Below, one piece after another: positions 1 to 64,000 of a stretch of DNA of 64,000 bases. A program made the position numbers and the translations under genes. Source of the stretch: Polaribacter marinus (lineage in GTDB: Bacteria > Bacteroidota > Bacteroidia > Flavobacteriales > Flavobacteriaceae); assembly GCF_022662535.1 (NCBI RefSeq), contig NZ_JAKQYM010000003.1:1-64000 (forward strand), read 5' to 3'. A model generated the notes under the pieces. The model saw only the letters and a list, made by a program, of their open reading frames with translations. It searched no databases and had not been told where the DNA came from. The stretch's first letter is position 1. Each line of letters begins with the position of its first letter.

Positions 1-94
1 ATCATCAAAATTTATATTGCTGTAATTAGATGAAAATTTAACAAAAAACAATAGGTTTTTAACACAGATCATTCCGAATAACAAAAGTAGAGGA

Positions 95-246
95 ATCTCA
101 TAATCAATACCGAACTTGTGAGATTTCTCAATCGCCTCAAAAGGCTCATTTCGAACTGACAATTAGATTTAAATAAACTGTTGAGTTTCTCCTCGAGCGC
201 AGTCGAGAGGTTTTAATGAGTTCTCGACAGTACTCGAACTGACATT
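95..246. repeat. Flavobacterial intergenic repeat remnants (hairpin-forming)
   Basis: The 267 bases before the first gene contain no ORF I can support. They hold two similar segments: one around 118-163 that ends in CGAACTGACA, and one around 187-246 that again ends in CGAACTGACA. The second contains the hairpin CTCGA-GCGCAG-TCGAG (192-207), followed by TCGA-CAGTAC-TCGA. Such TCGA-rich, locally palindromic strings are common between genes in Flavobacteriaceae genomes. No coding function is implied, and I cannot show other copies with this exact sequence in the window. Confidence 0.5.
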
Positions 247-267
247 ATAACTTTTAATACATCAAAA

Positions 268-2616
268 TTGAAAATAACAAACTACATAAAAAGGCATAAA
301 AAGAAAACAATATTGGTTGTTTTTCTACTGATTTTCTATGTATTTTGTTTACCAAATAAGTTATTTACCAAACCAACATCAACAGTCATTACAAGTAAAA
401 ATAATGAGTTGTTGGGGGCCTTAATAGCAACAGATGGTCAATGGCGTTTTCCGCATAACGATTCCATTCCACAGAAGTTTAAAACCTGTTTAATTCAGTT
501 TGAAGATGAGTATTTTTATAAACACCCTGGGTTTAATCCGATTTCAATTTTTAAAGCCTTAAAACAAAATTTACAAGCAGGAAGTGTAAAAAGAGGAGGA
601 AGTACCATTACACAACAAGTAATTCGTTTAAGCAGAGACAATAAATCTAGAACCTATTTTGAGAAGGTAAAAGAATTAATTTTAGCCACACGTTTAGAAT
701 TTCGTTTTTCTAAAGAAAAAATTATTTCTTTGTGGAGTTCGAATGCACCATTTGGCGGAAATGTAGTGGGCTTAGACGCAGCTTCTTGGCGTTATTTTAA
801 TAGAAAATCATCCGATTTATCTTGGGCAGAATCTGCAACTTTAGCTGTTTTACCAAATGCACCTAATTTGATTTATCCTGGTAAAAATCAAAAGAGATTA
901 TTAGTAAAAAGAAATCGATTGTTAAAAAAGTTACTCACTAAAAAAATAATTGATTCATTAACGTATGAGTTGTCTGTTTTAGAAGAATTACCACAGAAAC
1001 CCTATGCCCTTCCACAAATTACACCACATTTATTGCAAAAAATAAATCGTAAAAAGAAAGGAGAATTTGTAAAAACCACTATTAATAAAAAGTTGCAAAC
1101 TCAAGTAAATTCAATTGTTGACAATCATTATAACACATTGAAAAACAATGAAATAAGTAATATTTCTGTTTTGGTGTTGGATGTAGAAAAGCGTCAAGTT
1201 TTAACATATGTTGGTAATTCTAAAACATCAAAAATAAATCAAAAAGATGTAGATGTAATTGACAAACCAAGAAGTACTGGAAGTATATTAAAGCCTTTTT
1301 TGTACGCTGCAATGTTAGACAGTGGAGATCTGTTACCAAATATGTTAGTTGCAGATGTACCAACCCATTTTGGAAGTTATCAACCAGAAAATTTTGATAA
1401 AAAATATGCAGGAGCAGTTTCAGCAAAACTAGCTTTGTCTAAATCTTTAAATGTGCCAACAGTAAGAATGTTGCAAAGTTTTGGTTTGGAGAAGTTTCAT
1501 CATTATTTACAAAAATTAAAATTGAGAGATTTAAAAAAAGATCCGAATTATTACGGACTAACATTGGCTTTAGGTGGCGCAGAAAGTAATTTATGGGATT
1601 TATGTAAAAGTTACGCTTCTATGGCATCTACCATAAATCATTTTACAGAAAACTCTAGCAGGTATTTTAAAAATGAATTTTGTGAACCTACTTTTTATGC
1701 GGATAAAAAAATAGATTTTGGTGAAAAATCATCTGAAAAAATTATTTTTGATGCGGCTTCTATTTATTTAACTTTTGAGAGTTTAAAGAATGTTAACAGA
1801 CCTAATGCAGACCAAAATTGGAAGTTTTTTGATTCATCTAAACAGATTGCATGGAAAACAGGGACAAGTTTTGGATTTAGAGATGCATGGGCAATTGGAG
1901 CAACTAAAGATTATATAGTTGGCGTTTGGGTTGGAAATGCAGATGGAGAAGGAAGACCAGGTTTGGTTGGTGTGCAAGCAGCCGCACCAATTTTATTTGA
2001 TGTTTTTGATAAATTACCAAATTCAGAATGGTTTGAAAAACCTTTTGATGAAATGACAGAAATAGAAATTTGTACAAAAAGTGGTTATAGAGCTACAGAT
2101 AATTGTGAAGAAAAAACATTACAATTTGTACAAAATGCCGGTTTAAAAACAAAACCTTGTCCGTATCATTTTTTGGTAAATGTAGATGCATCAGAAAATT
2201 ATCAGGTAAATACATCTTGTGAAAATTTTGATAAAATAAAGCAAAAATCTTGGTTTGTATTGCCTCCTTTAATGGAATATTACTATAAGGATAAAAATCC
2301 GTTTTACAAATCCTTACCAAAGTTTAGAAATGATTGTTTAGGTGAAGTAAAAAATGCTATGAAATTTATTTATCCTACAGAAAAAAGCATCATTTTTTTG
2401 CCCAAAAATTTTGATGGTAAAAAGAACGAAATTGTTTTAAAAGTAGCACATTCAAATACCGAGTCGATATTGTATTGGTATATAAATAATGAGTTTGTAG
2501 CTACAACAAAAGAAACTCATAATTATGCAATAAATTTAAAATCAGGAAACTATGTTATTGTTGTTACAGATAATTTTGGAAATCAAATAAAACAAGAAAT
2601 AATTATAAAAGAGTAA
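268..2616 (+). CDS. pbpC: Penicillin-binding protein 1C (bifunctional glycosyltransferase/transpeptidase)
   Basis: A class A PBP of 782 residues that polymerises and cross-links peptidoglycan at the outer face of the inner membrane. A membrane anchor lies at about residues 14-28. The GT51 glycosyltransferase domain follows, with FEDEYFYKHPG (catalytic Glu79) and RGGSTITQQV. The transpeptidase domain has SILK (Ser339/Lys342), an SLN motif near 392 and KTGTSFGFRDAW near 530. The C-terminal ~150 residues are the extra domain typical of PBP1C. The start is TTG at 268; no ATG upstream gives a better N-terminus. In this phylum pbpC is often paired with an alpha-2-macroglobulin gene, which would lie outside the window. 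The next gene is over 400 bases downstream. Confidence 0.9.
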   Translation: MKITNYIKRHKKKTILVVFLLIFYVFCLPNKLFTKPTSTVITSKNNELLGALIATDGQWRFPHNDSIPQKFKTCLIQFEDEYFYKHPGFNPISIFKALKQNLQAGSVKRGGSTITQQVIRLSRDNKSRTYFEKVKELILATRLEFRFSKEKIISLWSSNAPFGGNVVGLDAASWRYFNRKSSDLSWAESATLAVLPNAPNLIYPGKNQKRLLVKRNRLLKKLLTKKIIDSLTYELSVLEELPQKPYALPQITPHLLQKINRKKKGEFVKTTINKKLQTQVNSIVDNHYNTLKNNEISNISVLVLDVEKRQVLTYVGNSKTSKINQKDVDVIDKPRSTGSILKPFLYAAMLDSGDLLPNMLVADVPTHFGSYQPENFDKKYAGAVSAKLALSKSLNVPTVRMLQSFGLEKFHHYLQKLKLRDLKKDPNYYGLTLALGGAESNLWDLCKSYASMASTINHFTENSSRYFKNEFCEPTFYADKKIDFGEKSSEKIIFDAASIYLTFESLKNVNRPNADQNWKFFDSSKQIAWKTGTSFGFRDAWAIGATKDYIVGVWVGNADGEGRPGLVGVQAAAPILFDVFDKLPNSEWFEKPFDEMTEIEICTKSGYRATDNCEEKTLQFVQNAGLKTKPCPYHFLVNVDASENYQVNTSCENFDKIKQKSWFVLPPLMEYYYKDKNPFYKSLPKFRNDCLGEVKNAMKFIYPTEKSIIFLPKNFDGKKNEIVLKVAHSNTESILYWYINNEFVATTKETHNYAINLKSGNYVIVVTDNFGNQIKQEIIIKE

Positions 2617-2735
2617 GTTGCTTATAGTTAGCGCATTACCTTTTGTCGAAAAAAAACAACTACTTATCGAAAAGTAGAAAAATAGGATTGAAGATGATTG
2701 TATATTTGAACAACCAAATTTAAAACTACAAAATT

Positions 2736-2915
2736 ATGTTTTTACAAATTTTACCTCCAGACAATATAATTGCTACTTCGTCAATTTTTGAAAATCAATT
2801 AGGATTTGTAATTTTTGGCTTAGCTATAGGTGTTTTTGTATTGTTAAAAATTGTAAAATTTTTAAGTAAAGTAAAATTATTGAAAAATCATAAAAAAACA
2901 CTTTATACTTCTTAA
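2736..2915 (+). CDS. Small hypothetical membrane protein (59 aa)
   Basis: A short ATG-to-TAA frame lies in the 440-base gap between the PBP1C and MBL genes. It encodes 59 residues: MFLQILPPDN, a hydrophobic stretch at about 23-38 (GFVIFGLAIGVFVLLKIV), then a basic tail rich in Lys. That is a single-pass, N-out topology by the positive-inside rule. A TATATTTG string (2701-2708), matching the Bacteroidetes -7 box, precedes the ATG by 28 bases and supports expression. I do not recognise the family. The rest of the gap (2916-3056) is very AT-rich and contains AATATTTG near 2958, a possible promoter for the next gene. Confidence 0.5.
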   Translation: MFLQILPPDNIIATSSIFENQLGFVIFGLAIGVFVLLKIVKFLSKVKLLKNHKKTLYTS

Positions 2916-3056
2916 GAATTAGACTTTTCTTAACAGAAAAAAAACATTTTTTTTACAATATTTGCATTCTTAGAACCAAAAAAATGGTTTTTTACAATAT
3001 TAAATCATTAAATGATTATTTTTATAAATAATTTTTAATGATTTTAATTTTTTAGA

Positions 3057-3902
3057 ATGAAAATATATCCCATAGAAACAGGAAATTTTAAATTAGATGG
3101 TGGAGCTATGTTTGGTGTAGTTCCTAAGTCTATCTGGCAAAAGACCAATCCTGCAGACTCAAATAACTTGATAGATATGAGCATGCGCTGTATGCTTATT
3201 GAAGATGGAGACCGATTAATTTTAGTAGACACCGGTTTAGGAACCAAGCAATCCGACAAATTCTTTAGTTATTATTATCTTTTTGGAGACTTTTCTTTAG
3301 ATAGTTCTTTAGCAAAAATTGGTTTTCATAAAGATGATATTACTGATGTTTTTTTAACTCATCTTCATTTTGATCATTGTGGAGGAAGTATAGAGTGGAA
3401 TTCAGAAAAAACGTTACTACAACCTGCTTTTAAAAACGCAAAATTTTGGTCTAACGACAATCATTGGAAATGGGCAACAGAACCTAACCCAAGAGAAAAA
3501 GCTTCCTTTTTAAAAGAAAATATCAATCCGATTAAAGAAAGTGGACAATTAAATTTTATCCATAGAAATGCAAAAGATCAAATAGGTTTTGATGTATTAT
3601 TTGTAGATGGTCATACAGAAAAACAAATGTTACCTAAAATAACATATCAAGACAAAACAATTGTTTTTATGGCGGATTTATTACCTACAGTAGGACATAT
3701 CCCTTTGCCTTATGTTATGGGATATGATACAAGACCATTACTTACTATTAAAGAAAAAGCGGCCTTTTTAAAAGAAGCTGCAGACAATAATTACTACCTA
3801 TTTTTAGAGCATGATGCACACAATGAACTATGTACCTTGCAGCACACTGAAAAAGGAGTTAGATTAAAAGAAACACATAAATTTACAAACATATTTAATT
3901 AA
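3057..3902 (+). CDS. MBL-fold metallo-hydrolase
   Basis: A 281-residue metallo-beta-lactamase-fold hydrolase. The zinc signature THLHFDHCGG (about residues 100-110) is intact. Further metal ligands are plausible in DGHTEK (about 183) and in LEHDAH near the C-terminus. There is no signal peptide, so it is probably cytoplasmic. Length and layout (HxHxDH, a DGHT block, a C-terminal EHD block) fit the lactonase/YtnP-like branch of the superfamily, but the substrate cannot be read from sequence. It ends one base before the downstream subtilisin-like gene and is probably co-transcribed with it. Confidence 0.85.
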   Translation: MKIYPIETGNFKLDGGAMFGVVPKSIWQKTNPADSNNLIDMSMRCMLIEDGDRLILVDTGLGTKQSDKFFSYYYLFGDFSLDSSLAKIGFHKDDITDVFLTHLHFDHCGGSIEWNSEKTLLQPAFKNAKFWSNDNHWKWATEPNPREKASFLKENINPIKESGQLNFIHRNAKDQIGFDVLFVDGHTEKQMLPKITYQDKTIVFMADLLPTVGHIPLPYVMGYDTRPLLTIKEKAAFLKEAADNNYYLFLEHDAHNELCTLQHTEKGVRLKETHKFTNIFN

Positions 3903-3903
3903 G

Positions 3904-5619
3904 ATGAGAGTATTAAAACCAATTTTTTATACAGCTGTTGCTGGAGTTTTATTTGCAAGTTGTAAATCGTCAATAAGTACAATTCCTGTTCCTGTTGGGG
4001 TTGATAATGTTATTAATGTTACTGCAAAAAAAGGGGGATTATCGGAAAACCAAAAGAATACTTGGAGTCATTTAGACTTACAAACAGATTCTATTCCTGG
4101 TATGAGTATAGAAAAAGCATATCAATTTTTACAAGGAAAAAAAGGAGTTAAGATTATTGTAGCAATAGCTGATTCTGGTGTAGATGTAGAGCATGAAGAT
4201 TTAAAAGATGTTGCTTGGGTTAATACAAAAGAGATTGCAGGTAATGGTATAGATGATGATAAAAACGGATATATAGATGATATTCATGGATGGAATTTCT
4301 TAGGAAATAAAGAAGGAAAAATTGTAAACGCAGATCAATTAGAGCTTACCAGAATTGTAAAAAAAGGGATGGATAAGTTTGGAGATAAAAAAGCTTCAGA
4401 AATTGCAGATACTGATAAAGCTGAATTTGAAGAATATCTTAAATTAAAAGAAAAGTATACAAAATCTGCAGAAGCTCTTAAGAAAGAATTAGAAAACCTT
4501 AATAGTACAGAAGAAAGAATTAACCAACTTCAACAAAATTTTAATGAGGTTAAAAAATTCATAGGAAAAGAAGATTTTTCTTTAGAAGATTTAAAAAACG
4601 CGAAACCTAATAATCCAAAGTTAGAAGCAAAAATTGCAGATGTTGCTGCAATTATGAGTAGAGGAATGACAGAAAAAGGATTGTTAGATTATAAAAAACA
4701 GCTTTCAGATTATAAAAAAGGGAAGGAAGCTTCTAAAAGCTATGATTTAGACTTTAATGTACGTCAAACTTTAGGAGATGATTTGTATGATATAAACGAT
4801 AAATTTTACGGTAATAATAATGTAATTGGTTCTAAAGTTTTAGAAATGCACGGAACTCATGTTGCAGGTATTGTTGCAGCTTCTAGAAATAATGGAAAAG
4901 GTGTAAATGGAGTAGCAAATAATGTGCAAATTTTAACAGCTCGTGTAGTTCCTGATGGAGATGAGCATGATAAAGATGTAGCTTTAGGAATAAGATATGC
5001 CGTAGATAATGGTGCAAAAGTTATTAATACAAGTTTTGGAAAAGCATATTCGCCAAACAAACAATGGGTTTTTGATGCGATAAAATATGCCGCAAAGAAA
5101 GATGTGTTAATTGTAAATGCAGCAGGAAATGATGGAGATAATATTGATGTTGTAAAAACATTTCCTAATGATTCTGAGGATTTAATTTCAGAAATTTCTG
5201 ATAATGTTATAACTATTGGAGCAATGAGTTTGCATTATGATGAAAACTTACCAGCTACTTTCTCTAACTATGGTAAGAAAAATGTAGATGTTTTTGCTCC
5301 AGGAGTAGATATTTATGCAACTGTTCCACAAGATAAATATCAATCTTTAAGTGGAACTTCTATGGCAGCTCCATCAACAGCAGGTGTAGCAGCATTAATT
5401 CGTTCTTATTACCCACAATTATCTGCTAGTCAGGTAAAGCATATCTTAATGAATTCGGGTGTTAAAATTAATTTTGATGTAATCAAACCAGGGTCTAAAT
5501 CAAGAGAAAATCCAAAAGGAGAAAAAGTTCCTTTTTCAGAATTATCTGTTTCTGGAAGAATTGTAAATGCTTACAATGCTTTAAAAATGGCAGATAGAAT
5601 TGTTAATGGGAAAAAATAA
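3904..5619 (+). CDS. S8 family serine peptidase (subtilase), lipoprotein
   Basis: A 571-residue subtilisin-family protease. The N-terminus ends in a lipobox (FASC, Cys20), so it should be lipid-anchored. The catalytic triad is present: Asp90 in AIADSGVD, His316 in HGTHVAGIVAA and Ser486 in SGTSMAAPSTAG. An oxyanion-hole Asn lies in NAAGNDGD near 409. About 225 residues separate Asp and His, against about 30 in subtilisin. The insert (about 140-300) is Lys/Glu-rich and looks coiled-coil. No propeptide or type IX sorting domain is evident. Its close spacing with the MBL hydrolase upstream and the M1 peptidase downstream suggests an operon. Confidence 0.9.
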   Translation: MRVLKPIFYTAVAGVLFASCKSSISTIPVPVGVDNVINVTAKKGGLSENQKNTWSHLDLQTDSIPGMSIEKAYQFLQGKKGVKIIVAIADSGVDVEHEDLKDVAWVNTKEIAGNGIDDDKNGYIDDIHGWNFLGNKEGKIVNADQLELTRIVKKGMDKFGDKKASEIADTDKAEFEEYLKLKEKYTKSAEALKKELENLNSTEERINQLQQNFNEVKKFIGKEDFSLEDLKNAKPNNPKLEAKIADVAAIMSRGMTEKGLLDYKKQLSDYKKGKEASKSYDLDFNVRQTLGDDLYDINDKFYGNNNVIGSKVLEMHGTHVAGIVAASRNNGKGVNGVANNVQILTARVVPDGDEHDKDVALGIRYAVDNGAKVINTSFGKAYSPNKQWVFDAIKYAAKKDVLIVNAAGNDGDNIDVVKTFPNDSEDLISEISDNVITIGAMSLHYDENLPATFSNYGKKNVDVFAPGVDIYATVPQDKYQSLSGTSMAAPSTAGVAALIRSYYPQLSASQVKHILMNSGVKINFDVIKPGSKSRENPKGEKVPFSELSVSGRIVNAYNALKMADRIVNGKK

Positions 5620-5645
5620 AATCAACTAATTTAATCTTTAATAAA

Positions 5646-7487
5646 ATGAAAAAAATACTTTTTCTAGCATCAGCAATTATAATGGTTTCTTGTGCACAAA
5701 CAAAAGATGTTACTTATACAGCATCTAGTAAATCATCTGTAAACAATGGTTATTGGCAACAACATGTAGATTATACGATGGATATTGATATGGATGTAAA
5801 CAACTATCAATATAAAGGAAAACAAAAGTTGGTTTATACAAACAACTCTCCAGACGATCTAGATAAAGTATTTTATCATTTGTATTTTAATGCGTTTCAA
5901 CCAGGTTCACAAATGGATGTTCGCTCTTTAAATATTAAAGATCCAGATGGAAGGGTTAGAGATAGAATTAGCAAATTAAAACCCAATGAAATAGGTTATA
6001 TTAAAGTAAACTCTTTAAAACAAGACGGTGCTGCAGTTAATTTTGAGACGGTAGGAACTATTTTAGAGGTAACTTTAGATAAGCCTATAAAAGCAGGAGA
6101 AAGCGTAACTTTTGATATGCTTTTTGATGCGCAAGTCCCTGTGCAAATTCGTCGTTCTGGAAGAAATAACAAAGAAGGAGTTGCTTTGTCTATGGCACAA
6201 TGGTATCCTAAAATGGCAGAATATGATTTTGAAGGTTGGCATACGCCTCCATATATTGCTCGTGAATTTCATGGGGTTTGGGGAGATTTTGATGTGACAC
6301 TACATATAGATAAAAATTATGTTGTAGGAGGAACAGGAAACTTACAAAATCCGCAAGAAATTGGACATGGTTATGAAGATAAGACCAGAGCATTAAATAT
6401 TCCTTTAGGAGAAAAATTAACATGGCATTTTAAAGCACCAAATGTTCACGATTTTATGTGGGCAGCAGATCCAAATTATAATCATGATATTTTAGAAATG
6501 AAAAATGGGCTTCAATTACATTTTTTATATAAGAAAGACTTAGACGCAGAGTATCTTAAAAACTGGAAAGATTTACAACCAAAAACAGCAGAGTTAATGT
6601 CGTATTATTCTGAAAATATTGGCCAATATCCTTATAAGCAATACTCTGTTATTCAAGGAGGAGATGGAGGGATGGAGTATGCAATGTCTACTTTAATTAC
6701 AGGAAAACGTAAGTTTGGAAGTCTTTTTGGAGTAACGGCTCATGAAATGGCGCATACTTGGTTTCAGTTTTTATTAGCTTCAAATGAAAGTTTACATCCA
6801 TGGATGGATGAAGGTTTTACAAGTTATATTTCTGCAAAAGCATCTGCTAGAATAATGAAAAGAGAAAATAAGAATCCAAATGCAGGTCCTTATAGAGGTT
6901 ACAATTTTATGGTAAAATCTGGTTCAGAAGAAGTTCTTACAACTCATGCAGACAGATATCAAACAAATAGAGGTTATAGTTTTGCTAGTTACGGTAAGGG
7001 AAGTATGTTTTTAGCACAATTAGAATATATTATTGGAGCAGAAAATACAGCCAAAGGAATTAAAAAATATTTTAAAGATTTTAGTTTTAAACACCCAACA
7101 CCTAATGATATAAAAAGAACTATGGAAAAAGTTTCTGGAATTCAATTAGGATGGTATTTAAATGAATGGATAGAAACCTTACATACCATAGATTACGGTA
7201 TAAAATCTGTTGAAGGAAAAACAATAACGTTAGAAAGAATTGGACAAATGCCTATGCCAATAGATTTAGAAGTTATATACACAGATGGGACTACGCAAAG
7301 TTTTAATATCCCTTTAAGAATGATGAGAGGAAACAAACCAACAGCGGCAAAAGTTATAGAAGATTGGGGTTGGGCAATGCCAACGTATACTTTTACAACG
7401 TCTAAAACGATAAAATCTGTAGAGATAGATAAAAGTAAATTAATGGCTGATGTGAACTTAGAAAACAATGTTTTTGAAGTAAAATAA
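5646..7487 (+). CDS. M1 family metallopeptidase (aminopeptidase N-like lipoprotein)
   Basis: A 613-residue gluzincin peptidase. It has a lipoprotein signal ending at Cys16 (MVSCAQ), the exopeptidase-type GGMEYAM motif (341-347), the zinc site HEMAH (366-370) and the third ligand Glu389 in MDEGFTSY. The N-terminal half is the beta-sandwich domain usual for M1 enzymes. It lacks the long C-terminal helical ARM domain of full aminopeptidase N, as do many Bacteroidetes M1 lipoproteins. It lies 26 bases after the subtilase gene and ends before a strong bidirectional terminator. Role: peptide degradation in the periplasm or at the outer membrane; the exact substrates are unknown. Confidence 0.9.
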   Translation: MKKILFLASAIIMVSCAQTKDVTYTASSKSSVNNGYWQQHVDYTMDIDMDVNNYQYKGKQKLVYTNNSPDDLDKVFYHLYFNAFQPGSQMDVRSLNIKDPDGRVRDRISKLKPNEIGYIKVNSLKQDGAAVNFETVGTILEVTLDKPIKAGESVTFDMLFDAQVPVQIRRSGRNNKEGVALSMAQWYPKMAEYDFEGWHTPPYIAREFHGVWGDFDVTLHIDKNYVVGGTGNLQNPQEIGHGYEDKTRALNIPLGEKLTWHFKAPNVHDFMWAADPNYNHDILEMKNGLQLHFLYKKDLDAEYLKNWKDLQPKTAELMSYYSENIGQYPYKQYSVIQGGDGGMEYAMSTLITGKRKFGSLFGVTAHEMAHTWFQFLLASNESLHPWMDEGFTSYISAKASARIMKRENKNPNAGPYRGYNFMVKSGSEEVLTTHADRYQTNRGYSFASYGKGSMFLAQLEYIIGAENTAKGIKKYFKDFSFKHPTPNDIKRTMEKVSGIQLGWYLNEWIETLHTIDYGIKSVEGKTITLERIGQMPMPIDLEVIYTDGTTQSFNIPLRMMRGNKPTAAKVIEDWGWAMPTYTFTTSKTIKSVEIDKSKLMADVNLENNVFEVK

Positions 7488-7507
7488 GGTTATATTGTTA
7501 ACTTAAT

Positions 7508-7540
7508 AAAAAAAGCGAGGTGAAAGCCTCGCTTTTTTTA
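7508..7540. terminator. Bidirectional intrinsic terminator
   Basis: A perfect six-base stem GCGAGG (7515-7520) / CCTCGC (7527-7532) with loop TGAAAG is flanked by an A tract on the left and a T tract on the right. It separates the convergent M1 peptidase and LysE-family genes, so it can serve both strands. Confidence 0.9.
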
Positions 7541-7555
7541 TTACGCAATAATATT

Positions 7556-8221
7556 TTAATTTATTAATTCGTCAATCTTTTCATTAGGAATAAACCCCTT
7601 TAGCATTAAGAAAACTCCACAGATAATTAAAATGATCCCCATAATTCTTTTAACTCTGTAGATTACTTGAGGAGTCATTTTATTTTTAAGTTGTTTTGCG
7701 AGAAATATTTTTCCCAAATCAGTCACAAAATATCCTACTAAAACGGTTCCAAAATACCAGAAAATAGCATTTTGATTCATTTTTAAAGAAGGTCCAATAA
7801 CTAAAACAGTCCCTAACCAAAAAGCTAAAACACCAACATTTATAAAATTTAAAAAGAATCCTTTAAAAAATAGTTTTAAGTAATTGTTTTTAATAGGAAC
7901 TTCTACAATTTTTGCAGATTTGATGGCTTGTTTTTTGTTTTCTTTATCAAGGTAAGTAATTAATCCATAAATAATTAGAACCAATCCTCCAATAAAAAAT
8001 AATCTTGGATCATCTTTAATTTTTTCTAATAAAGGTCTACTACCGTAATAAGCTATTAAAATAAAGCATAAGTCGCCAAGAATGACACCTAAATCAAAGG
8101 CTATTGCTGCCCGTGCACCTTTTAAAACACTGGTTTGTATCAGCATAAAAAATACTGGTCCAATCATAAAAGCCATGAAAAAACCAATAAAAAAAGCGTT
8201 TTTAAAATCGTAAAAATCCAT
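7556..8221 (-). CDS. LysE family translocator
   Basis: A membrane protein of about 221 residues with roughly six hydrophobic segments. The N-terminal pattern FFIGFFMAFMIGPVFFMLIQ matches the LysE/RhtB amino-acid exporter family (GPxxF). A polar, Lys-rich cytoplasmic loop lies near residues 95-115. I chose the ATG at 8221 (MDFYDFKNAF) over a TTG three codons upstream. The substrate is unknown. It shares its direction with the reductase gene 20 bases upstream and could be co-transcribed with it. Confidence 0.85.
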   Translation of the reverse strand: MDFYDFKNAFFIGFFMAFMIGPVFFMLIQTSVLKGARAAIAFDLGVILGDLCFILIAYYGSRPLLEKIKDDPRLFFIGGLVLIIYGLITYLDKENKKQAIKSAKIVEVPIKNNYLKLFFKGFFLNFINVGVLAFWLGTVLVIGPSLKMNQNAIFWYFGTVLVGYFVTDLGKIFLAKQLKNKMTPQVIYRVKRIMGIILIICGVFLMLKGFIPNEKIDELIN

Positions 8222-8241
8222 ATTATACAAAAATACGGATT

Positions 8242-9288
8242 TTAAACGTCATCAAAGTCAATTGTTATTTTTGATGTTGTTGGATATGCTTGACATGCTA
8301 AAACGAATCCATCTTCGATTTCGCTATCCGTTAAAATAGAGTTTTTAACCATTACTGCTTTTCCTTCTGTAACTTTACAAAGGCAAGAACTACAAACGCC
8401 ACCTTGACAAGAATAAGGAGCATCTAAATCATTACGTAAGCTAGCAGATAGAAGGTTGTCTGTTTGCTGCATGTTAAAAGTTGTTTTTTCATCATCTAAT
8501 AAAACGGTTATTTCTGTTGTTCCTTCTTTAATCTCTGAAGCAGCTTTTTCATCAATTGAAACAGTAAATAATTCAAAATGAATGTTTTCTTTTGCTATTT
8601 TATTGTTTTCTAGAGTTTTAGAGACTTCTTGTATCATTTCTTCGGGTCCACATAAAAAAGCGGCGTCAAAAGAAGTTTCTTTATACATGTTTTTAACAAA
8701 ATAATTGGTTACGTTTTGGTCAATTCTACCGCGTAAACAATTTTTTACTTCTTCTCTACTAAAAATATAATGTAAGTTTAATTGATTAGTATAGGTTGCC
8801 TTTAAACTATTTAAATCTTTATAAAAGATGGTGTCATTAATAGTTTTGTTTCCATAAACTAACGTAAATTTAGAGGTAGGTTCAGTTTCTAAAACCGTTT
8901 TTATCATCGATAAAATTGGGGTAATTCCAGATCCTGCAGCAAAAGCAATATAGTTTTTGTTTGCTTCTGGTTTTAATAGAAAACGCCCCTCTGGTTTAGA
9001 AATTTCAATTTCATCACCTGCTTTTAATTTTGATGTAGCGTAAATAGAAAATGTTCCGTTCTCTACTGCTTTTATGGCAACTCTAATTTTATCACTTTTT
9101 GGTGAAGAACAAATAGAATATGCTCTTCTAATTTCTTCTCCTTTAATTACTTTTTGTAAAGTAATGTATTGGCCTGAGGTAAAATTGAATTCAGGTTTTA
9201 GATTCTGAGGTATTTTTAACAAAACAGAAACCGCATTTGCGGTTTCTTGTTGTACTTCTTGTATGGTTACTTTGTAAAATGTTGACAT
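8242..9288 (-). CDS. Ferredoxin--NADP reductase-like oxidoreductase with C-terminal 2Fe-2S domain (PaaE-like)
   Basis: About 348 residues with three domains. First is an FAD-binding beta-barrel (RAYSICSSP). Next is an NAD(P)-binding domain (AAGSGITPILSMI, LCGPEEMI). Last is a plant-type ferredoxin with CQGGVCSSCLCKV and a fourth Cys in LACQAYP. This is the layout of phenylacetyl-CoA epoxidase reductase PaaE and related electron-transfer proteins. No paaABCD genes are nearby, so the name should stay general. I start at the ATG at 9288 (MSTFYKVTI); the longer TTG-started version would overlap asd. Confidence 0.88.
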   Translation of the reverse strand: MSTFYKVTIQEVQQETANAVSVLLKIPQNLKPEFNFTSGQYITLQKVIKGEEIRRAYSICSSPKSDKIRVAIKAVENGTFSIYATSKLKAGDEIEISKPEGRFLLKPEANKNYIAFAAGSGITPILSMIKTVLETEPTSKFTLVYGNKTINDTIFYKDLNSLKATYTNQLNLHYIFSREEVKNCLRGRIDQNVTNYFVKNMYKETSFDAAFLCGPEEMIQEVSKTLENNKIAKENIHFELFTVSIDEKAASEIKEGTTEITVLLDDEKTTFNMQQTDNLLSASLRNDLDAPYSCQGGVCSSCLCKVTEGKAVMVKNSILTDSEIEDGFVLACQAYPTTSKITIDFDDV

Positions 9289-9298
9289 TACATATATT

Positions 9299-10288
9299 TT
9301 ACACCAAATTATTCGCAATTAAATATTCGGCAATTTGAACTGTGTTAGTAGCTGCACCTTTTCTTAAGTTGTCTGCAACAATCCACAAATTTAAGGTATT
9401 TTCTTGAGATTCATCTCTTCTAATACGACCAACAAAAACTTCGTCTTTATTATGTGCATTTATTGCCATTGGATACAAGTTGTTCTCTAAATCATCTTCT
9501 ACAATAACACCAGGAGTTTTGCTTAAAATGGTACGTACTTCGTCTAAATCAAAATTATTTTCAAACTGAACATTTACAGCTTCAGAATGCCCGCCAGCAG
9601 TTGGTATTCTAACCGCAGTTGCAGTTACAGAAAAAGAATCATCACGTAAAATTTTCTTTGGTTCTTTAACCAACTTCATTTCTTCTTTTGTGTATCCATT
9701 TTCTAAGAAAACATCACAATGAGGTAATGCATTTCTACCAATTTTATGAGGATATGCCATTTCTCCTTCAATACCAGCCTCTTCATTATCTAATTGCTGA
9801 ACTGCTTTTACACCAGAACCAGAAACAGATTGATAGGTAGAAATAACCACACGTTTCATTTTGTATTTTAAATGTAACGGAGATAAGACGGCCACTAACT
9901 GAATTGTAGAACAGTTTGGATTTGCAATAATTTTATCGTCTTTTGTTAAAACATCACCATTAATTTCTGGTACCACCAATTTCTTAGTAGGATCCATTCT
10001 CCAAGCAGAAGAATTATCAATAACCGTTGTGCCAACTTCAGCAAATTTAGGGGCCCATTCTAAAGAAGTATCACCACCAGCAGAAAATAAAGCAACATCT
10101 GGTTTCATTTTTACAGCATCTTCTAAGGTAACAATGGTATATTCCTTTCCTTTATATAATAATTTTTTACCAGCAGATTTTTCTGATGCAACAGGAATTA
10201 ATTCTGTTACAGGTAAATTACGTTCTTCTAAAACTTTTAACATTACTGTGCCAACCATTCCTGTTGCACCTACTACAGCTATTTTCAT
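9299..10288 (-). CDS. asd: Aspartate-semialdehyde dehydrogenase
   Basis: A 329-residue enzyme that reduces aspartyl phosphate to aspartate semialdehyde, the branch point to lysine/diaminopimelate, threonine and methionine. An N-terminal NADP-binding motif GATGMVG is at 7-13. The active-site Cys is in ANPNCSTIQL, and the catalytic His region is in RIPTAGGHSEAV. The length is normal for the family. It is the first gene of a minus-strand set with the reductase and the LysE transporter. The 206 bases upstream, shared with the divergent trhO, contain TACATTTG (10437-10444), a plausible -7 box for trhO. Confidence 0.95.
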   Translation of the reverse strand: MKIAVVGATGMVGTVMLKVLEERNLPVTELIPVASEKSAGKKLLYKGKEYTIVTLEDAVKMKPDVALFSAGGDTSLEWAPKFAEVGTTVIDNSSAWRMDPTKKLVVPEINGDVLTKDDKIIANPNCSTIQLVAVLSPLHLKYKMKRVVISTYQSVSGSGVKAVQQLDNEEAGIEGEMAYPHKIGRNALPHCDVFLENGYTKEEMKLVKEPKKILRDDSFSVTATAVRIPTAGGHSEAVNVQFENNFDLDEVRTILSKTPGVIVEDDLENNLYPMAINAHNKDEVFVGRIRRDESQENTLNLWIVADNLRKGAATNTVQIAEYLIANNLV

Positions 10289-10494
10289 CTGTTTTTACTT
10301 AAAAATTAATTAAGACAAAGATTTAAAAAAAATGATTTTAAAGCATGTCTTTTTCTTGAAATTTTAAGAGGAAGTTTAAAAAATATCAAATTCATGTAAA
10401 AAGTATGATTTTAAACAACAAAATTCAAAAAACTTGTACATTTGCATTGGTTTTTAGAAAAACCATAATTTTTGTATAACTTAAATAGTATAGC

Positions 10495-11526
10495 ATGCAA
10501 CTGTACAACAAGTTAAGCGCAAAGGAACGCGCTGCTTTAATAGATGAAGCGGGAAAAGACCGCCTTACAATTTCTTTTTATAAATATTATAAGATAGAAA
10601 ACCCACAATTATTTAGAGATAAGTTATTTCTGGAATGGAATAATTTAGATGTTTTAGGGCGAATTTATGTTTCTTATGAAGGAATAAATGCTCAATTATC
10701 TGTTCCATCAGAAAATTTTTACGCTTTAAAAGACCAATTAGACAGTATTTCTTTTTTAAAAGATATTCGTTTAAATGTTGCTGTTGAACAAGACAATAAA
10801 TCATTTTTGAAGTTAAAAGTAAAAGTGAGAGATAAAATTGTTGCCGATGGCTTAAATGATGCAACTTTTGATGTTACTGCTAAAGGAGTGCATTTAAACG
10901 CAAAGGAATTCAACGAAATGTTGGCAAATCCTGATACAATTTGTGTAGATATGCGTAATCATTACGAAAGTGAAATTGGTCATTTTGATGGCGCTGTAAC
11001 TCCGGATGTAGATACCTTTAGAGACTCTTTAGATATTATTGAAGAAGATTTAAAAGACAACAAAGAAGATAAAAATTTGTTGATGTATTGTACTGGCGGA
11101 ATCCGTTGTGAAAAAGCCTCTGCTTATTATAAACACAAAGGGTTTAAAAATGTTTTTCAATTAGAAGGTGGTATTATAGAATACACTCGTCAAGTAAAAG
11201 AAGAAGGTATCGAGAATAAATTTATTGGTAAAAACTTTGTGTTCGATCATAGAAGAGCAGAACGTATTACAGATGATGTAGTTTCTAACTGTCATCAATG
11301 CGGGAAACCTTGCGACACACATACAAATTGTGCTAATGAAGCATGTCATTTATTGTTTATTCAATGTGATGAATGTGCAGAAGCTACAGAAAACACTTGT
11401 TCTACGGGTTGTCAAGAAATAATTCATTTGTCTTACGAAGAACAAAAAGAACTTAGAAAAGGGAAAGGAAATAGCAACAAGATCTTTAAAAAAGGAAGGT
11501 CTGAAGTTTTAAAGTTTAAGAAGTAA
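10495..11526 (+). CDS. trhO: Oxygen-dependent tRNA uridine(34) hydroxylase (rhodanese-related, TrhO/YceA)
   Basis: A 343-residue protein of the UPF0176/YceA family. An N-terminal ferredoxin-like domain (YVSYEGINAQLS) precedes a rhodanese domain with its active-site Cys199 in MYCTGGIRCEKA. The C-terminus is cysteine-rich (CHQCGKPC, NEACHLLF, CDECAE, CSTGC) and probably binds zinc. In E. coli this enzyme hydroxylates U34 of tRNA to ho5U using O2. Here it lies four bases before the U32-peptidase gene that represents the other, prephenate-dependent ho5U route. The C-terminal KGRSEVLKFKK tail is basic. Confidence 0.92.
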   Translation: MQLYNKLSAKERAALIDEAGKDRLTISFYKYYKIENPQLFRDKLFLEWNNLDVLGRIYVSYEGINAQLSVPSENFYALKDQLDSISFLKDIRLNVAVEQDNKSFLKLKVKVRDKIVADGLNDATFDVTAKGVHLNAKEFNEMLANPDTICVDMRNHYESEIGHFDGAVTPDVDTFRDSLDIIEEDLKDNKEDKNLLMYCTGGIRCEKASAYYKHKGFKNVFQLEGGIIEYTRQVKEEGIENKFIGKNFVFDHRRAERITDDVVSNCHQCGKPCDTHTNCANEACHLLFIQCDECAEATENTCSTGCQEIIHLSYEEQKELRKGKGNSNKIFKKGRSEVLKFKK

Positions 11527-11530
11527 AATC

Positions 11531-12778
11531 ATGCAGAAAATCGAATTAATGGCGCCAGCCGGTAATTTTGAATCTATGCAAGCCGCTTTAGACAATGGTT
11601 GCGATTCTATTTATTTTGGAGTTGAGCAACTAAATATGCGAGCGAGAGCTTCTATCAATTTTACGTTAGATGACTTAGAAGAGATTTCTAAAAGATGCTC
11701 AGAAAAAAATGTAAGAACCTACCTTACGTTAAATACTATTATTTACGATCATGATTTATCAATTGTAAAAACATTGATAAAACGGGCAAAAGAAGCAAAT
11801 ATTACTGCGGTAATCGCCATGGATCAAGCTGTAATTGCTATGGCGAGAGAACAGCAAATGGAAGTTCATATTTCTACACAAATTAACATTACAAATATAG
11901 AAACGGTTAAGTTTTATGCGCTATTTGCTGATACTATTGTGTTGAGTAGAGAGTTGAGCTTACGTCAAGTAAAAAAGATTACAGAAACTATAGAAAAAGA
12001 GCAAATAAAAGGTCCTTCGGGCAGGTTAATTGAAATAGAGATTTTTGGTCACGGTGCTTTGTGTATGGCAGTTTCAGGGAAATGTTATATGAGTTTGCAT
12101 TCTCATAATTCATCTGCAAACAGAGGTGCTTGTAAACAAAATTGCAGAAAAAAATATACGGTTATCGATCAAGAAACTGGTTTTGAAATGGAACTAGATA
12201 ATGAGTATATAATGTCTCCGAAAGACTTATGTACCATCGATTTTTTAGACCAAGTAGCAGATGCCGGTATTAAAGTTTTAAAGATTGAAGGAAGAGGAAG
12301 AGCGCCTGAATATGTTGCCAAAGTAATTAAATGTTACCGAGATGCTATTGATAGTTTGGCAAACGGAACCTACGATAAAGAAAAAGTAATTTCTTGGATG
12401 CAAGAATTAGAAAAAGTGTACAATCGTGGTTTTTGGAATGGCTATTATTTAGGTCAGAAATTAGGAGAATGGAGTAAAGAATCGGGTTCTAATGCAACGC
12501 AAAAAAAGGTTTATTTAGGTAAAGGAGAACATTATTTTGACAAGGCAAAAATTGGTCAATTTAAAATTGATGCTTACGATGTTGCTTTAGGTGATACAAT
12601 TCTGATAACTGGACCAACAACAGGAGCCAGGGAAATGGAAATAAAGCAAATGTTTGTAAACGATGCTCCGGCAGAAAAAGCAACAAAAGGAGACGAAGTT
12701 ACCATGAAATTAGATTTTAAAATAAGAAGATCTGACAAGCTGTATAAGATTGTAAAAACGGAATTCGCAAAAAATTAA
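11531..12778 (+). CDS. trhP: U32 family protein, probable prephenate-dependent tRNA uridine(34) hydroxylase (TrhP/YegQ)
   Basis: A 415-residue member of peptidase family U32, starting MQKIELMAPAGNFESMQAAL. Four conserved cysteines lie at 178 (GALCMAV), 185 (GKCYMS), 201 and 205 (GACKQNCRKKY). They are suited to an iron-sulfur cluster rather than to peptidase chemistry. In E. coli and B. subtilis the family installs ho5U34 in tRNA without O2, using prephenate. The four-base gap after trhO and the one-base overlap with a ferredoxin gene support a tRNA-modification role rather than proteolysis. Confidence 0.88.
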   Translation: MQKIELMAPAGNFESMQAALDNGCDSIYFGVEQLNMRARASINFTLDDLEEISKRCSEKNVRTYLTLNTIIYDHDLSIVKTLIKRAKEANITAVIAMDQAVIAMAREQQMEVHISTQINITNIETVKFYALFADTIVLSRELSLRQVKKITETIEKEQIKGPSGRLIEIEIFGHGALCMAVSGKCYMSLHSHNSSANRGACKQNCRKKYTVIDQETGFEMELDNEYIMSPKDLCTIDFLDQVADAGIKVLKIEGRGRAPEYVAKVIKCYRDAIDSLANGTYDKEKVISWMQELEKVYNRGFWNGYYLGQKLGEWSKESGSNATQKKVYLGKGEHYFDKAKIGQFKIDAYDVALGDTILITGPTTGAREMEIKQMFVNDAPAEKATKGDEVTMKLDFKIRRSDKLYKIVKTEFAKN

Positions 12779-13008
12779 TGGTAGTAATTACCTTACAAAG
12801 AAACAAATGCATTGGCTGTAATTATTGTGTAGAATTAGCGCCAAGTCAATTTCAAATGTCTAAAAAAGACGGAAAAACAGTCTTGTTACATGCTATAGAA
12901 AAAAAAGGGTTTTACACTATAAAATCTTTTGATGAATCTATTTTTGAACCTTCTTTGGAAGCAAAAAAAGCCTGTCCTGTTAAAATTATTGAAGTAAAAC
13001 AGGTTTAA
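12778..13008 (+). CDS. Single-cluster [4Fe-4S] ferredoxin
   Basis: A 76-residue ferredoxin. Cysteines 11, 14 and 17 in CIGCNYC, with an AP shortly after, and a fourth in KACPV near the C-terminus give the ligand set of one [4Fe-4S] cluster. Its ATG overlaps the trhP stop codon by one base (TAATG), a sign of translational coupling. I infer that it supplies electrons to, or helps the cluster of, the TrhP-like protein. It is the last gene of the operon, and no clear terminator follows. Confidence 0.88.
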   Translation: MVVITLQRNKCIGCNYCVELAPSQFQMSKKDGKTVLLHAIEKKGFYTIKSFDESIFEPSLEAKKACPVKIIEVKQV

Positions 13009-13052
13009 AAATCGCCTAAATTATTAGGTTGTCCAAAAAAGTAGTTTTTGTC

Positions 13053-13073
13053 AATCTGAATTTATTTCAGATT
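13053..13073. repeat. Hairpin repeat of the CTGAA...TTCAG type
   Basis: AATCTGAA (13053-13060) and TTCAGATT (13066-13073) form a perfect eight-base stem with a five-base loop. The same design appears twice at 63196-63270 with different flanking bases. It lies in the 250-base gap before the broken sensor gene, where I see no other feature. Confidence 0.55.
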
Positions 13074-13261
13074 CTTGAGAAAGTATAATTTTAGTAAGTT
13101 GAGGTGCTGAAAATATAATTTAGTACTTTTTTAGTGAAAAGAGAATGAAATGTAGCAATTTTAAAATTACTTAAGAACAAAAAGGCCTTTTTAGGAACAA
13201 ATAATTTGAGGTAGCTTTTTTTTATTTAAACTTGTCTAGTAATTGTTTATTTTAAAAATTT

Positions 13262-14299
13262 GACGCCAAAAAATATATAGCTTTTTTCTTATCGCTTTTC
13301 TTTGTGTGTCAGTATTTTAGTGCTCAAGATTTTGAAAGTATATATAATAAATTAGATAAAGATTTACTAAAATTTAAAAGTTCTAATGTTATTGTACAAG
13401 TAGATAGTTTGTTATATAGACAAGAGGTATCTGGTTTTATTGTAAATGATTTAAAATCTTTAAAAGTAGAAGCGCTGGCTGAGTATAGTTTTTATACAAA
13501 AGCATTAGAGCTTACTAATGAGATTTTAGCATCAAAAGATATTTTAAGTGAAAGAGCAGAGGTAAGAATTCGTGTACAAAGAGCTCTAATTTTTGAGGTT
13601 TTTGAAAATTCTAGGGAAACACTTTTTGAACTTAATAGGTTAGAAGAAATTTATACCACAAAACCAAAAGACAGGTATTATGGGCAGTACTTATTTAGGA
13701 AATCTTCTTATTATAGAGTTTTAAAACCAGTTGAAAAAAGTGATAGTATAGGATTGCTTTATGCTCAAAAAGCAGCAGCTTTTGGTGATCTTCATAAATA
13801 TTATGATGTTAGTGCTATTGCTAAAATGTTACAAAGTTTTTTTCGTGATAAAAAAGATTATAAAAACAAGAGAAGATTTTTACAAGCCGCTTTAAAAGAT
13901 TTTAAACTTTTAGAAAACCCACTTTCTGTAAGTTTAATGTACACAGAATTATCACGTATTTCTCAAAAAGAAAATGAAATAGAAAAAGCTCAAATATATT
14001 TAGATTCAGCGCTAAATGAAGCCAAGATAACAGGCGATTTATTTTTAAAATCCTATACTTTTGAGAAAAGATCTATTTTTTTAGAAAGTATAGGGCAGAA
14101 AGATTCTGCTTTGTACTATTTTAAGAAATTCCATAAAGCAGAAATAGGGATTAATGTTGAAAAACAAAAATTAGAAGTAGCAGAAATTAATTTAAAAAAT
14201 CAAATTGAGAACCAAAAGTTAATAGTAAATAAATCTAAGTCAGAACTTTTAGATTTAAAAAAGGATAACTTTTCCGTTTTTATTTATTACTTCTTATAA
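13262..14299 (+). pseudogene. TPR-containing sensor protein, 5' start lost and 3' truncated
   Basis: The open frame encodes a secreted TPR/coiled-coil protein. Reading back from the first possible start (GTG at 13304), the same frame encodes a good signal peptide (KKYIAFFLSLFF, then CQYFSAQDF). That extension has no start codon before an in-frame TAA at 13253. About 300 residues of TPR-like helices follow (for example SLMYTELSRISQKENEIEKAQIYLDSA as a repeat unit), then a coiled coil near 280-320. The protein then stops where a membrane segment would begin. Homologous sensor kinases would continue with a transmembrane helix and a HisKA/HATPase or LytS-type kinase domain. I read this as a decayed gene. 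Confidence 0.65.
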
Positions 14300-14732
14300 T
14301 GATGTGGAAACACTCACAAACATAAGAAAACTTTCTCCGAAAGCTTATATTAATAAACCAATAAATGAAGCTACAATACTAACTACTATAGACATTATTT
14401 TTGACAACCTAAAAGATAAAATCCAAGAGTTTATAAATGTTAATATAGGTACATCTACCTATAATGTTAACTTATCAGAACTCTTATATATCGCTGCAGA
14501 ACATGTGTATATTAGGTTACATTATAAAGAAAGAAATACTTTAATAAGAAGTTCACTAAGTAATTTTTTAGAATTATTACCAAAGAATGTATTTATACAG
14601 GTTAACAGAAGTAAAGCTGTAAATAAGAATCTTATTGAGCAAGTTGGTGTAAAAGAGATTACAATAAATAGTGAAATAATAAAATTATCAGCACACTATA
14701 AAAAGAATTTTTCAGCATTTTATAATTCATAA
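14262..14732 (+). pseudogene. LytTR response regulator, 5'-truncated remnant
   Basis: The frame from the GTG at 14304 encodes 142 residues. The C-terminal ~100 are a LytTR DNA-binding domain (LLYIAAEHVYIRLHYKERNTLIR, FIQVNRSKAVN). In the same frame, sequence upstream of the GTG and overlapping the preceding ORF reads FPFLFITSYNDVETL and then SPKAYINKPI. These are the fourth strand and the conserved Lys-Pro loop of a receiver domain. The first two-thirds of the receiver, with its phospho-acceptor Asp, are absent. The simplest reading is one deletion that joined a TPR sensor kinase gene to its partner LytTR regulator, out of frame, near 14262-14275. Confidence 0.7.
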
Positions 14733-15023
14733 GTATTTATTCTTATTTAAGAAAATAGTTATGAACACTTGTTTTCAAGAGGAGTTTTTTTTTGTTAAAA
14801 GAATAGATTTTTATACGGATTCTAATTCAATCCTTATAAATTCTAAATAGCACAGAAATTTAAAAAAGTTCAAACTACATTTGGTGTATAATTAAATGAA
14901 AAAACAGAAACAATAACTTTTATAAACCTATTTTTTCATTCTTTAAGAATGCGTATATTTACGGATTAGTCTTTGTTAAGTTGTGTGTTTCTATCAACTT
15001 GATAATCAAATTATGAACCAAAA

Positions 15024-15094
15024 TTAGTAGTTAGTTTTTAGTAGTTAGTTTTTAGTGTCAGTTTGCTAACAACCAACAACCAACAACCAACAAC
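15024..15094. repeat. Short tandem repeats upstream of ricT
   Basis: Two simple repeats stand in the 382-base gap (14733-15114) before ricT. A 14-base unit TTAGTAGTTAGTTT occurs 2.3 times (15024-15056), and a 7-base unit AACAACC occurs 3.9 times (15068-15094). The second ends 20 bases before the ricT ATG, inside its leader or promoter. The remainder of the gap holds no ORF above 20 codons and no convincing terminator. Confidence 0.75.
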
Positions 15095-15114
15095 TATAAA
15101 AATATATATTTTAC

Positions 15115-16590
15115 ATGGCATGTGGAAGTTGTGGTACTACAGAAAATGGAGTACCAAAAGGTTGCAAAAGTAATGGTAATTGTGGGTCAGGTACCTGCGG
15201 AAGTGGTAGTAATAAACTAGCCGTTTTTGATTGGTTGTCTAACATGACGTTGCCAAGTGGACAAGAACGGTTTAATATTTTTGAAGTCCGTTTTAAAAAT
15301 GGGAGAAAACATTTTTTTAAAAATCCGGATAACTTACCAATCACGATGGGAGATATTGTTGCGGTAGAAGGATCTCCAGGGCATGATATTGGTACTGTTT
15401 CTTTGGCAGGAGAATTGGTGAAGGTGCAAATGAAAAAACGCAAAATTACTGAAGATCATGAAGATGTAAAGAAAATTTATAGAAAAGCCAGTCAGAGAGA
15501 TATAGATATTTGGCAACAAGCTAGAGCAAAAGAAGAAGAAACTCAACGAAAAGGAAGAGAAATTTTAGGACGTTTAGGTTTGCAAATGAAACTATCTGAT
15601 GTAGAATATCAAGGTGATGGAAATAAAGCAACTTTTTATTATACAGCAGAAGCTAGAGTAGATTTTAGACAATTAATTAGAGATTTAGCTAGCGCATTTT
15701 CTATTCGTGTAGAAATGAAACAAGTTGGAGCAAGACAAGAAGCTGCAAGACTAGGAGGGGTGGGTTCTTGTGGTAGAGAATTGTGTTGTTCTACTTGGTT
15801 AACAGACTTTAGAAAAGTAACTACATCAGCAGCTCGTTATCAACAATTATCTTTAAATCCATTAAAGTTAGCGGGGCAATGCGGAAAACTAAAATGCTGT
15901 TTAAATTTTGAGTTAGATACCTATTTAGATGCGTTAAAAACATTTCCAAAACAAGATGTAGTCTTAAAAACAGAGAAAGGAGATGCCATTTTTGTGAAGA
16001 TGGATATTTTTAAAAATCATCTGTGGTATACGTACAAAGAAGAACGATTTAAATGGTTTCGATTGACATTAGATCAAGTTTTAGAAATTATTGATTTAAA
16101 TAAAAATAATGAAAAATCTGCTTCATTAGAAGAGTATGAATCGGATGTGGAAATCCCTGTTAAAGTAGATTTTGAAGATGCAGTTGGGCAAGATAGTCTT
16201 ACGCGTTTTGATGTTCCAAAAACAAGTAAACGAAGAAGGAATAACAGAAATAAAAACAAAAAGAAACCCGTAGCTGCAACGACAAATAACGCACAGCAAA
16301 AATCCGTAGCAAGAAAAAAACCACAAGCAAAGCGACCAAATAAAGCGCAGGTAAATGGTAAGCCACAGCAACAAAATAAAGCACAAGCTCCACAGCAAAA
16401 TAAGCAAAAACCAAAACCAAGGCCTAAACCAGCAGCAAATGCAAAACCAAATAAAAAGCCTAATACAAATGCGAAAGCAAATGAAAACAGCTCAAAAGAC
16501 CAAGTAAAAAAGCCAAATAAATCAAGAAGACCAAATAATAGAAGTCGTAATAATAACACTCCAAAAAATGGAAACGATTCAGAAAAATAG
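15115..16590 (+). CDS. ricT: PSP1-domain / RicT (YaaT)-like iron-sulfur regulatory protein
   Basis: A 491-residue protein. The N-terminus is Cys-rich (Cys at 3, 6, 17, 23, 28). It is followed by the PSP1 domain with the family signatures GSCGRELCCSTW and GQCGKLKCCLNFE. In Bacillus RicT is part of the RicAFT complex that binds Fe-S clusters and influences RNA processing. The last ~130 residues are low-complexity (Lys, Asn, Gln, Pro, Arg), which is usual for Bacteroidetes versions and could bind nucleic acid. The 3' end overlaps gldH by 23 bases. Co-occurrence with gldH and a PBP1A gene is typical of Flavobacteriaceae. Confidence 0.9.
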   Translation: MACGSCGTTENGVPKGCKSNGNCGSGTCGSGSNKLAVFDWLSNMTLPSGQERFNIFEVRFKNGRKHFFKNPDNLPITMGDIVAVEGSPGHDIGTVSLAGELVKVQMKKRKITEDHEDVKKIYRKASQRDIDIWQQARAKEEETQRKGREILGRLGLQMKLSDVEYQGDGNKATFYYTAEARVDFRQLIRDLASAFSIRVEMKQVGARQEAARLGGVGSCGRELCCSTWLTDFRKVTTSAARYQQLSLNPLKLAGQCGKLKCCLNFELDTYLDALKTFPKQDVVLKTEKGDAIFVKMDIFKNHLWYTYKEERFKWFRLTLDQVLEIIDLNKNNEKSASLEEYESDVEIPVKVDFEDAVGQDSLTRFDVPKTSKRRRNNRNKNKKKPVAATTNNAQQKSVARKKPQAKRPNKAQVNGKPQQQNKAQAPQQNKQKPKPRPKPAANAKPNKKPNTNAKANENSSKDQVKKPNKSRRPNNRSRNNNTPKNGNDSEK

Positions 16591-17071
16591 TATTTTTTCA
16601 ATAATTATTTTGATGTTTTGTTTGTTTGTTTCATGCGATAAAACATCAGAGTTTAATGAATATAAAACAATCCAAAAATCTTCTTGGAAAGCCAATAAAA
16701 AAATAATTTTTGAGTTTGAAGTAAAAGACACAGTTTCTCTAAAAAACTTATTTATCAATATTAGAAACAACAACGATTATCAATTTAGTAATTTGTACCT
16801 AATTTCTGAATTAAATTTTCCTAACGGAACAGTTGTTGTAGATACATTACAGTATGAAATGACGGATAAACAAGGTTTTTTTTTAGGAAGTGGCTTTACC
16901 GAAGTTAAAGACAATAAGCTGTTTTACAAAGAAAGAAAGAAATTTCCAGTTTCTGGGATATATACTTTAAGTGTAAGACAAGCAATGAGAAAAAATGGAG
17001 AAATCAATCCAATTCCATTTTTAGCAGGAATTAGTGATGTTGGTTTTAGTATAGAAAAAATTGAAGAATAA
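16568..17071 (+). CDS. gldH: Gliding motility lipoprotein GldH
   Basis: A 167-residue lipoprotein. A hydrophobic signal is followed by a lipobox ending FVSCDK (Cys23). The body is the compact beta-rich GldH domain (NLFINIRNNNDYQFSNLY, FPVSGIYTLSVRQAMR). GldH is required for gliding in Flavobacterium johnsoniae and is associated with the type IX secretion/gliding machinery. The gene starts inside ricT (23-base overlap) and its TAA overlaps the ATG of the PBP1A gene by one base, so the three are almost certainly one operon. Confidence 0.9.
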   Translation: METIQKNSIFSIIILMFCLFVSCDKTSEFNEYKTIQKSSWKANKKIIFEFEVKDTVSLKNLFINIRNNNDYQFSNLYLISELNFPNGTVVVDTLQYEMTDKQGFFLGSGFTEVKDNKLFYKERKKFPVSGIYTLSVRQAMRKNGEINPIPFLAGISDVGFSIEKIEE

Positions 17072-19350
17072 TGGCAACAAAGAAAAAAACAACGGGTTTT
17101 AAAAAATATATCAAATGGTTTTGGGGAATCGTTTTAGGAGGATTTTCCTTACTAATATTACTGTTTTTGTTTGCTTCTTGGGGTTTTTTAGGAGCTTTGC
17201 CAACTTTTGAAGAATTAGAAAACCCTGAAACTAATTTAGCAACGGAAGTTATTTCTATTGATGGAAAAACAATAGGGAAATATGCTACAGAAAATAGAAC
17301 ACCAATTAATTACAAAGACTTGCCGCAGAATATTGTAGAGGCTTTAGTGGCAACAGAAGACGAACGTTTTTACGAACATTCTGGAATTGATTTTAGAGGA
17401 ACTGCAAGAGCGGTGTTAAAACCAGGAAGTGGTGGTGCAAGTACCATTACACAGCAATTGGCAAGAATGTTGTTTACGGGTAAAAAATCTAGAAATAAAG
17501 TAAAAAGAGTTCTTCAGAAAGTTAAAGAGTGGGTTGTTGCTACAAAATTAGAAAGACAATATACCAAACAGGAAATTTTAACCATGTATTTAAATAAATA
17601 CGATTTCTTAAATCAAGCTGTTGGTATTCGTTCTGCAGCCCGTATTTATTTTGGAAAAGAACCCAAAGAATTAAAGGTTGAAGAATCTGCAATGTTGGTA
17701 GGTATGCTAAAAAATTCATCTTATTTTAATCCATTAAGAAGAGCTGAATTAGTAAAACAACGAAGAAATGTTGTCTTAAAACAAATGAATCGTAGTCAAT
17801 TTATTTCTTTAAAAGAAAAGGATTCTTTACAACAATTAGATTTAGGTTTAGATGTTCATAAAGAAAGCCATAGTGATGGTTATGCAACTTATTTTAGAAC
17901 TTATTTACAAAAATATTTAAGAAAATGGGTGCAAGAAAACCCAAAACCAAACGGAGAAGAATATGATATTTTTAGAGATGGGTTAAAAATTTATGTAACC
18001 ATAGATTCTAGAATGCAGCAATATGCAGAAGAAGCGATAAAAGAACATATAGCAAATTTACAATCTTACTTTTTCAAAGAACAAAAAAGAAACAAAACAG
18101 CTCCTTTTTATGATCTTGAAAAAGATCAAATTAAAGGAATCTTAGAACGCGCAAAAAAGAATTCAGAAAGGTACAAACGTTTAAAAATCTCAGGAAAATC
18201 ATCTAAAGAAATTGATAAAATTTTTAATACTAAAACCAAGATGAAAGTGTTTTCTTGGAAAGGTGATGTAGATACAATTATGTCACCAAGTGATTCTATT
18301 AGATATTATAAATATTTTTTACGATCTGGTTTGGTCTCTATAGAACCACAAACAGGTCATATAAAAGCTTGGGTTGGAGGAATAAATAATAAACATTTTA
18401 AATATGATGCTGTTGCACAACAAAAAAGACAAGTAGGTTCTACCTTTAAGCCTTTTGTTTATGCTACCGCAATAAATCAATTAAAAATGTCTCCTTGTGA
18501 TGAATTTCCGAATACACTATATACCATTCCTAAAGGAAAATATGGAATTCCAGAAGCTTGGACACCAGAAAATGCAAACCTTAAATACGGAGGTATGTTA
18601 ACTTTAAAAGATGGTTTAGCAGGCTCTGTAAACACAATGTCGGCTAGGTTAATAGATAAAGTAACGCCAGAAAATGTTGTTCGTTTAGCAAAATCTGCAG
18701 GAATAGAAAGTGATATGCAAGCAAATCCATCAATTGCCCTAGGTGCCGTAGAATTATCTTTATTAGAAATGGTTAGTGCATACTCTACGTTTGCAAATAA
18801 AGGTTTGCGTGTAAATCCAATGATTTTAACAAGAATAGAAGATAAAAACGGAACCGTTTTACAAGAATTTACACCAGAAACAAAAGAGGTTTTAAGCGAA
18901 GAATCTGCTTATGTTATTTTAGATTTATTAAAAGGAGTTACAGAATCTGGTTCTGGAGTAAGACTGCGTTCAACTTGGTCTTCTGGAGGAAAAGCCGTTA
19001 CAGGATTTCCTTATAAATTCACCAATCCTATTGCAGGTAAAACAGGAACTACTCAAAATCAATCTGATGGTTGGTTTATGGGGATTGTTCCAAATTTAGC
19101 AACAGGAGTTTGGACGGGAGGAGAAGATAGAGCAACACATTTTTCTGGAATTAGTTACGGACAAGGAGCAACAATGTCATTACCTTCATGGGCTTTATTT
19201 ATGAAAAAATGTTATGCAGATAAAACATTAAATATTAGCAGTGAAGATTTTGAAGAGCCAGAAAACTTATCCATAAATATAAAGTGTGATGAGAAATCGG
19301 ATACAGATGATAAAAAAGATGTAATTCCTGTAGATGATACAGACTTTTAA
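17071..19350 (+). CDS. Penicillin-binding protein 1A (class A PBP)
   Basis: A 759-residue bifunctional peptidoglycan synthase. The N-terminal transmembrane helix is at about 15-38. The GT51 domain has ATEDERFYEHSGID and GGASTITQQLARML. The transpeptidase domain has STFKPF (SxxK), SVN (SxN) and KTGTTQNQSDGW (KTG). The acidic tail (DEKSDTDDKKD) is common in Bacteroidetes PBP1A. It is the second class A PBP in the window and differs from PBP1C in lacking the C-terminal BiPBP_C domain. It is translationally coupled to gldH. Confidence 0.93.
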   Translation: MATKKKTTGFKKYIKWFWGIVLGGFSLLILLFLFASWGFLGALPTFEELENPETNLATEVISIDGKTIGKYATENRTPINYKDLPQNIVEALVATEDERFYEHSGIDFRGTARAVLKPGSGGASTITQQLARMLFTGKKSRNKVKRVLQKVKEWVVATKLERQYTKQEILTMYLNKYDFLNQAVGIRSAARIYFGKEPKELKVEESAMLVGMLKNSSYFNPLRRAELVKQRRNVVLKQMNRSQFISLKEKDSLQQLDLGLDVHKESHSDGYATYFRTYLQKYLRKWVQENPKPNGEEYDIFRDGLKIYVTIDSRMQQYAEEAIKEHIANLQSYFFKEQKRNKTAPFYDLEKDQIKGILERAKKNSERYKRLKISGKSSKEIDKIFNTKTKMKVFSWKGDVDTIMSPSDSIRYYKYFLRSGLVSIEPQTGHIKAWVGGINNKHFKYDAVAQQKRQVGSTFKPFVYATAINQLKMSPCDEFPNTLYTIPKGKYGIPEAWTPENANLKYGGMLTLKDGLAGSVNTMSARLIDKVTPENVVRLAKSAGIESDMQANPSIALGAVELSLLEMVSAYSTFANKGLRVNPMILTRIEDKNGTVLQEFTPETKEVLSEESAYVILDLLKGVTESGSGVRLRSTWSSGGKAVTGFPYKFTNPIAGKTGTTQNQSDGWFMGIVPNLATGVWTGGEDRATHFSGISYGQGATMSLPSWALFMKKCYADKTLNISSEDFEEPENLSINIKCDEKSDTDDKKDVIPVDDTDF

Positions 19351-19410
19351 GTTTTGAAGTAGAATATGTTTTTTTAGTAAATTTTAAAAGCAATAAATTA
19401 ACAATACAAA

Positions 19411-20112
19411 ATGATCAATAAAAAAGTAAATAATGTAGAAGAAGCTTTACAAGGTATTAAAAGCGGAATGACTTTTATGCTTGGTGGCTTTGGTTTATGC
19501 GGGATTCCAGAAAACGCAATTGCAGAATTAGTAAAACTAAATGTTAGAGAGCTAACTTGTATTTCTAATAATGCAGGTGTTGATGATTTTGGTTTAGGGT
19601 TATTACTTCAGAACAAACAAATAAAAAAAATGATTTCTTCTTATGTTGGCGAAAATGATGAGTTTGAACGGCAAATGTTATCGGGAGAGCTAGAAGTAGA
19701 ACTCACTCCACAAGGAACATTAGCAGAAAAATGTAGAGCAGCACAGGCAGGTTTCCCTGCTTTTTATACACCAGCAGGTTATGGAACCGAAGTTGCAGAA
19801 GGAAAAGAAACAAGAGAATTTGATGGAAAAATGTATGTTTTAGAACCGGCTTTTAAAGCAGATTTTGCTTTTGTAAAGGCATGGAAAGGAGATGCAGCAG
19901 GAAACTTAATTTTTAAAGGAACAGCAAGAAATTTTAATCCAAATATGTGTGGAGCTGCAACAATTACAGTTGCAGAGGTAGAAGAATTGGTTCCTGTTGG
20001 TCAGTTAGACCCAAACAATGTTCATATCCCAGGAATATTTGTACAACGTATTTTTCAAGGAAAAAATTACGAGAAAAGAATTGAACAACGAACAGTAAGA
20101 CAAAGAAGCTAA
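19411..20112 (+). CDS. scoA: 3-oxoacid CoA-transferase subunit A
   Basis: A 233-residue alpha subunit of succinyl-CoA:3-ketoacid CoA-transferase, with the glycine-rich [11 protein letters not shown] motif (25-35), [12 protein letters not shown] and the conserved [15 protein letters not shown] segment. The enzyme moves CoA from succinyl-CoA to acetoacetate in ketone-body and butanoate use. It is followed after two bases by the beta subunit. Confidence 0.93.
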
Positions 20113-20114
20113 TT

Positions 20115-20768
20115 ATGTTAGATAAAAACGGAATAGCGAAAAGAATCGCACAAGAAGTTCAGGATGGCTTCTACGTAAACTTAGGAATTGGAATTCCAAC
20201 TTTGGTTGCTAATTATGTTAGAGATGATATTGAAGTTGAGTTTCAATCTGAAAATGGAGTTTTAGGAATGGGACCTTTTCCTTTTGAAGGAGAAGAAGAT
20301 GCAGATATTATCAATGCAGGAAAACAAACTATTACCACAATGCCAGGAGCAAGTTTTTTTGATTCTTCAATGAGTTTTGCTATGATTCGCGGTAAACATG
20401 TCCATTTAACGATTTTAGGAGCCATGGAAGTGGCAGAAAATGGAGATATTGCCAATTGGAAAATTCCAGGAAAAATGGTGAAAGGAATGGGTGGAGCAAT
20501 GGATTTGGTGGCTTCTGCAGAAAACATTATTGTAGCAATGATGCACACCAACAAACGAGGTGAATCTAAAATATTAAAAAAATGCTCTTTACCTTTAACA
20601 GGTGTTGGTTGTGTTACAAAAGTGGTTACCAACTTAGCGGTTTTAGAAGTAAAAAATAATCAGTTTTATTTATTAGAAAGAGCTCCAGGAGTTTCTGTTG
20701 AAGAAATTCAAAATGCAACAGAAGGAACTTTGATTGTTGATGGAGAAATTCCAGAAATGATTTTATAA
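20115..20768 (+). CDS. scoB: 3-oxoacid CoA-transferase subunit B
   Basis: A 217-residue beta subunit with the catalytic-glutamate motif SENGVLGMGP (about 50-59) and the GIGIPTLVANY segment. Together with subunit A it forms the complete enzyme. Two bases separate the subunit genes. The small membrane-protein gene follows after one base, so transcription probably continues. Confidence 0.93.
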   Translation: MLDKNGIAKRIAQEVQDGFYVNLGIGIPTLVANYVRDDIEVEFQSENGVLGMGPFPFEGEEDADIINAGKQTITTMPGASFFDSSMSFAMIRGKHVHLTILGAMEVAENGDIANWKIPGKMVKGMGGAMDLVASAENIIVAMMHTNKRGESKILKKCSLPLTGVGCVTKVVTNLAVLEVKNNQFYLLERAPGVSVEEIQNATEGTLIVDGEIPEMIL

Positions 20769-20769
20769 A

Positions 20770-21000
20770 ATGAATCTCTTTAAAAAAATATATTGGATAA
20801 TTTTTCCTGTTTTATGTGTTGTTTTTATTTTAATTTTAGATAAAATTTTTAAAATTGAACATAGTTGGATACAGACTTTAGTAGGAATTTCTTTAGCTTA
20901 TATTTTATCTCCCAAAGTAAAAGTAGTAGGCAAACAAAATGGAGAAGAAGAGCAAATTAAATGGCTTTTTTTTAAAAAAGTGATTGATAAAGAAATGTGA
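20770..21000 (+). CDS. Small hypothetical membrane protein (76 aa)
   Basis: A 76-residue protein with two hydrophobic segments (about 8-24 and 33-48) and a charged C-terminus (GKQNGEEEQIKWLFFKK). It starts one base after scoB and precedes xth by 45 bases, so it is likely part of that transcript. I do not recognise a family. Confidence 0.65.
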   Translation: MNLFKKIYWIIFPVLCVVFILILDKIFKIEHSWIQTLVGISLAYILSPKVKVVGKQNGEEEQIKWLFFKKVIDKEM

Positions 21001-21045
21001 TAAAAGAGTGTTTTTTCCTTTTTTAAGGAAAGTTAAAAAAATGAA

Positions 21046-21807
21046 ATGAAAATAATATCATATAACGTAAACGGAATTAGGGCTGCTTTAAAAAAAGGTT
21101 TTTTAGATTGGTTACAAGTTGCAAAACCAGATGTGATTTGTATACAAGAAACAAAGGCACACAAAGAACAATTAGATCTTATTGATTTTGAAAATGCAGG
21201 TTATCCATATCATTATTGGTTTTCTGCACAAAAAAAAGGGTATTCTTCTGTGGCAATACTTTGTAAAGAAAAACCCAATCATATAGAATATGGAACAGGC
21301 ATAGAATCAATGGATTTTGAAGGGAGAAACCTACGTGTAGATTATGATAATGTTTCTATAATGAGTTTGTATTTGCCTTCGGGAACAAATTCAGAAAGAT
21401 TAGATTTTAAGTTTACTTATATGGATCAATTTCAAGAATACATCAATAATCTAAAACAAGAAATTCCAAATTTAGTAATCTGTGGAGATTATAATATTTG
21501 TCATGAAGAAATTGACATCCACAATCCAAAAATGAAAGGAGTTTCAGGCTTTTTACCTGAAGAAAGAACTTGGATTGGAGAGTTTATAAATAACGGTTTC
21601 ATAGATAGTTTTCGTTTTTTAAATCCAGAAAAGCAAGAATATTCTTGGTGGAGTTATAGAGCAAATTCTAGAGCGAATAATAAAGGTTGGCGATTGGACT
21701 ATGCAATGGTTTCAGAACCGTTAAAAGAAAAGATTTCTAGAGCATATATTTTGTCAGAAGCCAAACATTCAGACCATTGTCCAATAGCTTTAGAATTAGA
21801 TATCTAG
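21046..21807 (+). CDS. xth: Exodeoxyribonuclease III / AP endonuclease
   Basis: A 253-residue enzyme of the endonuclease/exonuclease/phosphatase family that cleaves at abasic sites in base-excision repair. Visible motifs are SYNVNGIRAALKKG (metal/active-site Asn), CIQETKAH (catalytic Glu), CGDYNICHEEID (Asp/Asn), WRLDYAMVSE and SDHCPIALEL (catalytic Asp-His). The length is full. A lytic transglycosylase gene begins six bases downstream. Confidence 0.94.
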   Translation: MKIISYNVNGIRAALKKGFLDWLQVAKPDVICIQETKAHKEQLDLIDFENAGYPYHYWFSAQKKGYSSVAILCKEKPNHIEYGTGIESMDFEGRNLRVDYDNVSIMSLYLPSGTNSERLDFKFTYMDQFQEYINNLKQEIPNLVICGDYNICHEEIDIHNPKMKGVSGFLPEERTWIGEFINNGFIDSFRFLNPEKQEYSWWSYRANSRANNKGWRLDYAMVSEPLKEKISRAYILSEAKHSDHCPIALELDI

Positions 21808-21813
21808 TGTTTT

Positions 21814-23121
21814 ATGAATAAATTATTGTTCTTTTTTTTTATTAGTTTTTCGGTTTTTTCGCAAGAGAAAAAAGATAGTATTGTCAACTTTAAAACAGAC
21901 AGCCTATCTGTGGTTAAAGACACCATAAAAAATTTGGTTAAACCGGCTTTGTTTTCTGATAAAGATTTAAAAACGATTGATAGTTTATTGGTTGATGAAA
22001 AGTTTAATTCATCATTAGTAGATACACTTATTTATGTTATTAATGATAAAGATATCATTGGTAATACAACAAGTATTTTAACAACAGATTTATTAAAAAC
22101 TAGGCTTTCTAATTTAAATAAAAAAACGCCTTTTAATTTAGCTTATAACCCAGCATTAGAAAAAGTAATTAATAGTTATTTACTGTATAGGAAAAAGTAT
22201 TACCCAGCATTAATGGCTAAGGCTAAATATTATTTTCCAATGTTTGAACAATATTTAGATCAATACGATATTCCATTAGAAATGAAATATTTAGCTATTG
22301 TAGAATCTGCGCTTAGGCCTAAAATAAAGTCTAGAGTTGGTGCAACAGGTTTATGGCAGTTTATGTACGGAACAGGAAAGCAGTTTGATTTAAAAGTAAG
22401 TTCATATGTAGATGAACGTCAAGACCCAGTAAAATCTACCATTGCCGCGTGTAAATACTTAAGCCAATTATTTACTATTTTTGGAGATTGGGATTTAGCT
22501 TTAGCAGCTTATAACTCTGGACCAGGAAATGTTAGAAAAGCAATAAAACGTTCTGGTGGATATAAAAATTACTGGAATATTAGACCCTATTTACCAAGAG
22601 AAACAGCTGGTTATGTTCCTGCGTTTTATGCAACAATGTATATTTTCGAATACGCAGAAGAACATAAAATTTACTCAGAACTCCCAAAGTTTTTTAACTT
22701 TCAAACAGATACAGTTCATGTAAAAAGAACGGTTAGTTTCGATCAAATTGCAGAGAAAATAAATCTCGATGAAGAAGTATTGGTCAATTTAAATCCTTCA
22801 TATAAGTTAGATATCATTCCATATCTAAAAGACAAAAATTACGCAATAAGATTGCCAAGTAGTAAAGTAGTAGAGTTTTTAGATAAAGAAAAAGAAATTT
22901 ATACTTTGGCCGATGAAGATGATGCAAAAAGAGAGAAGCCTCTACCTAAGTATTTTGAAATGGATAAACGTATTCGTTATAAAGTAAAAAGTGGAGATTA
23001 CTTAGGCAAAATCGCAAAAAAATTTGGTATAAGAATTAGTGAAATTAAACGTTGGAACAGATTGAAAAACAGTCGTTTAAAAATAGGGCAAAAGTTATAT
23101 ATTTTCCCAAAAAGATTATAG
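21814..23121 (+). CDS. Lytic transglycosylase (SLT domain) with C-terminal LysM
   Basis: A 435-residue exported enzyme. A signal peptide (MNKLLFFFFISFSVFSQ) precedes about 100 residues of linker. The goose-lysozyme-like SLT domain follows, with catalytic Glu in LAIVESALRPKIKSRVGATG and AAYNSGPGNVRKA. The LysM repeat at the C-terminus is YKVKSGDYLGKIAKKFGI, binding peptidoglycan. The layout is MltD-like with one LysM in place of two or more. It cleaves peptidoglycan glycan strands, releasing anhydro-muropeptides. Confidence 0.92.
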   Translation: MNKLLFFFFISFSVFSQEKKDSIVNFKTDSLSVVKDTIKNLVKPALFSDKDLKTIDSLLVDEKFNSSLVDTLIYVINDKDIIGNTTSILTTDLLKTRLSNLNKKTPFNLAYNPALEKVINSYLLYRKKYYPALMAKAKYYFPMFEQYLDQYDIPLEMKYLAIVESALRPKIKSRVGATGLWQFMYGTGKQFDLKVSSYVDERQDPVKSTIAACKYLSQLFTIFGDWDLALAAYNSGPGNVRKAIKRSGGYKNYWNIRPYLPRETAGYVPAFYATMYIFEYAEEHKIYSELPKFFNFQTDTVHVKRTVSFDQIAEKINLDEEVLVNLNPSYKLDIIPYLKDKNYAIRLPSSKVVEFLDKEKEIYTLADEDDAKREKPLPKYFEMDKRIRYKVKSGDYLGKIAKKFGIRISEIKRWNRLKNSRLKIGQKLYIFPKRL

Positions 23122-23277
23122 TTCTTTTAGGTTTAAGTTAAAATAAAACATTTGTTTTTACACACTCCTAAATAAATAAAATGTTTCTAACCGTAATATT
23201 AAAAATTGGAACAATATTTGTTGAGTTAATAATTTAAAACCAAAAACCAAACTTAAAATTTTCAAAAGCAAATCATC

Positions 23278-24261
23278 ATGAAAAAAATATTCTCTCTTTT
23301 ACTTTTATCTATTATCTTAATTTCTTGTGTAGGTAATGATAAATTTGTTTTAAAATCATCTATAGGTAAAATAAATAAAGTAATGGTTGTTACTAAAGCC
23401 AGTAACTGGACAGGAGATATTGGTACAGAAATCCGTAATTCTTTTGGAGAATTAATGGTGGGTTTACCACAACCAGAACCTGTTTTGTCGGTATCACAAG
23501 TTGCTCCTAATGGATTTAGTTCTATGATGAAAGCAGCAAGAAATATTATGATTGTTACAGAAGGTGAAACAGAAAATTTTTCTGTAAAATATAATGTTTA
23601 TGCACAACCACAAACAATTGTATATGTGCAAGCAAAAGACGATGCCAGTTTAGTTAAATTACTTAAAGAAAAGGAAAAAGAAATTATTGATATTTTTATT
23701 GCTTCTGATATAAAATTTACTCAAAATATTTTTAAAAAAACAGCATTAGATGTTACTAAGTTTAAAACATTAAACAATTTAGGTGTTTCATTTATAATAC
23801 CAGATAGCTATAACCTTGTAGACGATACAGGTGATTTTTTATGGCTACGTAAACATTTATTAAGTGGAATTGCAAAAACAGGAAGTTGTAATATTTTAGT
23901 CTATTCGATCCCTTTAAATGATGAAAGTAAAATTCAAGAGAACATTGTTGCAGTTAGAGATAGTATAGGTAAAAAGCATATACCAGGAACTGATGCGGAA
24001 ACAATGCATATGATTACAGAAGAAGCTTATACTCCTTTTACTTTTGATGCAGTTATAGATGGAAAAAAAGCTTATGAAACCCGTGGAAAATGGGAGGTTA
24101 AAAATGATTTTATGGCAGGCCCATTTTTAAACTATTCTGTTATAGATAAAAAGAACAATAGATTAATTGTTGTAGAAGGGTTTACCTACGCACCTTCTGT
24201 AAATAAAAGAGCTTTTGTATTTGAATTAGAGGCTATAGCAAAATCTATGAAAGTTAAATAA
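23278..24261 (+). CDS. DUF4837 family lipoprotein
   Basis: A 327-residue protein with a lipoprotein signal (SIILISCVGN, Cys17). The conserved body begins SSIGKINKVMVVTKASNWTGDIG and contains LGVSFIIPDSYNLV and FTFDAVIDGKKAYETRGKWEV-like segments. This matches DUF4837, common in Bacteroidetes and of unknown function. The 156 bases upstream contain AATATTTG (23213-23220), a possible -7 box. A strong terminator follows. Confidence 0.85.
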   Translation: MKKIFSLLLLSIILISCVGNDKFVLKSSIGKINKVMVVTKASNWTGDIGTEIRNSFGELMVGLPQPEPVLSVSQVAPNGFSSMMKAARNIMIVTEGETENFSVKYNVYAQPQTIVYVQAKDDASLVKLLKEKEKEIIDIFIASDIKFTQNIFKKTALDVTKFKTLNNLGVSFIIPDSYNLVDDTGDFLWLRKHLLSGIAKTGSCNILVYSIPLNDESKIQENIVAVRDSIGKKHIPGTDAETMHMITEEAYTPFTFDAVIDGKKAYETRGKWEVKNDFMAGPFLNYSVIDKKNNRLIVVEGFTYAPSVNKRAFVFELEAIAKSMKVK

Positions 24262-24285
24262 ATTACATTTATATAAATAAGGAGA

Positions 24286-24314
24286 GCCTAAAACAATTGT
24301 TTTAGGCTTTTTTA
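24286..24314 (+). terminator. Intrinsic terminator after the DUF4837 gene
   Basis: A perfect nine-base stem GCCTAAAAC / GTTTTAGGC (24286-24307) with loop AATT is followed by seven bases rich in T. Confidence 0.92.
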
Positions 24315-24342
24315 TTGTGTAAATAATTAAAAATCAAATTCT

Positions 24343-24350
24343 TATATTTG
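24343..24350 (+). promoter_or_regulatory. Candidate -7 box (TATATTTG) for the DUF1761 gene
   Basis: TATATTTG matches the Bacteroidetes -7 consensus TAnnTTTG and lies 25 bases before the ATG. A TTG inside it could be mistaken for a start codon. I see no good -33 TTG at the usual distance. Confidence 0.45.
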
Positions 24351-24374
24351 ATATCTAACCAAAAACTTTTTAGT

Positions 24375-24875
24375 ATGGAAATAAATTTTTTAGTTTTCTT
24401 TTTATCTGCTTTAGTGCCTTTAGTTATAGGTTTTTTCTGGTATGGCCCTTTATTTGGAAAAGCATGGATGAAAGAAATGGGTTTCACCAAAGAATCTTTA
24501 TCAGGGCAAAACATGTTAGTAACATTTATTCTATGTTACATTTTTAGTTTGTTTATAGCTCTCTTTTTATTACCAGAAACAATACATCAAATGGGTGTGT
24601 TTTCTGTATTATCAAATGAAACTGGTTTTGCAGAACAAACAGGAGGTGCTTTTACTTATTTTCAAGATTTTTTAGCAAATTATGGAGATAGGTTTAGAAC
24701 ATTTAAACACGGTGCTTTTCATGGTGTTTTATCAGGAATCTTTTTAGTATTACCTGTCCTATCTATTATTGCAATGTTTGAAAGAAAAAGCGTGAAATAT
24801 GTTGCAATTAATACTGGCTATTGGGTTGTAGTTTTAGCTATTATGGGAGGTTTAATTTGTCAATATGGAATGTAG
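24375..24875 (+). CDS. DUF1761 domain-containing membrane protein
   Basis: A 166-residue protein with four hydrophobic segments. The N-terminal signature VIGFFWYGPLFGKAWMKEMG and the C-terminal NTGYWVVVLAIMGG fit DUF1761, a small membrane family of unknown function. The start is ATG 24375. A longer frame beginning at TTG 24348 would begin inside the promoter box. It is transcribed alone, between two terminators. Confidence 0.85.
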   Translation: MEINFLVFFLSALVPLVIGFFWYGPLFGKAWMKEMGFTKESLSGQNMLVTFILCYIFSLFIALFLLPETIHQMGVFSVLSNETGFAEQTGGAFTYFQDFLANYGDRFRTFKHGAFHGVLSGIFLVLPVLSIIAMFERKSVKYVAINTGYWVVVLAIMGGLICQYGM

Positions 24876-24893
24876 TTTCAATATAATACATAT

Positions 24894-24924
24894 AAAAAAA
24901 ACCTCGCTAATAGCGAGGTTTTTT
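24894..24924. terminator. Bidirectional intrinsic terminator
   Basis: The stem CCTCGC (24902-24907) / GCGAGG (24913-24918) with loop TAATA is flanked by an A tract and a T tract. It separates the convergent DUF1761 and trpS genes. Confidence 0.9.
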
Positions 24925-24936
24925 ATGAAAAATGGT

Positions 24937-25905
24937 TTAGTAACCTATTTTTTTTCTTACTCTAAGTAAAACATCTTTTGCTACAATTTTTGCTTTTTTA
25001 GCTCCAATTTCTAAAGCTTCATCTATCTCATGTTTGTTTTCCATAAAATGATTGTATCGTTCTCTAACTGTTAAAAACTTCTCAATAATCAATTCATACA
25101 AAGCTTGTTTTGCATGTCCGTAACCATAGTTTCCTGCTTCGTAGTTTGCTCTCATTTCTGCTATTTCTTGTTCTGAAGCTAATAATTTATACAAGCCAAA
25201 AACATTATCAGTATCTGGGTCTTTTGGTTCTTCTAATCCTTTGCTATCAGTTTTAATAGACATTATTTGTTTTCTTAACTTTTTATCTGATAAGAAAATA
25301 TTGATAATGTTATTTCTAGATTTACTCATTTTTTCACCATCAGTCCCAGGAACTAGTTTAGTTACTTCTTGTATTCCTGCTTTTGGAATAACTAATGTTT
25401 CTCCAACAATATTATTAAACCTACTAGCAACATCTCGAGTCATTTCTAAATGTTGTAGTTGGTCTTTTCCAACAGGTACTAATTCTGCATCATATAGTAA
25501 AATATCGGCCGCCATTAACATTGGGTAGGTAAATAAACCAGTATTTACATCTCCTAATCGATCTGCTTTATCTTTAAAACCATGAGCTAAGGTTAGTCTT
25601 TGGTATGGAAAAAAACAACTTAAATACCAAGTTAATTCTGTGGTTTCTGGAATGTCACTCTGTCTATAAAATAGCGTTCTTTTAATGTCTAAGCCACAAG
25701 CAAGCCAGGTAGCAGCAACACTATATGTGTTTTCTCTTAACAAATCACCATCTTTAATTTGTGTTAAAGAATGCATATCTGCAATAAATATAAAAGATTC
25801 ATTTTCTGGGCTATTTGCCATTTCTATTGCAGGCAAAATTGCTCCTAATAAATTCCCTAAATGTGGGGTTCCTGTGCTTTGTACTCCTGTTAAAATTCTA
25901 GACAT
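24937..25905 (-). CDS. trpS: Tryptophan--tRNA ligase
   Basis: A 322-residue class I aminoacyl-tRNA synthetase that charges tRNA-Trp. The HIGH-type motif TGTPHLGNLLGA is near the N-terminus and the KMSKS motif DGEKMSKSRNN is near 195. The length is normal. It is a single gene on the minus strand. The 197-base upstream region, shared with the divergent plsC-like gene, shows no T-box or leader peptide that I can support. Confidence 0.96.
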   Translation of the reverse strand: MSRILTGVQSTGTPHLGNLLGAILPAIEMANSPENESFIFIADMHSLTQIKDGDLLRENTYSVAATWLACGLDIKRTLFYRQSDIPETTELTWYLSCFFPYQRLTLAHGFKDKADRLGDVNTGLFTYPMLMAADILLYDAELVPVGKDQLQHLEMTRDVASRFNNIVGETLVIPKAGIQEVTKLVPGTDGEKMSKSRNNIINIFLSDKKLRKQIMSIKTDSKGLEEPKDPDTDNVFGLYKLLASEQEIAEMRANYEAGNYGYGHAKQALYELIIEKFLTVRERYNHFMENKHEIDEALEIGAKKAKIVAKDVLLRVRKKIGY

Positions 25906-26102
25906 TGATTAATTTAATTAAAATAAATAACTCAAATGAGAGCTCTTAATTCTTTAATGAGGACAAAAATAAGGTTTTGTTTAAGAAAACCAATCAAACA
26001 AAAGAATATTACTACTTTTGTTTACTTTTTTAGATTAGCTATTTTAGCTATATTTTTTAAATAGTAGATAATTAAATTGGTGATTTTACGTTTATTAATC
26101 CT

Positions 26103-26873
26103 GTGAAGTATATAAAAATTCCTTTTTTATTAGTTTGGCGATTCTGGTTTTACATTTTAATGCTTGTAAGCATTTTATTATTATCTCCTATTTTATTGAT
26201 TTTTACTTTTAAGGAAGATCATTATCATCTGTTTTGGAAAGTGGCTAGAATTTTAGCCAAAGTTTTAATTTACGGAATGGGATTTCGATTAAATGTTCAA
26301 TTAGATGAGGAAATAGATCCGAGTAAAAGTTATATGTTTTGTCCCAATCACGCATCTTTAATGGATCCTTTTGTCTTGATTGCTTTGAGTAAAAACCCTA
26401 TAGTTTTTGTGGGTAAAAAAGAGCTAGTAAAAATACCTGTTTTTGGGTTTTTCTATAAGCGTGTAGTTATTATGGTAGATAGAAATAGCTTAAAAAGTAG
26501 GAAGAGAGTTTTTAAAATGGCAAAAAAAAGGTTGCAAAATGGTGTAAGTATGGCTATTTTTCCAGAAGGCTTGGTACCTACTGAAGATGTAGTATTGGCT
26601 CCGTTTAAAAAAGGAGCATTTAGTTTGGCTATAGAATTTGATATTCCTATCGTTCCACAAGTTTATTATGATTGTAAACGGTTTTTTTCTTGGGATTTTC
26701 TAAAAGGAAGACCCGGTGTATTTAGAGTACATCAACATCGTTTTATTTCTACAAAAGACTTAACACAGAATGATATAGAGGGCTTAAAAGATAAAACGTT
26801 TGAAATTATGTACAATTCTTTATTAAATGACGAAAAGTATATGAAAGATACAAATAGATTAAGTAATGAGTGA
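26103..26873 (+). CDS. plsC: 1-acyl-sn-glycerol-3-phosphate acyltransferase
   Basis: A 256-residue membrane-associated acyltransferase that makes phosphatidic acid. An N-terminal hydrophobic region (5-36) precedes the catalytic NHASLMDPF (HX4D) motif, and the glycerol-phosphate-binding FPEGLVP motif follows. The start is GTG at 26103. The 3' end overlaps the haemolysin-III-like gene by eight bases. Related acyltransferases act on lysophospholipids or ornithine lipids, so the acceptor is likely but not certain. Confidence 0.88.
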   Translation: MKYIKIPFLLVWRFWFYILMLVSILLLSPILLIFTFKEDHYHLFWKVARILAKVLIYGMGFRLNVQLDEEIDPSKSYMFCPNHASLMDPFVLIALSKNPIVFVGKKELVKIPVFGFFYKRVVIMVDRNSLKSRKRVFKMAKKRLQNGVSMAIFPEGLVPTEDVVLAPFKKGAFSLAIEFDIPIVPQVYYDCKRFFSWDFLKGRPGVFRVHQHRFISTKDLTQNDIEGLKDKTFEIMYNSLLNDEKYMKDTNRLSNE

Positions 26874-27504
26874 AAAATTAAATCACAGATATAGTGATAA
26901 AGAAGAAAAGTTAAATGTGCTTTCACATGGTTTGGGTTTGCTTGCAAGTATTATTGCATTTCCTTTTTTAGTTTTTAAGGCGATAAGTTTTACTGGCTTT
27001 TGGAAACCAACCAGTTTTATAGTTTATGGCTTTAGTTTAATTATTTTATATGCAGCCTCTACATTTTATCATGCAGCAATAAACCCAAAGAAAAGAAGAA
27101 AACTTAATATTTTAGATCACGCAGCTATTTATGTTTTAATTGCAGGGAGTTACACCCCTTTTTGTTTGGTTGGTTTAGATTCTAAACTGGGATGGTACAT
27201 GTTTCTTTGTGTATGGATTTTTGCCTTGGTAGGAATCGTTTTAAAACTATTTTTTACAGGAAAATTCGATAAAATTTCAACAGCAATGTACCTGTTAATG
27301 GGGTGGCAAGTAATGTTTTTTATAAAACCTTTGATAAAAAAACTATCTGAAGACGAATTAAATTTATTAATTGCAGGAGGAGTTTTTTATACAATTGGAG
27401 CAATTTTGTATTCTATAAAAAAAATGCCGTACAACCATGCAATTTTTCATTTGTTTGTTTTACTAGGTAGTATCAGCCATTTTATAGGGATTTATTTATT
27501 GTAA
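26866..27504 (+). CDS. Haemolysin III family protein (PAQR-like membrane protein)
   Basis: A 212-residue protein with seven predicted membrane segments. The family motifs are visible: EEKLNVLSHGLG near the N-terminus, the STFYHA and LDHAAIYVLIAGSYTPF blocks, and the C-terminal NHAIFHLFVLLGSISHF with metal-binding histidines. The name is historical; haemolysis is not established for most members. It overlaps plsC by eight bases. Confidence 0.9.
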   Translation: MSEKLNHRYSDKEEKLNVLSHGLGLLASIIAFPFLVFKAISFTGFWKPTSFIVYGFSLIILYAASTFYHAAINPKKRRKLNILDHAAIYVLIAGSYTPFCLVGLDSKLGWYMFLCVWIFALVGIVLKLFFTGKFDKISTAMYLLMGWQVMFFIKPLIKKLSEDELNLLIAGGVFYTIGAILYSIKKMPYNHAIFHLFVLLGSISHFIGIYLL

Positions 27505-27514
27505 AAGACAAATT

Positions 27515-27988
27515 TTAATTCCAGTTTTTAAATGAGTTTTTGCTTAAAGAGGAATTATAATATTTTAAGTCACCAGTAATCTCTTTACCAAGCCATTCGG
27601 GTTTTTTAAATTCTTCATTTTCGGATGATAACTCTACTTCTGCGAGAATTAAACCTTGATTTTCTCCATAGAATACATCCACTTCAAAAACATGTTTTCC
27701 TTTTTTCACTAAATACCTTGTTTTATCAATAATATCGGGTTCACATAAAGAAAGTAATTGTTCGGCTTCGGTTTTATCAATTTCTTTCTCCCATTCAAAC
27801 CTTGTTGTACCAGATTCGTTAGATTTTCCTTTGATCGTAATAAACGCCTTTTCATCGGCAATTCTAACTCTTACAGTTCTATTTTTATCAGAATTTAAAT
27901 ATCCTTGTTTTAACTGTTTTTGTTGATAACAATCTTGTTTAAAACCATCATTTTTAACCAAAAATTTTCGCTCAATTTCTACACTCAT
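27515..27988 (-). CDS. CYTH domain-containing protein
   Basis: A 157-residue protein beginning MSVEIERKFLVK, the ExExK signature of the CYTH/triphosphate-tunnel metalloenzyme fold. The alternating charged strands (TVRVRIADEKAFITIKGK, TRFEWEKEI, VFEVDVFYGENQGLILAEVEL) supply the acidic and basic tunnel residues. Bacterial members of this size are inorganic triphosphatases or related hydrolases; the substrate here is unknown. Confidence 0.9.
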   Translation of the reverse strand: MSVEIERKFLVKNDGFKQDCYQQKQLKQGYLNSDKNRTVRVRIADEKAFITIKGKSNESGTTRFEWEKEIDKTEAEQLLSLCEPDIIDKTRYLVKKGKHVFEVDVFYGENQGLILAEVELSSENEEFKKPEWLGKEITGDLKYYNSSLSKNSFKNWN

Positions 27989-28074
27989 AAAATATGTTCA
28001 AATTTGTACTAATGTAAGATGTTTTATCGTTATTATAACAATAAATAAATATCTTTGATATTATAATTTCTAAA

Positions 28075-30399
28075 ATGAAAAGACTTCTTTTAATTTTTAT
28101 TTTCTTTTTCTCAATAACTTTTTCTGCACAAACAGATTTTAGTAATAGTTGGGAAGATTTTTTTTCTTACAATAATGTAAAAGATTTTGTAAAAGTAGAT
28201 GATGTAATCTATGCATTGGCAGACAATGCTGTTTTTACATATGATCTAAATACAGATGAAATAAAAAAACTTTCTTCTGTACAAGGTTTATCAGGGGAAA
28301 CTACTTCATCAATTCATTACAACAAAACGTTTCAAAGACTTATTATTGGCTATAAAAACGGCCTAATTGAAGTTGTTGATGATGACGGAACAATAACAAT
28401 ATCTTCTGATGTTGTAAATTTTAATCAATCAGGAGAAAAAAGTATAAATCATATTTCTGAGTTTAATAACAAATTATACCTATCTACACCATTTGCAATA
28501 GTGGCTTATGATATCGATAAATTGGAGTTTGGAGATACTTATTTTATCGGAAATAATTCGAGTTCTGTTAAAATCAATCAAACAATAGTTTTTAATGATG
28601 CAATTTATGCCGCAACAGAAGATGGTGTTTTTTCTGCAGATATAAATAATACCTCTTTAATAGATTTTCATAATTGGCAACAACAATTTTCTGGTAGAAA
28701 TTTTAATAAGTTAGCCGAATTTAATAACAAACTATTTACAGTATCCGACACAAAATTATATGAAATAAATGGAGGTAATTTAAATGAAGTAAAAGATTTT
28801 TTTGAAACAATTATTTCTATTAAAAGTGCTGATTCATTTTTGTGTGTAACATTACATAACAGCGTAAAAGTTTTAGATTTTACTTTTAATACTGCTTTTC
28901 AGTTCAATACCACTTCCGATTTTGATTTCACATTAAGCAATTCTTTTTTTGAAAATAATATTGCTTTTTTAGCTACAAAAGAATTTGGCATTTTAATTTC
29001 ATCTATAAGGTCTACAACAGATTATGTAGAAATACATCCCGATGGTCCTTTGTCTAATGAAGTTTTTTCAATTGCTTCACAAAACAATAATTTTTGGATT
29101 GTTTATGGAGGATATACTGGTACTTATACTCCTGCTGGAAAACAACAAGGATTTAGTCATTTTAATGGAGAAGAGTGGATCAATACAAAGTTTGATACTA
29201 ATTATCCGGTAATGGATTTGAATCATATTTCTATAGACCCTAATGCAGAAAATAGAGTTTATATCAGTTCGTTTGGAGATACAAATGATGTTAATAGCGT
29301 TTCTACAGGAGGTCTGTTAGTTGTAGAAAATGATGAGATTAAAACTTTTTACAATCATAAAAATAGTTTGTTAAATGGTATTGTAGAAACCGCAAGTAGA
29401 GTTACTATTAGGGTTAGTGGAACTGTATTTGACAGGCAAGGAAACTTATGGGTTACCAATATTAACTTTACAGATGAGTTAAAAAAACTTTCATCAAATG
29501 GACAATGGTCTAGCTTTGATTTAAGCCCTGTAGAAACAAGTACTTCTTTTGGTTTAAGTGAAATTGCTGTAGACGGAAGTAATAGTGTTTGGTTTGGTTC
29601 TCGAAGAAACGGTGTTTATGTTTATAACGAAAATGGAGATCGAAAAAAAGCTTTAATTGCAACTCCAAATTTAGGGAATTTACCAGATTTAAATGTTAGA
29701 ACTGTAGCAATAGATGCTAATAATAGAGTTTGGTTAGGTACAAGTTCTGGACTGGTAGTATATAGCAATGCCTCTGGTGTTTTTGATGAAACAGTTTTAA
29801 ATGCAAATCCTGTAATTATTTTAGATGATGGTATTCCAGAAAAACTATTAGGAGATCAAACCGTAAATTCTATTGCTATTGATGGTGCAGAAAATAAATG
29901 GTTTGGAACCGATAGTGGGGGTGTTTTATACACAAATCCAAACGGACAAATTACATTGGCAAATTTTAGCAAACAGAATTCGCCTTTACCATCAAACAGA
30001 ATTTTAAAAATTGCAGTAGACAATTCTTCTGGAAAAGTTTATTTTGCTACAGATAAAGGTATTGTTGCATACAATAGTAAAGTTGCTCCTTTTGGCGATG
30101 TTTTAGGCGATGTTTATGCCTATCCTAATCCTGCTTTAAAGAATCATGAAACGATTACTATTGATGGAAGAAACGGAACACATTTACCAAAAGGAACAAA
30201 TGTGAAAATTTTAGATGTTGCTGGAAACCTTGTATACGAAACCAATGTAATTGAAGGACAAGAGTTACAAGGAGGAAAGGTAATTTGGGACAAAAAAAAT
30301 CTTGCAGGTAATAAAGTTGCATCTGGAGTTTACATCGTTTTACTTTCTAATGATGATGCTTCGGAAACAGCAGTTACTAAAATTGCAATTGTAAATTAA
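28075..30399 (+). CDS. porZ: Type IX secretion system protein PorZ
   Basis: A 774-residue surface protein. A signal peptide (to SFSAQ) is followed by two beta-propeller regions containing two-component-regulator-type blades (NRVWLGTSSGLVVYSN, NKWFGTDSGGVLYTN). The C-terminal ~90-residue sorting-like domain has VYAYPNPALKN and SGVYIVLLSN. The N-terminus (NSWEDFFSYNNVKDFVKV) is characteristic of PorZ. In Porphyromonas PorZ works in the attachment complex of the type IX system, helping deliver anionic LPS to cargo. The TAATG overlap with recO agrees with the usual flavobacterial order. Confidence 0.87.
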   Translation: MKRLLLIFIFFFSITFSAQTDFSNSWEDFFSYNNVKDFVKVDDVIYALADNAVFTYDLNTDEIKKLSSVQGLSGETTSSIHYNKTFQRLIIGYKNGLIEVVDDDGTITISSDVVNFNQSGEKSINHISEFNNKLYLSTPFAIVAYDIDKLEFGDTYFIGNNSSSVKINQTIVFNDAIYAATEDGVFSADINNTSLIDFHNWQQQFSGRNFNKLAEFNNKLFTVSDTKLYEINGGNLNEVKDFFETIISIKSADSFLCVTLHNSVKVLDFTFNTAFQFNTTSDFDFTLSNSFFENNIAFLATKEFGILISSIRSTTDYVEIHPDGPLSNEVFSIASQNNNFWIVYGGYTGTYTPAGKQQGFSHFNGEEWINTKFDTNYPVMDLNHISIDPNAENRVYISSFGDTNDVNSVSTGGLLVVENDEIKTFYNHKNSLLNGIVETASRVTIRVSGTVFDRQGNLWVTNINFTDELKKLSSNGQWSSFDLSPVETSTSFGLSEIAVDGSNSVWFGSRRNGVYVYNENGDRKKALIATPNLGNLPDLNVRTVAIDANNRVWLGTSSGLVVYSNASGVFDETVLNANPVIILDDGIPEKLLGDQTVNSIAIDGAENKWFGTDSGGVLYTNPNGQITLANFSKQNSPLPSNRILKIAVDNSSGKVYFATDKGIVAYNSKVAPFGDVLGDVYAYPNPALKNHETITIDGRNGTHLPKGTNVKILDVAGNLVYETNVIEGQELQGGKVIWDKKNLAGNKVASGVYIVLLSNDDASETAVTKIAIVN

Positions 30400-31121
30400 T
30401 GTCGGTTATAACTACAAAGGCGATCGTTTTAAGTTCGTTAAAATATAATGACTCTAGTTTAATTGTGAAGTGTTATACTCAAGATGAAGGTTTAAAATCA
30501 TACTTAATTAGAGGGATTTTAAAAGCTAAAAAAGGAGGTTTAAAAATTGCTTACTTCCAACCGTTAACACAGTTAAACATGGTTGTAAATCATAATGCAA
30601 AAGGAAATCTTAATTCGATAAAAGAAGTGCAAGTGTCGTTTCCTTATAAAACCATTTATAATGATATTGTTAAGCAATCTGTAGTACTATTTTTATCAGA
30701 AGTTTTATCAAATGCAATTCAAGAAGAAGAAGAGAATAGCGATCTTTTCGAGTATATAGAAACAGCACTGATTTGGCTAGACCTGAATGATAGAGTGGCC
30801 AATTTTCATCTATTGTTTTTATTAAATTTCACTCGTTTTTTAGGGTTTTATCCAGATTTATCAGACGATAAGAAACAAGGTTTTAGCTTGTTTGATGGTG
30901 GGTTTTCTGATGCTGTAAACGACCGCCATATGATTTCTGGAAACACATTGCATCAATTTAAAAAGCTACTAAACACAAACTTTGATTCTTTAGATGTAAT
31001 ATCTTATAGCAAAACAGAAAGACAATTAGTTTTACAGGTTATTATCGGTTATTTTGAGTTGCATTTAAGTGGATTTAGAAAACCCAAATCATTGCAAATT
31101 TTAGAAACAGTTTTTAGTTAA
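30399..31121 (+). CDS. recO: DNA repair protein RecO
   Basis: A 240-residue protein with the N-terminal OB fold (TTKAIVLSSLKYNDSSLIVKCYTQDEG) and the helical C-terminal domain (FHLLFLLNFTRFLGFYPDL). RecO loads RecA at gaps with RecF/RecR. The Cys ligands of the zinc-finger form are absent, as in many Bacteroidetes RecO proteins. The gene overlaps porZ by one base. Confidence 0.93.
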   Translation: MSVITTKAIVLSSLKYNDSSLIVKCYTQDEGLKSYLIRGILKAKKGGLKIAYFQPLTQLNMVVNHNAKGNLNSIKEVQVSFPYKTIYNDIVKQSVVLFLSEVLSNAIQEEEENSDLFEYIETALIWLDLNDRVANFHLLFLLNFTRFLGFYPDLSDDKKQGFSLFDGGFSDAVNDRHMISGNTLHQFKKLLNTNFDSLDVISYSKTERQLVLQVIIGYFELHLSGFRKPKSLQILETVFS

Positions 31122-31123
31122 AA

Positions 31124-31468
31124 CTATTTTTCTTCTCCTTCATCAGTAAATTTTTCTGATAAAGATTTCTCTGTTTTAACAATACAAACAACAATAGATA
31201 AAAGTACTAAGACCATAGGTTGCCAAGTTAATTCTTTAGAAGAAAAATTAGCTAAAAGCAAACTACCTAAAAAAGAAATACCACTATAAATTAAAAAACT
31301 TTGGTTAAATGTTGTGTTTGCAAAATCCCAAATAGTTTGATTTTGCATAGACCTGTTAGTTCTATATCCGTAAATGTTATTGATCTTTTTTGGAGGAAAT
31401 TTCCAAAAAATAATACTTAACAAAAAAAGCAAACCATTGGTGGTTAAAACGTATATAAATGGATTCAT
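31124..31468 (-). CDS. SdpI family membrane protein
   Basis: A 114-residue protein with three hydrophobic segments and the family signature NIYGYRTNRSMQNQTIWDFANTTF. In Bacillus SdpI gives immunity to the SdpC toxin. Most stand-alone homologues, including flavobacterial ones, have no known toxin partner, and none is visible here. It lies five bases after the tesB gene on the same strand. Confidence 0.82.
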   Translation of the reverse strand: MNPFIYVLTTNGLLFLLSIIFWKFPPKKINNIYGYRTNRSMQNQTIWDFANTTFNQSFLIYSGISFLGSLLLANFSSKELTWQPMVLVLLSIVVCIVKTEKSLSEKFTDEGEEK

Positions 31469-31472
31469 AATT

Positions 31473-32339
31473 TTATTTTTTTATTGGACGCATTAAACCT
31501 TCTTGTGCAAAGGAAGCAACAAGTTTTCCTTCTCTTGTAAAAATATTTCCTTTACCTAAACCTCTTGCTCCAAAAGCATTTGGAGATTCAGCAGAAAACA
31601 ACATCCAATCGTTAAAATCAAAATCTCTAAAAAACCACATAGAATGATCCAGGCTAGCTGTTTGAGTGTTGCCAAAATTGTACTCTTTTGCATTTGGGTT
31701 AAATGCTGCGTTTAATACATTATAATCTGATATGTAAGTTAGAATTTGTTGTTTCATAGGTATATCCATCTCAGGAATATCACCTTTTAATTTAAACCAA
31801 ATTTCTTCTGTAGGCGGCAAATTTTCTGGGTCTAATGGATTTGGAACACGAACAGGTTTAAATTCTATAGGACGTTCTATGCTTAAGAAATGTTTTATAA
31901 GTTTTGGTAGAAAAGCGCCAAATTTAACAACCATATCATCCCAACTTAATAAATCTTCGGGTTGTTTAATATTGCTATTCATTTTAGTTTGATGCTCAAA
32001 ACCTTCTTCTTTTTTATGAAAAGAGGCTGCTAAAATAAAAATACTTCTATCATTTTGTTTAGCCGTAACTCTTCTTGTCGAAAAACTGCCACCAGTTCTT
32101 ACTTCTTCTACATGATAATTTATTGGGATTGATAAATTTCCAGCTTCTAAAAAGTAAGCGTGTAAAGAGTTTACAAAACGCAATTCAGAAACGGTTCTGT
32201 AAGCAGCATTTAATGATTGGGCAAGAACTTGTCCTCCAAAAACATTTGGACTTCCAATCGTTACGCTTTCACCAGAAAAAATATTATTTTCAATTTCTGT
32301 TAAATTTAAAAGGTTTATAAGTTCTTTAATGTTTTTCAT
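31473..32339 (-). CDS. tesB: Acyl-CoA thioesterase II (TesB)
   Basis: About 288 residues forming a double hot-dog fold. Conserved blocks include NVFGGQVLAQSLNAA, GGSFSTRRVTAKQ and, in the C-terminal half, SLDHSMWFF (catalytic Asp) and REGKLVASFAQEGLMR (catalytic Thr/Gln region). It hydrolyses medium- and long-chain acyl-CoA. I chose the ATG at 32339 (MKNIKELINLL). It overlaps the upstream GNAT gene by 14 bases. Confidence 0.92.
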   Translation of the reverse strand: MKNIKELINLLNLTEIENNIFSGESVTIGSPNVFGGQVLAQSLNAAYRTVSELRFVNSLHAYFLEAGNLSIPINYHVEEVRTGGSFSTRRVTAKQNDRSIFILAASFHKKEEGFEHQTKMNSNIKQPEDLLSWDDMVVKFGAFLPKLIKHFLSIERPIEFKPVRVPNPLDPENLPPTEEIWFKLKGDIPEMDIPMKQQILTYISDYNVLNAAFNPNAKEYNFGNTQTASLDHSMWFFRDFDFNDWMLFSAESPNAFGARGLGKGNIFTREGKLVASFAQEGLMRPIKK

Positions 32340-33516
32340 GAGTGCTTGTTGCTTTTTTAAACGGAAATTTTTGTTGAAATGGCGTTGGTTCAATCCGTTG
32401 CAAAAATAGCTTTAAAATTCTGTTTGCAATACTTTTTTTATGACGAAGATACATGGTTAAATCTTGAGGAATTGCACCAACGGAACTTTTGATTTCACTA
32501 GCGGTTCTGCCAAAATTTAAGGTTTCTAAGTTTTTGGTGATGGCAATTTCTATATAATCGTATAACATTTTTTGATAAATGGCATGTTCTCTATTTAGTT
32601 GATAGTCAATACCTACATAGTGTGCATCCAAAGATTTTTTATTGATAACACCAGAAATAAACCCAACAATTTTATCTTTTAACCAATATGTTTTTAAAAC
32701 ATAATTTTCACCTAAGTTTTCTTTTAAATCCTTGTATGTGTCTAAGTTAAATTCTGCCAAATTAAAGTTGGCGTTTGCTACAACTTTTTTATATAAAGCT
32801 GTCATTTCTGGTAATTGAGTAGAGATGTTTTCTTGCGTAACGTTTTCTGTTCTTAGAGCTGCACTTTGTTTAATTGCTTTTTTTGCTTTTATTCTAAATT
32901 TGGTTTTCATAGCAGTTAAATAATCATCAAAATTTTGCCAATTTTTGTGGATGTTTAAAACCATGTTGGGTTCTACAGAAAACGGATTGTAATTGCTACC
33001 TTTTAATTCATCTGTAATAAATAACGATTCATTTGCAAAATCTTTTAATAAAAAAGCATCAACATTCTTTTTTAAGCTTTTTGTAGAATTTGAGAAATGT
33101 AAGATGGTTTTAGCTAATTCTTTTATAATTTCTTTTTTGTCTTTGTTTTTTTTAATAAAAACGCCATGTTCTCCACTCACAAAAGTGTTTCCACAAATCA
33201 ATAATTTTAAAGGTTTTTTATCAGGAAAAATATGGAGTTTCCTTCCAATAGTTTTTAAAAAACCTAAATCATTATTTACAGATTTAAAATAAAAATCTAC
33301 AATTTGAATATTTGCAAAAGCTGTTGGATTTTTGTTTTTATCTACCAAAACGATATATGAAAATATGATTTTTGGATGATTCTTTTCTAATGATTTTAAA
33401 AAATTTGGATGAAAATAAATGTTTTGTTTACAACCTAAATCTTCCCAAATTTGGGATGGAATTTCATCTATAGAAGAGAAAAATAATGCGGTATTTGTAT
33501 TTGTGCAATAAATCAA
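32326..33516 (-). CDS. GNAT-type (FemAB/COG3146-like) acyltransferase
   Basis: A 396-residue protein resembling the GNAT/FemAB-like 'peptidogalycan biosynthesis' family. The C-terminal half has MKTKFRIKAKKAIKQS, DKIVGFISGVINKKSLDAHYVGID and ETLNFGRTASEIKSSVGA. No signal peptide is visible. The start is TTG at 33516; no in-frame ATG lies near it. Function unknown. It is the first gene of a short minus-strand operon with tesB and the SdpI-like gene. Confidence 0.72.
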   Translation of the reverse strand: MIYCTNTNTALFFSSIDEIPSQIWEDLGCKQNIYFHPNFLKSLEKNHPKIIFSYIVLVDKNKNPTAFANIQIVDFYFKSVNNDLGFLKTIGRKLHIFPDKKPLKLLICGNTFVSGEHGVFIKKNKDKKEIIKELAKTILHFSNSTKSLKKNVDAFLLKDFANESLFITDELKGSNYNPFSVEPNMVLNIHKNWQNFDDYLTAMKTKFRIKAKKAIKQSAALRTENVTQENISTQLPEMTALYKKVVANANFNLAEFNLDTYKDLKENLGENYVLKTYWLKDKIVGFISGVINKKSLDAHYVGIDYQLNREHAIYQKMLYDYIEIAITKNLETLNFGRTASEIKSSVGAIPQDLTMYLRHKKSIANRILKLFLQRIEPTPFQQKFPFKKATSTHEKH

Positions 33517-33819
33517 ATTATTTCTCTCTGTTTGTATTAATTTTTAAATTCATTTTTTCTAAAAAATTAAACGCAAGGTACATCATTAAGCTATTTGTTT
33601 GTTTGCTAAATAATAAAAAACAGCTAATTGCAATAATTTTATTAAATTCATTTTTGTTGATTAACAATTCTTTTTAGGCCTATAATTCAGTCGTGTTTAT
33701 GTTGCAAATTCTTACAAGTTGTAGTGTTGTTTTACTTTTTTTTGGTTTTTATTTACTAATTATAACGTTTCTTTAACATATTACTTTTAAACCTTATAGA
33801 TTACTTTTAGTCTAAAAAC

Positions 33820-33827
33820 TATATTTG
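33820..33827 (+). promoter_or_regulatory. Candidate -7 box (TATATTTG) for the RND efflux operon
   Basis: TATATTTG lies 55 bases before the ATG of the adaptor gene. The 365-base gap it stands in (33517-33881) is about 80% A/T. It holds no ORF with a recognisable product and no palindromic operator that I can identify. Confidence 0.4.
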
Positions 33828-33881
33828 TACAAACTATTAAAACCTTCTTTTTCTTATAATTGAAGGTAAACTTTATTGATT

Positions 33882-34988
33882 ATGAGGAAAAATATTCTAG
33901 CTATTCTAGGAATTGTAACTGTTATTGGTGCTGTTTTTTTAGGAAAATATCTTATTGATAAAAACCAAAAACCCAAACCAAAATTTGAAAGGCAGATAAA
34001 AACTGTTTTTGTAAAGAATGTAGAAAATAAGGATATTCCTATTGTTTTATCCGCTAGCGGAAATTTGACAGCAAAGAATAAAATAGAAATATTTTCTGAA
34101 GTACAAGGAGTGTTAAAACAATCTAACAAACTTTTTAAAGCAGGAACAAATTATTATAAAGGAGAAACTTTGTTAAGTTTAAATAATGATGAGTTTTATG
34201 CAAGTTTACAATCTCAAAAAAGTAATTTATACAATTTAATAACGGCTGTTTTACCAGATTTAAGATTAGATTATCCTGTAGAATTTAGTAAGTGGGAAAG
34301 CTATTTGAAAGGATTTGATATGAACAAGTCTACTCCTAAGTTGCCTAATTTTTCATCAGATAAAGAGAAATATTTTATTTCGGGTAGAGGGATTTTAACG
34401 GCATATTACAATGTTAAAAACTTAGAGGTTCGTTTGTCTAAATATCAAATTAGAGCTCCTTTTTCTGGAATTCTTACAGAGGCTTTGGTAAGTCCTGGTT
34501 CTTTAGTGAGGGTAGGTCAAAAACTGGGGGAATATATAGACCCAAGAGTTTATGAAATGGAAGTCTCTATCAATTCTGAATTTGCAGATTTATTAAAAGT
34601 TGGTAATTCTGTAGCGCTTTCTAATTTAGAAAAAACAAAAAAATATTTAGGAAAAGTGGTTCGGGTAAATGGTAAAGTAGACCAAGTTTCTCAAACCATA
34701 AAAGCTTATGTAGATGTAAAACATCCCGACTTAAAAGAAGGTATGTTTTTAGAAGCTAATTTGGTAGCAAAATCAGAAGCTAATGCTATTGAAATTCCTA
34801 GAAAATTATTGGTAGATAATATTGCTGTTTATACGGTTAAAAATGATAGTATTTTAAGCTTGGTAACAATTCATCCTGTGTATTTTGGAGATGAAAATGT
34901 TGTTGTTAAAGGGTTAGAGGATAATCAAAAAATATTAACACAAGTTTTACCAGGAGCTTTTGAGGGGATGATTGTAAAAATTAATTAG
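33882..34988 (+). CDS. Efflux RND transporter periplasmic adaptor subunit
   Basis: About 368 residues. An N-terminal membrane anchor (NILAILGIVTVIGAVFLGKYLI) is followed by the HlyD-type lipoyl/barrel-sandwich (IFSEVQGVLKQSN, RAPFSGILTEALVSPGSLVRVGQKLGEY). The beta-barrel domain has FADLLKVGNSVALS. The start is the ATG at 33882. It forms the membrane-fusion part of a tripartite pump with the two genes that follow directly. Confidence 0.9.
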   Translation: MRKNILAILGIVTVIGAVFLGKYLIDKNQKPKPKFERQIKTVFVKNVENKDIPIVLSASGNLTAKNKIEIFSEVQGVLKQSNKLFKAGTNYYKGETLLSLNNDEFYASLQSQKSNLYNLITAVLPDLRLDYPVEFSKWESYLKGFDMNKSTPKLPNFSSDKEKYFISGRGILTAYYNVKNLEVRLSKYQIRAPFSGILTEALVSPGSLVRVGQKLGEYIDPRVYEMEVSINSEFADLLKVGNSVALSNLEKTKKYLGKVVRVNGKVDQVSQTIKAYVDVKHPDLKEGMFLEANLVAKSEANAIEIPRKLLVDNIAVYTVKNDSILSLVTIHPVYFGDENVVVKGLEDNQKILTQVLPGAFEGMIVKIN

Positions 34989-37900
34989 ATGAAAAAATTA
35001 ATTACTTATTTTATTAAGTATCCGGTTGCGGTTAATGTGTTTATTATTGCATTTGTGGCTTTTGGGTTGGTAGGTGCGTTCAGCATGAAGTCGTCTTTTT
35101 TCCCTTTAACCGATTCAGAATTAATAAATATTTCCTTAGCATATCCAGGGGCTTCTCCTCAAGAAATGGAAGAGGGTGTTGTGTTAAAAATTGAAGACAA
35201 TTTAAAAGGTATTGTTGGTGTAGAACGTGTAACATCTGTTTCTAGAGAAAATTCTGCAACTGTAAATATAGAGGTAGAAAAAGGTAAAGATATAGATGTT
35301 GTTTTAACAGATGTAAAGAATGCGGTAGATAGAGTACCTTCTTTTCCTTCTGGCATGGAACCTGCTGTTATTGCAAAAGTAGAAAGTATAAGACCTACGA
35401 TAAGTTTTACGGTTAGTGGCGAAAATATTCCGCTAAAATCTCTTAAACAATATGCTAGGAACATAGAAAATGATATTAGAGGAATTGAAGGTATATCACA
35501 AGTTGCTATTTCTGGTTTTCCAGATGAAGAAATAGAAATTGCTGTTAAAGAAAATGATTTACGTGCCTATAATTTGTCATTTACGGATGTTGCCACCGCT
35601 ATTCAAAGAGCCAATATTTTAATTACTGGAGGTAATATAAAAACACCACAAGAAGATTATTTAATTAGGGCAAGTAACCGTTCTTATTATGGTATCGAAT
35701 TACAAAACCTGATTGTTAGAACAGAACCAAACGGAAATATCATTCGTTTAAAAGACATCGCAGAAGTTAAAGACACTTGGTCGGAAACACCAGATAGATT
35801 GTATTATAATGGTAATTTAGCTATTGATATTTCAATTAGCAATACAAATAATGAAGACTTACTTTCTTCTGCTGATAGAATTAAGGAGTACATCCATAAA
35901 TTTAATCAAGAAAATCAAAATGTTTATTTAAACATAACAAATGATAGAAGTGTTACTTTACAGGGTAGAACTAAACTTTTAGTAGAAAATGGAGTTATAG
36001 GTATTTTACTTGTTTTGTTCTTTTTGGCATTATTTTTAAATCTACGTTTGGCAATTTGGGTGGCTTTTGGTTTGCCTGTAGCCTTTTTAGGAATGTTTGT
36101 TTTAGCAGCTCAATTTGATGTTACCATCAATATTTTATCTCTTTTTGGGATGATTATTGTAATTGGTATTTTGGTAGATGATGGTATTGTAATTGGAGAA
36201 AATATTTATCATCATTATTACGATTTAGGAAAATCTAAAATTCAAGCTGCAATAGATGGAACAATGGAGGTAATTCCACCAATCGTTTCTGCAATTCTAA
36301 CAACCATTATTGCCTTTTCAACCTTGTTTTTTGTAGATGGAAGAATTGGGAATTTCTTTAGTGAAGTTTCTACAATTGTACTTTTAACCTTAACAGTTTC
36401 TTTAATTGAAGCTTTAATTATTTTACCGGCGCATATTGCACATTCTAAAGCTTTAGATAGAAAACGTTTAGAAAACGGTAATGAAGCTAAAAAGAATGTG
36501 ATTGATGCTTTTTTTAATAAGGTAAATAAATTTGCAGATGGAGGCTTGACTAAAATAAACGAAAAATTCTATGTTCCTTTTTTAAAGTTTTCTTTAAAAA
36601 ATAAAATATTTTCTTTTTCAATCCCAATTGCTTTATTAATCTTTAGTTTGTCATCTATTGGAGGAGGAGTTGTAAGAACTTCATTTTTTCCTTCTGTAGC
36701 AAGTGATAGAATTCAGGTTACTTTAAATATGCCTCAAGGTACAAATGAACATATAACAGATTCTATTATATCTTCTATAGAAGAAAAAGTGTGGCTTGTT
36801 AATAAAGAGTATACTAAAAAACAATCGGGTAACGATGATGTGGTACAAAACGTAATTAAAAGAGTTGGACCAGGAAGCGCAAATGCAACTTTAAATATTA
36901 ATTTATTACCAGGAGAAAAAAGAGAATTTTCATCACCAGAAATAACGAGTTCTATTAGAGATAAAGTAGGAAAAGTGTATGGTGTAGAAAGTTTAATATT
37001 TGGTTCTGGAGGGAATTTTGGAGGAAATCCAGTAGCTGTTTCATTATTAGGAAATAATATTGATGAGCTAAAAGCAGCCAAAGAAGAGTTAAAGCTAGAA
37101 TTAGAAAACAATGCCTTATTAAAAGATATTGCAGATAATGATCCTGCAGGAATTAAAGAAGTAAGTATAACGTTAAAAGATAATGCGTATTTATTAGGAT
37201 TGAATTTACAGTCTGTGATGGCACAAATCCGTTATGGTTTTTTTGGATTACAAGCGCAACGTTTTCAGCGTGGACAAGACGAAATTAAAGTTTGGGTGCG
37301 TTATAATAAAAAAGACAGGTCTTCGATAAAAGATTTAGATGACATGCGTATTGTTGCTCCAAACGGAACAAGAATTCCATTTTCCGAAATTGGAAATTAT
37401 CAAATTAAAAGAGGCGATATTGCTATTAATCACCTAAACGGAAAAAGGGAGATACAAGTTACTGCAGATTTAAAAGATGCTAAAGAAAGTGCTACAGAAA
37501 TTTTAGATGATATTAAAACGCGCGTTATGCCGCAAATAATTTCTAAATATCATTCTGTAACACCACTTTACGAAGGTCAAAATAGAGAAGCTAAAAAAAC
37601 CATCGACTCTTTAGAGTGGTTAAAGTGGATTATTTTAGCCTTGATATATATTGTAATTGCGTTTACATTCCGTTCTTATAGTCAGCCAATTTTATTACTT
37701 TTAATGATTCCTTTTAGTATGATTGGTGTTGTTTGGGGACATTTTATTCATGGTTTTTCTATAAATATTTTATCATGGTTAGGTATTATCGCTTTGGTAG
37801 GTATTATGGTAAATGATGGGTTGGTTTTAATAGGGAAATTTAATAGTTATTTAAAAGAAGGAAGAAAATTTGATGATGCATTAATTGCTGCAGGACAATC

Positions 37901-38189
37901 TCGTTTTAGAGCAATTTTCTTAACATCTTTAACCACAATTGCTGGTTTAGCTCCCTTAATGTTAGAAAAAAGTAGACAAGCACAATTTTTAATTCCTATG
38001 GCAATTTCTATTTCTTACGGAATTGCTATTGCAACTATTTTAACATTGGTAATGTTGCCATTGTTATTATCTGTTTCTAACTCTATAAAAGTGGGCATAA
38101 AATGGCTAAAAACAGGAGAGAAAGTAACAAAAGAAGAGGTAGAAAGTGCTATTATAGAATCTAAATTTGATGAAAATGAAGGTCATTAA
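34989..38189 (+). CDS. Efflux RND transporter permease subunit
   Basis: A 1066-residue inner-membrane pump of the HAE-1 (AcrB) family. Twelve membrane segments fall in two halves, with two large periplasmic loops. The proton-relay Asp pair of TM4 is seen in IGILVDDGIVIGENIYHH. The second half has GIMVNDGLVLIGKFNSYLKEG. It starts immediately after the adaptor stop codon. Substrates cannot be assigned from sequence. Confidence 0.93.
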   Translation: MKKLITYFIKYPVAVNVFIIAFVAFGLVGAFSMKSSFFPLTDSELINISLAYPGASPQEMEEGVVLKIEDNLKGIVGVERVTSVSRENSATVNIEVEKGKDIDVVLTDVKNAVDRVPSFPSGMEPAVIAKVESIRPTISFTVSGENIPLKSLKQYARNIENDIRGIEGISQVAISGFPDEEIEIAVKENDLRAYNLSFTDVATAIQRANILITGGNIKTPQEDYLIRASNRSYYGIELQNLIVRTEPNGNIIRLKDIAEVKDTWSETPDRLYYNGNLAIDISISNTNNEDLLSSADRIKEYIHKFNQENQNVYLNITNDRSVTLQGRTKLLVENGVIGILLVLFFLALFLNLRLAIWVAFGLPVAFLGMFVLAAQFDVTINILSLFGMIIVIGILVDDGIVIGENIYHHYYDLGKSKIQAAIDGTMEVIPPIVSAILTTIIAFSTLFFVDGRIGNFFSEVSTIVLLTLTVSLIEALIILPAHIAHSKALDRKRLENGNEAKKNVIDAFFNKVNKFADGGLTKINEKFYVPFLKFSLKNKIFSFSIPIALLIFSLSSIGGGVVRTSFFPSVASDRIQVTLNMPQGTNEHITDSIISSIEEKVWLVNKEYTKKQSGNDDVVQNVIKRVGPGSANATLNINLLPGEKREFSSPEITSSIRDKVGKVYGVESLIFGSGGNFGGNPVAVSLLGNNIDELKAAKEELKLELENNALLKDIADNDPAGIKEVSITLKDNAYLLGLNLQSVMAQIRYGFFGLQAQRFQRGQDEIKVWVRYNKKDRSSIKDLDDMRIVAPNGTRIPFSEIGNYQIKRGDIAINHLNGKREIQVTADLKDAKESATEILDDIKTRVMPQIISKYHSVTPLYEGQNREAKKTIDSLEWLKWIILALIYIVIAFTFRSYSQPILLLLMIPFSMIGVVWGHFIHGFSINILSWLGIIALVGIMVNDGLVLIGKFNSYLKEGRKFDDALIAAGQSRFRAIFLTSLTTIAGLAPLMLEKSRQAQFLIPMAISISYGIAIATILTLVMLPLLLSVSNSIKVGIKWLKTGEKVTKEEVESAIIESKFDENEGH

Positions 38190-39495
38190 AAAAAGTATGT
38201 TGTTTGTTGTTTTTTTATCAACATTACAAGGAATTTCACAAGAAATTTTAACAAAGAAAGAAGCTTTAAAAATTACATTAGAAAACAACTTTGGGGTTAA
38301 AGTTGCTAATAATAATGTAGAGATAGCCAAAAACAATACAAGTATTTATAATACCGGTTTTTTGCCAACAGCTTCTGTTAGTTCTGGCGCTAATTATAGA
38401 AGAGATAATCAAACAATTAATAGACAAGATGGTACCTCTACAAGTATAAATGGAGCGGTAACAAAGTCTTATAATGCATCTTTAAATCTAAACTATACGA
38501 TTTTTGATGGTTTGGGCAGAAAGTACAATTATCAGCAATTAAAAGAAACATATAATTTAACGGAATTAGAGGCAAAGGAAACAATTGAAAATACTTACTT
38601 ACAGTTGTTTACAGTGTACTTTCAAATTGCTAGATTGTCAGAAAATAAGGCAAATTTAAAGGAAGCATTATCCATTTCTAAACAAAGATTACAACGTGCA
38701 CAATATCAATATGAATATGGACAGTCTACAAAGTTAGAGTTGTTAAATGCAGAGGTTGATGTAAACAATGATAGTATTACATTAATAAATGCAAACCAAC
38801 AATTAAGCAATGCAAAACGAGGGCTAAATGTTATTTTAGGAGTAAAAAAGGATGTGAATTATAAGGTTGAAACTCAAGTTGATTTTAATAAAATGATAAA
38901 TTTTGAAGATTTACATCAAAAAACAATTGCAAATAATACAGTATTAAAACAAAATGAAAAAAACATTGCTATTAGCGAGTTTAATATCAAAATAAATAAA
39001 GCAAATTATTTACCTTCTTTGGGTTTAAATACTTCTTATAATTGGAATAAAAGTGAAAACCCTGCAACATCTTTTTTAGCAGCTTCTACTTCTAATGGAT
39101 TGAATGCTGGTTTAAGTTTGTCTTGGAATTTATTTGATGGAGGAAGTACTAAAACCAACATTTCTAATGCAAAAATTGCATTAGAAAATCAGCAAATTTT
39201 ATTAGAAGAACAAAAAGTAACTATAGAGAATAATCTTAAAAATACTTGGGAAAACTATCAAAATCAATTGTTTATTTTAAAAGCTCAAGAAAAAAATGTT
39301 TTAACTACACAGAATAATTTTGATAGAAGTACAGAACGTTACAAATTAGGACAAATTACCTCTATAGAGTTTAGACAGGCTCAGATTAACTTAATTAACT
39401 CTAAAACAGCTTTAAACAATGCTAAGTTTGACGCAAAACTAATCGAATTACAATTGCTACAATTAAGTGGCGATATTTTAAATGTAAATTTTTAG
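38176..39495 (+). CDS. TolC family outer-membrane channel
   Basis: About 440 residues. A signal peptide ends near GISQE, followed by two TolC repeats rich in coiled coil (LTKKEALKITLENNFGVKVANNN; YKLGQITSIEFRQAQINLINSKTALNNAKFD). It provides the outer-membrane exit duct for the RND pump encoded upstream. The start is uncertain between ATG 38170 and ATG 38176. Both overlap the end of the permease gene by up to 20 bases and indicate translational coupling. Confidence 0.9.
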   Translation: MKVIKKSMLFVVFLSTLQGISQEILTKKEALKITLENNFGVKVANNNVEIAKNNTSIYNTGFLPTASVSSGANYRRDNQTINRQDGTSTSINGAVTKSYNASLNLNYTIFDGLGRKYNYQQLKETYNLTELEAKETIENTYLQLFTVYFQIARLSENKANLKEALSISKQRLQRAQYQYEYGQSTKLELLNAEVDVNNDSITLINANQQLSNAKRGLNVILGVKKDVNYKVETQVDFNKMINFEDLHQKTIANNTVLKQNEKNIAISEFNIKINKANYLPSLGLNTSYNWNKSENPATSFLAASTSNGLNAGLSLSWNLFDGGSTKTNISNAKIALENQQILLEEQKVTIENNLKNTWENYQNQLFILKAQEKNVLTTQNNFDRSTERYKLGQITSIEFRQAQINLINSKTALNNAKFDAKLIELQLLQLSGDILNVNF

Positions 39496-39561
39496 AAACT
39501 GATTTTTATCATAATTTTTATTTAAACTATATTGTAGCTTTGAATTTAAAATTAGAATACT

Positions 39562-39696
39562 ATGAACTTTTTAAATACACCACTAGTTTCTTGGGTAAAT
39601 GGCACAATTATGATAGGTATTTTTGCTTTAGTTGTTGTTGGTTTGGTTGTAGCAGTTTATTTATTAATGAGTAACGATAAGGCTAAAAAGGAATAA
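39562..39696 (+). CDS. Small hypothetical membrane protein (44 aa)
   Basis: A 44-codon frame (ATG to TAA) in the gap after the TolC gene. It encodes MNFLNTPLVSWVNGT, a transmembrane helix (IMIGIFALVVVGLVVAVYLLM) and a charged tail NDKAKKE. Its stop codon lies directly against a strong terminator, so the transcript appears to end with this gene. I know small flavobacterial proteins of this general design but cannot name a family. Confidence 0.55.
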   Translation: MNFLNTPLVSWVNGTIMIGIFALVVVGLVVAVYLLMSNDKAKKE

Positions 39697-39733
39697 AAAA
39701 AACCAAGCTTATAATGATAAGCTTGGTTTTTTA
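39697..39733. terminator. Bidirectional intrinsic terminator
   Basis: An extended stem ACCAAGCTTAT / ATAAGCTTGGT with loop AATG is flanked by an A tract and a T tract. It ends the 44-residue gene on the plus strand and the large outer-membrane protein gene on the minus strand. Confidence 0.93.
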
Positions 39734-39755
39734 TTGTTTTAAGTACAGTGGTTTA

Positions 39756-42497
39756 TTAACCTCTGTATCTCATTCTAGATTTAGGCTCAAACTTCTTTCC
39801 TGCTTTTCCTAAACTATTAAATTTCCATGTAAAAGTTAACATTGCGTATTGTTTTAGAACAGTACTAGAAGAATCTTGAATATAATCTTCTGTAGCAACT
39901 CTTCTAGCATTTGTATTTTGATTTAATATATCATAAATTTTTATACCAATAGCTCCTTGATCTTTTAAGATAGAATAACGTAAAGTTGTATTCCAAAACC
40001 AAGCACTTTTTTGAAACCCATCTGCAATATTTGGATTGAAATTATATCTTATGTCATTTCGCCATTCTAATTTTTTTGGTAAAAAAGTAGCAGTTTCTAT
40101 AGTAACATCGTGACTTGTAAAGTTTTTATCACTAAAACTTTCTATATCGTAAGTGTTTTTATTAAAAGAGATTGAATATGAAGGTCTAATTTGTAATACT
40201 TTGTCCCACATAAAGTCAAAACCAAACCTTGGAGAAACAGTAGCTGTTTTACTAGAATATTGTACTCCATTGTTAAAGTTGATGTTTTTATTATAGTTTC
40301 CAAAAACTCTAAATTCTGATTTTAAACTACCAAAATCTTCCCATTTTTTTGTTTTACTATAGCTACCTCCTCCTTGAATGCTATAAAAACCATCTACATT
40401 GGCATAAGAAGTTTCTCTAATAAGGGTATTAGGGTCTATAATTGTATTTCCAACAACTCTATCGTTTGTTATTGTAACATTTGCAAAAGCCCAAAAACCA
40501 GTTCTTTCTTTCCAATTAAAATTAGAGGCTCCAAAACGAATACTATGTGTTTTTGTAGGCTTTAATTCTGGGTTACCAGTAACAATATTTAGTGGGTTAG
40601 ATTCGTCTCTAAATGGTTGTAATTGAGATAATGAAGGAGTACCATTTCTAAAATTATATCTAAATCGATAGCTACTTGTTCTATCTTTTCTAAATCTTAG
40701 ATTTATACCATATTCTAAATTGTTAAACTCTCTTTCTAAATTTGTTTGTGGCCTTAGATAATCTTTATTTTGAAGAGTTCTGTTTACGTAGGCTACTTGA
40801 GCAGATGTAGACCATTTTTTATTTCTAAATTCTAATTTTGCGCTAGGCCTTTTAACTTTATCTAAGTATTCGAAATCGGTACTTAATAAGTCACTGAAAT
40901 CTGTGTAATCATTAGTGATTTGATCAAAATTAAAAGTACTTCTTCTACTTTGTGTGTTTGTGTTAGAATATTGATATGCAATATCTAAATAAAAGAGTTT
41001 AGGTAACAACGGAAAGCGATAAGTAAATTCACTTCCAATTTCTTTTATATCAGAATTTCCATCAGAATATTGATCTCTGATTATTTGATCTGGATTTGTT
41101 CCGTATACATTGGTCTCAGATTTTACTAAATCTTCAGTTTCAGATTTTCTAAAATTAGCGGTTAATTCTACTCTTAAAAAAGCACCTTTACTACCAAATC
41201 TTTTGGTTAAACTTATCTCGTTATCAAATTTCTTAATATTAGAATCCGCAATAGAATTAGAATTTGAGTCGTTGGTAAGTGTGTTGCTGTTATTAAAACT
41301 TTCAGAATTACTTGTATATGTGTTTTTATTTAAATCTGCATTAAAATCAGATTCAATATCAATTCTAAAAGTACTGTCAACCTCTATCTCAAAGTCGATA
41401 CTTGCATCATGACTATCACTTTCATTAAAAGAAGTGTTGTTAGAATTTGTAAAAAAGCTAGTTCCATCAGATAAAAAGGTTTCTTTGTTTGTAGTTGTTT
41501 TATTATCAGAATCACTGTTTTTATAGAAATAGTCACTAGAAAGTTCAAAAACTTTACCAAATGCGTTTATGTAGTTTAAACCATAATTGTTTGAAGTTAC
41601 AATACCTTGTCCACCACCAAAACTTCTATTGTTTCCACCAAATTGTGATCTCTGATTACCAAAACTAAAACCTGGTGAGTTTATGTTATTTCCACCTGCT
41701 AAAAGCCCAATTCTTTCGCTTTGTTGAAAACGAGTTGCCATACCTGCATATTCATATCGATCATCTGTACCTATTCCTGCTGCAGCTTTACCAAAGTAAC
41801 CTTTGTTATTTTCTTTTTTAATTGTTAGATTTATTGTTTTATTTTCTCCATCAGAATCCTCACCAGAAAAAGCTTGTGCATTTGTTTTTGTATCTGTAAT
41901 TTGGATTTTTTCAATAATATCTTTTGTTAGGTTTCTAGTGGTAATTGTTGGGTCATTACCAAAAAAAGGTTTTCCGTTTACTAATATTTTATTAACAGAT
42001 TTTCCATTAACAGTAATATTACCTTCGGCATCTACCTCTACACCTGGAAGTTTTTTTAGTAAATCTTCTACATTAGCATCTGCTTTTGTTTTAAAAGATT
42101 TTACATTAAATTCTACTGTATCTTTTTTAATAGTTATTGGAGCCGTAGATCTAATTACAACTGCATCTAATACATTTGCGGGCTTCAGATTGATAATACC
42201 AATGTTTTGACTTTTTGCATCAATTATTTTGCTGTAAGGCTCAAAACCAAGATAAGAAACAACTAACTTTATTTTAGCATCAGCTGTTTTACCAGAAACA
42301 TTAAAATAACCTTTAGAGTTTGTAATGGTATATGCCACAACACTACTATCTTTTAATCGTTCAGTATGTACTGTTGCAGATTCTAGGAACTCATTATCTT
42401 CTGTAGATTTTATAGTTCCTGTAATCTCAAAATTTTTCGTTTGTGAATAAGTTATGCAGCTAAAAAGGATGCTAGTAAGAAAAAGTATTTTCTTCAT
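39756..42497 (-). CDS. Outer-membrane beta-barrel protein with carboxypeptidase-like regulatory domain
   Basis: A 913-residue outer-membrane protein. After the signal peptide (to TYSQ) comes a carboxypeptidase-regulatory-like Ig fold (FEITGTIKSTEDNEFLESATVHT). A plug-like domain follows (VEDLLKKLPGVEVDAEGNITVNGKSVNKILVNGKPF), then a long TonB-receptor-type barrel. It belongs to the Bacteroidetes 'outer membrane beta-barrel family' related to TonB-dependent receptors; a typical TonB box is not evident. Ligand unknown. It is divergent from the Crp/Fnr gene and has a perfect palindrome in its promoter region. Confidence 0.85.
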   Translation of the reverse strand: MKKILFLTSILFSCITYSQTKNFEITGTIKSTEDNEFLESATVHTERLKDSSVVAYTITNSKGYFNVSGKTADAKIKLVVSYLGFEPYSKIIDAKSQNIGIINLKPANVLDAVVIRSTAPITIKKDTVEFNVKSFKTKADANVEDLLKKLPGVEVDAEGNITVNGKSVNKILVNGKPFFGNDPTITTRNLTKDIIEKIQITDTKTNAQAFSGEDSDGENKTINLTIKKENNKGYFGKAAAGIGTDDRYEYAGMATRFQQSERIGLLAGGNNINSPGFSFGNQRSQFGGNNRSFGGGQGIVTSNNYGLNYINAFGKVFELSSDYFYKNSDSDNKTTTNKETFLSDGTSFFTNSNNTSFNESDSHDASIDFEIEVDSTFRIDIESDFNADLNKNTYTSNSESFNNSNTLTNDSNSNSIADSNIKKFDNEISLTKRFGSKGAFLRVELTANFRKSETEDLVKSETNVYGTNPDQIIRDQYSDGNSDIKEIGSEFTYRFPLLPKLFYLDIAYQYSNTNTQSRRSTFNFDQITNDYTDFSDLLSTDFEYLDKVKRPSAKLEFRNKKWSTSAQVAYVNRTLQNKDYLRPQTNLEREFNNLEYGINLRFRKDRTSSYRFRYNFRNGTPSLSQLQPFRDESNPLNIVTGNPELKPTKTHSIRFGASNFNWKERTGFWAFANVTITNDRVVGNTIIDPNTLIRETSYANVDGFYSIQGGGSYSKTKKWEDFGSLKSEFRVFGNYNKNINFNNGVQYSSKTATVSPRFGFDFMWDKVLQIRPSYSISFNKNTYDIESFSDKNFTSHDVTIETATFLPKKLEWRNDIRYNFNPNIADGFQKSAWFWNTTLRYSILKDQGAIGIKIYDILNQNTNARRVATEDYIQDSSSTVLKQYAMLTFTWKFNSLGKAGKKFEPKSRMRYRG

Positions 42498-42565
42498 TAT
42501 TATGGTTGATTAAATTTAACTTGAGTAAGTGTAACTAATTTTTTGAGCAAAGGTTTAATTAAAAA

Positions 42566-42577
42566 TGTGAATTCACA
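42566..42577. promoter_or_regulatory. Palindromic operator candidate TGTGAATTCACA
   Basis: A perfect 12-base palindrome in the gap between the outer-membrane protein gene (minus) and the Crp/Fnr gene (plus). On the minus strand AACCTTTG (42555 to 42548) resembles a -7 box. That would place the palindrome over the -33 region of the minus-strand promoter, a position typical of a repressor. The half-site TGTGA is also that of classical CRP sites, but the spacing is shorter (2 rather than 6 bases). Confidence 0.45.
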
Positions 42578-42684
42578 CTCTTTTTAACACAACTTTAAGA
42601 AATTAAAGGTCTAACTGCTAAAAGAGTTATCGGTATCAGATTTAAATGATTTATATTTATATTTTAATAGAAAGCTTTAAGAGT

Positions 42685-43317
42685 ATGAATAATAAATTCG
42701 ATTTAAATTTTGCTTATCTTTTTGAAGAAGAACTGATAAATGAAATTAACGAAATTGGGGTGCTAAAACAATTTAAAGCAGACTCTACAATTATAGAAGT
42801 TGGAGATTATATAAAGTCTATGCCTTTATTAATTTCTGGGGCAATTAAGATTCTTAGAGAAGATGAAAATGGAGAAGAGTTAGTTTTATATTATTTAGAA
42901 AAAGGAGACACATGTGCAATGACTCTTTCTTGTTGCATGGGACAAACCAAAAGTAAGATTAGAGCTGTTGCAGAAACCAATGTAGAGTTGATTATGTTGC
43001 CCAAAGAAAAAATGGCAGAATGGTTAGGGAAATACAAAACTTGGCAAGCTTATATTTTACAAACTTATCATTATAGATTAGATGAACTTTTAGAAGCTTT
43101 AGATACAATTGCTTTTTTAAAAATGGATGAGCGTCTTTTTAAATATCTTAAAGACAAAGCTATGGTTACTCATGATGATCTTTTACATGTTACTCATAAA
43201 GAAATTTCTGAAGACCTACATACTTCTAGAGTTGTGATTTCTAGGTTGTTAAAGAAATTAGAAAATGAAAGTAAAATCAAACTTTTTAGAAATAGTATAA
43301 AAGTTTTAGAACTGTAA
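42685..43317 (+). CDS. Crp/Fnr family transcriptional regulator with Cys-rich sensor domain
   Basis: A 210-residue regulator. The cNMP-binding-type beta-roll (about 20-115) carries Cys77, Cys83 and Cys84 in GDTCAMTLSCCMG, where the effector pocket of CRP would be. It lacks the N-terminal Cys cluster of E. coli FNR. The dimerisation helix is at about 118-145. The winged helix (167-205) has recognition helix SRVVISRLLKKLE. Aligned to FNR, the Ser-Arg pair is kept but the DNA-contacting Glu209 becomes Val, so it should read a different half-site from TTGAT. I chose ATG 42685 over 42646. The gene lies next to five GTAAC-N4-GTTAC sites, one of which overlaps its own stop codon. Confidence 0.88.
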   Translation: MNNKFDLNFAYLFEEELINEINEIGVLKQFKADSTIIEVGDYIKSMPLLISGAIKILREDENGEELVLYYLEKGDTCAMTLSCCMGQTKSKIRAVAETNVELIMLPKEKMAEWLGKYKTWQAYILQTYHYRLDELLEALDTIAFLKMDERLFKYLKDKAMVTHDDLLHVTHKEISEDLHTSRVVISRLLKKLENESKIKLFRNSIKVLEL

Positions 43318-43357
43318 CATTAGTTACTGTTTAATAATAATACAGCCCTTATTTTTG
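43314..43357 (+). promoter_or_regulatory. Crp/Fnr-type site GTAACattaGTTAC with -7 box, cytochrome c promoter
   Basis: The palindrome is at 43314-43327 (centre 43320.5) and TATTTTTG, a full match to TAnnTTTG, is at 43350-43357. The centre is 29.5 bp before the box, which puts the site near -41.5 of the inferred transcription start. The site overlaps the stop codon of the regulator gene. The cytochrome c ATG is at 43371. Confidence 0.75.
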
Positions 43358-43370
43358 TAATAAAAAAAAG

Positions 43371-44327
43371 ATGAAACCCTTTACGTTGTTAATTGTATTT
43401 GTTTTTATGTTTAGTTGTAAAGACTCTCAAAAACCTTCTTATTCTAAAAAGAAGAAAGTTTCTAGCACAATTAAAGAACAAGAACACCCTGGTAAAAAAC
43501 TAATGAAAACAAATTGTTATGTTTGTCATAGCCCATCTACAACAACAGGGAATAGAATTGCTCCTCCGATGATTGCTGTTAAAAATCATTATATCTCAGA
43601 AAACACAACCAAAGAACAGTTTGTAAAATCAATTCAAGATTGGATAAAGAACCCAGCAAAAGAAAAGGCAAAAATGTTTGGAGCTGTAAAACGTTTTGGT
43701 GTGATGCCAAAACAAGTTTTTCCAGAAAAAGTGATCAAAGAAATTTCAGAATATATGTTTGATAATAAAATTGAAACTCCAAAAGGAGTTGAAGATCATT
43801 TTAATAAAAACAATCAAAACCCTCAAGAAGCTAATAATAAGGAATCATATTCTGAAAGAGGTTTAAATTATGCATTAACAACAAAAACGGTTTTAGGAAA
43901 AAACTTAATGGGTAAGATCCAAAAAGAAGGCACTTTGGCTGCGTTAAAGTTTTGCAATGTAAAAGCATATCCCTTAACAGATAGTATGTCGGTTGTACAT
44001 AATGCAAACATTAAAAGAGTTTCAGACAAACCTAGAAATATTAAAAATTTGGCAAATGCTAAAGAACAAGAATACATTGCTATTTTTAAAGAAGATGTTA
44101 AATCAAAAAAAGAATCAGAACCCATTGTTGTAACATCTGCAGAGAATGTAAAATTTTATTATCCAATTAAAACAAATAGTATGTGTTTACAGTGTCATGG
44201 TAAACCAACATCAGACATAAAAGCAGAAACATTTGCAGAAATAAAAAAAATGTATCCTAAGGATTTAGCTACAGGTTACAAAGAGAATCAAGTTAGAGGA
44301 ATTTGGAGTATTACATTTAACAAATAA
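43371..44327 (+). CDS. Lipoprotein fusion of cytochrome c and Tll0287-like (DUF3365) haem domain
   Basis: 318 residues. The lipobox ends at Cys16 (MFSCKD). The first domain is a class I cytochrome c with CYVCH (49-53) and a likely axial Met112 in RFGVMPKQ. The second domain (about 158-318) resembles the Tll0287-like/DUF3365 family and ends with a second haem site, CLQCH (272-276). The protein should be a two-haem, periplasm-facing electron carrier or sensor. It is preceded by a Crp/Fnr-type promoter and followed after 13 bases by thioredoxin. Confidence 0.85.
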   Translation: MKPFTLLIVFVFMFSCKDSQKPSYSKKKKVSSTIKEQEHPGKKLMKTNCYVCHSPSTTTGNRIAPPMIAVKNHYISENTTKEQFVKSIQDWIKNPAKEKAKMFGAVKRFGVMPKQVFPEKVIKEISEYMFDNKIETPKGVEDHFNKNNQNPQEANNKESYSERGLNYALTTKTVLGKNLMGKIQKEGTLAALKFCNVKAYPLTDSMSVVHNANIKRVSDKPRNIKNLANAKEQEYIAIFKEDVKSKKESEPIVVTSAENVKFYYPIKTNSMCLQCHGKPTSDIKAETFAEIKKMYPKDLATGYKENQVRGIWSITFNK

Positions 44328-44340
44328 AAATAATTTTGGC

Positions 44341-44634
44341 ATGAGTAAGTTTTTAGAGATTATTAATCAAGAAAAACCCGTATTAGTAGACTTTTTTGCA
44401 GAATGGTGCGGACCCTGTAAAATGATGAGCCCAGTTTTAAAAGAAGTAAAAGATACTTTAGGAGAAAAGGTGTCTATTATTAAAATAGATGTTGATAAAA
44501 ATCAACCTTTAGCAGCAAAATATCAAGTAAAAGGGGTTCCAACTCTACTGCTTTTTAAGAATGGCAAACAAGTTTGGAGACAATCTGGAGTTGTTCAAAA
44601 AAAAGATTTAGTTTCAATCATTAATAGTTTTTAG
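44341..44634 (+). CDS. trxA: Thioredoxin
   Basis: A 97-residue cytoplasmic thioredoxin with the redox site WCGPC (Cys23, Cys26), the conserved KIDVDKNQPLAAKYQVKGVPT segment split by cis-Pro, and the C-terminal VVQKKDLVSII. It lacks a signal peptide. It lies 13 bases after the cytochrome c gene and before a terminator, so it is predicted to share that gene's promoter. Confidence 0.93.
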   Translation: MSKFLEIINQEKPVLVDFFAEWCGPCKMMSPVLKEVKDTLGEKVSIIKIDVDKNQPLAAKYQVKGVPTLLLFKNGKQVWRQSGVVQKKDLVSIINSF

Positions 44635-44656
44635 TTAGTTTTTTAATAGTAGTTAG

Positions 44657-44688
44657 AAAATCACTTGTTTTTTACAGGTGATTTTTTA
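44657..44688 (+). terminator. Intrinsic terminator after trxA
   Basis: The stem AAATCACTTG / CAGGTGATTT has one G-T pair and a short T-rich loop, with a T tract after it. It separates the cytochrome c-trxA unit from the methyltransferase gene. Confidence 0.8.
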
Positions 44689-44710
44689 TTTAATAAGGAA
44701 AAGTTTAAGG

Positions 44711-45295
44711 ATGAATTTAACAGAAGGTTTTTGGGATAATAAATATAAAAACAATAAAATTGGTTGGGATTTAGGTGAAATTTCTCCACCTTTAAAAACG
44801 TATTTTAACCAATTAAAGAACAAACAAATAAAAATTTTGATCCCTGGTGGAGGTAATTCTTACGAAGCAGAATATCTTTTTAATAAAGGATTTACAAATG
44901 TTTTTGTTGTAGACCTGTCAATAACGGCATTAAATAATATTAAAAAAAGAGTCCCAAGTTTTCCATCATCACAACTTATTCATGCTAATTTTTTTGATTT
45001 GAATATTACTTTTGACTTGGTGATAGAACAAACATTTTTTTGTGCAATTGATCCTGATTTAAGAAAAAATTATGCTTCAAAAATAAAAGATTTATTAATA
45101 GAAAAAGGAAAGTTAGTTGGATTGCTTTTTAACGCAAAACTAAATGAAGATCACCCTCCTTTTGGAGGACATAAAAAAGAATATTTAGAAATTTTTAAAC
45201 CTTATTTCGATATTAAACTAATGGAAGAAGCATACAATTCAATTAAATCTAGACAAGGTTTAGAGTTGTTTTTTCAGGTTCAGAAAAAAGAATGA
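44711..45295 (+). CDS. TPMT-family SAM-dependent methyltransferase
   Basis: About 194 residues of the thiopurine S-methyltransferase family. The N-terminus MNLTEGFWDNKYKNNKIGWDLGE is the family's substrate-side signature, in which a Trp-Asp pair follows the Ile-Gly. The SAM site is LIPGGGNSYEAEYL, and VVDLS follows. A later EQTFFCAIDP block is also conserved. Bacterial members methylate thiols, selenium or tellurium species. The start is ATG 44711; the longer frame begins inside the terminator. Its place between thioredoxin and peroxiredoxin suggests thiol or chalcogen detoxification, which is an inference. Confidence 0.82.
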   Translation: MNLTEGFWDNKYKNNKIGWDLGEISPPLKTYFNQLKNKQIKILIPGGGNSYEAEYLFNKGFTNVFVVDLSITALNNIKKRVPSFPSSQLIHANFFDLNITFDLVIEQTFFCAIDPDLRKNYASKIKDLLIEKGKLVGLLFNAKLNEDHPPFGGHKKEYLEIFKPYFDIKLMEEAYNSIKSRQGLELFFQVQKKE

Positions 45296-45350
45296 AATAA
45301 ATTGTTCCTTATTTATTGCAATTCTTAGTAGACTTTAAAAAAGGTGTTGT

Positions 45351-45394
45351 GTAACAAAAGTTTCAAATAGATTTATTTTATAGCTTTATCTTTA
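45351..45394 (+). promoter_or_regulatory. Crp/Fnr-type site GTAACaaaaGTTTC with -7 box, peroxiredoxin promoter
   Basis: The palindrome with one mismatch is at 45351-45364 (centre 45357.5). TATCTTTA (seven of eight bases when the two free positions count as matches) is at 45387-45394. The spacing is again 29.5 bp. The peroxiredoxin ATG is at 45432. Confidence 0.7.
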
Positions 45395-45431
45395 TGGTAT
45401 AGATTAATGCAATAGTTTAAAATAAGTAATT

Positions 45432-46151
45432 ATGGAAACAACACAACAACAACAAGAAGTTTTTACAATGCCAAGAATTGGTGATAAAGCACCAGAATTT
45501 ACAGCAACAACAACACAAGGTGAAATTAATTTTCCTTCGGATTATAAAGGAGAATGGTCTATTTTATTTAGTCATCCTGCAGATTTTACTCCTGTTTGTA
45601 CATCAGAATTTATGACTTTTGCTCATTTAGAAGAAAAATTTAAAAAAGCAAATTGTAATTTAATTGGTTTGTCAATAGATGGTTTGTATAGCCATATTGC
45701 ATGGTTAAGAACCATTAAAGATAAAATTGAGTTTAATGGAATGAAAAACATAGAAGTTAAGTTTCCTTTAATCGAAGATATTTCTATGAATGTTGCCAAA
45801 AAGTATGGGATGATTCAACCAGGAGAAAGCAAAACACAAGCAGTTAGAGCTGTTTTCTTTGTAGATCCAGAAGAAACAGTTCGTGCTATAATTTATTACC
45901 CTTTAAGTTTAGGACGTAATTTTGATGAGTTATATAGAGCTTTAATAGCGATGCAAACTTCAGATAAATTTAATGTAGCAACTCCAGCAGATTGGAATCC
46001 TGGTGATGATGTTATTGTGTCTCCAGCAGGGTCTTGTGGAGTAGCGGAAGAAAGAATGACTGCTACAGATAATTTAGATTGTAAAGATTGGTTTTTTTGC
46101 ACTAAAAAATTAGATAAAGATTTAGTTTTTAAAGAAATACTTAAAAAATAA
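45432..46151 (+). CDS. Peroxiredoxin (Prx6-like)
   Basis: A 239-residue AhpC/TSA-family peroxidase. The peroxidatic Cys56 is in HPADFTPVCTSEF. The length and the C-terminal extension fit the Prx6/archaeal-type group. Three further cysteines occur at 202 (GSCGVAEER), 217 and 223 (DCKDWFFC), so resolution by one of these, or by thioredoxin, is possible. It reduces H2O2, organic peroxides or peroxynitrite, and related enzymes act on persulfides. It has its own Crp/Fnr-type promoter and a terminator. Confidence 0.9.
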   Translation: METTQQQQEVFTMPRIGDKAPEFTATTTQGEINFPSDYKGEWSILFSHPADFTPVCTSEFMTFAHLEEKFKKANCNLIGLSIDGLYSHIAWLRTIKDKIEFNGMKNIEVKFPLIEDISMNVAKKYGMIQPGESKTQAVRAVFFVDPEETVRAIIYYPLSLGRNFDELYRALIAMQTSDKFNVATPADWNPGDDVIVSPAGSCGVAEERMTATDNLDCKDWFFCTKKLDKDLVFKEILKK

Positions 46152-46169
46152 AAAGTGTCTAAAAATGAT

Positions 46170-46197
46170 AAAAACCTCAATTAGAGGTTTTTTTTTG
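46170..46197 (+). terminator. Intrinsic terminator after the peroxiredoxin gene
   Basis: AAACCTC (46172-46178) / GAGGTTT (46184-46190) with loop AATTA is followed by a run of T to 46196. The T run touches the regulator site of the cydA promoter. Confidence 0.88.
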
Positions 46198-46240
46198 TAA
46201 TAAATGTTACATTTGAATTATATAGATTTTAGTATTTTTA
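46197..46240 (+). promoter_or_regulatory. Crp/Fnr-type site GTAATaaatGTTAC with -7 box, cydAB promoter
   Basis: The palindrome with one mismatch is at 46197-46210 (centre 46203.5). TATTTTTA (near-match to TAnnTTTG) is at 46233-46240, giving the same 29.5 bp spacing. The cydA ATG is at 46260, about 15 bases after the inferred start of transcription. Confidence 0.72.
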
Positions 46241-46259
46241 TGCTCTAAAATATCAGGAT

Positions 46260-47594
46260 ATGGAAGATATGCTATTTTATGATAGAATGCAGTTTGCATT
46301 TACAATCACTTTTCATTATTTATTTCCACAATTAACGATGGGGTTATCCTTATTGATCGTTTACTTTAAATGGAAGTTTCTCAGAACAAAAATTGAAAAA
46401 TATAACAATGCTGCAAAATTCTGGATGAAGATTTTTGCACTTAATTTTGCTATGGGAGTGGTAACAGGTATTCCCATGGAGTTTCAGTTTGGTACCAATT
46501 GGGCGAAGTTTTCTGAGCTTACAGGAGGTATTATTGGGCAAACTTTAGCCATGGAAGGTATGTTTTCCTTCTTTTTAGAATCGTCCTTTTTAGGACTCTT
46601 TTTGTTTGGAGAAAAACTCTTAGGTCATAAACTCCATTTTTTAACAGGTTTTCTCGTCTTTTTAGGTTCTTGGGCAAGTGGATATTTAATTATTGCAACT
46701 CATTCTTGGATGCAATATCCTGTAGGGTACGAAATTTTAGAAAATGGAAAATTTGTTCTAAATAATTTTGGAGCATTATTTTCTAACCCTTGGTTATTGC
46801 CTTCTTATCTCCATAATCAAGCAGCTTCTTTAGTTACATCTTCTTTTGTAGTTGCAGGTATTGGAGCTTTTTATCTGTTAAATAATAAGCATCACGAATT
46901 CGGAAAATTATTTATAAAAACAGGAGTTATATTTGGCTTAATTTCTAGTTTATTAGTGGCTTTTCCAACAGGAGATTTAGCTGCTAAAAACGTAGTAAAA
47001 CATCAACCAGCAACTTTTGCAGCGATGGAAGGAATTTTTGAAACTGAAACCGGAGGTTCTGAAATCGTATTGATTGGGCAACCAAACATGTTAGAGAAAA
47101 AATTAGATAATAAAATTGCAGTTCCCAATATTTTAAGCTTTTTAACCTATCAAGATTGGAATGCAGAAATTAAAGGTCTAAATGAATTTGACGAAAGTGT
47201 ACATCCAACCAATGTTCCTGGTTTGTATTATGCTTATCATATTATGGTAGGGTTAGGAACTATTTTTATTGGTTTAATGCTTTTGGCTGCTGTGCAATTA
47301 TTTCGAAGAAAATTATACAAAACAAAATGGATTTTATGGGTATTGATGTTTATGTTGCCATTTCCTTACATTGCCAATACTACAGGTTGGTATACTGCAG
47401 AATTAGGAAGACAACCTTGGTTGGTTTATAATTTATTAAGAACTTCAGAAGGAGCATCACCAACGGTTTCATCAGGAAATACATTATTTACATTATTAGG
47501 CTTTATTGGTTTATATCTGCTTTTAGGAATGTTATTTTTAATGTTAGCAGGAAAAATTATTAACAAAGGTCCAGAACTAGAAAAACACGAATAA
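46260..47594 (+). CDS. cydA: Cytochrome bd ubiquinol oxidase subunit I
   Basis: A 444-residue haem-bearing subunit of the bd-type terminal oxidase. It has about nine membrane helices, the haem b595 ligand His19 (FAFTITFHYLFPQ), the GRQPW motif (ELGRQPWLVYNLLRT) and a His in SYLHNQAASLV equivalent to the haem b558 ligand. The quinol-binding Q-loop is short. bd oxidases work at low O2, lack copper and resist sulfide, cyanide and NO better than haem-copper oxidases. It is followed after three bases by cydB. Confidence 0.95.
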   Translation: MEDMLFYDRMQFAFTITFHYLFPQLTMGLSLLIVYFKWKFLRTKIEKYNNAAKFWMKIFALNFAMGVVTGIPMEFQFGTNWAKFSELTGGIIGQTLAMEGMFSFFLESSFLGLFLFGEKLLGHKLHFLTGFLVFLGSWASGYLIIATHSWMQYPVGYEILENGKFVLNNFGALFSNPWLLPSYLHNQAASLVTSSFVVAGIGAFYLLNNKHHEFGKLFIKTGVIFGLISSLLVAFPTGDLAAKNVVKHQPATFAAMEGIFETETGGSEIVLIGQPNMLEKKLDNKIAVPNILSFLTYQDWNAEIKGLNEFDESVHPTNVPGLYYAYHIMVGLGTIFIGLMLLAAVQLFRRKLYKTKWILWVLMFMLPFPYIANTTGWYTAELGRQPWLVYNLLRTSEGASPTVSSGNTLFTLLGFIGLYLLLGMLFLMLAGKIINKGPELEKHE

Positions 47595-47597
47595 ATT

Positions 47598-48674
47598 ATG
47601 GAATTATTTTGGTATATCGTTTTAATGACCATGTTAGCTATTTATGTAATTTTAGATGGTTATGATTTTGGTGCAGGAATTATTCATTTATTTTTTGCGA
47701 AAACTGAAAAAGATAAAAAGGCAATTACCAATGCTATTGGCCCTTTTTGGGATGCCAATGAAGTTTGGTTAATTGCTGCTGGAGGTGTATTGTTTTTTGC
47801 ATTTCCAACCTTATACGCATCCTCTTTTAGTGGGTTTTATTTGCCCTTAATAATGATTTTATGGTTGCTAATTTTTAGAGCTATTGGGTTGGAACTCCGT
47901 GGGCAAATTCAGAATAAAATGTGGGAAAGCATTTGGGATAAAGCATTTGGGATTTCTAGTTTTTTACTTGCTCTCTTCTTCGGAGTTGCTTTAGGAAACG
48001 TTGTTAGAGGTGTAAACCTAGGGAATGTGGTTGAAGGCGTATCTACGCATGAAGCACATTATTTCTTTTTGCCACTTTGGAATCCAACGTTTAGTCCACA
48101 AGCGGAACAATTGGGTATTTTAGATTGGTTTACCGTTTTATTAGGTATAATTGGAGTTGTAGCTTTAACGATTCATGGTGCCAATTGGATTATTTTTAAA
48201 ACAAATTCAGACATTAATGAAAAATTAAAAAAGGTTGTTTTTAATCTCAATTTTGTGCTGTTAGGTTTGGTAATTATTTCTCTTTTAGTTTGGCATATCA
48301 TAGAACCAAAACCATTTCATAACTTTTTAGATAAACCTTGGCTGTTTATTTTTCCAATCATCACTTTTACGGGGTTATTTGGGTTATTCAAAGTAAGGTC
48401 GTTTCAACAACATGGTAAAGGATTTTTGTTTAGTTCTTTGTTTTTGTTAGGTGGATTGACATCTACAGTGGCCTCAATTTTTCCAAAAGTATTGCCCTCA
48501 ACCAATAATATCAATCCAGATTTGACTTTATATAATGTTGCTGCAGATGAATATGGACTTTCAATTGGTGTTTATTGGTTTGCAATTGCAGTAGTTTTAG
48601 TTGCTGTTTATATGGTAATTCAATATAGGGTGTTTAAAGGAAAAATGGATGATGTTGGCTACGGAGAGCATTAG
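47598..48674 (+). CDS. cydB: Cytochrome bd ubiquinol oxidase subunit II
   Basis: A 358-residue integral membrane subunit with family blocks YVILDGYDFGAGI, GPFWDANEVWLIAAGG and LHGAN-like HGANWIIFKT. It is the obligate partner of CydA. The cydCD exporter genes are not in the window, and no CydX-like peptide of about 35 residues is recognisable. A 98-residue membrane protein lies 20 bases downstream. Confidence 0.95.
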   Translation: MELFWYIVLMTMLAIYVILDGYDFGAGIIHLFFAKTEKDKKAITNAIGPFWDANEVWLIAAGGVLFFAFPTLYASSFSGFYLPLIMILWLLIFRAIGLELRGQIQNKMWESIWDKAFGISSFLLALFFGVALGNVVRGVNLGNVVEGVSTHEAHYFFLPLWNPTFSPQAEQLGILDWFTVLLGIIGVVALTIHGANWIIFKTNSDINEKLKKVVFNLNFVLLGLVIISLLVWHIIEPKPFHNFLDKPWLFIFPIITFTGLFGLFKVRSFQQHGKGFLFSSLFLLGGLTSTVASIFPKVLPSTNNINPDLTLYNVAADEYGLSIGVYWFAIAVVLVAVYMVIQYRVFKGKMDDVGYGEH

Positions 48675-48694
48675 TTTATGTAATATTTTATATT

Positions 48695-48991
48695 ATGACA
48701 GATACACTTATTGCAATCATTAGTATTTTTGTTGGAATGATGGGAGCAAATTTTTTAGGTGTTTTTAAAAAGAAATTCTCATTACAATTTATAGGAAATA
48801 CCATTACAGGTATTTTTGGAAGTATTTTTTTTATAAAAATGTTTAGTAGATTGGGTTTTGATCCGATGACAATCATGAAAACAGGAAGCTTAAATGTCGT
48901 TTTGTTTTCTATTAATATGCTTGTTTCTTTTTTAGGTGGTGTATTGGGATTAATTTTTGCAAAATGGCTGATTACAAAAATGAATAAATAA
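48695..48991 (+). CDS. Hypothetical membrane protein (98 aa) downstream of cydAB
   Basis: 98 residues with three hydrophobic segments (about 4-22, 35-50, 66-92) and small-residue-rich motifs (GMMGANFLGVFKKK, GNTITGIFGSIFF, SFLGGVLGLIFAKW). It lies 20 bases after cydB, before a terminator, so it probably belongs to the cyd transcript. It resembles small GlsB/YeaQ-like membrane proteins in style, but I cannot assign a family. Confidence 0.65.
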   Translation: MTDTLIAIISIFVGMMGANFLGVFKKKFSLQFIGNTITGIFGSIFFIKMFSRLGFDPMTIMKTGSLNVVLFSINMLVSFLGGVLGLIFAKWLITKMNK

Positions 48992-48997
48992 GTAGAA

Positions 48998-49033
48998 AAA
49001 TAATCAAGCATTTATAGTGTTTGATTATTTTTT
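48998..49033 (+). terminator. Intrinsic terminator after the cyd operon
   Basis: AAATAATCAAGCA and TGTTTGATTATTT pair over 13 bases with one G-T pair, around loop TTTATAG, and are followed by a T run. The stem reaches to just before the TetR promoter. Confidence 0.8.
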
Positions 49034-49034
49034 G

Positions 49035-49058
49035 TATATTTGTTAACCATTTGGTTAA
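49035..49058 (+). promoter_or_regulatory. TetR-operon promoter and operator
   Basis: A -7 box TATATTTG (49035-49042) is followed directly by the perfect inverted repeat TTAACCA-TT-TGGTTAA (49043-49058). The palindrome covers the inferred transcription start, the expected place for repression by the TetR protein encoded 16 bases downstream. Confidence 0.75.
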
Positions 49059-49073
49059 ACTATTTAGTTGGTG

Positions 49074-49685
49074 ATGAAAAAAAAGAAAGACGAAAATACA
49101 GAAGTTCAAATATTAGAAGCTGCAAAACGCATTTTTCAAACCAAAGGTATGGATGGTGCGCGCATGCAAGAAATTGCAAATGAAGCCGGGATTAACAAAG
49201 CGATGCTTCATTATTATTATAGAAGTAAACAATTGCTTTTTGAGGCAGTTTTTAAAAATGCGTTTTCATTATTGGCTCCTCAGTTAAATACAATTTTAAA
49301 CGATGATTCATCGATAGAAGAAAAGATAAGAAAATTTTCATCAAACTATATTTCGTTTATTGAGAAGCATCCTTATTTGCCAAATTTTATTATTCAAGAA
49401 TTGAATAGAAACCCAGGTTTTATATTTAAAATGGAAGAAAATAAAAGTTTTCCAAATCTTGAAAAGTTTAAAAAGCAAGTAGATGATGAAGTAGATAAAG
49501 GTTTTATAAAAAAGATAAGCGCGCCACAATTATTTATCAACATCATGTCGTTAAATGTATTTCCTTTTGTTGCTAAACCCTTATTACAAAATTTAATTAA
49601 AGTAAGCGATGAGGAATATCAAAAGATAGTAGAAGAACGTAAAACAGAAGTAGCCAATTTTATAATCAATTCAATAAAAATATAA
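49074..49685 (+). CDS. TetR/AcrR family transcriptional regulator
   Basis: About 203 residues. The N-terminal helix-turn-helix has ILEAAKRIFQTKGMDGARMQEIANEAGI and KAMLHYYYRSKQLLF. The C-terminal ligand-binding domain is unassigned. I start at ATG 49074; GTG and TTG codons precede it. It heads the TolC/HlyD/ABC export operon, and the palindrome over its promoter suggests that it represses itself and the pump. The arrangement parallels cecR (ybiH)-ybhGFSR of E. coli. Confidence 0.9.
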   Translation: MKKKKDENTEVQILEAAKRIFQTKGMDGARMQEIANEAGINKAMLHYYYRSKQLLFEAVFKNAFSLLAPQLNTILNDDSSIEEKIRKFSSNYISFIEKHPYLPNFIIQELNRNPGFIFKMEENKSFPNLEKFKKQVDDEVDKGFIKKISAPQLFINIMSLNVFPFVAKPLLQNLIKVSDEEYQKIVEERKTEVANFIINSIKI

Positions 49686-49686
49686 G

Positions 49687-50940
49687 ATGAAAAAAATAGG
49701 ATTCATTTTAATACTAACATTTGTGAGTCTTGGTGTATTTGCCCAAGAAGTTTTAACATTAAAAGAGTGTTATAATTTGTTAGAAACTAATTATCCTTTG
49801 GTAAAACAACATCAGTTGTTAGAAAATCAAAACCAAATAGATAACAGCATCATTACAAATTCAAAATTACCACAAATTAGTTTAGATGCACAAGCAACAT
49901 ACCAGTCTGAAGTAATGGAATTTCCTGTGGCAATGTCTAGTATAACGCCTTTAAACAAAGATCAATATCGTGCAACTGTTTCTATAAATCAATTAATTTT
50001 TAACGGAGGTGCAACTACTGCGAATTTAAAAGTAAAAACAGCCGAATTAAAAACAAAAAAGAAAAGTATTGAAACCAATATTTATCAATTAAAAATGCAA
50101 ATTAATCAATTGTATTTTTCAATTTTATTAACGCAAGAAACGTTTAAATTATTAGAAGTTAAAAAAAATCAATTAAAGACAAAATTAAAAGAAGTAAAAT
50201 CGGGTATAAAACATGGAGTTTTACTACCTGCTTCAGACAGTGTTTTAGAAGCAGAATTGTTGAAAATTAACCAACAATTTATAGAGGTTGAGAATAGGAA
50301 ATTATCTTTAATAGAAACTCTTTTTAGTTTCATTGGTCAACCTTTTGATTCTGATGTAAAATTAGAAATCCCCTTAATTACAACGCGGTTAGACACAGAG
50401 ATTACAAGACCAGAATTAGATTTGTTTCAACTTAAAAAAGAAGAAATTACAGCACAAGAAGCTTTCGTTTCTAAACAAAATTCTGTAAAACTAAATGGTT
50501 TTTTTACGGGCGGATATGGAAATCCTGGGTTAAATATGCTCGATAATTCATTTCATTCATTTTATACTGTTGGGGTTAAATTACATTGGAATGTATTTGA
50601 TTGGAACACCAACAAAAAACAACAACAGTCATTAGCAATTCATAAAGATGTCATAGAAAATGAAACCGAAGTTTTTAAGTTAAACACCACCATCGCTTTA
50701 AATAAGCAACAAAAGGAAATAGAGAAGGTTTCGGCTTTTATCAATTCCGATCAAGAGATTATACGTCTTCGTAAAAAGGTATTAAAAACCTTAGACGCAC
50801 AACTTAAAAACGGAGTAATAACATCGTCAGTTTATATTACTGAATTCACCAATTTATTTGAAGCAGAAAACATCTTGTTACAGCATAAAATTCAAGCACA
50901 ATTAGCAAAGGAAAATTATAATATAATAAAAGGACAATAA
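49687..50940 (+). CDS. TolC family outer-membrane channel (ABC exporter)
   Basis: 417 residues. The signal peptide ends near GVFAQE, followed by LTLKECYNLLETNYPLVKQHQ and long coiled-coil repeats. The second half has VGVKLHWNVFDWNTNKKQQQ and LKNGVITSSVYITEFTNLFEAENILLQ. It starts one base after the TetR stop codon and supplies the outer-membrane exit for the ABC exporter. Confidence 0.9.
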   Translation: MKKIGFILILTFVSLGVFAQEVLTLKECYNLLETNYPLVKQHQLLENQNQIDNSIITNSKLPQISLDAQATYQSEVMEFPVAMSSITPLNKDQYRATVSINQLIFNGGATTANLKVKTAELKTKKKSIETNIYQLKMQINQLYFSILLTQETFKLLEVKKNQLKTKLKEVKSGIKHGVLLPASDSVLEAELLKINQQFIEVENRKLSLIETLFSFIGQPFDSDVKLEIPLITTRLDTEITRPELDLFQLKKEEITAQEAFVSKQNSVKLNGFFTGGYGNPGLNMLDNSFHSFYTVGVKLHWNVFDWNTNKKQQQSLAIHKDVIENETEVFKLNTTIALNKQQKEIEKVSAFINSDQEIIRLRKKVLKTLDAQLKNGVITSSVYITEFTNLFEAENILLQHKIQAQLAKENYNIIKGQ

Positions 50941-50951
50941 ATATTTTAAAA

Positions 50952-51845
50952 ATGAAAAATCACCAATACATATTAGGAATAAGCATCATGATTTTTAGTT
51001 TGTTTTCCTGTGGAAAAGATAATGGAAGAGCAGATGGTTATGGGAATTTTGAAGCAACAGAAATCACTATTTCAGCAGAAAATAATGGAAAACTAATTCA
51101 GTTTAATGTGGAAGAAGGAGATGTGCTTAAAAAAAATCAATTTGTGGGTTTTATAGATACTTTGCAATTAGCTTTAAAGAAAGAACAATTGTTGGTTTCT
51201 AAAGAAATTATTAGCTCAAAATCTAAAGGTGTTTTATCTCAGATTTCAGTATTAAAGTCAAAATTGAAAACGGCTACAATCAATAAAAATAGAATTGTAA
51301 GTTTAATTAAAGATAAGGCAGGTACTCAAAAACAATTAGATGACATTTCTGGTGAAATAGATATAATTAAAAGTCAGATTAGAAGTGTAGAAATACAAAA
51401 TGCACCTGTGGTTAACGAATTAAAAGCGATAGATGTTCAATTAAAACAAATTGATGATCAAATTCAAAAAAGTAAAATTATCAATCCTGTAAATGGAACC
51501 GTTTTAACTAAATATGCAGAGCCAAATGAAATTACTGCTTTTGGAAAACCACTTTATAAAATTGCCGATTTAAGTACCCTACAATTGCGTGTTTATATTA
51601 GTGAAACGCAATTGTCAAAAATTAAAATTGGTGAAAAAGTAACCGTTAAAATTGATGCTTCAGAAGAGATGAAATCTTTTGAAGGAATTGTAAGTTGGAT
51701 TGCTTCAGAAGCAGAATTTACACCTAAAATTATTCAAACAAAAGAAGAACGTGTGGCTTTAGTATACGCAGTAAAAGTGAATGTAAAAAATGATGGAAGT
51801 TTAAAAATTGGCATGCCAGCAGAAATGTGGTTAACTCAAAAATAA
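50952..51845 (+). CDS. HlyD family periplasmic adaptor (lipoprotein)
   Basis: 297 residues with a lipobox ending FSCGKD (Cys20). The barrel-sandwich halves are GYGNFEATEITISAENNGKL and INPVNGTVLTKYAEPNEI, flanking a coiled coil. The beta-barrel segment is LSKIKIGEKVTVKID. It corresponds to YbhG. The stop codon is followed directly by the first ATPase gene. Confidence 0.88.
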   Translation: MKNHQYILGISIMIFSLFSCGKDNGRADGYGNFEATEITISAENNGKLIQFNVEEGDVLKKNQFVGFIDTLQLALKKEQLLVSKEIISSKSKGVLSQISVLKSKLKTATINKNRIVSLIKDKAGTQKQLDDISGEIDIIKSQIRSVEIQNAPVVNELKAIDVQLKQIDDQIQKSKIINPVNGTVLTKYAEPNEITAFGKPLYKIADLSTLQLRVYISETQLSKIKIGEKVTVKIDASEEMKSFEGIVSWIASEAEFTPKIIQTKEERVALVYAVKVNVKNDGSLKIGMPAEMWLTQK

Positions 51846-52748
51846 ATGAGCATTATAATTTCTAATATATCAAAATCGTACAAAAAAGTAAATGCATTAA
51901 AAAACATTTCTTTTGATGTAAAATCGGGAGAGCTTTTTGGTTTAATAGGTCCTGATGGAGCAGGAAAAACCACCCTTTTTAGAATTTTAACTACCCTTTT
52001 AATTGCCAATGAAGGCTCAGCAAAGGTTGCCGATTTTGATGTCGTTTCAGAGTATAAAAGTATTCGAAAAAGTGTAGGCTATATGCCTGGAAAATTTTCT
52101 TTATATCAAGATTTAACGGTTGAAGAAAATTTAGAGTTTTTCGCCACTATTTTTGGAACGACTATAGATGAAAATTACGATTTAATTAAAGATATTTATG
52201 TTCAAATAGAGCCATTTAAAAACAGAAGAGCAGGGAAATTGTCTGGAGGAATGAAACAAAAGCTTGCGCTATGTTGTGCATTAATACACAAACCCAAAGT
52301 ATTGTTTTTAGACGAGCCAACTACTGGAGTTGATCCTGTTTCTCGAAAAGAATTTTGGGAAATGCTAAAAAGATTGCAGCAAAAAGGCATTACTATTTTG
52401 GTTTCTACACCGTATATGGATGAAGCTGCTTTGTGCGATAGAATTGCCTTAATTCAAGATGGAGAAATCTTAGAGATTGATACACCTCAAGCTATTGTAA
52501 AGCATTATCCTAAACAGATTTATAACGTAAAAGCAAATAAAATGTATCAACTCATAAATGCTTTAAATGATTATAAGTACAATCATAGTGTGTATCCTTT
52601 TGGAGAGTTTGTACATTATACAGACAGTAGAATGGATTTTAATTCGAAAGATTTAGAAGTCTATTTAGAATCTAAAAATTTATCATCTATAGAAATTGAA
52701 GAAACGAAACCAACCATTGAAGATACCTTTATGGAATTAGCAAAATAA
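51846..52748 (+). CDS. ABC transporter ATP-binding protein (first of two)
   Basis: A 300-residue ATPase with Walker A GPDGAGKTTLF, signature LSGGMKQKLAL, Walker B VLFLDEPTTGVDP and a C-terminal ~70-residue extension. In E. coli YbhF two ATPase domains are fused. Here this ORF matches the first half and a separate gene the second. It starts on the base after the adaptor stop codon. Confidence 0.92.
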   Translation: MSIIISNISKSYKKVNALKNISFDVKSGELFGLIGPDGAGKTTLFRILTTLLIANEGSAKVADFDVVSEYKSIRKSVGYMPGKFSLYQDLTVEENLEFFATIFGTTIDENYDLIKDIYVQIEPFKNRRAGKLSGGMKQKLALCCALIHKPKVLFLDEPTTGVDPVSRKEFWEMLKRLQQKGITILVSTPYMDEAALCDRIALIQDGEILEIDTPQAIVKHYPKQIYNVKANKMYQLINALNDYKYNHSVYPFGEFVHYTDSRMDFNSKDLEVYLESKNLSSIEIEETKPTIEDTFMELAK

Positions 52749-52819
52749 ATGTCTGTTAGAGTGTGGTGAAACACAAATAAGTAATCTCTACTGCACTTAA
52801 TGAGATAAAAACAAACTAA

Positions 52820-53548
52820 ATGAATAATAACAATGTCATCGAAGTTCAAAACTTAACCAAAATGTTTGGCGATTTTACAGCAGTAAATGCCATTTCTTTT
52901 GAAGTTGAAAAAGGAGAAATATTTGGTTTTCTAGGAGCCAATGGTGCAGGAAAAACAACAGCAATGAAAATGCTAATTGGGATTTCTAATCCAACTTCAG
53001 GAAAAGCGAACGTTGCAGGATTAGATGTATATAAGCAAGCCGAAGATATTAAAAAAAACATTGGTTATATGAGTCAGAAATTTGCTTTGTATGACGATTT
53101 AACGGTGAAAGAAAACATTACATTCTTTGGTGGAATTTATGGTTTATCTAGAAAACGAATAAAAGAAAAATCGGCAACTTTAATAGAAGAATTAGGTTTA
53201 GAAAGTGTTGCTAAGAAATTGGTAGGTTCATTACCATTGGGATGGAAACAAAAATTATCTTTTTCGGTGTCTTTACTTCATGATCCTAAAATTGTGTTTT
53301 TAGATGAACCTACGGGAGGCGTAGATCCAATTACTCGACGTCAGTTTTGGGAGTTAATTTATAAAGCAGCGCATCAAGGAACAACTGTTTTTGTAACTAC
53401 GCATTATATGGATGAAGCAGAATATTGTGATCGTGTTTCTATTATGGTAAACGGAAAAATTGAAGCTTTAGATACTCCAAAAAAGCTTAAGCAACAATTT
53501 AATGTTACAAATATGAATGATGTGTTTTTAAAATTAGCTAGAGGATGA
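52820..53548 (+). CDS. ABC transporter ATP-binding protein (second of two)
   Basis: A 242-residue ATPase with Walker A GANGAGKTTAMK and Walker B IVFLDEPTGGVDP. The signature is degenerate (LPLGWKQKLSF rather than LSGGQ), a substitution also seen in the second half of YbhF-type proteins. An asymmetric heterodimer with the first ATPase is likely. It is separated from it by 71 bases of low-complexity sequence. Confidence 0.92.
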   Translation: MNNNNVIEVQNLTKMFGDFTAVNAISFEVEKGEIFGFLGANGAGKTTAMKMLIGISNPTSGKANVAGLDVYKQAEDIKKNIGYMSQKFALYDDLTVKENITFFGGIYGLSRKRIKEKSATLIEELGLESVAKKLVGSLPLGWKQKLSFSVSLLHDPKIVFLDEPTGGVDPITRRQFWELIYKAAHQGTTVFVTTHYMDEAEYCDRVSIMVNGKIEALDTPKKLKQQFNVTNMNDVFLKLARG

Positions 53549-53637
53549 GAAATAGTATTCAATCTCAGTAATTAGAAAAAAAACTCAACGAATTTCAGTG
53601 AGTTCTCTTTGAATCTCAGTGTAATAATTTAAAGGAA

Positions 53638-54744
53638 ATGAAAAGATTTATAGGCTTTATAAAAAAAGAATTCTATCATATTTTTAGAGATAGACGCTCG
53701 TTGTTTATCTTATTTGGGATGCCAATTGCTCAAATTATGCTATTTGGGTTTGCTATTACCAATGAAATTAATAATATAGATATTGCTGTTTTAGATCATT
53801 CCAAAGATGCAACAACAGAAGAAATTATCCATAAAATTTCAGCTTCAAAATACTTCAGCATCAATCAATTTATTAACAAAGAGTCTGATATTGAATCTGT
53901 TTTTAAGAAAGGAAAGGTAAAAGCTGTTTTAAATTTTGAGAAAGATTTTAGTAAAAACTTAATTAAAAATCACAAAGCAAACCTGCAAATTATCACAGAT
54001 GCTACAGATCCAAATACAGCAAATACGATAAGTAATTATGTCAATGCGATTTTAATACAATATCAAAAAGAATTGAACAAAAACATTAGTATTCCTTATC
54101 AAATTGTACCGCAAACAAGAATGGTTTATAACCCCGAATTAAAAAGTGTATACATGTTTGTTCCAGGTGTAATGACTATTATTTTAATGTTAGTTTCTGC
54201 AATGATGACTTCTATTTCTATTACAAAAGAAAAAGAATTAGGAACCATGGAAATTCTTTTAGTATCTCCAATAAAACCCATTCAGGTAATTGTGGGTAAA
54301 GTATTTCCATACATATTTTTATCTGTAATTAATGCTGTTGTTATTGTTTTGCTAAGTATCTTTATTTTTAAGATGCCCGTTCAAGGAAGTTTGTTTTTAT
54401 TAGGTTTAGAAAGCATTCTTTTTATAATTAGTGCTTTGGCTTTAGGTATTTTAATTTCTACCATTTCAGCAACACAACAAACAGCCATGATGATTTCATT
54501 AATGGGACTTATGCTTCCTGTAATTCTATTATCGGGTTTTATTTTTCCAATATCAAGCATGCCACTACCATTGCAAGTGATTAGTAATATTATACCAGCA
54601 AAATGGTTTATCATCATTATAAAAGGGATTATGCTAAAAGGTGTAGGGCTGCAATATATCTGGAAAGAAACTTTTATTTTATTAGGAATGACTATCTTTT
54701 TTATTGCATTAAGTGTAAAGAAATATAAAATTAGATTAGAGTAA
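53638..54744 (+). CDS. ABC-2 type transporter permease (YbhS/YbhR-like, first)
   Basis: 368 residues. One N-terminal membrane helix (FGMPIAQIMLFGFAI) is followed by an extracytoplasmic domain, then five helices. The family block is KELGTMEILLVSPIKPIQVIVGKVFPY. It forms the membrane channel with the second permease. 89 bases of CAGT-rich intergenic sequence precede it. Confidence 0.9.
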   Translation: MKRFIGFIKKEFYHIFRDRRSLFILFGMPIAQIMLFGFAITNEINNIDIAVLDHSKDATTEEIIHKISASKYFSINQFINKESDIESVFKKGKVKAVLNFEKDFSKNLIKNHKANLQIITDATDPNTANTISNYVNAILIQYQKELNKNISIPYQIVPQTRMVYNPELKSVYMFVPGVMTIILMLVSAMMTSISITKEKELGTMEILLVSPIKPIQVIVGKVFPYIFLSVINAVVIVLLSIFIFKMPVQGSLFLLGLESILFIISALALGILISTISATQQTAMMISLMGLMLPVILLSGFIFPISSMPLPLQVISNIIPAKWFIIIIKGIMLKGVGLQYIWKETFILLGMTIFFIALSVKKYKIRLE

Positions 54745-54891
54745 ACAGTTTGCAGGCTCAGTAAAGAGTAGCAGTATTCAGTTAAATACAAAAATAAAAT
54801 TTAGATAATAAATCATAGTGGTTAGAGAAAATATTAGACGATACTAGAATGTCTTTATTCTTTGCTCTATTCTCTTTATTCTTTTAAATAT

Positions 54892-56013
54892 ATGAAAACA
54901 ATACTATACATCATACAAAAAGAATTTAAGCAAATCTTTAGAAATAAAGGCATGCTTCCTATCATTTTTGTGTTGCCATTATTACAGCTAGTAATTTTAT
55001 CAAATGCGGCTACTTTTGAAGTAAAAAATATCAAATTTGGTTATATTGATAACGATCATACATCAACATCTCGTGACTTGGTCGAAAAATTTAATGCATC
55101 TACTTATTTTAATGTTTTAACCAATTTTTCTTCAGAAGCATTGGCAAGTGCTGCAATGTTAAATGGAGAAGTAGATGTTGTTTTGCAAATTCCGCAGTAT
55201 TTTGAAAGAGATTTACAAAAAGAAAAGCACAATAGTTTAGGAGTTAGTATTAATGCTATAGATGGCGCAGCAGCAGGTGTAGAAAATGTATATGTTACAC
55301 AAATTGTACAAGGTTTTAATCAAAATATAAAAGTAGATGTTTTACAAGTTTCTGATAAACAAATGCAAGCTATTCGTATAGAAACGATTCCTTTGTTTTG
55401 GTATAACAAAACCTTAAATTATAAAACATTTATGGTTCCAGGGATATTGGTTTTGTTGGTTACAATGATTACTTTGTTTCTGTCGGGAATGAATATCGTT
55501 AGAGAAAAAGAAATCGGAACCTTAGAGCAAATTAACGTAACACCAATTAAAAAGAGTCAGTTTATTATCGGAAAACTCTTTCCCTTTTGGCTAATAGGTA
55601 TGGGTTTATTAACTGTTGGTTTACTCTTAGCAAAACTCATATTTAATGTTCCTATGATTGGTAGTTTACCATTAATGTATTTCTATACTTCCATTTATAT
55701 TTTGGTGATCTTAGGCATTGGTTTATTTATTTCTAATTTTACAGATACCCAGCAACAAGCCATGTTTATCGCTTGGTTTTTTACTGTTATTTTTATTTTA
55801 ATGAGTGGTTTATTTACGCCCATTGAAAGTATGCCAAAATGGGCGCAAACCATTACAGAATTTAATCCAATAAAATATTTTGTGCAAGTAATGCGTATGG
55901 TGATGTTAAAAGGTTCTGACATTAATGACATTCTTCCACAGTTGTTAAAAACAGCATTTTATGCTTTTATAATGAACGGTTTAGCCGTGTGGAGTTACAA
56001 GAAAACAAATTAA
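54892..56013 (+). CDS. ABC-2 type transporter permease (second)
   Basis: About 373 residues with the same architecture as the preceding permease: N-terminal helix LPIIFVLPLLQLVILSN, an extracytoplasmic domain, then REKEIGTLEQINVTPIKKSQFIIGKLFPF and five helices. The start is ATG 54892 (MKTILYIIQKEFKQIF). It ends ten bases before the Crp/Fnr-type site of the next gene. 147 bases separate it from the first permease gene, an unusually loose spacing for this operon. Confidence 0.9.
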   Translation: MKTILYIIQKEFKQIFRNKGMLPIIFVLPLLQLVILSNAATFEVKNIKFGYIDNDHTSTSRDLVEKFNASTYFNVLTNFSSEALASAAMLNGEVDVVLQIPQYFERDLQKEKHNSLGVSINAIDGAAAGVENVYVTQIVQGFNQNIKVDVLQVSDKQMQAIRIETIPLFWYNKTLNYKTFMVPGILVLLVTMITLFLSGMNIVREKEIGTLEQINVTPIKKSQFIIGKLFPFWLIGMGLLTVGLLLAKLIFNVPMIGSLPLMYFYTSIYILVILGIGLFISNFTDTQQQAMFIAWFFTVIFILMSGLFTPIESMPKWAQTITEFNPIKYFVQVMRMVMLKGSDINDILPQLLKTAFYAFIMNGLAVWSYKKTN

Positions 56014-56022
56014 AAAATTTGT

Positions 56023-56066
56023 GTAACAAAAGTTACTGTATAGCTCTTACAAAATAACAACCTTTA
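56023..56066 (+). promoter_or_regulatory. Crp/Fnr-type site GTAACaaaaGTTAC with weak -7 box, SQR-like gene promoter
   Basis: A perfect palindrome is at 56023-56036 (centre 56029.5). AACCTTTA, a weak match to TAnnTTTG (four of the six fixed or near-fixed bases), is at 56059-56066, exactly at the 29.5 bp spacing seen at the other sites. The inferred 5' leader to the ATG at 56166 is about 95 bases. Confidence 0.68.
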
Positions 56067-56165
56067 CAGTGTAATTAAGATGTTTATCTTGCCTATAGTC
56101 AAATTGATAGGTAATTTTTTACCCTTAGTTATTGAACTGATTTAAAAACATAAAACCACAAAAAA

Positions 56166-57623
56166 ATGTCTAAAATTGTCATTTTAGGGGCTGGAATTTC
56201 TGGCCATGTAGCAGCCACACATTTACGTAGAAAATTGTCAAAAAAACACGAAGTTGTTGTTGTTTCACCTAACAGTAATTATCAGTGGATTCCATCTAAT
56301 ATTTGGGTTGGAATAGGAAGAATGAAATCCGAAAAAATATTGTTTCCATTAGCTCCTTTATATAAAAGAAAAGGAATTCAATTTAAGCAAGCAAAAGCAA
56401 TTTCATTTTTTCCTGAAGGAGATAAAACGGAAGAGAAACCTTACGTTTTATCAGAATATGTTGTTGGAGAAAATAAAGGGAGTCAAGAAAAAGTAACTTA
56501 CGATTATCTGATTAATGCAACGGGTCCGAAGTTAAATTTTGAGGCAACAGAAGGTTTAATTCCTGGTAAAAATAAAGCTTATTCTGTATGTACTTATACG
56601 CATGCAGATCATGCCTGGGAAGGTTTGCGTAAAGTTATTGAAGAAATGAAAGCTGGTAAGAAAGCGAAAATTTTAATCGGTACCGGGCATGCAAAGTCAA
56701 CTTGTCAAGGCGCTGCTTTTGAGTATATTTTAAATGTAGAGAAAGAATTACGCAGACATAATGTACGAGATATGGCTGAGGTTACTTGGATTTCTAATGA
56801 ATATCAATTAGGCGATTTTGGAATGGATGGAATGTTGTTGAGTTATGGAAGCTTGACGATGAAATCTCATGAAATGATTGAAATGATTTTTGAAGATAGA
56901 GATATTAAGTGGATACTTGGAGCTGGAGTTAATAAGATAGAAGATGGTGTTGCGCATTATGAAAATTTAGAAGGAGAACAAAAGTCAGAAACCTATGATT
57001 TTGCTATGTTAATTCCATCATTTTCTGGTCATGGGTTTAAGGCTTATGATAAAAATGAAAATGATATCACAGGAAAACTCTTTAAAGGTTTTATGATTGT
57101 AGATGCAGATTATACATCAAAACCATACGAAGAATGGTCTGTTAAAGATTGGCCAGAGACGTATCAGAATCCAAATTATAAAAATATTTTTGCACCAGGA
57201 ATTGCATTTGCACCTCCACACGCTATTTCTAAACCTAGAAAAAGTAAAAACGGAACCGATATTTGTCCTGCTCCTCCACGTACAGGAATGCCATCGGGTA
57301 TTACGGCAAAAATTGTTGCAGATAATATTATAGACTCTATAAAAAACGGAAAAGAAACTTTAAATCATAAAGGAAGTTTAGGAAATATGGGAGCTGCTTG
57401 TATTGCTTCTGCTGGTTTTGGAATGACAACAGGTAGTGGTGTAAGTATTACAACGTATCCTATTGTTCCTGATTATGAAAAATATCCAAAAACACAAGGA
57501 AGACAGTTAGGGAAAACCTTTGGAGATATTGGTTTAGCAGGACATTGGTTAAAATTAGCATTACACTATGCTTTTATTTATAAGGCAAAAATGAAACCAT
57601 TTTGGTGGTTGATTCCAGAATAG
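56166..57623 (+). CDS. Sulfide:quinone oxidoreductase-like FAD-dependent oxidoreductase
   Basis: 485 residues of the NAD(P)/FAD-dependent disulfide-reductase superfamily. The FAD Rossmann motif is GAGISG (8-13), a second nucleotide-type segment is LIGTGHAKSTCQGAA, and the NIFAPGIAF FAD loop is present. Cysteines 142, 180, 367 and 412 are candidates for the redox pair; 180 and 367 are placed much as in sulfide:quinone oxidoreductases. The C-terminal amphipathic region (HWLKLALHYAFIYKAKMKPFWWLIPE) suits membrane association. I call it SQR-like; flavocytochrome c sulfide dehydrogenase-type or other quinone reductases are possible. The last codons form the first unit of a 33-bp tandem repeat. Confidence 0.82.
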   Translation: MSKIVILGAGISGHVAATHLRRKLSKKHEVVVVSPNSNYQWIPSNIWVGIGRMKSEKILFPLAPLYKRKGIQFKQAKAISFFPEGDKTEEKPYVLSEYVVGENKGSQEKVTYDYLINATGPKLNFEATEGLIPGKNKAYSVCTYTHADHAWEGLRKVIEEMKAGKKAKILIGTGHAKSTCQGAAFEYILNVEKELRRHNVRDMAEVTWISNEYQLGDFGMDGMLLSYGSLTMKSHEMIEMIFEDRDIKWILGAGVNKIEDGVAHYENLEGEQKSETYDFAMLIPSFSGHGFKAYDKNENDITGKLFKGFMIVDADYTSKPYEEWSVKDWPETYQNPNYKNIFAPGIAFAPPHAISKPRKSKNGTDICPAPPRTGMPSGITAKIVADNIIDSIKNGKETLNHKGSLGNMGAACIASAGFGMTTGSGVSITTYPIVPDYEKYPKTQGRQLGKTFGDIGLAGHWLKLALHYAFIYKAKMKPFWWLIPE

Positions 57624-57710
57624 GAATCAAACTAAACTAAGTAGATTCCAGAATAGGAATCAAACTAAACTAAGTAGATTCCAGAGTAGGAATCAAACGA
57701 AACAGATTCC
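57611..57710 (+). repeat. 33-bp tandem repeat with internal hairpins at the 3' end of the SQR-like gene
   Basis: Two identical 33-base units (57611-57643, 57644-57676) are followed by a diverged 28-base unit (57677-57704) and a partial GATTCC. Each unit holds the hairpin GATTCC-N6-GGAATC. The first unit includes the last three codons and TAG of the oxidoreductase, so the repeat arose by duplication of the gene's end. The units contain no spacers and are not a CRISPR. Confidence 0.95.
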
Positions 57711-57761
57711 TAAATAATTATCAGATAAAAAGATAGATTTCTTATTTAAAAATATAATATC

Positions 57762-57899
57762 ATGACACAAAGAATTTCAAAATATCAAAGGTTTAAAATG
57801 TCGAATCCCATCATTCAGTTTTTTAAGTTTATTTATTTAAGTATAAAAATAATGCTTGTTGTTGCTGGAGGACATGGAGGGACTAGAAAAGTAAACTGA
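57762..57899 (+). CDS. Small hypothetical protein (45 aa) with GGHGGTRK tail
   Basis: A 45-codon ATG-to-TGA frame encoding MTQRISKYQRFKMSNPIIQF, a hydrophobic stretch FFKFIYLSIKIMLVVAGG and the tail GGHGGTRKVN. The basic N-terminus and single helix suggest a membrane peptide. It lies between the tandem repeat and a terminator, in the same direction as the SQR-like gene, and may share its transcript. Only general recall suggests that similar short proteins occur in other flavobacteria; I cannot verify this. Confidence 0.6.
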   Translation: MTQRISKYQRFKMSNPIIQFFKFIYLSIKIMLVVAGGHGGTRKVN

Positions 57900-57934
57900 T
57901 GTGGTTGTCAGTTTTTAGTTGGTTTTTTTAATAG

Positions 57935-57967
57935 AAAAAGGGCATTAATTTTTTTAATGCCCTTTTT
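57935..57967. terminator. Bidirectional intrinsic terminator
   Basis: AAAAAGGGCATTAA and TTAATGCCCTTTTT pair over 14 bases around a T-rich loop. It lies between the SQR-like transcript and the convergent TonB-receptor gene. Confidence 0.92.
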
Positions 57968-57971
57968 CTTA

Positions 57972-60056
57972 TTAAAATTTATATTGAAGAAATGCAGTGA
58001 TGTTTCTTCCGGGTTCATTAATAGGAACTTTCCCGAAATTTGCTTGATTGTTAAAACTAAAGTTTAAATGATTGTTATATGTTTTATCAAACACATTTAG
58101 AGCGGCAACTCCTAAAGTAAATTTTTTAAATACTTCAGTACCAAAACGGATGTCTAAAGTTTGATATCCATCTGTTTTTGTTTCTCCATAACTTTCTGCA
58201 ATTTCATTTTGTTTACTGGTTAAGTTGTATTGAATATTTGCCCAAAAATCTGATTTTTTATACCCTACAGATAATTTTGAATTAAAAGGAGGTGTTAAAG
58301 GTAAAGATTCATCTAAATCTTGATTTCTTGCATATACATAAGCCATTTCTGCTTTGAAAAAATAATTGGTTAAAAAGTCTATTTGCACCATGGCTTCAAA
58401 ACCAGTTTTATAAGCATTATCTATATTTTGAAATACTTTTGGATGAATTGGTTCTGCCGTTGGCATATACTTTCTATTCTGACTTTCATCAACAATACCA
58501 ACAATATAATTTTGATATAAAGCATAATAAACGGATGCAGCATATGTTACTTTTTTATTATCGTTTATACCTTTAAAACCAATTTCAAATTGATTGTTTA
58601 CTTCGGCTTTTAAATTAGGGTTTCCAATATATTCATAAGGATCTTGCCCAATTGTAAAATGATTGATAAAACGTTCAATCATGTTTGCAGAGCGAACACC
58701 TCTTCCATAAGCAGCTTCTAAAACAAGGTTTTTTGAAATTATTCTCTTAACAGAAAGGGTACCACTTATGTTGTTTTCTGTGCGTTTTTTTAAGTTGTAC
58801 ATAAGAGCAAAATCATCTTCAGGATCATTAATGTCTGATACAACCATATCATAACGTAAACCTGCAGTTACAATTGTACTGTTATTTGCTTCCCATTTTG
58901 TTTCAGTAAAAAAGCCAAAATCATTTACATAAGCATCTTGCCAAACTTTATCAGTAAATTCCATTGGAGTTGCCAAAGTATTACCATTCATTTTTTTTAC
59001 CAACCTTGTTCTTTGTCCGTCTCTACTTACAAGCATTGCATCTAAGCCACTAAAAACATTCACGGTTTTAGATGGTTTCCAATTTAACTCAACTTTACCT
59101 CCCATAGTTGTTGCTTCTACTGCAGATGCAGCTTCTGTCATATTAAAAGTAGGCCTGTTGGTATTGGTCATCAAATGATCTACATAACTATAATACGTTT
59201 TTGCAGAAATGCTTTTTAAAGTTTCGCCTAAATCAGAAATCTTATAATCTAAAGAAATAATAGAACTATTATCATAATCGGTGTCCATAGGTAAACCAGC
59301 GTGTAAAACATCGCGCCCAAAAGATTGTTTCCAATTTAACTGTAAGCGTTCATTTTCTTTAAAGTTATATCCTAACTTTATTCCATAATCGGTACTTCTA
59401 AAAGAAGAAGGAATTTCATCATTATTTCCATCTTCATAATTTCCAAAATCTCTGTATCCAAAGTTTCCAACAATATCATATTTGTTTTGGATGTATTGAA
59501 GTTGTAACATGTTTACAAATGAATTTCCATTGGTTTCATAACCAGCTGAAGCTTTACCGTGAAAACCATGTTCTAGATAATTTGGATTTTTGCTTACCAA
59601 ATTAATAATACCACCAAAAGTAGCTCCATAACGAACGGTATAAGGACCTTTTATAACTTCAATTTTAGATATTTCTTCCGGAATTACATGTGTAGTAATT
59701 GGGTCCATTCTGTTTGGACAAGCGTGCATCGCTTTTGTTCCACCATCATATTGAATGTTTAATTGTTCGTATTGACTAGCTCTAAAAGAAGGATCTATAG
59801 CATAGTTTCCTCTTTTAATTACAGAAAATCCGTTTATATAATTAAATAAATCTGCAACATTTTTGGGTTGCACAATATTTTTATCATATTTATTAGATAC
59901 AATAGTGTGTATTGGATCTGTTTTTACATTTCCTGTTACAATAACTTCATCAAGTTTTATTCTTTTTATAGTATCTTTTTTCTTTTCTACTTTTTTTTGA
60001 GAAAAAGAGACACTAGAAATTAGTATGCATAGTAGCATACTGAAAAATGTTTTCAT
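57972..60056 (-). CDS. TonB-dependent receptor, OprC/NosA-like copper importer
   Basis: About 694 residues. The signal peptide (MKTFFSMLLCILISSVSFS) is followed by a short TonB-box-like stretch (DEVIVTG), the plug, and a 22-strand-type barrel ending in a C-terminal Phe (FLQYKF). The plug holds MHACPNRMDP (Cys113, Met117) and the barrel holds Met257 (LPMDTD) and DHLM (His294, Met296). The CxxxM and HxM motifs, about 180 residues apart, match the copper site described for Pseudomonas OprC. I chose ATG 60056 over an upstream start because it gives the signal peptide. It follows the CNGKC membrane-protein gene by 72 bases. Confidence 0.85.
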   Translation of the reverse strand: MKTFFSMLLCILISSVSFSQKKVEKKKDTIKRIKLDEVIVTGNVKTDPIHTIVSNKYDKNIVQPKNVADLFNYINGFSVIKRGNYAIDPSFRASQYEQLNIQYDGGTKAMHACPNRMDPITTHVIPEEISKIEVIKGPYTVRYGATFGGIINLVSKNPNYLEHGFHGKASAGYETNGNSFVNMLQLQYIQNKYDIVGNFGYRDFGNYEDGNNDEIPSSFRSTDYGIKLGYNFKENERLQLNWKQSFGRDVLHAGLPMDTDYDNSSIISLDYKISDLGETLKSISAKTYYSYVDHLMTNTNRPTFNMTEAASAVEATTMGGKVELNWKPSKTVNVFSGLDAMLVSRDGQRTRLVKKMNGNTLATPMEFTDKVWQDAYVNDFGFFTETKWEANNSTIVTAGLRYDMVVSDINDPEDDFALMYNLKKRTENNISGTLSVKRIISKNLVLEAAYGRGVRSANMIERFINHFTIGQDPYEYIGNPNLKAEVNNQFEIGFKGINDNKKVTYAASVYYALYQNYIVGIVDESQNRKYMPTAEPIHPKVFQNIDNAYKTGFEAMVQIDFLTNYFFKAEMAYVYARNQDLDESLPLTPPFNSKLSVGYKKSDFWANIQYNLTSKQNEIAESYGETKTDGYQTLDIRFGTEVFKKFTLGVAALNVFDKTYNNHLNFSFNNQANFGKVPINEPGRNITAFLQYKF

Positions 60057-60128
60057 TTCTATTAAGTTTAAATTTTGTAATAAAATATTATTTATAGCAA
60101 ACAAAATGCTATAAAACGAAATTTAAAA

Positions 60129-60503
60129 TTATCCTTTAGGTGGATGAAAACAGTTGTTTGTTATATGATAAGTATATAGATTTAAATAAGAAGAATATGG
60201 TTTTTTAAAATCTTTAATTTTGTTAAATGTATAAGATAAAGGCACATTGTTGTATAATAGTATGTCTTTAAGATCTATAAGTTGTATTGGTGGGTTTTCA
60301 TTGTTGTTACTAGAGTTTGTTATTTTTTTTAAATGACATTTACCATTACAAGCTAATTCTGGCTTGTCTTTGTTTTCGCAAAAAGCTTCTATAAAACCTT
60401 TTGTATCTAAATTAAAATAAGCATATACAATAGACACCCTTAAAGTATTGTATAAAACTAGAGCGCTTAAAGTAATAGCAAAAATAATTTTCCAGTTTTT
60501 CAC
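60129..60503 (-). CDS. Small membrane protein with C-x9-CNGKC motif
   Basis: 124 residues starting at GTG 60503. An N-terminal membrane helix (IIFAITLSALVLYNTLRVSIVYAYF) precedes a cysteine motif CENKDKPELACNGKCHLKK. A polar region follows, and the end is NNCFHPPKG. The closely spaced cysteines and the neighbouring OprC-like receptor suggest metal binding, perhaps copper. I know of no named family. It is upstream of the receptor on the same strand, so the two are likely co-transcribed from the shared divergent promoter region. Confidence 0.75.
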   Translation of the reverse strand: MKNWKIIFAITLSALVLYNTLRVSIVYAYFNLDTKGFIEAFCENKDKPELACNGKCHLKKITNSSNNNENPPIQLIDLKDILLYNNVPLSYTFNKIKDFKKPYSSYLNLYTYHITNNCFHPPKG

Positions 60504-60541
60504 AATTTCACAATTAAAAATATTTAATGTTTAATTCTTGA

Positions 60542-60615
60542 TAAAGGTCATTTAATATTTTATATTAGAGAGTAACAAATGTTACAGACAGAGGTCCTGT
60601 CAGGCCTTAATTTTG
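60542..60615. promoter_or_regulatory. Bidirectional Crp/Fnr-type site GTAACaaatGTTAC with boxes on both sides
   Basis: A perfect palindrome at 60572-60585 (centre 60578.5). On the plus strand TAATTTTG, a full match to TAnnTTTG, is at 60608-60615, spaced 29.5 bp. On the minus strand GACCTTTA (60549 to 60542) lies at the same distance. The site could therefore activate both the TolC-HlyD-RND operon and the CNGKC/copper-receptor pair. Confidence 0.72.
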
Positions 60616-60634
60616 CATTAAATTAATTGAACTA

Positions 60635-61942
60635 ATGATGAAAAACAAATTATTAATACTATCATTACTATTACTTACTTCCTTTTTAAGTGCTCAAGAA
60701 GTTATCTTGATTACTAAAAGTGATGTACTTTCTAAAGTAAAAGAAAATAACAACACTATAAAAATGTCTCAGCAAGATGTTTTGGTTGCAAAAGGAGATT
60801 ATAGACAAACAAATGCAGTGTTTTTGCCTAATATTACCGCAAGTCATACAGGTATTTCTACAACAAACCCTTTAATGGCTTTTGGGTCTAAATTAAATCA
60901 AGAAATATTGACATCTGCAGATTTTAATCCTGTATTATTAAACGATCCTACCACTACAAGAAGTTTTGCAACGAAGATAGAAATTCAACAACCCTTAATT
61001 AATTTAGATGGTTTTTATCAAAGAAAAGCAGCCAAAGCTAAAATGGATGCGATGTCTTTAAAAACAGAAAGAACCATTGATTATTTGTCTTTAGAGGTAA
61101 CAAAAGCATATATGCAATTACAGTTAGCTTACAAAGGACTTGCTGTTTTAGAGAGTGCTTTAGCAACAGCTAATGCTAATAAAAAAATGGCAGACAATAG
61201 TTTTAAACAAGGTTTTTTACAGCGTGCAGATGTTTTAAATATTGAAATAAGAGTTACGGAAGTTAAAAGTCAATTACAAACGGCAAAAAGTAATGTAGAA
61301 AATGCATCTAATTATTTGTCTTTTTTAATGAATGAGAAAAGCGATGTTATCTACAAACCAACAGAAAATTTAAAGGTTGCTAGTTTTAATATTGATGATA
61401 AGAAAATATCAGATAATAGAGCAGATATAAAAGCAATGGAGCTTGCTTTAAAAGGTTATGAAGCCATGAACAAAGCTGATAAAATGGCGTTTTTACCACG
61501 TTTAAATGCTTTTGGTAGTTATGAAATGTATGACAACAAAGTTTTTCAAGGTGATGCAAATGGATATTTAATTGGCGCACAATTAAGTTGGGATCTTTTT
61601 CAAGGTTCTAAGCGTTTTGGAAAAGCACAAAAAAGTAAAGCCGAATTTGAAAAATCGAAGTTAGAATACAATCAATATGTGTCTAAAAGTAATTTAGAAT
61701 TGAACAAAGTAAAACGCCAATTGGTAGATGCAAAAAATAGATTAGAATTAACCGATTTAGCTGTGCAACAATCTAAAGAATCTTTAAGAATTCGAAAAAA
61801 CAGATTTAAAGAAGGTTTAGAAAAAACGTCTGATTTATTATTAGCCGAAACGCAGTTTGCACAAAAACAATTAGAATATTATCAAACAATTTTCGAATAT
61901 AATTTTACACAAACATATTTAGAATTTTTAACCAAAGAATGA
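60635..61942 (+). CDS. TolC family outer-membrane channel (third in the window)
   Basis: 435 residues. The signal peptide (LLLLTSFLSAQE) is followed by coiled-coil TolC repeats (ILITKSDVLSKVKENNNTIKMSQ; FKEGLEKTSDLLLAETQFAQKQLEYYQTIFEYNF). It opens a tripartite efflux operon with the adaptor and RND permease that follow, under the bidirectional Crp/Fnr-type site. The length is normal. Confidence 0.9.
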   Translation: MMKNKLLILSLLLLTSFLSAQEVILITKSDVLSKVKENNNTIKMSQQDVLVAKGDYRQTNAVFLPNITASHTGISTTNPLMAFGSKLNQEILTSADFNPVLLNDPTTTRSFATKIEIQQPLINLDGFYQRKAAKAKMDAMSLKTERTIDYLSLEVTKAYMQLQLAYKGLAVLESALATANANKKMADNSFKQGFLQRADVLNIEIRVTEVKSQLQTAKSNVENASNYLSFLMNEKSDVIYKPTENLKVASFNIDDKKISDNRADIKAMELALKGYEAMNKADKMAFLPRLNAFGSYEMYDNKVFQGDANGYLIGAQLSWDLFQGSKRFGKAQKSKAEFEKSKLEYNQYVSKSNLELNKVKRQLVDAKNRLELTDLAVQQSKESLRIRKNRFKEGLEKTSDLLLAETQFAQKQLEYYQTIFEYNFTQTYLEFLTKE

Positions 61943-61997
61943 AAATAGATAGCAGTAAGCAGTCGCAGTTTTCAGTAAAAAAATAAAACCAAATTCA

Positions 61998-63080
61998 ATG
62001 AAAAAATACATACACATAATAGCATTCTTTACAACTTCTTTATTCTTAATGACGAGTTGTGGAAGTGAAGAAAAAAAGGTAGCAGTAGATACTACACCTG
62101 CAATTAAAATTTCAGTTAGCAAAGTTGCTGTAAATAGTAACAGCCCATTTTTGTCTGTAAGCGGAAAAATTCAAGCGTCTAATAGTGCAGATTTAAGCAC
62201 AAGAATGATGGGATATGTAAAAAAAGTACATGTAAATGTTGGAGATAAAGTTAGAAAAGGTCAGTTGTTAGTTGCTATAAATAATACCGATTTACAAGCG
62301 AAAAAAGCACAAGTAAATGCAGGAATTACACAAGCACAAACTACTTTTAATAACGCCGAAAAAAATTACAATCGCTTTAAAAATTTATTTGCAAGTAACA
62401 GTGTTACTCAAAAAGAAATGGATGATATGACTGCGAATTACGAAATGACAAAAGCGGGTTTAGAATCTGCAAAACAAATGAAAAATGAGATTAATGCTCA
62501 GTTTGCATATTCTAATATTACAGCTCCTTTTAGTGGTGTAATTACTAGCAAAAATATAGAAGAAGGTGATATGGCAAACCCAGGAATGCCATTAATTAGT
62601 TTAGAAACTCCTAAAGATTTTGAAGTTATAGCAATGGTACCTGAAACTGAAATTTCGCAAATTAAAAAAGGAACAATTGTAAATGTCTTGGTAAAAGCAA
62701 TTAACAAAACAATTAAAGGAAAAGTTGCTGAGGTAAGTACTTCTGCTAAAAATACTGGTGGACAATATTTAGTAAAAATCAATCTAGATAAAACAGAGGC
62801 GCCTATTTTATCGGGGATGTTTTCTACGGTTCAGTTCCCTGTAAAAAGAGAAGTAAAATCGGAGATGGTTTTGATTCCTACAGAAGCAATTGTAAAAAAT
62901 GGTCAATTATCGGGTGTTTATACAGTAAGTCAGAGTAATACAGCATTATTACGTTGGTTGCGTTTAGGAAGGACTTATGGAAATAAGGTAGAGGTTTTAT
63001 CGGGTTTAAATGTAGATGAATCTTACATTGTTTCGGCAGAAGGGAAGTTGTTTAATGGAGCTAAAGTTAGTGTTCAGTAA
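61998..63080 (+). CDS. Efflux RND transporter periplasmic adaptor subunit (lipoprotein)
   Basis: 360 residues. The lipobox ends LMTSCGS (Cys21). The lipoyl halves are MMGYVKKVHVNVGDKVRKGQLL and ITAPFSGVITSKNIEEGDMANPGMPL, separated by a coiled-coil hairpin. A beta-barrel domain and a membrane-proximal domain (SAEGKLFNGAKVSVQ) complete it. The 55-base gap after the TolC gene contains CAGT-rich low-complexity sequence. Confidence 0.9.
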   Translation: MKKYIHIIAFFTTSLFLMTSCGSEEKKVAVDTTPAIKISVSKVAVNSNSPFLSVSGKIQASNSADLSTRMMGYVKKVHVNVGDKVRKGQLLVAINNTDLQAKKAQVNAGITQAQTTFNNAEKNYNRFKNLFASNSVTQKEMDDMTANYEMTKAGLESAKQMKNEINAQFAYSNITAPFSGVITSKNIEEGDMANPGMPLISLETPKDFEVIAMVPETEISQIKKGTIVNVLVKAINKTIKGKVAEVSTSAKNTGGQYLVKINLDKTEAPILSGMFSTVQFPVKREVKSEMVLIPTEAIVKNGQLSGVYTVSQSNTALLRWLRLGRTYGNKVEVLSGLNVDESYIVSAEGKLFNGAKVSVQ

Positions 63081-63195
63081 AAAATAGTATTCAGATTACA
63101 GTCTCAGTTGGCAGTAAATAGTTGTATTTGAGATAACAAATTTAGTTAAGAATAAGAATTATCGCGTTAAGGATAGCAATGGAAATCCTTTTTTT

Positions 63196-63270
63196 ATACT
63201 GAACTTGTTTCAGTATCTCTTTTAAAAAAGCATTTAGCTTAAATTGAAAGATGCTGAAATTAATTCAGCA
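63196..63270. repeat. Two hairpin repeats of the CTGAA...TTCAG type
   Basis: Hairpin one: ATACTGAA (63196-63203) / TTCAGTAT (63209-63216). Hairpin two: TGCTGAA (63252-63258) / TTCAGCA (63264-63270). Both have five-base loops. They lie in the 245-base gap between the adaptor and permease genes, inside what should be one operon. The rest of the gap has repeat-like strings (for example ATTGCAATGAATAGCCTG near 63283) but no ORF. Confidence 0.6.
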
Positions 63271-63325
63271 CAAGAAAAAAGATTGCAATGAATAGCCTGT
63301 TAAAACGCCAAAAAAATAAAAAGAA

Positions 63326-64000
63326 ATGAAAGAAGGTTTAGCTGGAAAAATTGCAAAAGTCTTTATTGGATCGAAACTGACAGTATTGCTAATGATCGTA
63401 TTTATGGTGGTTGGTGTGTATGCTTCATTTTTAATTCCGAGAGAAGAAGAGCCGCAAATTGATGTGCCAATGGCAGATATTTTTGTGGGTTATCCGGGTG
63501 CAAGCCCTACAGAAGTAGAGAGTAGAGTTGTAAAACCTTTAGAGAAATTAATCTCAAACATTAAAGGTGTGGAGTATGTGTATTCTACTTCTATGAACGA
63601 GAAAGCAATGGTAATTGTACAGTTTTATGTGGGAGAAGATATTGAGCGCTCTTTTGTGAAATTATACAATGAGATTAACAAACACATGGATCAAATGCCA
63701 GCAGGCGTTACATTTCCGTTGGTTAAAACGCGTGCTATTGATGATGTACCAATGTTGGGTTTAACATTGTGGAGCGAAAACTACAATGATTACCAATTAA
63801 GCCAAATGGCACAAGAATTAGAAACGGAGATTAAGAAGGTTAATGATGTTTCGATTACACATAAAATAGGAGGAAGAAACCGTCAACTACGTGTGGTTTT
63901 AGACAAAGATAAATTGGCTGCAAGCGGATTGGATTTTTTATCAGTTTCTGAAATGATAAAAGCCAATAATACGCAACTTAGTTCTGGTAGTTTTGATAAA
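63326..64000 (+). CDS. Efflux RND transporter permease subunit (partial, runs off the window)
   Basis: The first 225 codons of an RND permease. After a short cytoplasmic start (MKEGLAGKIAKVFIG) comes TM1 (LTVLLMIVFMVVGVYASFLI). The start of the first periplasmic loop follows, with PREEEPQIDVPMADIFVGYPGASPTEVESR in sequence and the GGRNRQLRVVLD segment. It is open to the window edge. It belongs with the TolC and adaptor genes upstream, despite the 245-base gap. The pump's substrate is unknown; its regulation suggests a redox- or metal-linked role. Confidence 0.92.
   Translation, partial: MKEGLAGKIAKVFIGSKLTVLLMIVFMVVGVYASFLIPREEEPQIDVPMADIFVGYPGASPTEVESRVVKPLEKLISNIKGVEYVYSTSMNEKAMVIVQFYVGEDIERSFVKLYNEINKHMDQMPAGVTFPLVKTRAIDDVPMLGLTLWSENYNDYQLSQMAQELETEIKKVNDVSITHKIGGRNRQLRVVLDKDKLAASGLDFLSVSEMIKANNTQLSSGSFDK

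Follow-up and report, generated by a model that had tools for sequence, protein, structure and literature searches.

The window, a stretch of 64,000 nucleotides of Polaribacter marinus DNA, holds five palindromes of the form GTAAC-N4-GTTAC and a gene of the Crp/Fnr family, which raises the question of whether this regulator reads them and to what signal it would respond. A sequence-only reading had listed the five palindromes, and all its sequences and coordinates proved correct (Table 1). The fixed distance that it gave to a downstream promoter box also holds in 5/5 cases: a TANNTTTR-like box follows after a gap of exactly 22 bp, and 29.5 bp separate the centre of the palindrome from the first base of the box. 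The boxes, described there as TAnnTTTG-like, are all five present; the final base is G in two and A in three, and the box at 56059 is without the leading T.

Table 1. Regulator, palindromes, promoter boxes and genes in the window
Feature	Coordinates	Strand	Remarks
Crp/Fnr-family regulator, 210 aa	42685..43317	+	Pfam cNMP_binding 48.1 bits, HTH_Crp_2 29.9 bits
Cys77-Cys84 stretch (Cys77, Cys83, Cys84)	42913..42936	+	aligns with CRP phosphate-binding cassette
Recognition-helix segment S181-R-V-V-I-S-R187	43225..43245	+	V183 at CRP E181 position
Palindrome 1 GTAACATTAGTTAC	43314..43327	+	overlaps regulator stop codon
Promoter box TATTTTTG	43350..43357	+	22 bp past palindrome 1
Cytochrome c and Tll0287-like haem protein	43371..44327	+	Pfam; palindrome kept upstream in relatives
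Thioredoxin	44341..44634	+	TIGR01068, above cut-off
Thiopurine S-methyltransferase-like protein	44678..45295	+	Pfam TPMT 88 bits
Palindrome 2 GTAACAAAAGTTTC	45351..45364	+	
Promoter box TATCTTTA	45387..45394	+	pairs with palindrome 2
Peroxiredoxin	45432..46151	+	NF009668 325 bits, cut-off 211
Palindrome 3 GTAATAAATGTTAC	46197..46210	+	
Promoter box TATTTTTA	46233..46240	+	pairs with palindrome 3
Cytochrome bd oxidase subunit I (CydA)	46260..47594	+	Pfam 492 bits
Cytochrome bd oxidase subunit II (CydB)	47598..48674	+	Pfam 268 bits
Palindrome 4 GTAACAAAAGTTAC	56023..56036	+	
Promoter box AACCTTTA, weak	56059..56066	+	pairs with palindrome 4
Sulfide:quinone reductase (SQR)-like flavoprotein	56166..57623	+	best NCBIfam model SQR type III, 56.8 bits
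TonB-dependent receptor	57972..60104	-	nearest copper-receptor model TIGR01778, 266 bits, cut-off 472 not reached
124-aa protein	60129..60503	-	open frame; between receptor gene and palindrome 5
Candidate leftward box GACCTTTA	60542..60549	-	22 bp from palindrome 5; 1 mismatch
Palindrome 5 GTAACAAATGTTAC	60572..60585	+	between divergent genes
Promoter box TAATTTTG, rightward	60608..60615	+	pairs with palindrome 5
TolC-like outer-membrane efflux protein	60635..61942	+	Pfam OEP 158.9 bits
HlyD/CusB-type membrane fusion protein	61998..63080	+	Pfam

Palindromes with at most one mismatch occur ten times in the window against 1.53 expected, the maximum among 100 shuffles being six; the other five have no composite (palindrome, 22 bp, TANNTTTR) within one mismatch. 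Scanning of the whole 3.39-Mb genome at this stringency returned the composite only at the five places of the window. Without the box requirement, six perfect palindromes were found genome-wide, three of them among the five window sites. The own-genome scan at up to three mismatches was discarded as noise (133 matches vs 212 in the reversed control). The site at 60572 also matched the composite on the opposite strand within one mismatch; a divergent promoter at this position was considered and rejected, two-sided boxes being seen at 1/95 palindromes in the regions described below and two relatives showing no clear conservation.

The start-site map of Flavobacterium psychrophilum places TAnnTTTG at -12 to -5 (PMC9723704). 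With this position, the palindrome falls at -48 to -35 and its centre at -41.5, so that the class II activator geometry proposed in the sequence-only reading agrees with the box position taken from the F. psychrophilum starts.

The distribution of the composite was then compared with that of the regulator in 149 genomes of the family, representing 148 genera. A close orthologue was defined by a best E value of 1e-55 or better, a threshold chosen after viewing the list. The 116 genomes with a close orthologue contained 599 composite sites vs 97 in the control, which sets the chance share of these matches at about 16% (97/599), and 113 of the 116 hold composite sites. The 33 remaining genomes (23 lacking the regulator gene and 10 with weaker matches) gave 15 sites vs 20. 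The same dependence was seen within the genus, with 159 sites vs 17 in the genomes carrying the regulator (n=31) and 7 vs 7 in those without it (n=9). Furthermore, a site lies at most 25 bp from the 3′ end of the regulator gene in 21/31 genus genomes with the gene, and the palindromes are conserved upstream of orthologues in relatives. The regulon that had been called local is indeed confined to 17 kb in its own genome, but it recurs family-wide. Outside the family, composite and control counts were 0 vs 3 in the order (3 genomes), 49 vs 32 in the class (31 genomes) and 44 vs 76 in the rest of the phylum (186 genomes); the counts for the class and further out give no support to the idea of a phylum-wide regulon with the GTAAC operator.

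The spacing also recurs in relatives. Perfect palindromes number 95 in a set of 40 regulator regions. These regions come from 39 genomes, one of which contributed two, and were taken non-randomly, mostly from the top of the list. TANNTTTR with at most one mismatch stands at +22 on at least one side of 86/95 palindromes and on both sides of 1/95. When both strands were read, TANNTTTG was found after these palindromes 43 times at +22 vs 9 times in total over 59 other offsets. Counting every perfect 5-N4-5 palindrome at +22 from an exact box gave GTAAC 43 times, ATGAC 4 times, GTGAC 3 times and three other half-sites once each.

The half-site was found to follow the recognition helix of the regulator. 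An alignment of 82 proteins was built from the window protein and 81 of 85 relatives, four being left aside, two as shortened frames and two as close copies. R182 and R187 are present in 82/82, while residue 183 is Val in 56/82 and Glu in 26/82. At the Val183 loci, 70/78 sites read GTAAC/GTTAC; in the Glu183 genus 0/13 do so, and one half is GTGAC. Val at the position of CRP E181 thus appears to go with GTAAC half-sites, and Glu with GTGAC in one half. Glu183 regulators outside the family were rejected as further support, since their 15 loci yielded one exact GTGAC palindrome at +22 from an exact box. Two of these 15 loci, picked for Glu183, in fact carry Val (ARVV). The covariation is thus based on a single genus, and the sites of that genus are of shared ancestry. 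In the window's own genome, the SRxxxSR helix is restricted to this regulator among three PF13545 matches.

It is very improbable that a different factor uses the palindromes, or that they arose by chance or as matches within coding sequence. Some genus matches do resemble conserved coding sequence when judged by eye, and the control matches in the orthologue-bearing genomes are of the kind expected under such a reading, but site counts drop to the control level without the regulator, sites adjoin its 3′ end, and they vary with its recognition helix. As judged from these comparisons, the five palindromes are likely the operators of the adjacent Crp/Fnr-family regulator. Its control over these genes, suggested from the window, is supported by the co-occurrence in the 149 family genomes and in the genus, by the 3′-end sites and by the helix/half-site covariation.

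The regulator combines a cNMP-binding fold with a Crp helix-turn-helix (mean pLDDT of the model 86.4), and the best Foldseek matches of this model are CRP-family structures of the generic CRP/NtcA type. The NCBIfam names CRP and NtcA were rejected, their scores being far under the cut-off. The start at ATG 42685 agrees with the lengths of the homologues (mostly 209-213 aa), close ones among which carry the name Polaribacter; an in-frame ATG lies upstream at 42646. The cAMP-pocket residues Glu72 and Arg82 of CRP are not retained, the aligned residues being M79 (Glu in 0/82) and K89 (Lys in 50/82, Arg in 7/82). The only Cys residues are 77, 83 and 84, the model placing a short helix at 81-85. 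C77 is conserved in 82/82 proteins, C83 in 73/82 and C84 in 57/82; C77 and C83, a candidate counterpart of the conserved reactive Cys pair of bacterial persulfide sensors, occur together in 73/82, and the other nine retain just C77 of the trio. For two of these nine proteins, in which both Cys83 and Cys84 are substituted, a TauE-type gene is preceded by a site, which argues that a Cys pair is not the general sensor. Cys77 is also present in three distant relatives within the family, whose genomes gave at most one composite match, and is thus by itself no marker of this function. By sequence, the solved structure matching best was that of EUBREC_1222, a Crp/Fnr protein of Eubacterium rectale (PDB 3dv8; 129.5 bits in the search with the alignment); it has Cys at the C77 and C83 positions and none at position 84.

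FNR carries N-terminal Cys ligands of a [4Fe-4S] cluster and recognizes the operator TTGAT-N4-ATCAA. At E. coli class II promoters its 5-N4-5 palindrome is likewise centred at -41.5, there with TTGAT half-sites and a -10 element, whereas here GTAAC half-sites precede a Bacteroidota sigma-A box. A regulator sensing low oxygen or general redox state in an FNR- or ArcA-like manner, and activating bd oxidase, cytochrome c and thiol enzymes, would share this geometry. Low oxygen would likewise be compatible with the targets of the window taken by themselves (bd oxidase, peroxiredoxin, thioredoxin, cytochrome c). However, no Cys precedes residue 77, so that an FNR-type iron-sulfur site is missing and the protein is not an oxygen-sensing FNR. 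The commonest target domains of the family, given below, also speak against this explanation, which we regard as unlikely.

For these family-wide targets, we took the longest open frame of at least 60 aa starting within 160 bp of a composite site; 17/218 sites had no such frame and were excluded. The sites came from the matches listed, in part of the 149 genomes, and included 80 regions (80 of about 85 listed, not otherwise covered). The frames comprised 103/105 from the window and the 40 regulator regions (a second start of one gene and a truncated frame were excluded) and all 96 others. Among the resulting 199 targets, rhodanese (48), metallo-beta-lactamase (36), TauE (31) and sulphur-transport (13) domains were found, and the matches listed include rhodanese, persulfide-dioxygenase (PDO)-like, TauE, sulfur-transport and SQR-like genes. 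By site position, the regulator is placed family-wide at the SQR/PDO/TauE/YeeE genes that characterize persulfide sensors. In its own genome, there is a site at the SQR-like gene, whose identity is weak (far under the curated cut-off of 525 bits), and none at the PDO-like and rhodanese genes (C33:226-230 kb); the own-genome regulon thus omits the most typical persulfide gene. Taken together, the target set suggests that the signal is probably sulfide or persulfide.

The same kinds of parts make up the sulfide response described for Acinetobacter baumannii, namely SQR, PDO, TauE, YeeE/YedE, cydAB and the copper transporter OprC (PMC7315123). The persulfide regulators FisR, BigR/SqrR and CstR likewise control SQR, PDO, TauE or YeeE/YedE genes, and BigR uses Cys-based sensing, as proposed here (PMC7315123). 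FisR is a sigma-54 activator and BigR and CstR are repressors, whereas the present regulator is a Crp/Fnr protein and a predicted activator. Among the matches listed from the open-licence literature, none described a Crp/Fnr sulfide regulator in Flavobacteria.

A single paper was found in that literature with the operator string GTAACnnnnGTTAC, given there as the consensus of HcpR2, a Crp/Fnr-family regulator of Clostridium, Bacteroides and Thermotogales (PMC1274295). The shared motif would fit an HcpR2-type regulator responding to haem-bound nitric oxide and serving nitrosative defence, the more so as P. gingivalis HcpR is described as binding haem and NO. According to the same account, the CRP-181 residue of HcpR2 is Pro in the majority of species, and the loss of Glu explains its specificity (PMC1274295); here this residue is Val or Glu in 82/82 and never Pro. 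The hcp gene (PF03063), the core target of HcpR2, was not matched in the window's own genome, and the 149 family genomes yielded a single short fragment; the targets handle sulfur, and the fixed distance to a Bacteroidota box is a feature of the sites here, unlike HcpR2. We thus hold nitric oxide to be quite unlikely as the signal.

Because of the palindromes, their exact 22-bp spacing, uniqueness in the genome and recurrence in the family, together with the regulator co-occurrence, the helix covariation and the targets, we favour an operator and sulfur-defence model. It is rather probable that the regulator binds at -41.5 and that a rise in reactive sulfur, as sulfide or persulfide, leads it to recruit RNA polymerase to the TANNTTTR promoters of sulfide-defence genes. 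The GTTAC half would replace the usual -33 element, leaving these promoters weak without the regulator, whose dimer may touch polymerase in the manner of a class II activator. The least certain step is sensing: Cys77, with Cys83/Cys84 in most Flavobacteriaceae, stands at the cAMP position of CRP and might react with persulfide to give the DNA-binding form. In its own genome, the SQR-like enzyme with thioredoxin and peroxiredoxin would clear sulfide and persulfides, a sulfide-resistant cytochrome bd would sustain respiration, and the copper-receptor-like and efflux pair would tune metal supply. The chances appear evenly balanced that this protein founds a class of reactive-sulfur sensor that is new. 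Such a Crp/Fnr activator would use Cys77, as a rule together with Cys83/Cys84, in place of the chemistry of the cyclic-nucleotide pocket. In most Flavobacteriaceae it would govern the sulfide/persulfide regulon, acting at a fixed -41.5 site that substitutes for the -33 element, and a single recognition-helix residue, Val or Glu, would set its half-site to GTAAC or GTGAC.

Flavobacteriaceae are major marine heterotrophs, and to our knowledge few of their regulons have a known signal. For the present one, the analysis supplies the operator and its regulator, the geometry of the promoters and a list of targets, the regulator having a close orthologue in 116/149 family genomes. It also points to an activator position on the Bacteroidota TAnnTTTG promoter, a system without classical -35/-10 boxes. 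In a sediment study, Bacteroidota sqr and pdo transcripts, among those of other phyla, were reported to rise after NaHS (PMC12345210). How Flavobacteriaceae control the oxidation of sulfide and persulfide becomes directly testable and, if the signal is right, a reactive-sulfur branch would be added to the Crp/Fnr superfamily.

The five GTAAC-N4-GTTAC palindromes of the window and their boxes lie where the sequence-only reading had placed them, and the fixed spacing it described is exact, with 22 bp from the last palindrome base to the first box base in all five cases. Palindromes with at most one mismatch are enriched in the window (10 observed versus 1.53 expected; none of 100 shuffles reached 10). 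In a scan of the whole 3.39 Mb genome for the composite site (palindrome, 22 bp and TANNTTTR box) with at most one mismatch, matches were confined to the same five places and the opposite-strand reading of the site at 60572. This fifth palindrome could possibly be, to judge from its two flanks, a shared operator for two divergent promoters. The perfect palindrome upstream of the regulator gene may serve some other regulator. No composite site was found in front of the efflux cluster.

Features of the window and of the own genome
Feature	Location	Description
Regulator gene (Crp/Fnr family)	window 42685..43317 (+)	210 aa
Perfect palindrome TGTGAATTCACA	window 42566-42577	intergenic, upstream of regulator gene; not of GTAAC type
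Palindrome 5 and its flanks	window 60542-60615	box-like sequence at +22 on either strand
Efflux cluster between regulated genes	window 49068-56013	TetR regulator, OEP, HlyD, ABC ATPases, ABC-2 type permeases
Consecutive SulP-like, PDO-like and rhodanese genes	L369 (own genome, G000:C33:222001-232000), about 4024-7610	behind apparent oxidase genes; names assigned by eye

Perfect palindromes were gathered, without demanding a box, from 40 regions at regulators in 39 genomes. For 95 of these, read on both strands, TANNTTTG started at +22 downstream 43 times, versus 9 times at the other 59 offsets together, and a TANNTTTR box with at most one mismatch stood at +22 on a side of 86. Perfect 5-N4-5 palindromes at +22 from an exact box were of the GTAAC (43), ATGAC (4) and GTGAC (3) types, with three singles. 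The four ATGAC-N4-GTCAT palindromes, at the identical 22-bp spacing from TANNTTTG (regions L097-L136), suggest a second Crp/Fnr protein with this promoter layout. Start sites mapped in Flavobacterium psychrophilum place TAnnTTTG at −12 to −5 (PMC9723704), which sets the palindrome at −48 to −35; the class II geometry proposed earlier is supported, with a centre at −41.5 as computed from that box position. A sequence logo of 201 sites displays a weak G preference directly 3′ of the palindrome and no strong conserved block between palindrome and box. The protein would take the place of the usual −33 element.

Recurrence was evaluated in 149 Flavobacteriaceae genomes from 148 genera, with matches to the reversed composite pattern as control. 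Composite matches occurred in 123 genomes (614 in total versus 117 for the control), and a regulator match at 1e-20 was present in 126. In the 116 genomes holding a close orthologue (best E no worse than 1e-55) there were 599 sites versus 97, so that about one in six would be a chance match; the 10 with a distant relative only gave 6 versus 8, and the 23 without the regulator 9 versus 12. Of 40 genomes of the genus, the 31 carrying the regulator gene gave 159 versus 17 and the other nine 7 versus 7; in 21 of the 31 the matches listed include a site no more than 25 bp from the regulator gene's 3′ end, as in the window. Many of the closest regulator homologues, with up to 90% identity, are named Polaribacter, so the genome probably belongs to this genus or to a near neighbour. 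Conservation at some genus matches resembled that of coding sequence, as judged by eye. One genus member (G400:C3:191235-192430) has seven composite copies, each with one mismatch, in about 1.2 kb; five are spaced about 215 bp, and the regulator gene is about 300 bp away. At locus L129 (10823, minus strand) the site directly precedes a regulator gene, suggesting autoregulation, and two other genomes (G234:C2:432570 and G187:C10:58053) have a same-strand site some 0.4 kb upstream. In a phylum sample of 247 genomes, 88 had a regulator match at 1e-30 and 86 a composite match. Split by kinship, the counts were 99 sites versus 27 (27 family genomes), 0 versus 3 (3 others of the order), 49 versus 32 (31 others of the class) and 44 versus 76 (the remaining 186). 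In its GTAAC composite form the operator therefore belongs to the family, and the class shows it weakly at most.

The supposed control by the Crp/Fnr gene gains support from these comparisons, since site numbers track regulator presence and the half-site appears to track a helix residue. All 82 aligned proteins keep R182 and R187 in the recognition helix; at position 183, which corresponds to CRP Glu181, 56 have Val and 26 have Glu. All 46 distinct sequences from the family regions L067-L136 have Val183. Among GT[AG]AC-N4-GT[TC]AC sites whose TANNTTTR box is exact, GTAAC/GTTAC was found in 70/78 sites of 40 family regions with Val regulators versus 0/13 in 12 genomes with Glu regulators (Fisher 1e-10), the 13 Glu sites being non-independent because they come from one genus (g128, L294-L305). 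Twelve of these read GTAAC-N4-GTCAC and one GTGAC-N4-GTTAC, and nine precede one kind of gene resembling persulfide dioxygenase (PDO). The g128 regulators have Ala or Thr at the Cys84 position. PMC1274295 proposes such a residue/half-site link for HcpR and its relatives. Two further genes of the own genome match PF13545 (three in all), with different helices. Identification of the regulator as FNR was rejected; membership in HcpR2 fails on residue and on target, although the HcpR2 operator is common to both. Taken together, the comparisons strongly support the predicted operator, geometry and regulator assignment.

The expected conservation before orthologous genes was recovered in named relatives, mostly Polaribacter, with palindrome mismatches limited to one and total mismatches to two. 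Of the 12 loci L354-L365, 11 have a site before the cytochrome c/Tll0287 gene, as does a Crocinitomicaceae bin (L366); before this gene none was found in L361, L367 and L368. Other sites in these loci precede peroxiredoxin, sulfide:quinone reductase (SQR)-like, one OEP and CydA genes, the last of a type just 36-40% identical to the window CydA. Targets were counted by Pfam domain, limited to the 25 most frequent families per set, for 199 genes that come first after a site (103 close to regulators and 96 from listed genome-wide matches, respectively): rhodanese (27 and 21), metallo-beta-lactamase (19 and 17), TauE (23 and 8), YeeE/YedE-type sulphur transport (6 and 7), SQR-like pyridine nucleotide-disulphide oxidoreductase (12 and 5), OEP (8 and 9), DUF983 (2 and 9) and cytochrome bd (2 and 2), with AhpC-type in the first set (5) and molybdopterin oxidoreductase (3) and YgaP-type membrane domains (3) in the second. 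The metallo-beta-lactamase/rhodanese proteins of about 470 aa are presumably PDO-like, from their domain make-up. Rhodanese domains are scarce genome-wide, with 8 domain matches in the own genome.

The regulator contains just three Cys, C77, C83 and C84, all in the segment aligned to the cAMP phosphate-binding cassette, where M79 and K89 align with the CRP Glu and Arg. All three are invariant in 46 family sequences; among the 82 aligned proteins C77 occurs in 82, C83 in 73 and C84 in 57, nine having lost both C83 and C84. Among solved structures the closest in sequence, 3dv8, carries Cys at the positions equivalent to 77 and 83, and the AlphaFold model shows an ordinary Crp fold with a mean pLDDT of 86.4, lowest in blocks 1-10 (67) and 81-90 (68). 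Several observations count against the reading. One regulator (G119, L226) has neither C83 nor C84, and its genome nevertheless has three composite sites. Three distant family relatives (G010, G059, G077) with C77 and Glu183 also lack C83/C84, and their genomes have 0 or 1 composite match. Outside the family, six relatives with a Val helix have CGG, and in two of them a TauE-type or YgaP-like gene (named by eye) follows a site. Overall, Cys chemistry in sensing is weakly supported.

The window set alone (SQR-like, cydAB, peroxiredoxin, thioredoxin, copper-receptor-like) is ambiguous as to the signal; the family-wide targets are a sulfide/persulfide set. In Acinetobacter baumannii, according to PMC7315123, sulfide induces SQR, PDO and TauE genes, cydAB, which is refractory to sulfide, and OprC, an outer-membrane copper transporter; a secondary operon contains yeeE-yedE-pdo2. 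In Bohai Sea sediment, added sulfide raised sqr and pdo transcripts in Bacteroidota among other phyla (PMC12345210). We infer, with moderate support, that sulfide/persulfide is the signal. Against this reading, no palindrome with up to one mismatch accompanies the own PDO-like and rhodanese genes (C33:226-230 kb), nor does a box stand at +22 from any palindrome with up to two; the 10-kb stretch L369 likewise gave no palindrome-plus-box site, so the regulon in this species is reduced to the window. The proposed local regulon is real: it exemplifies a regulon that spans the family and keeps a fixed class II layout, and its regulator is best read as a Crp/Fnr activator of sulfide/persulfide defence.
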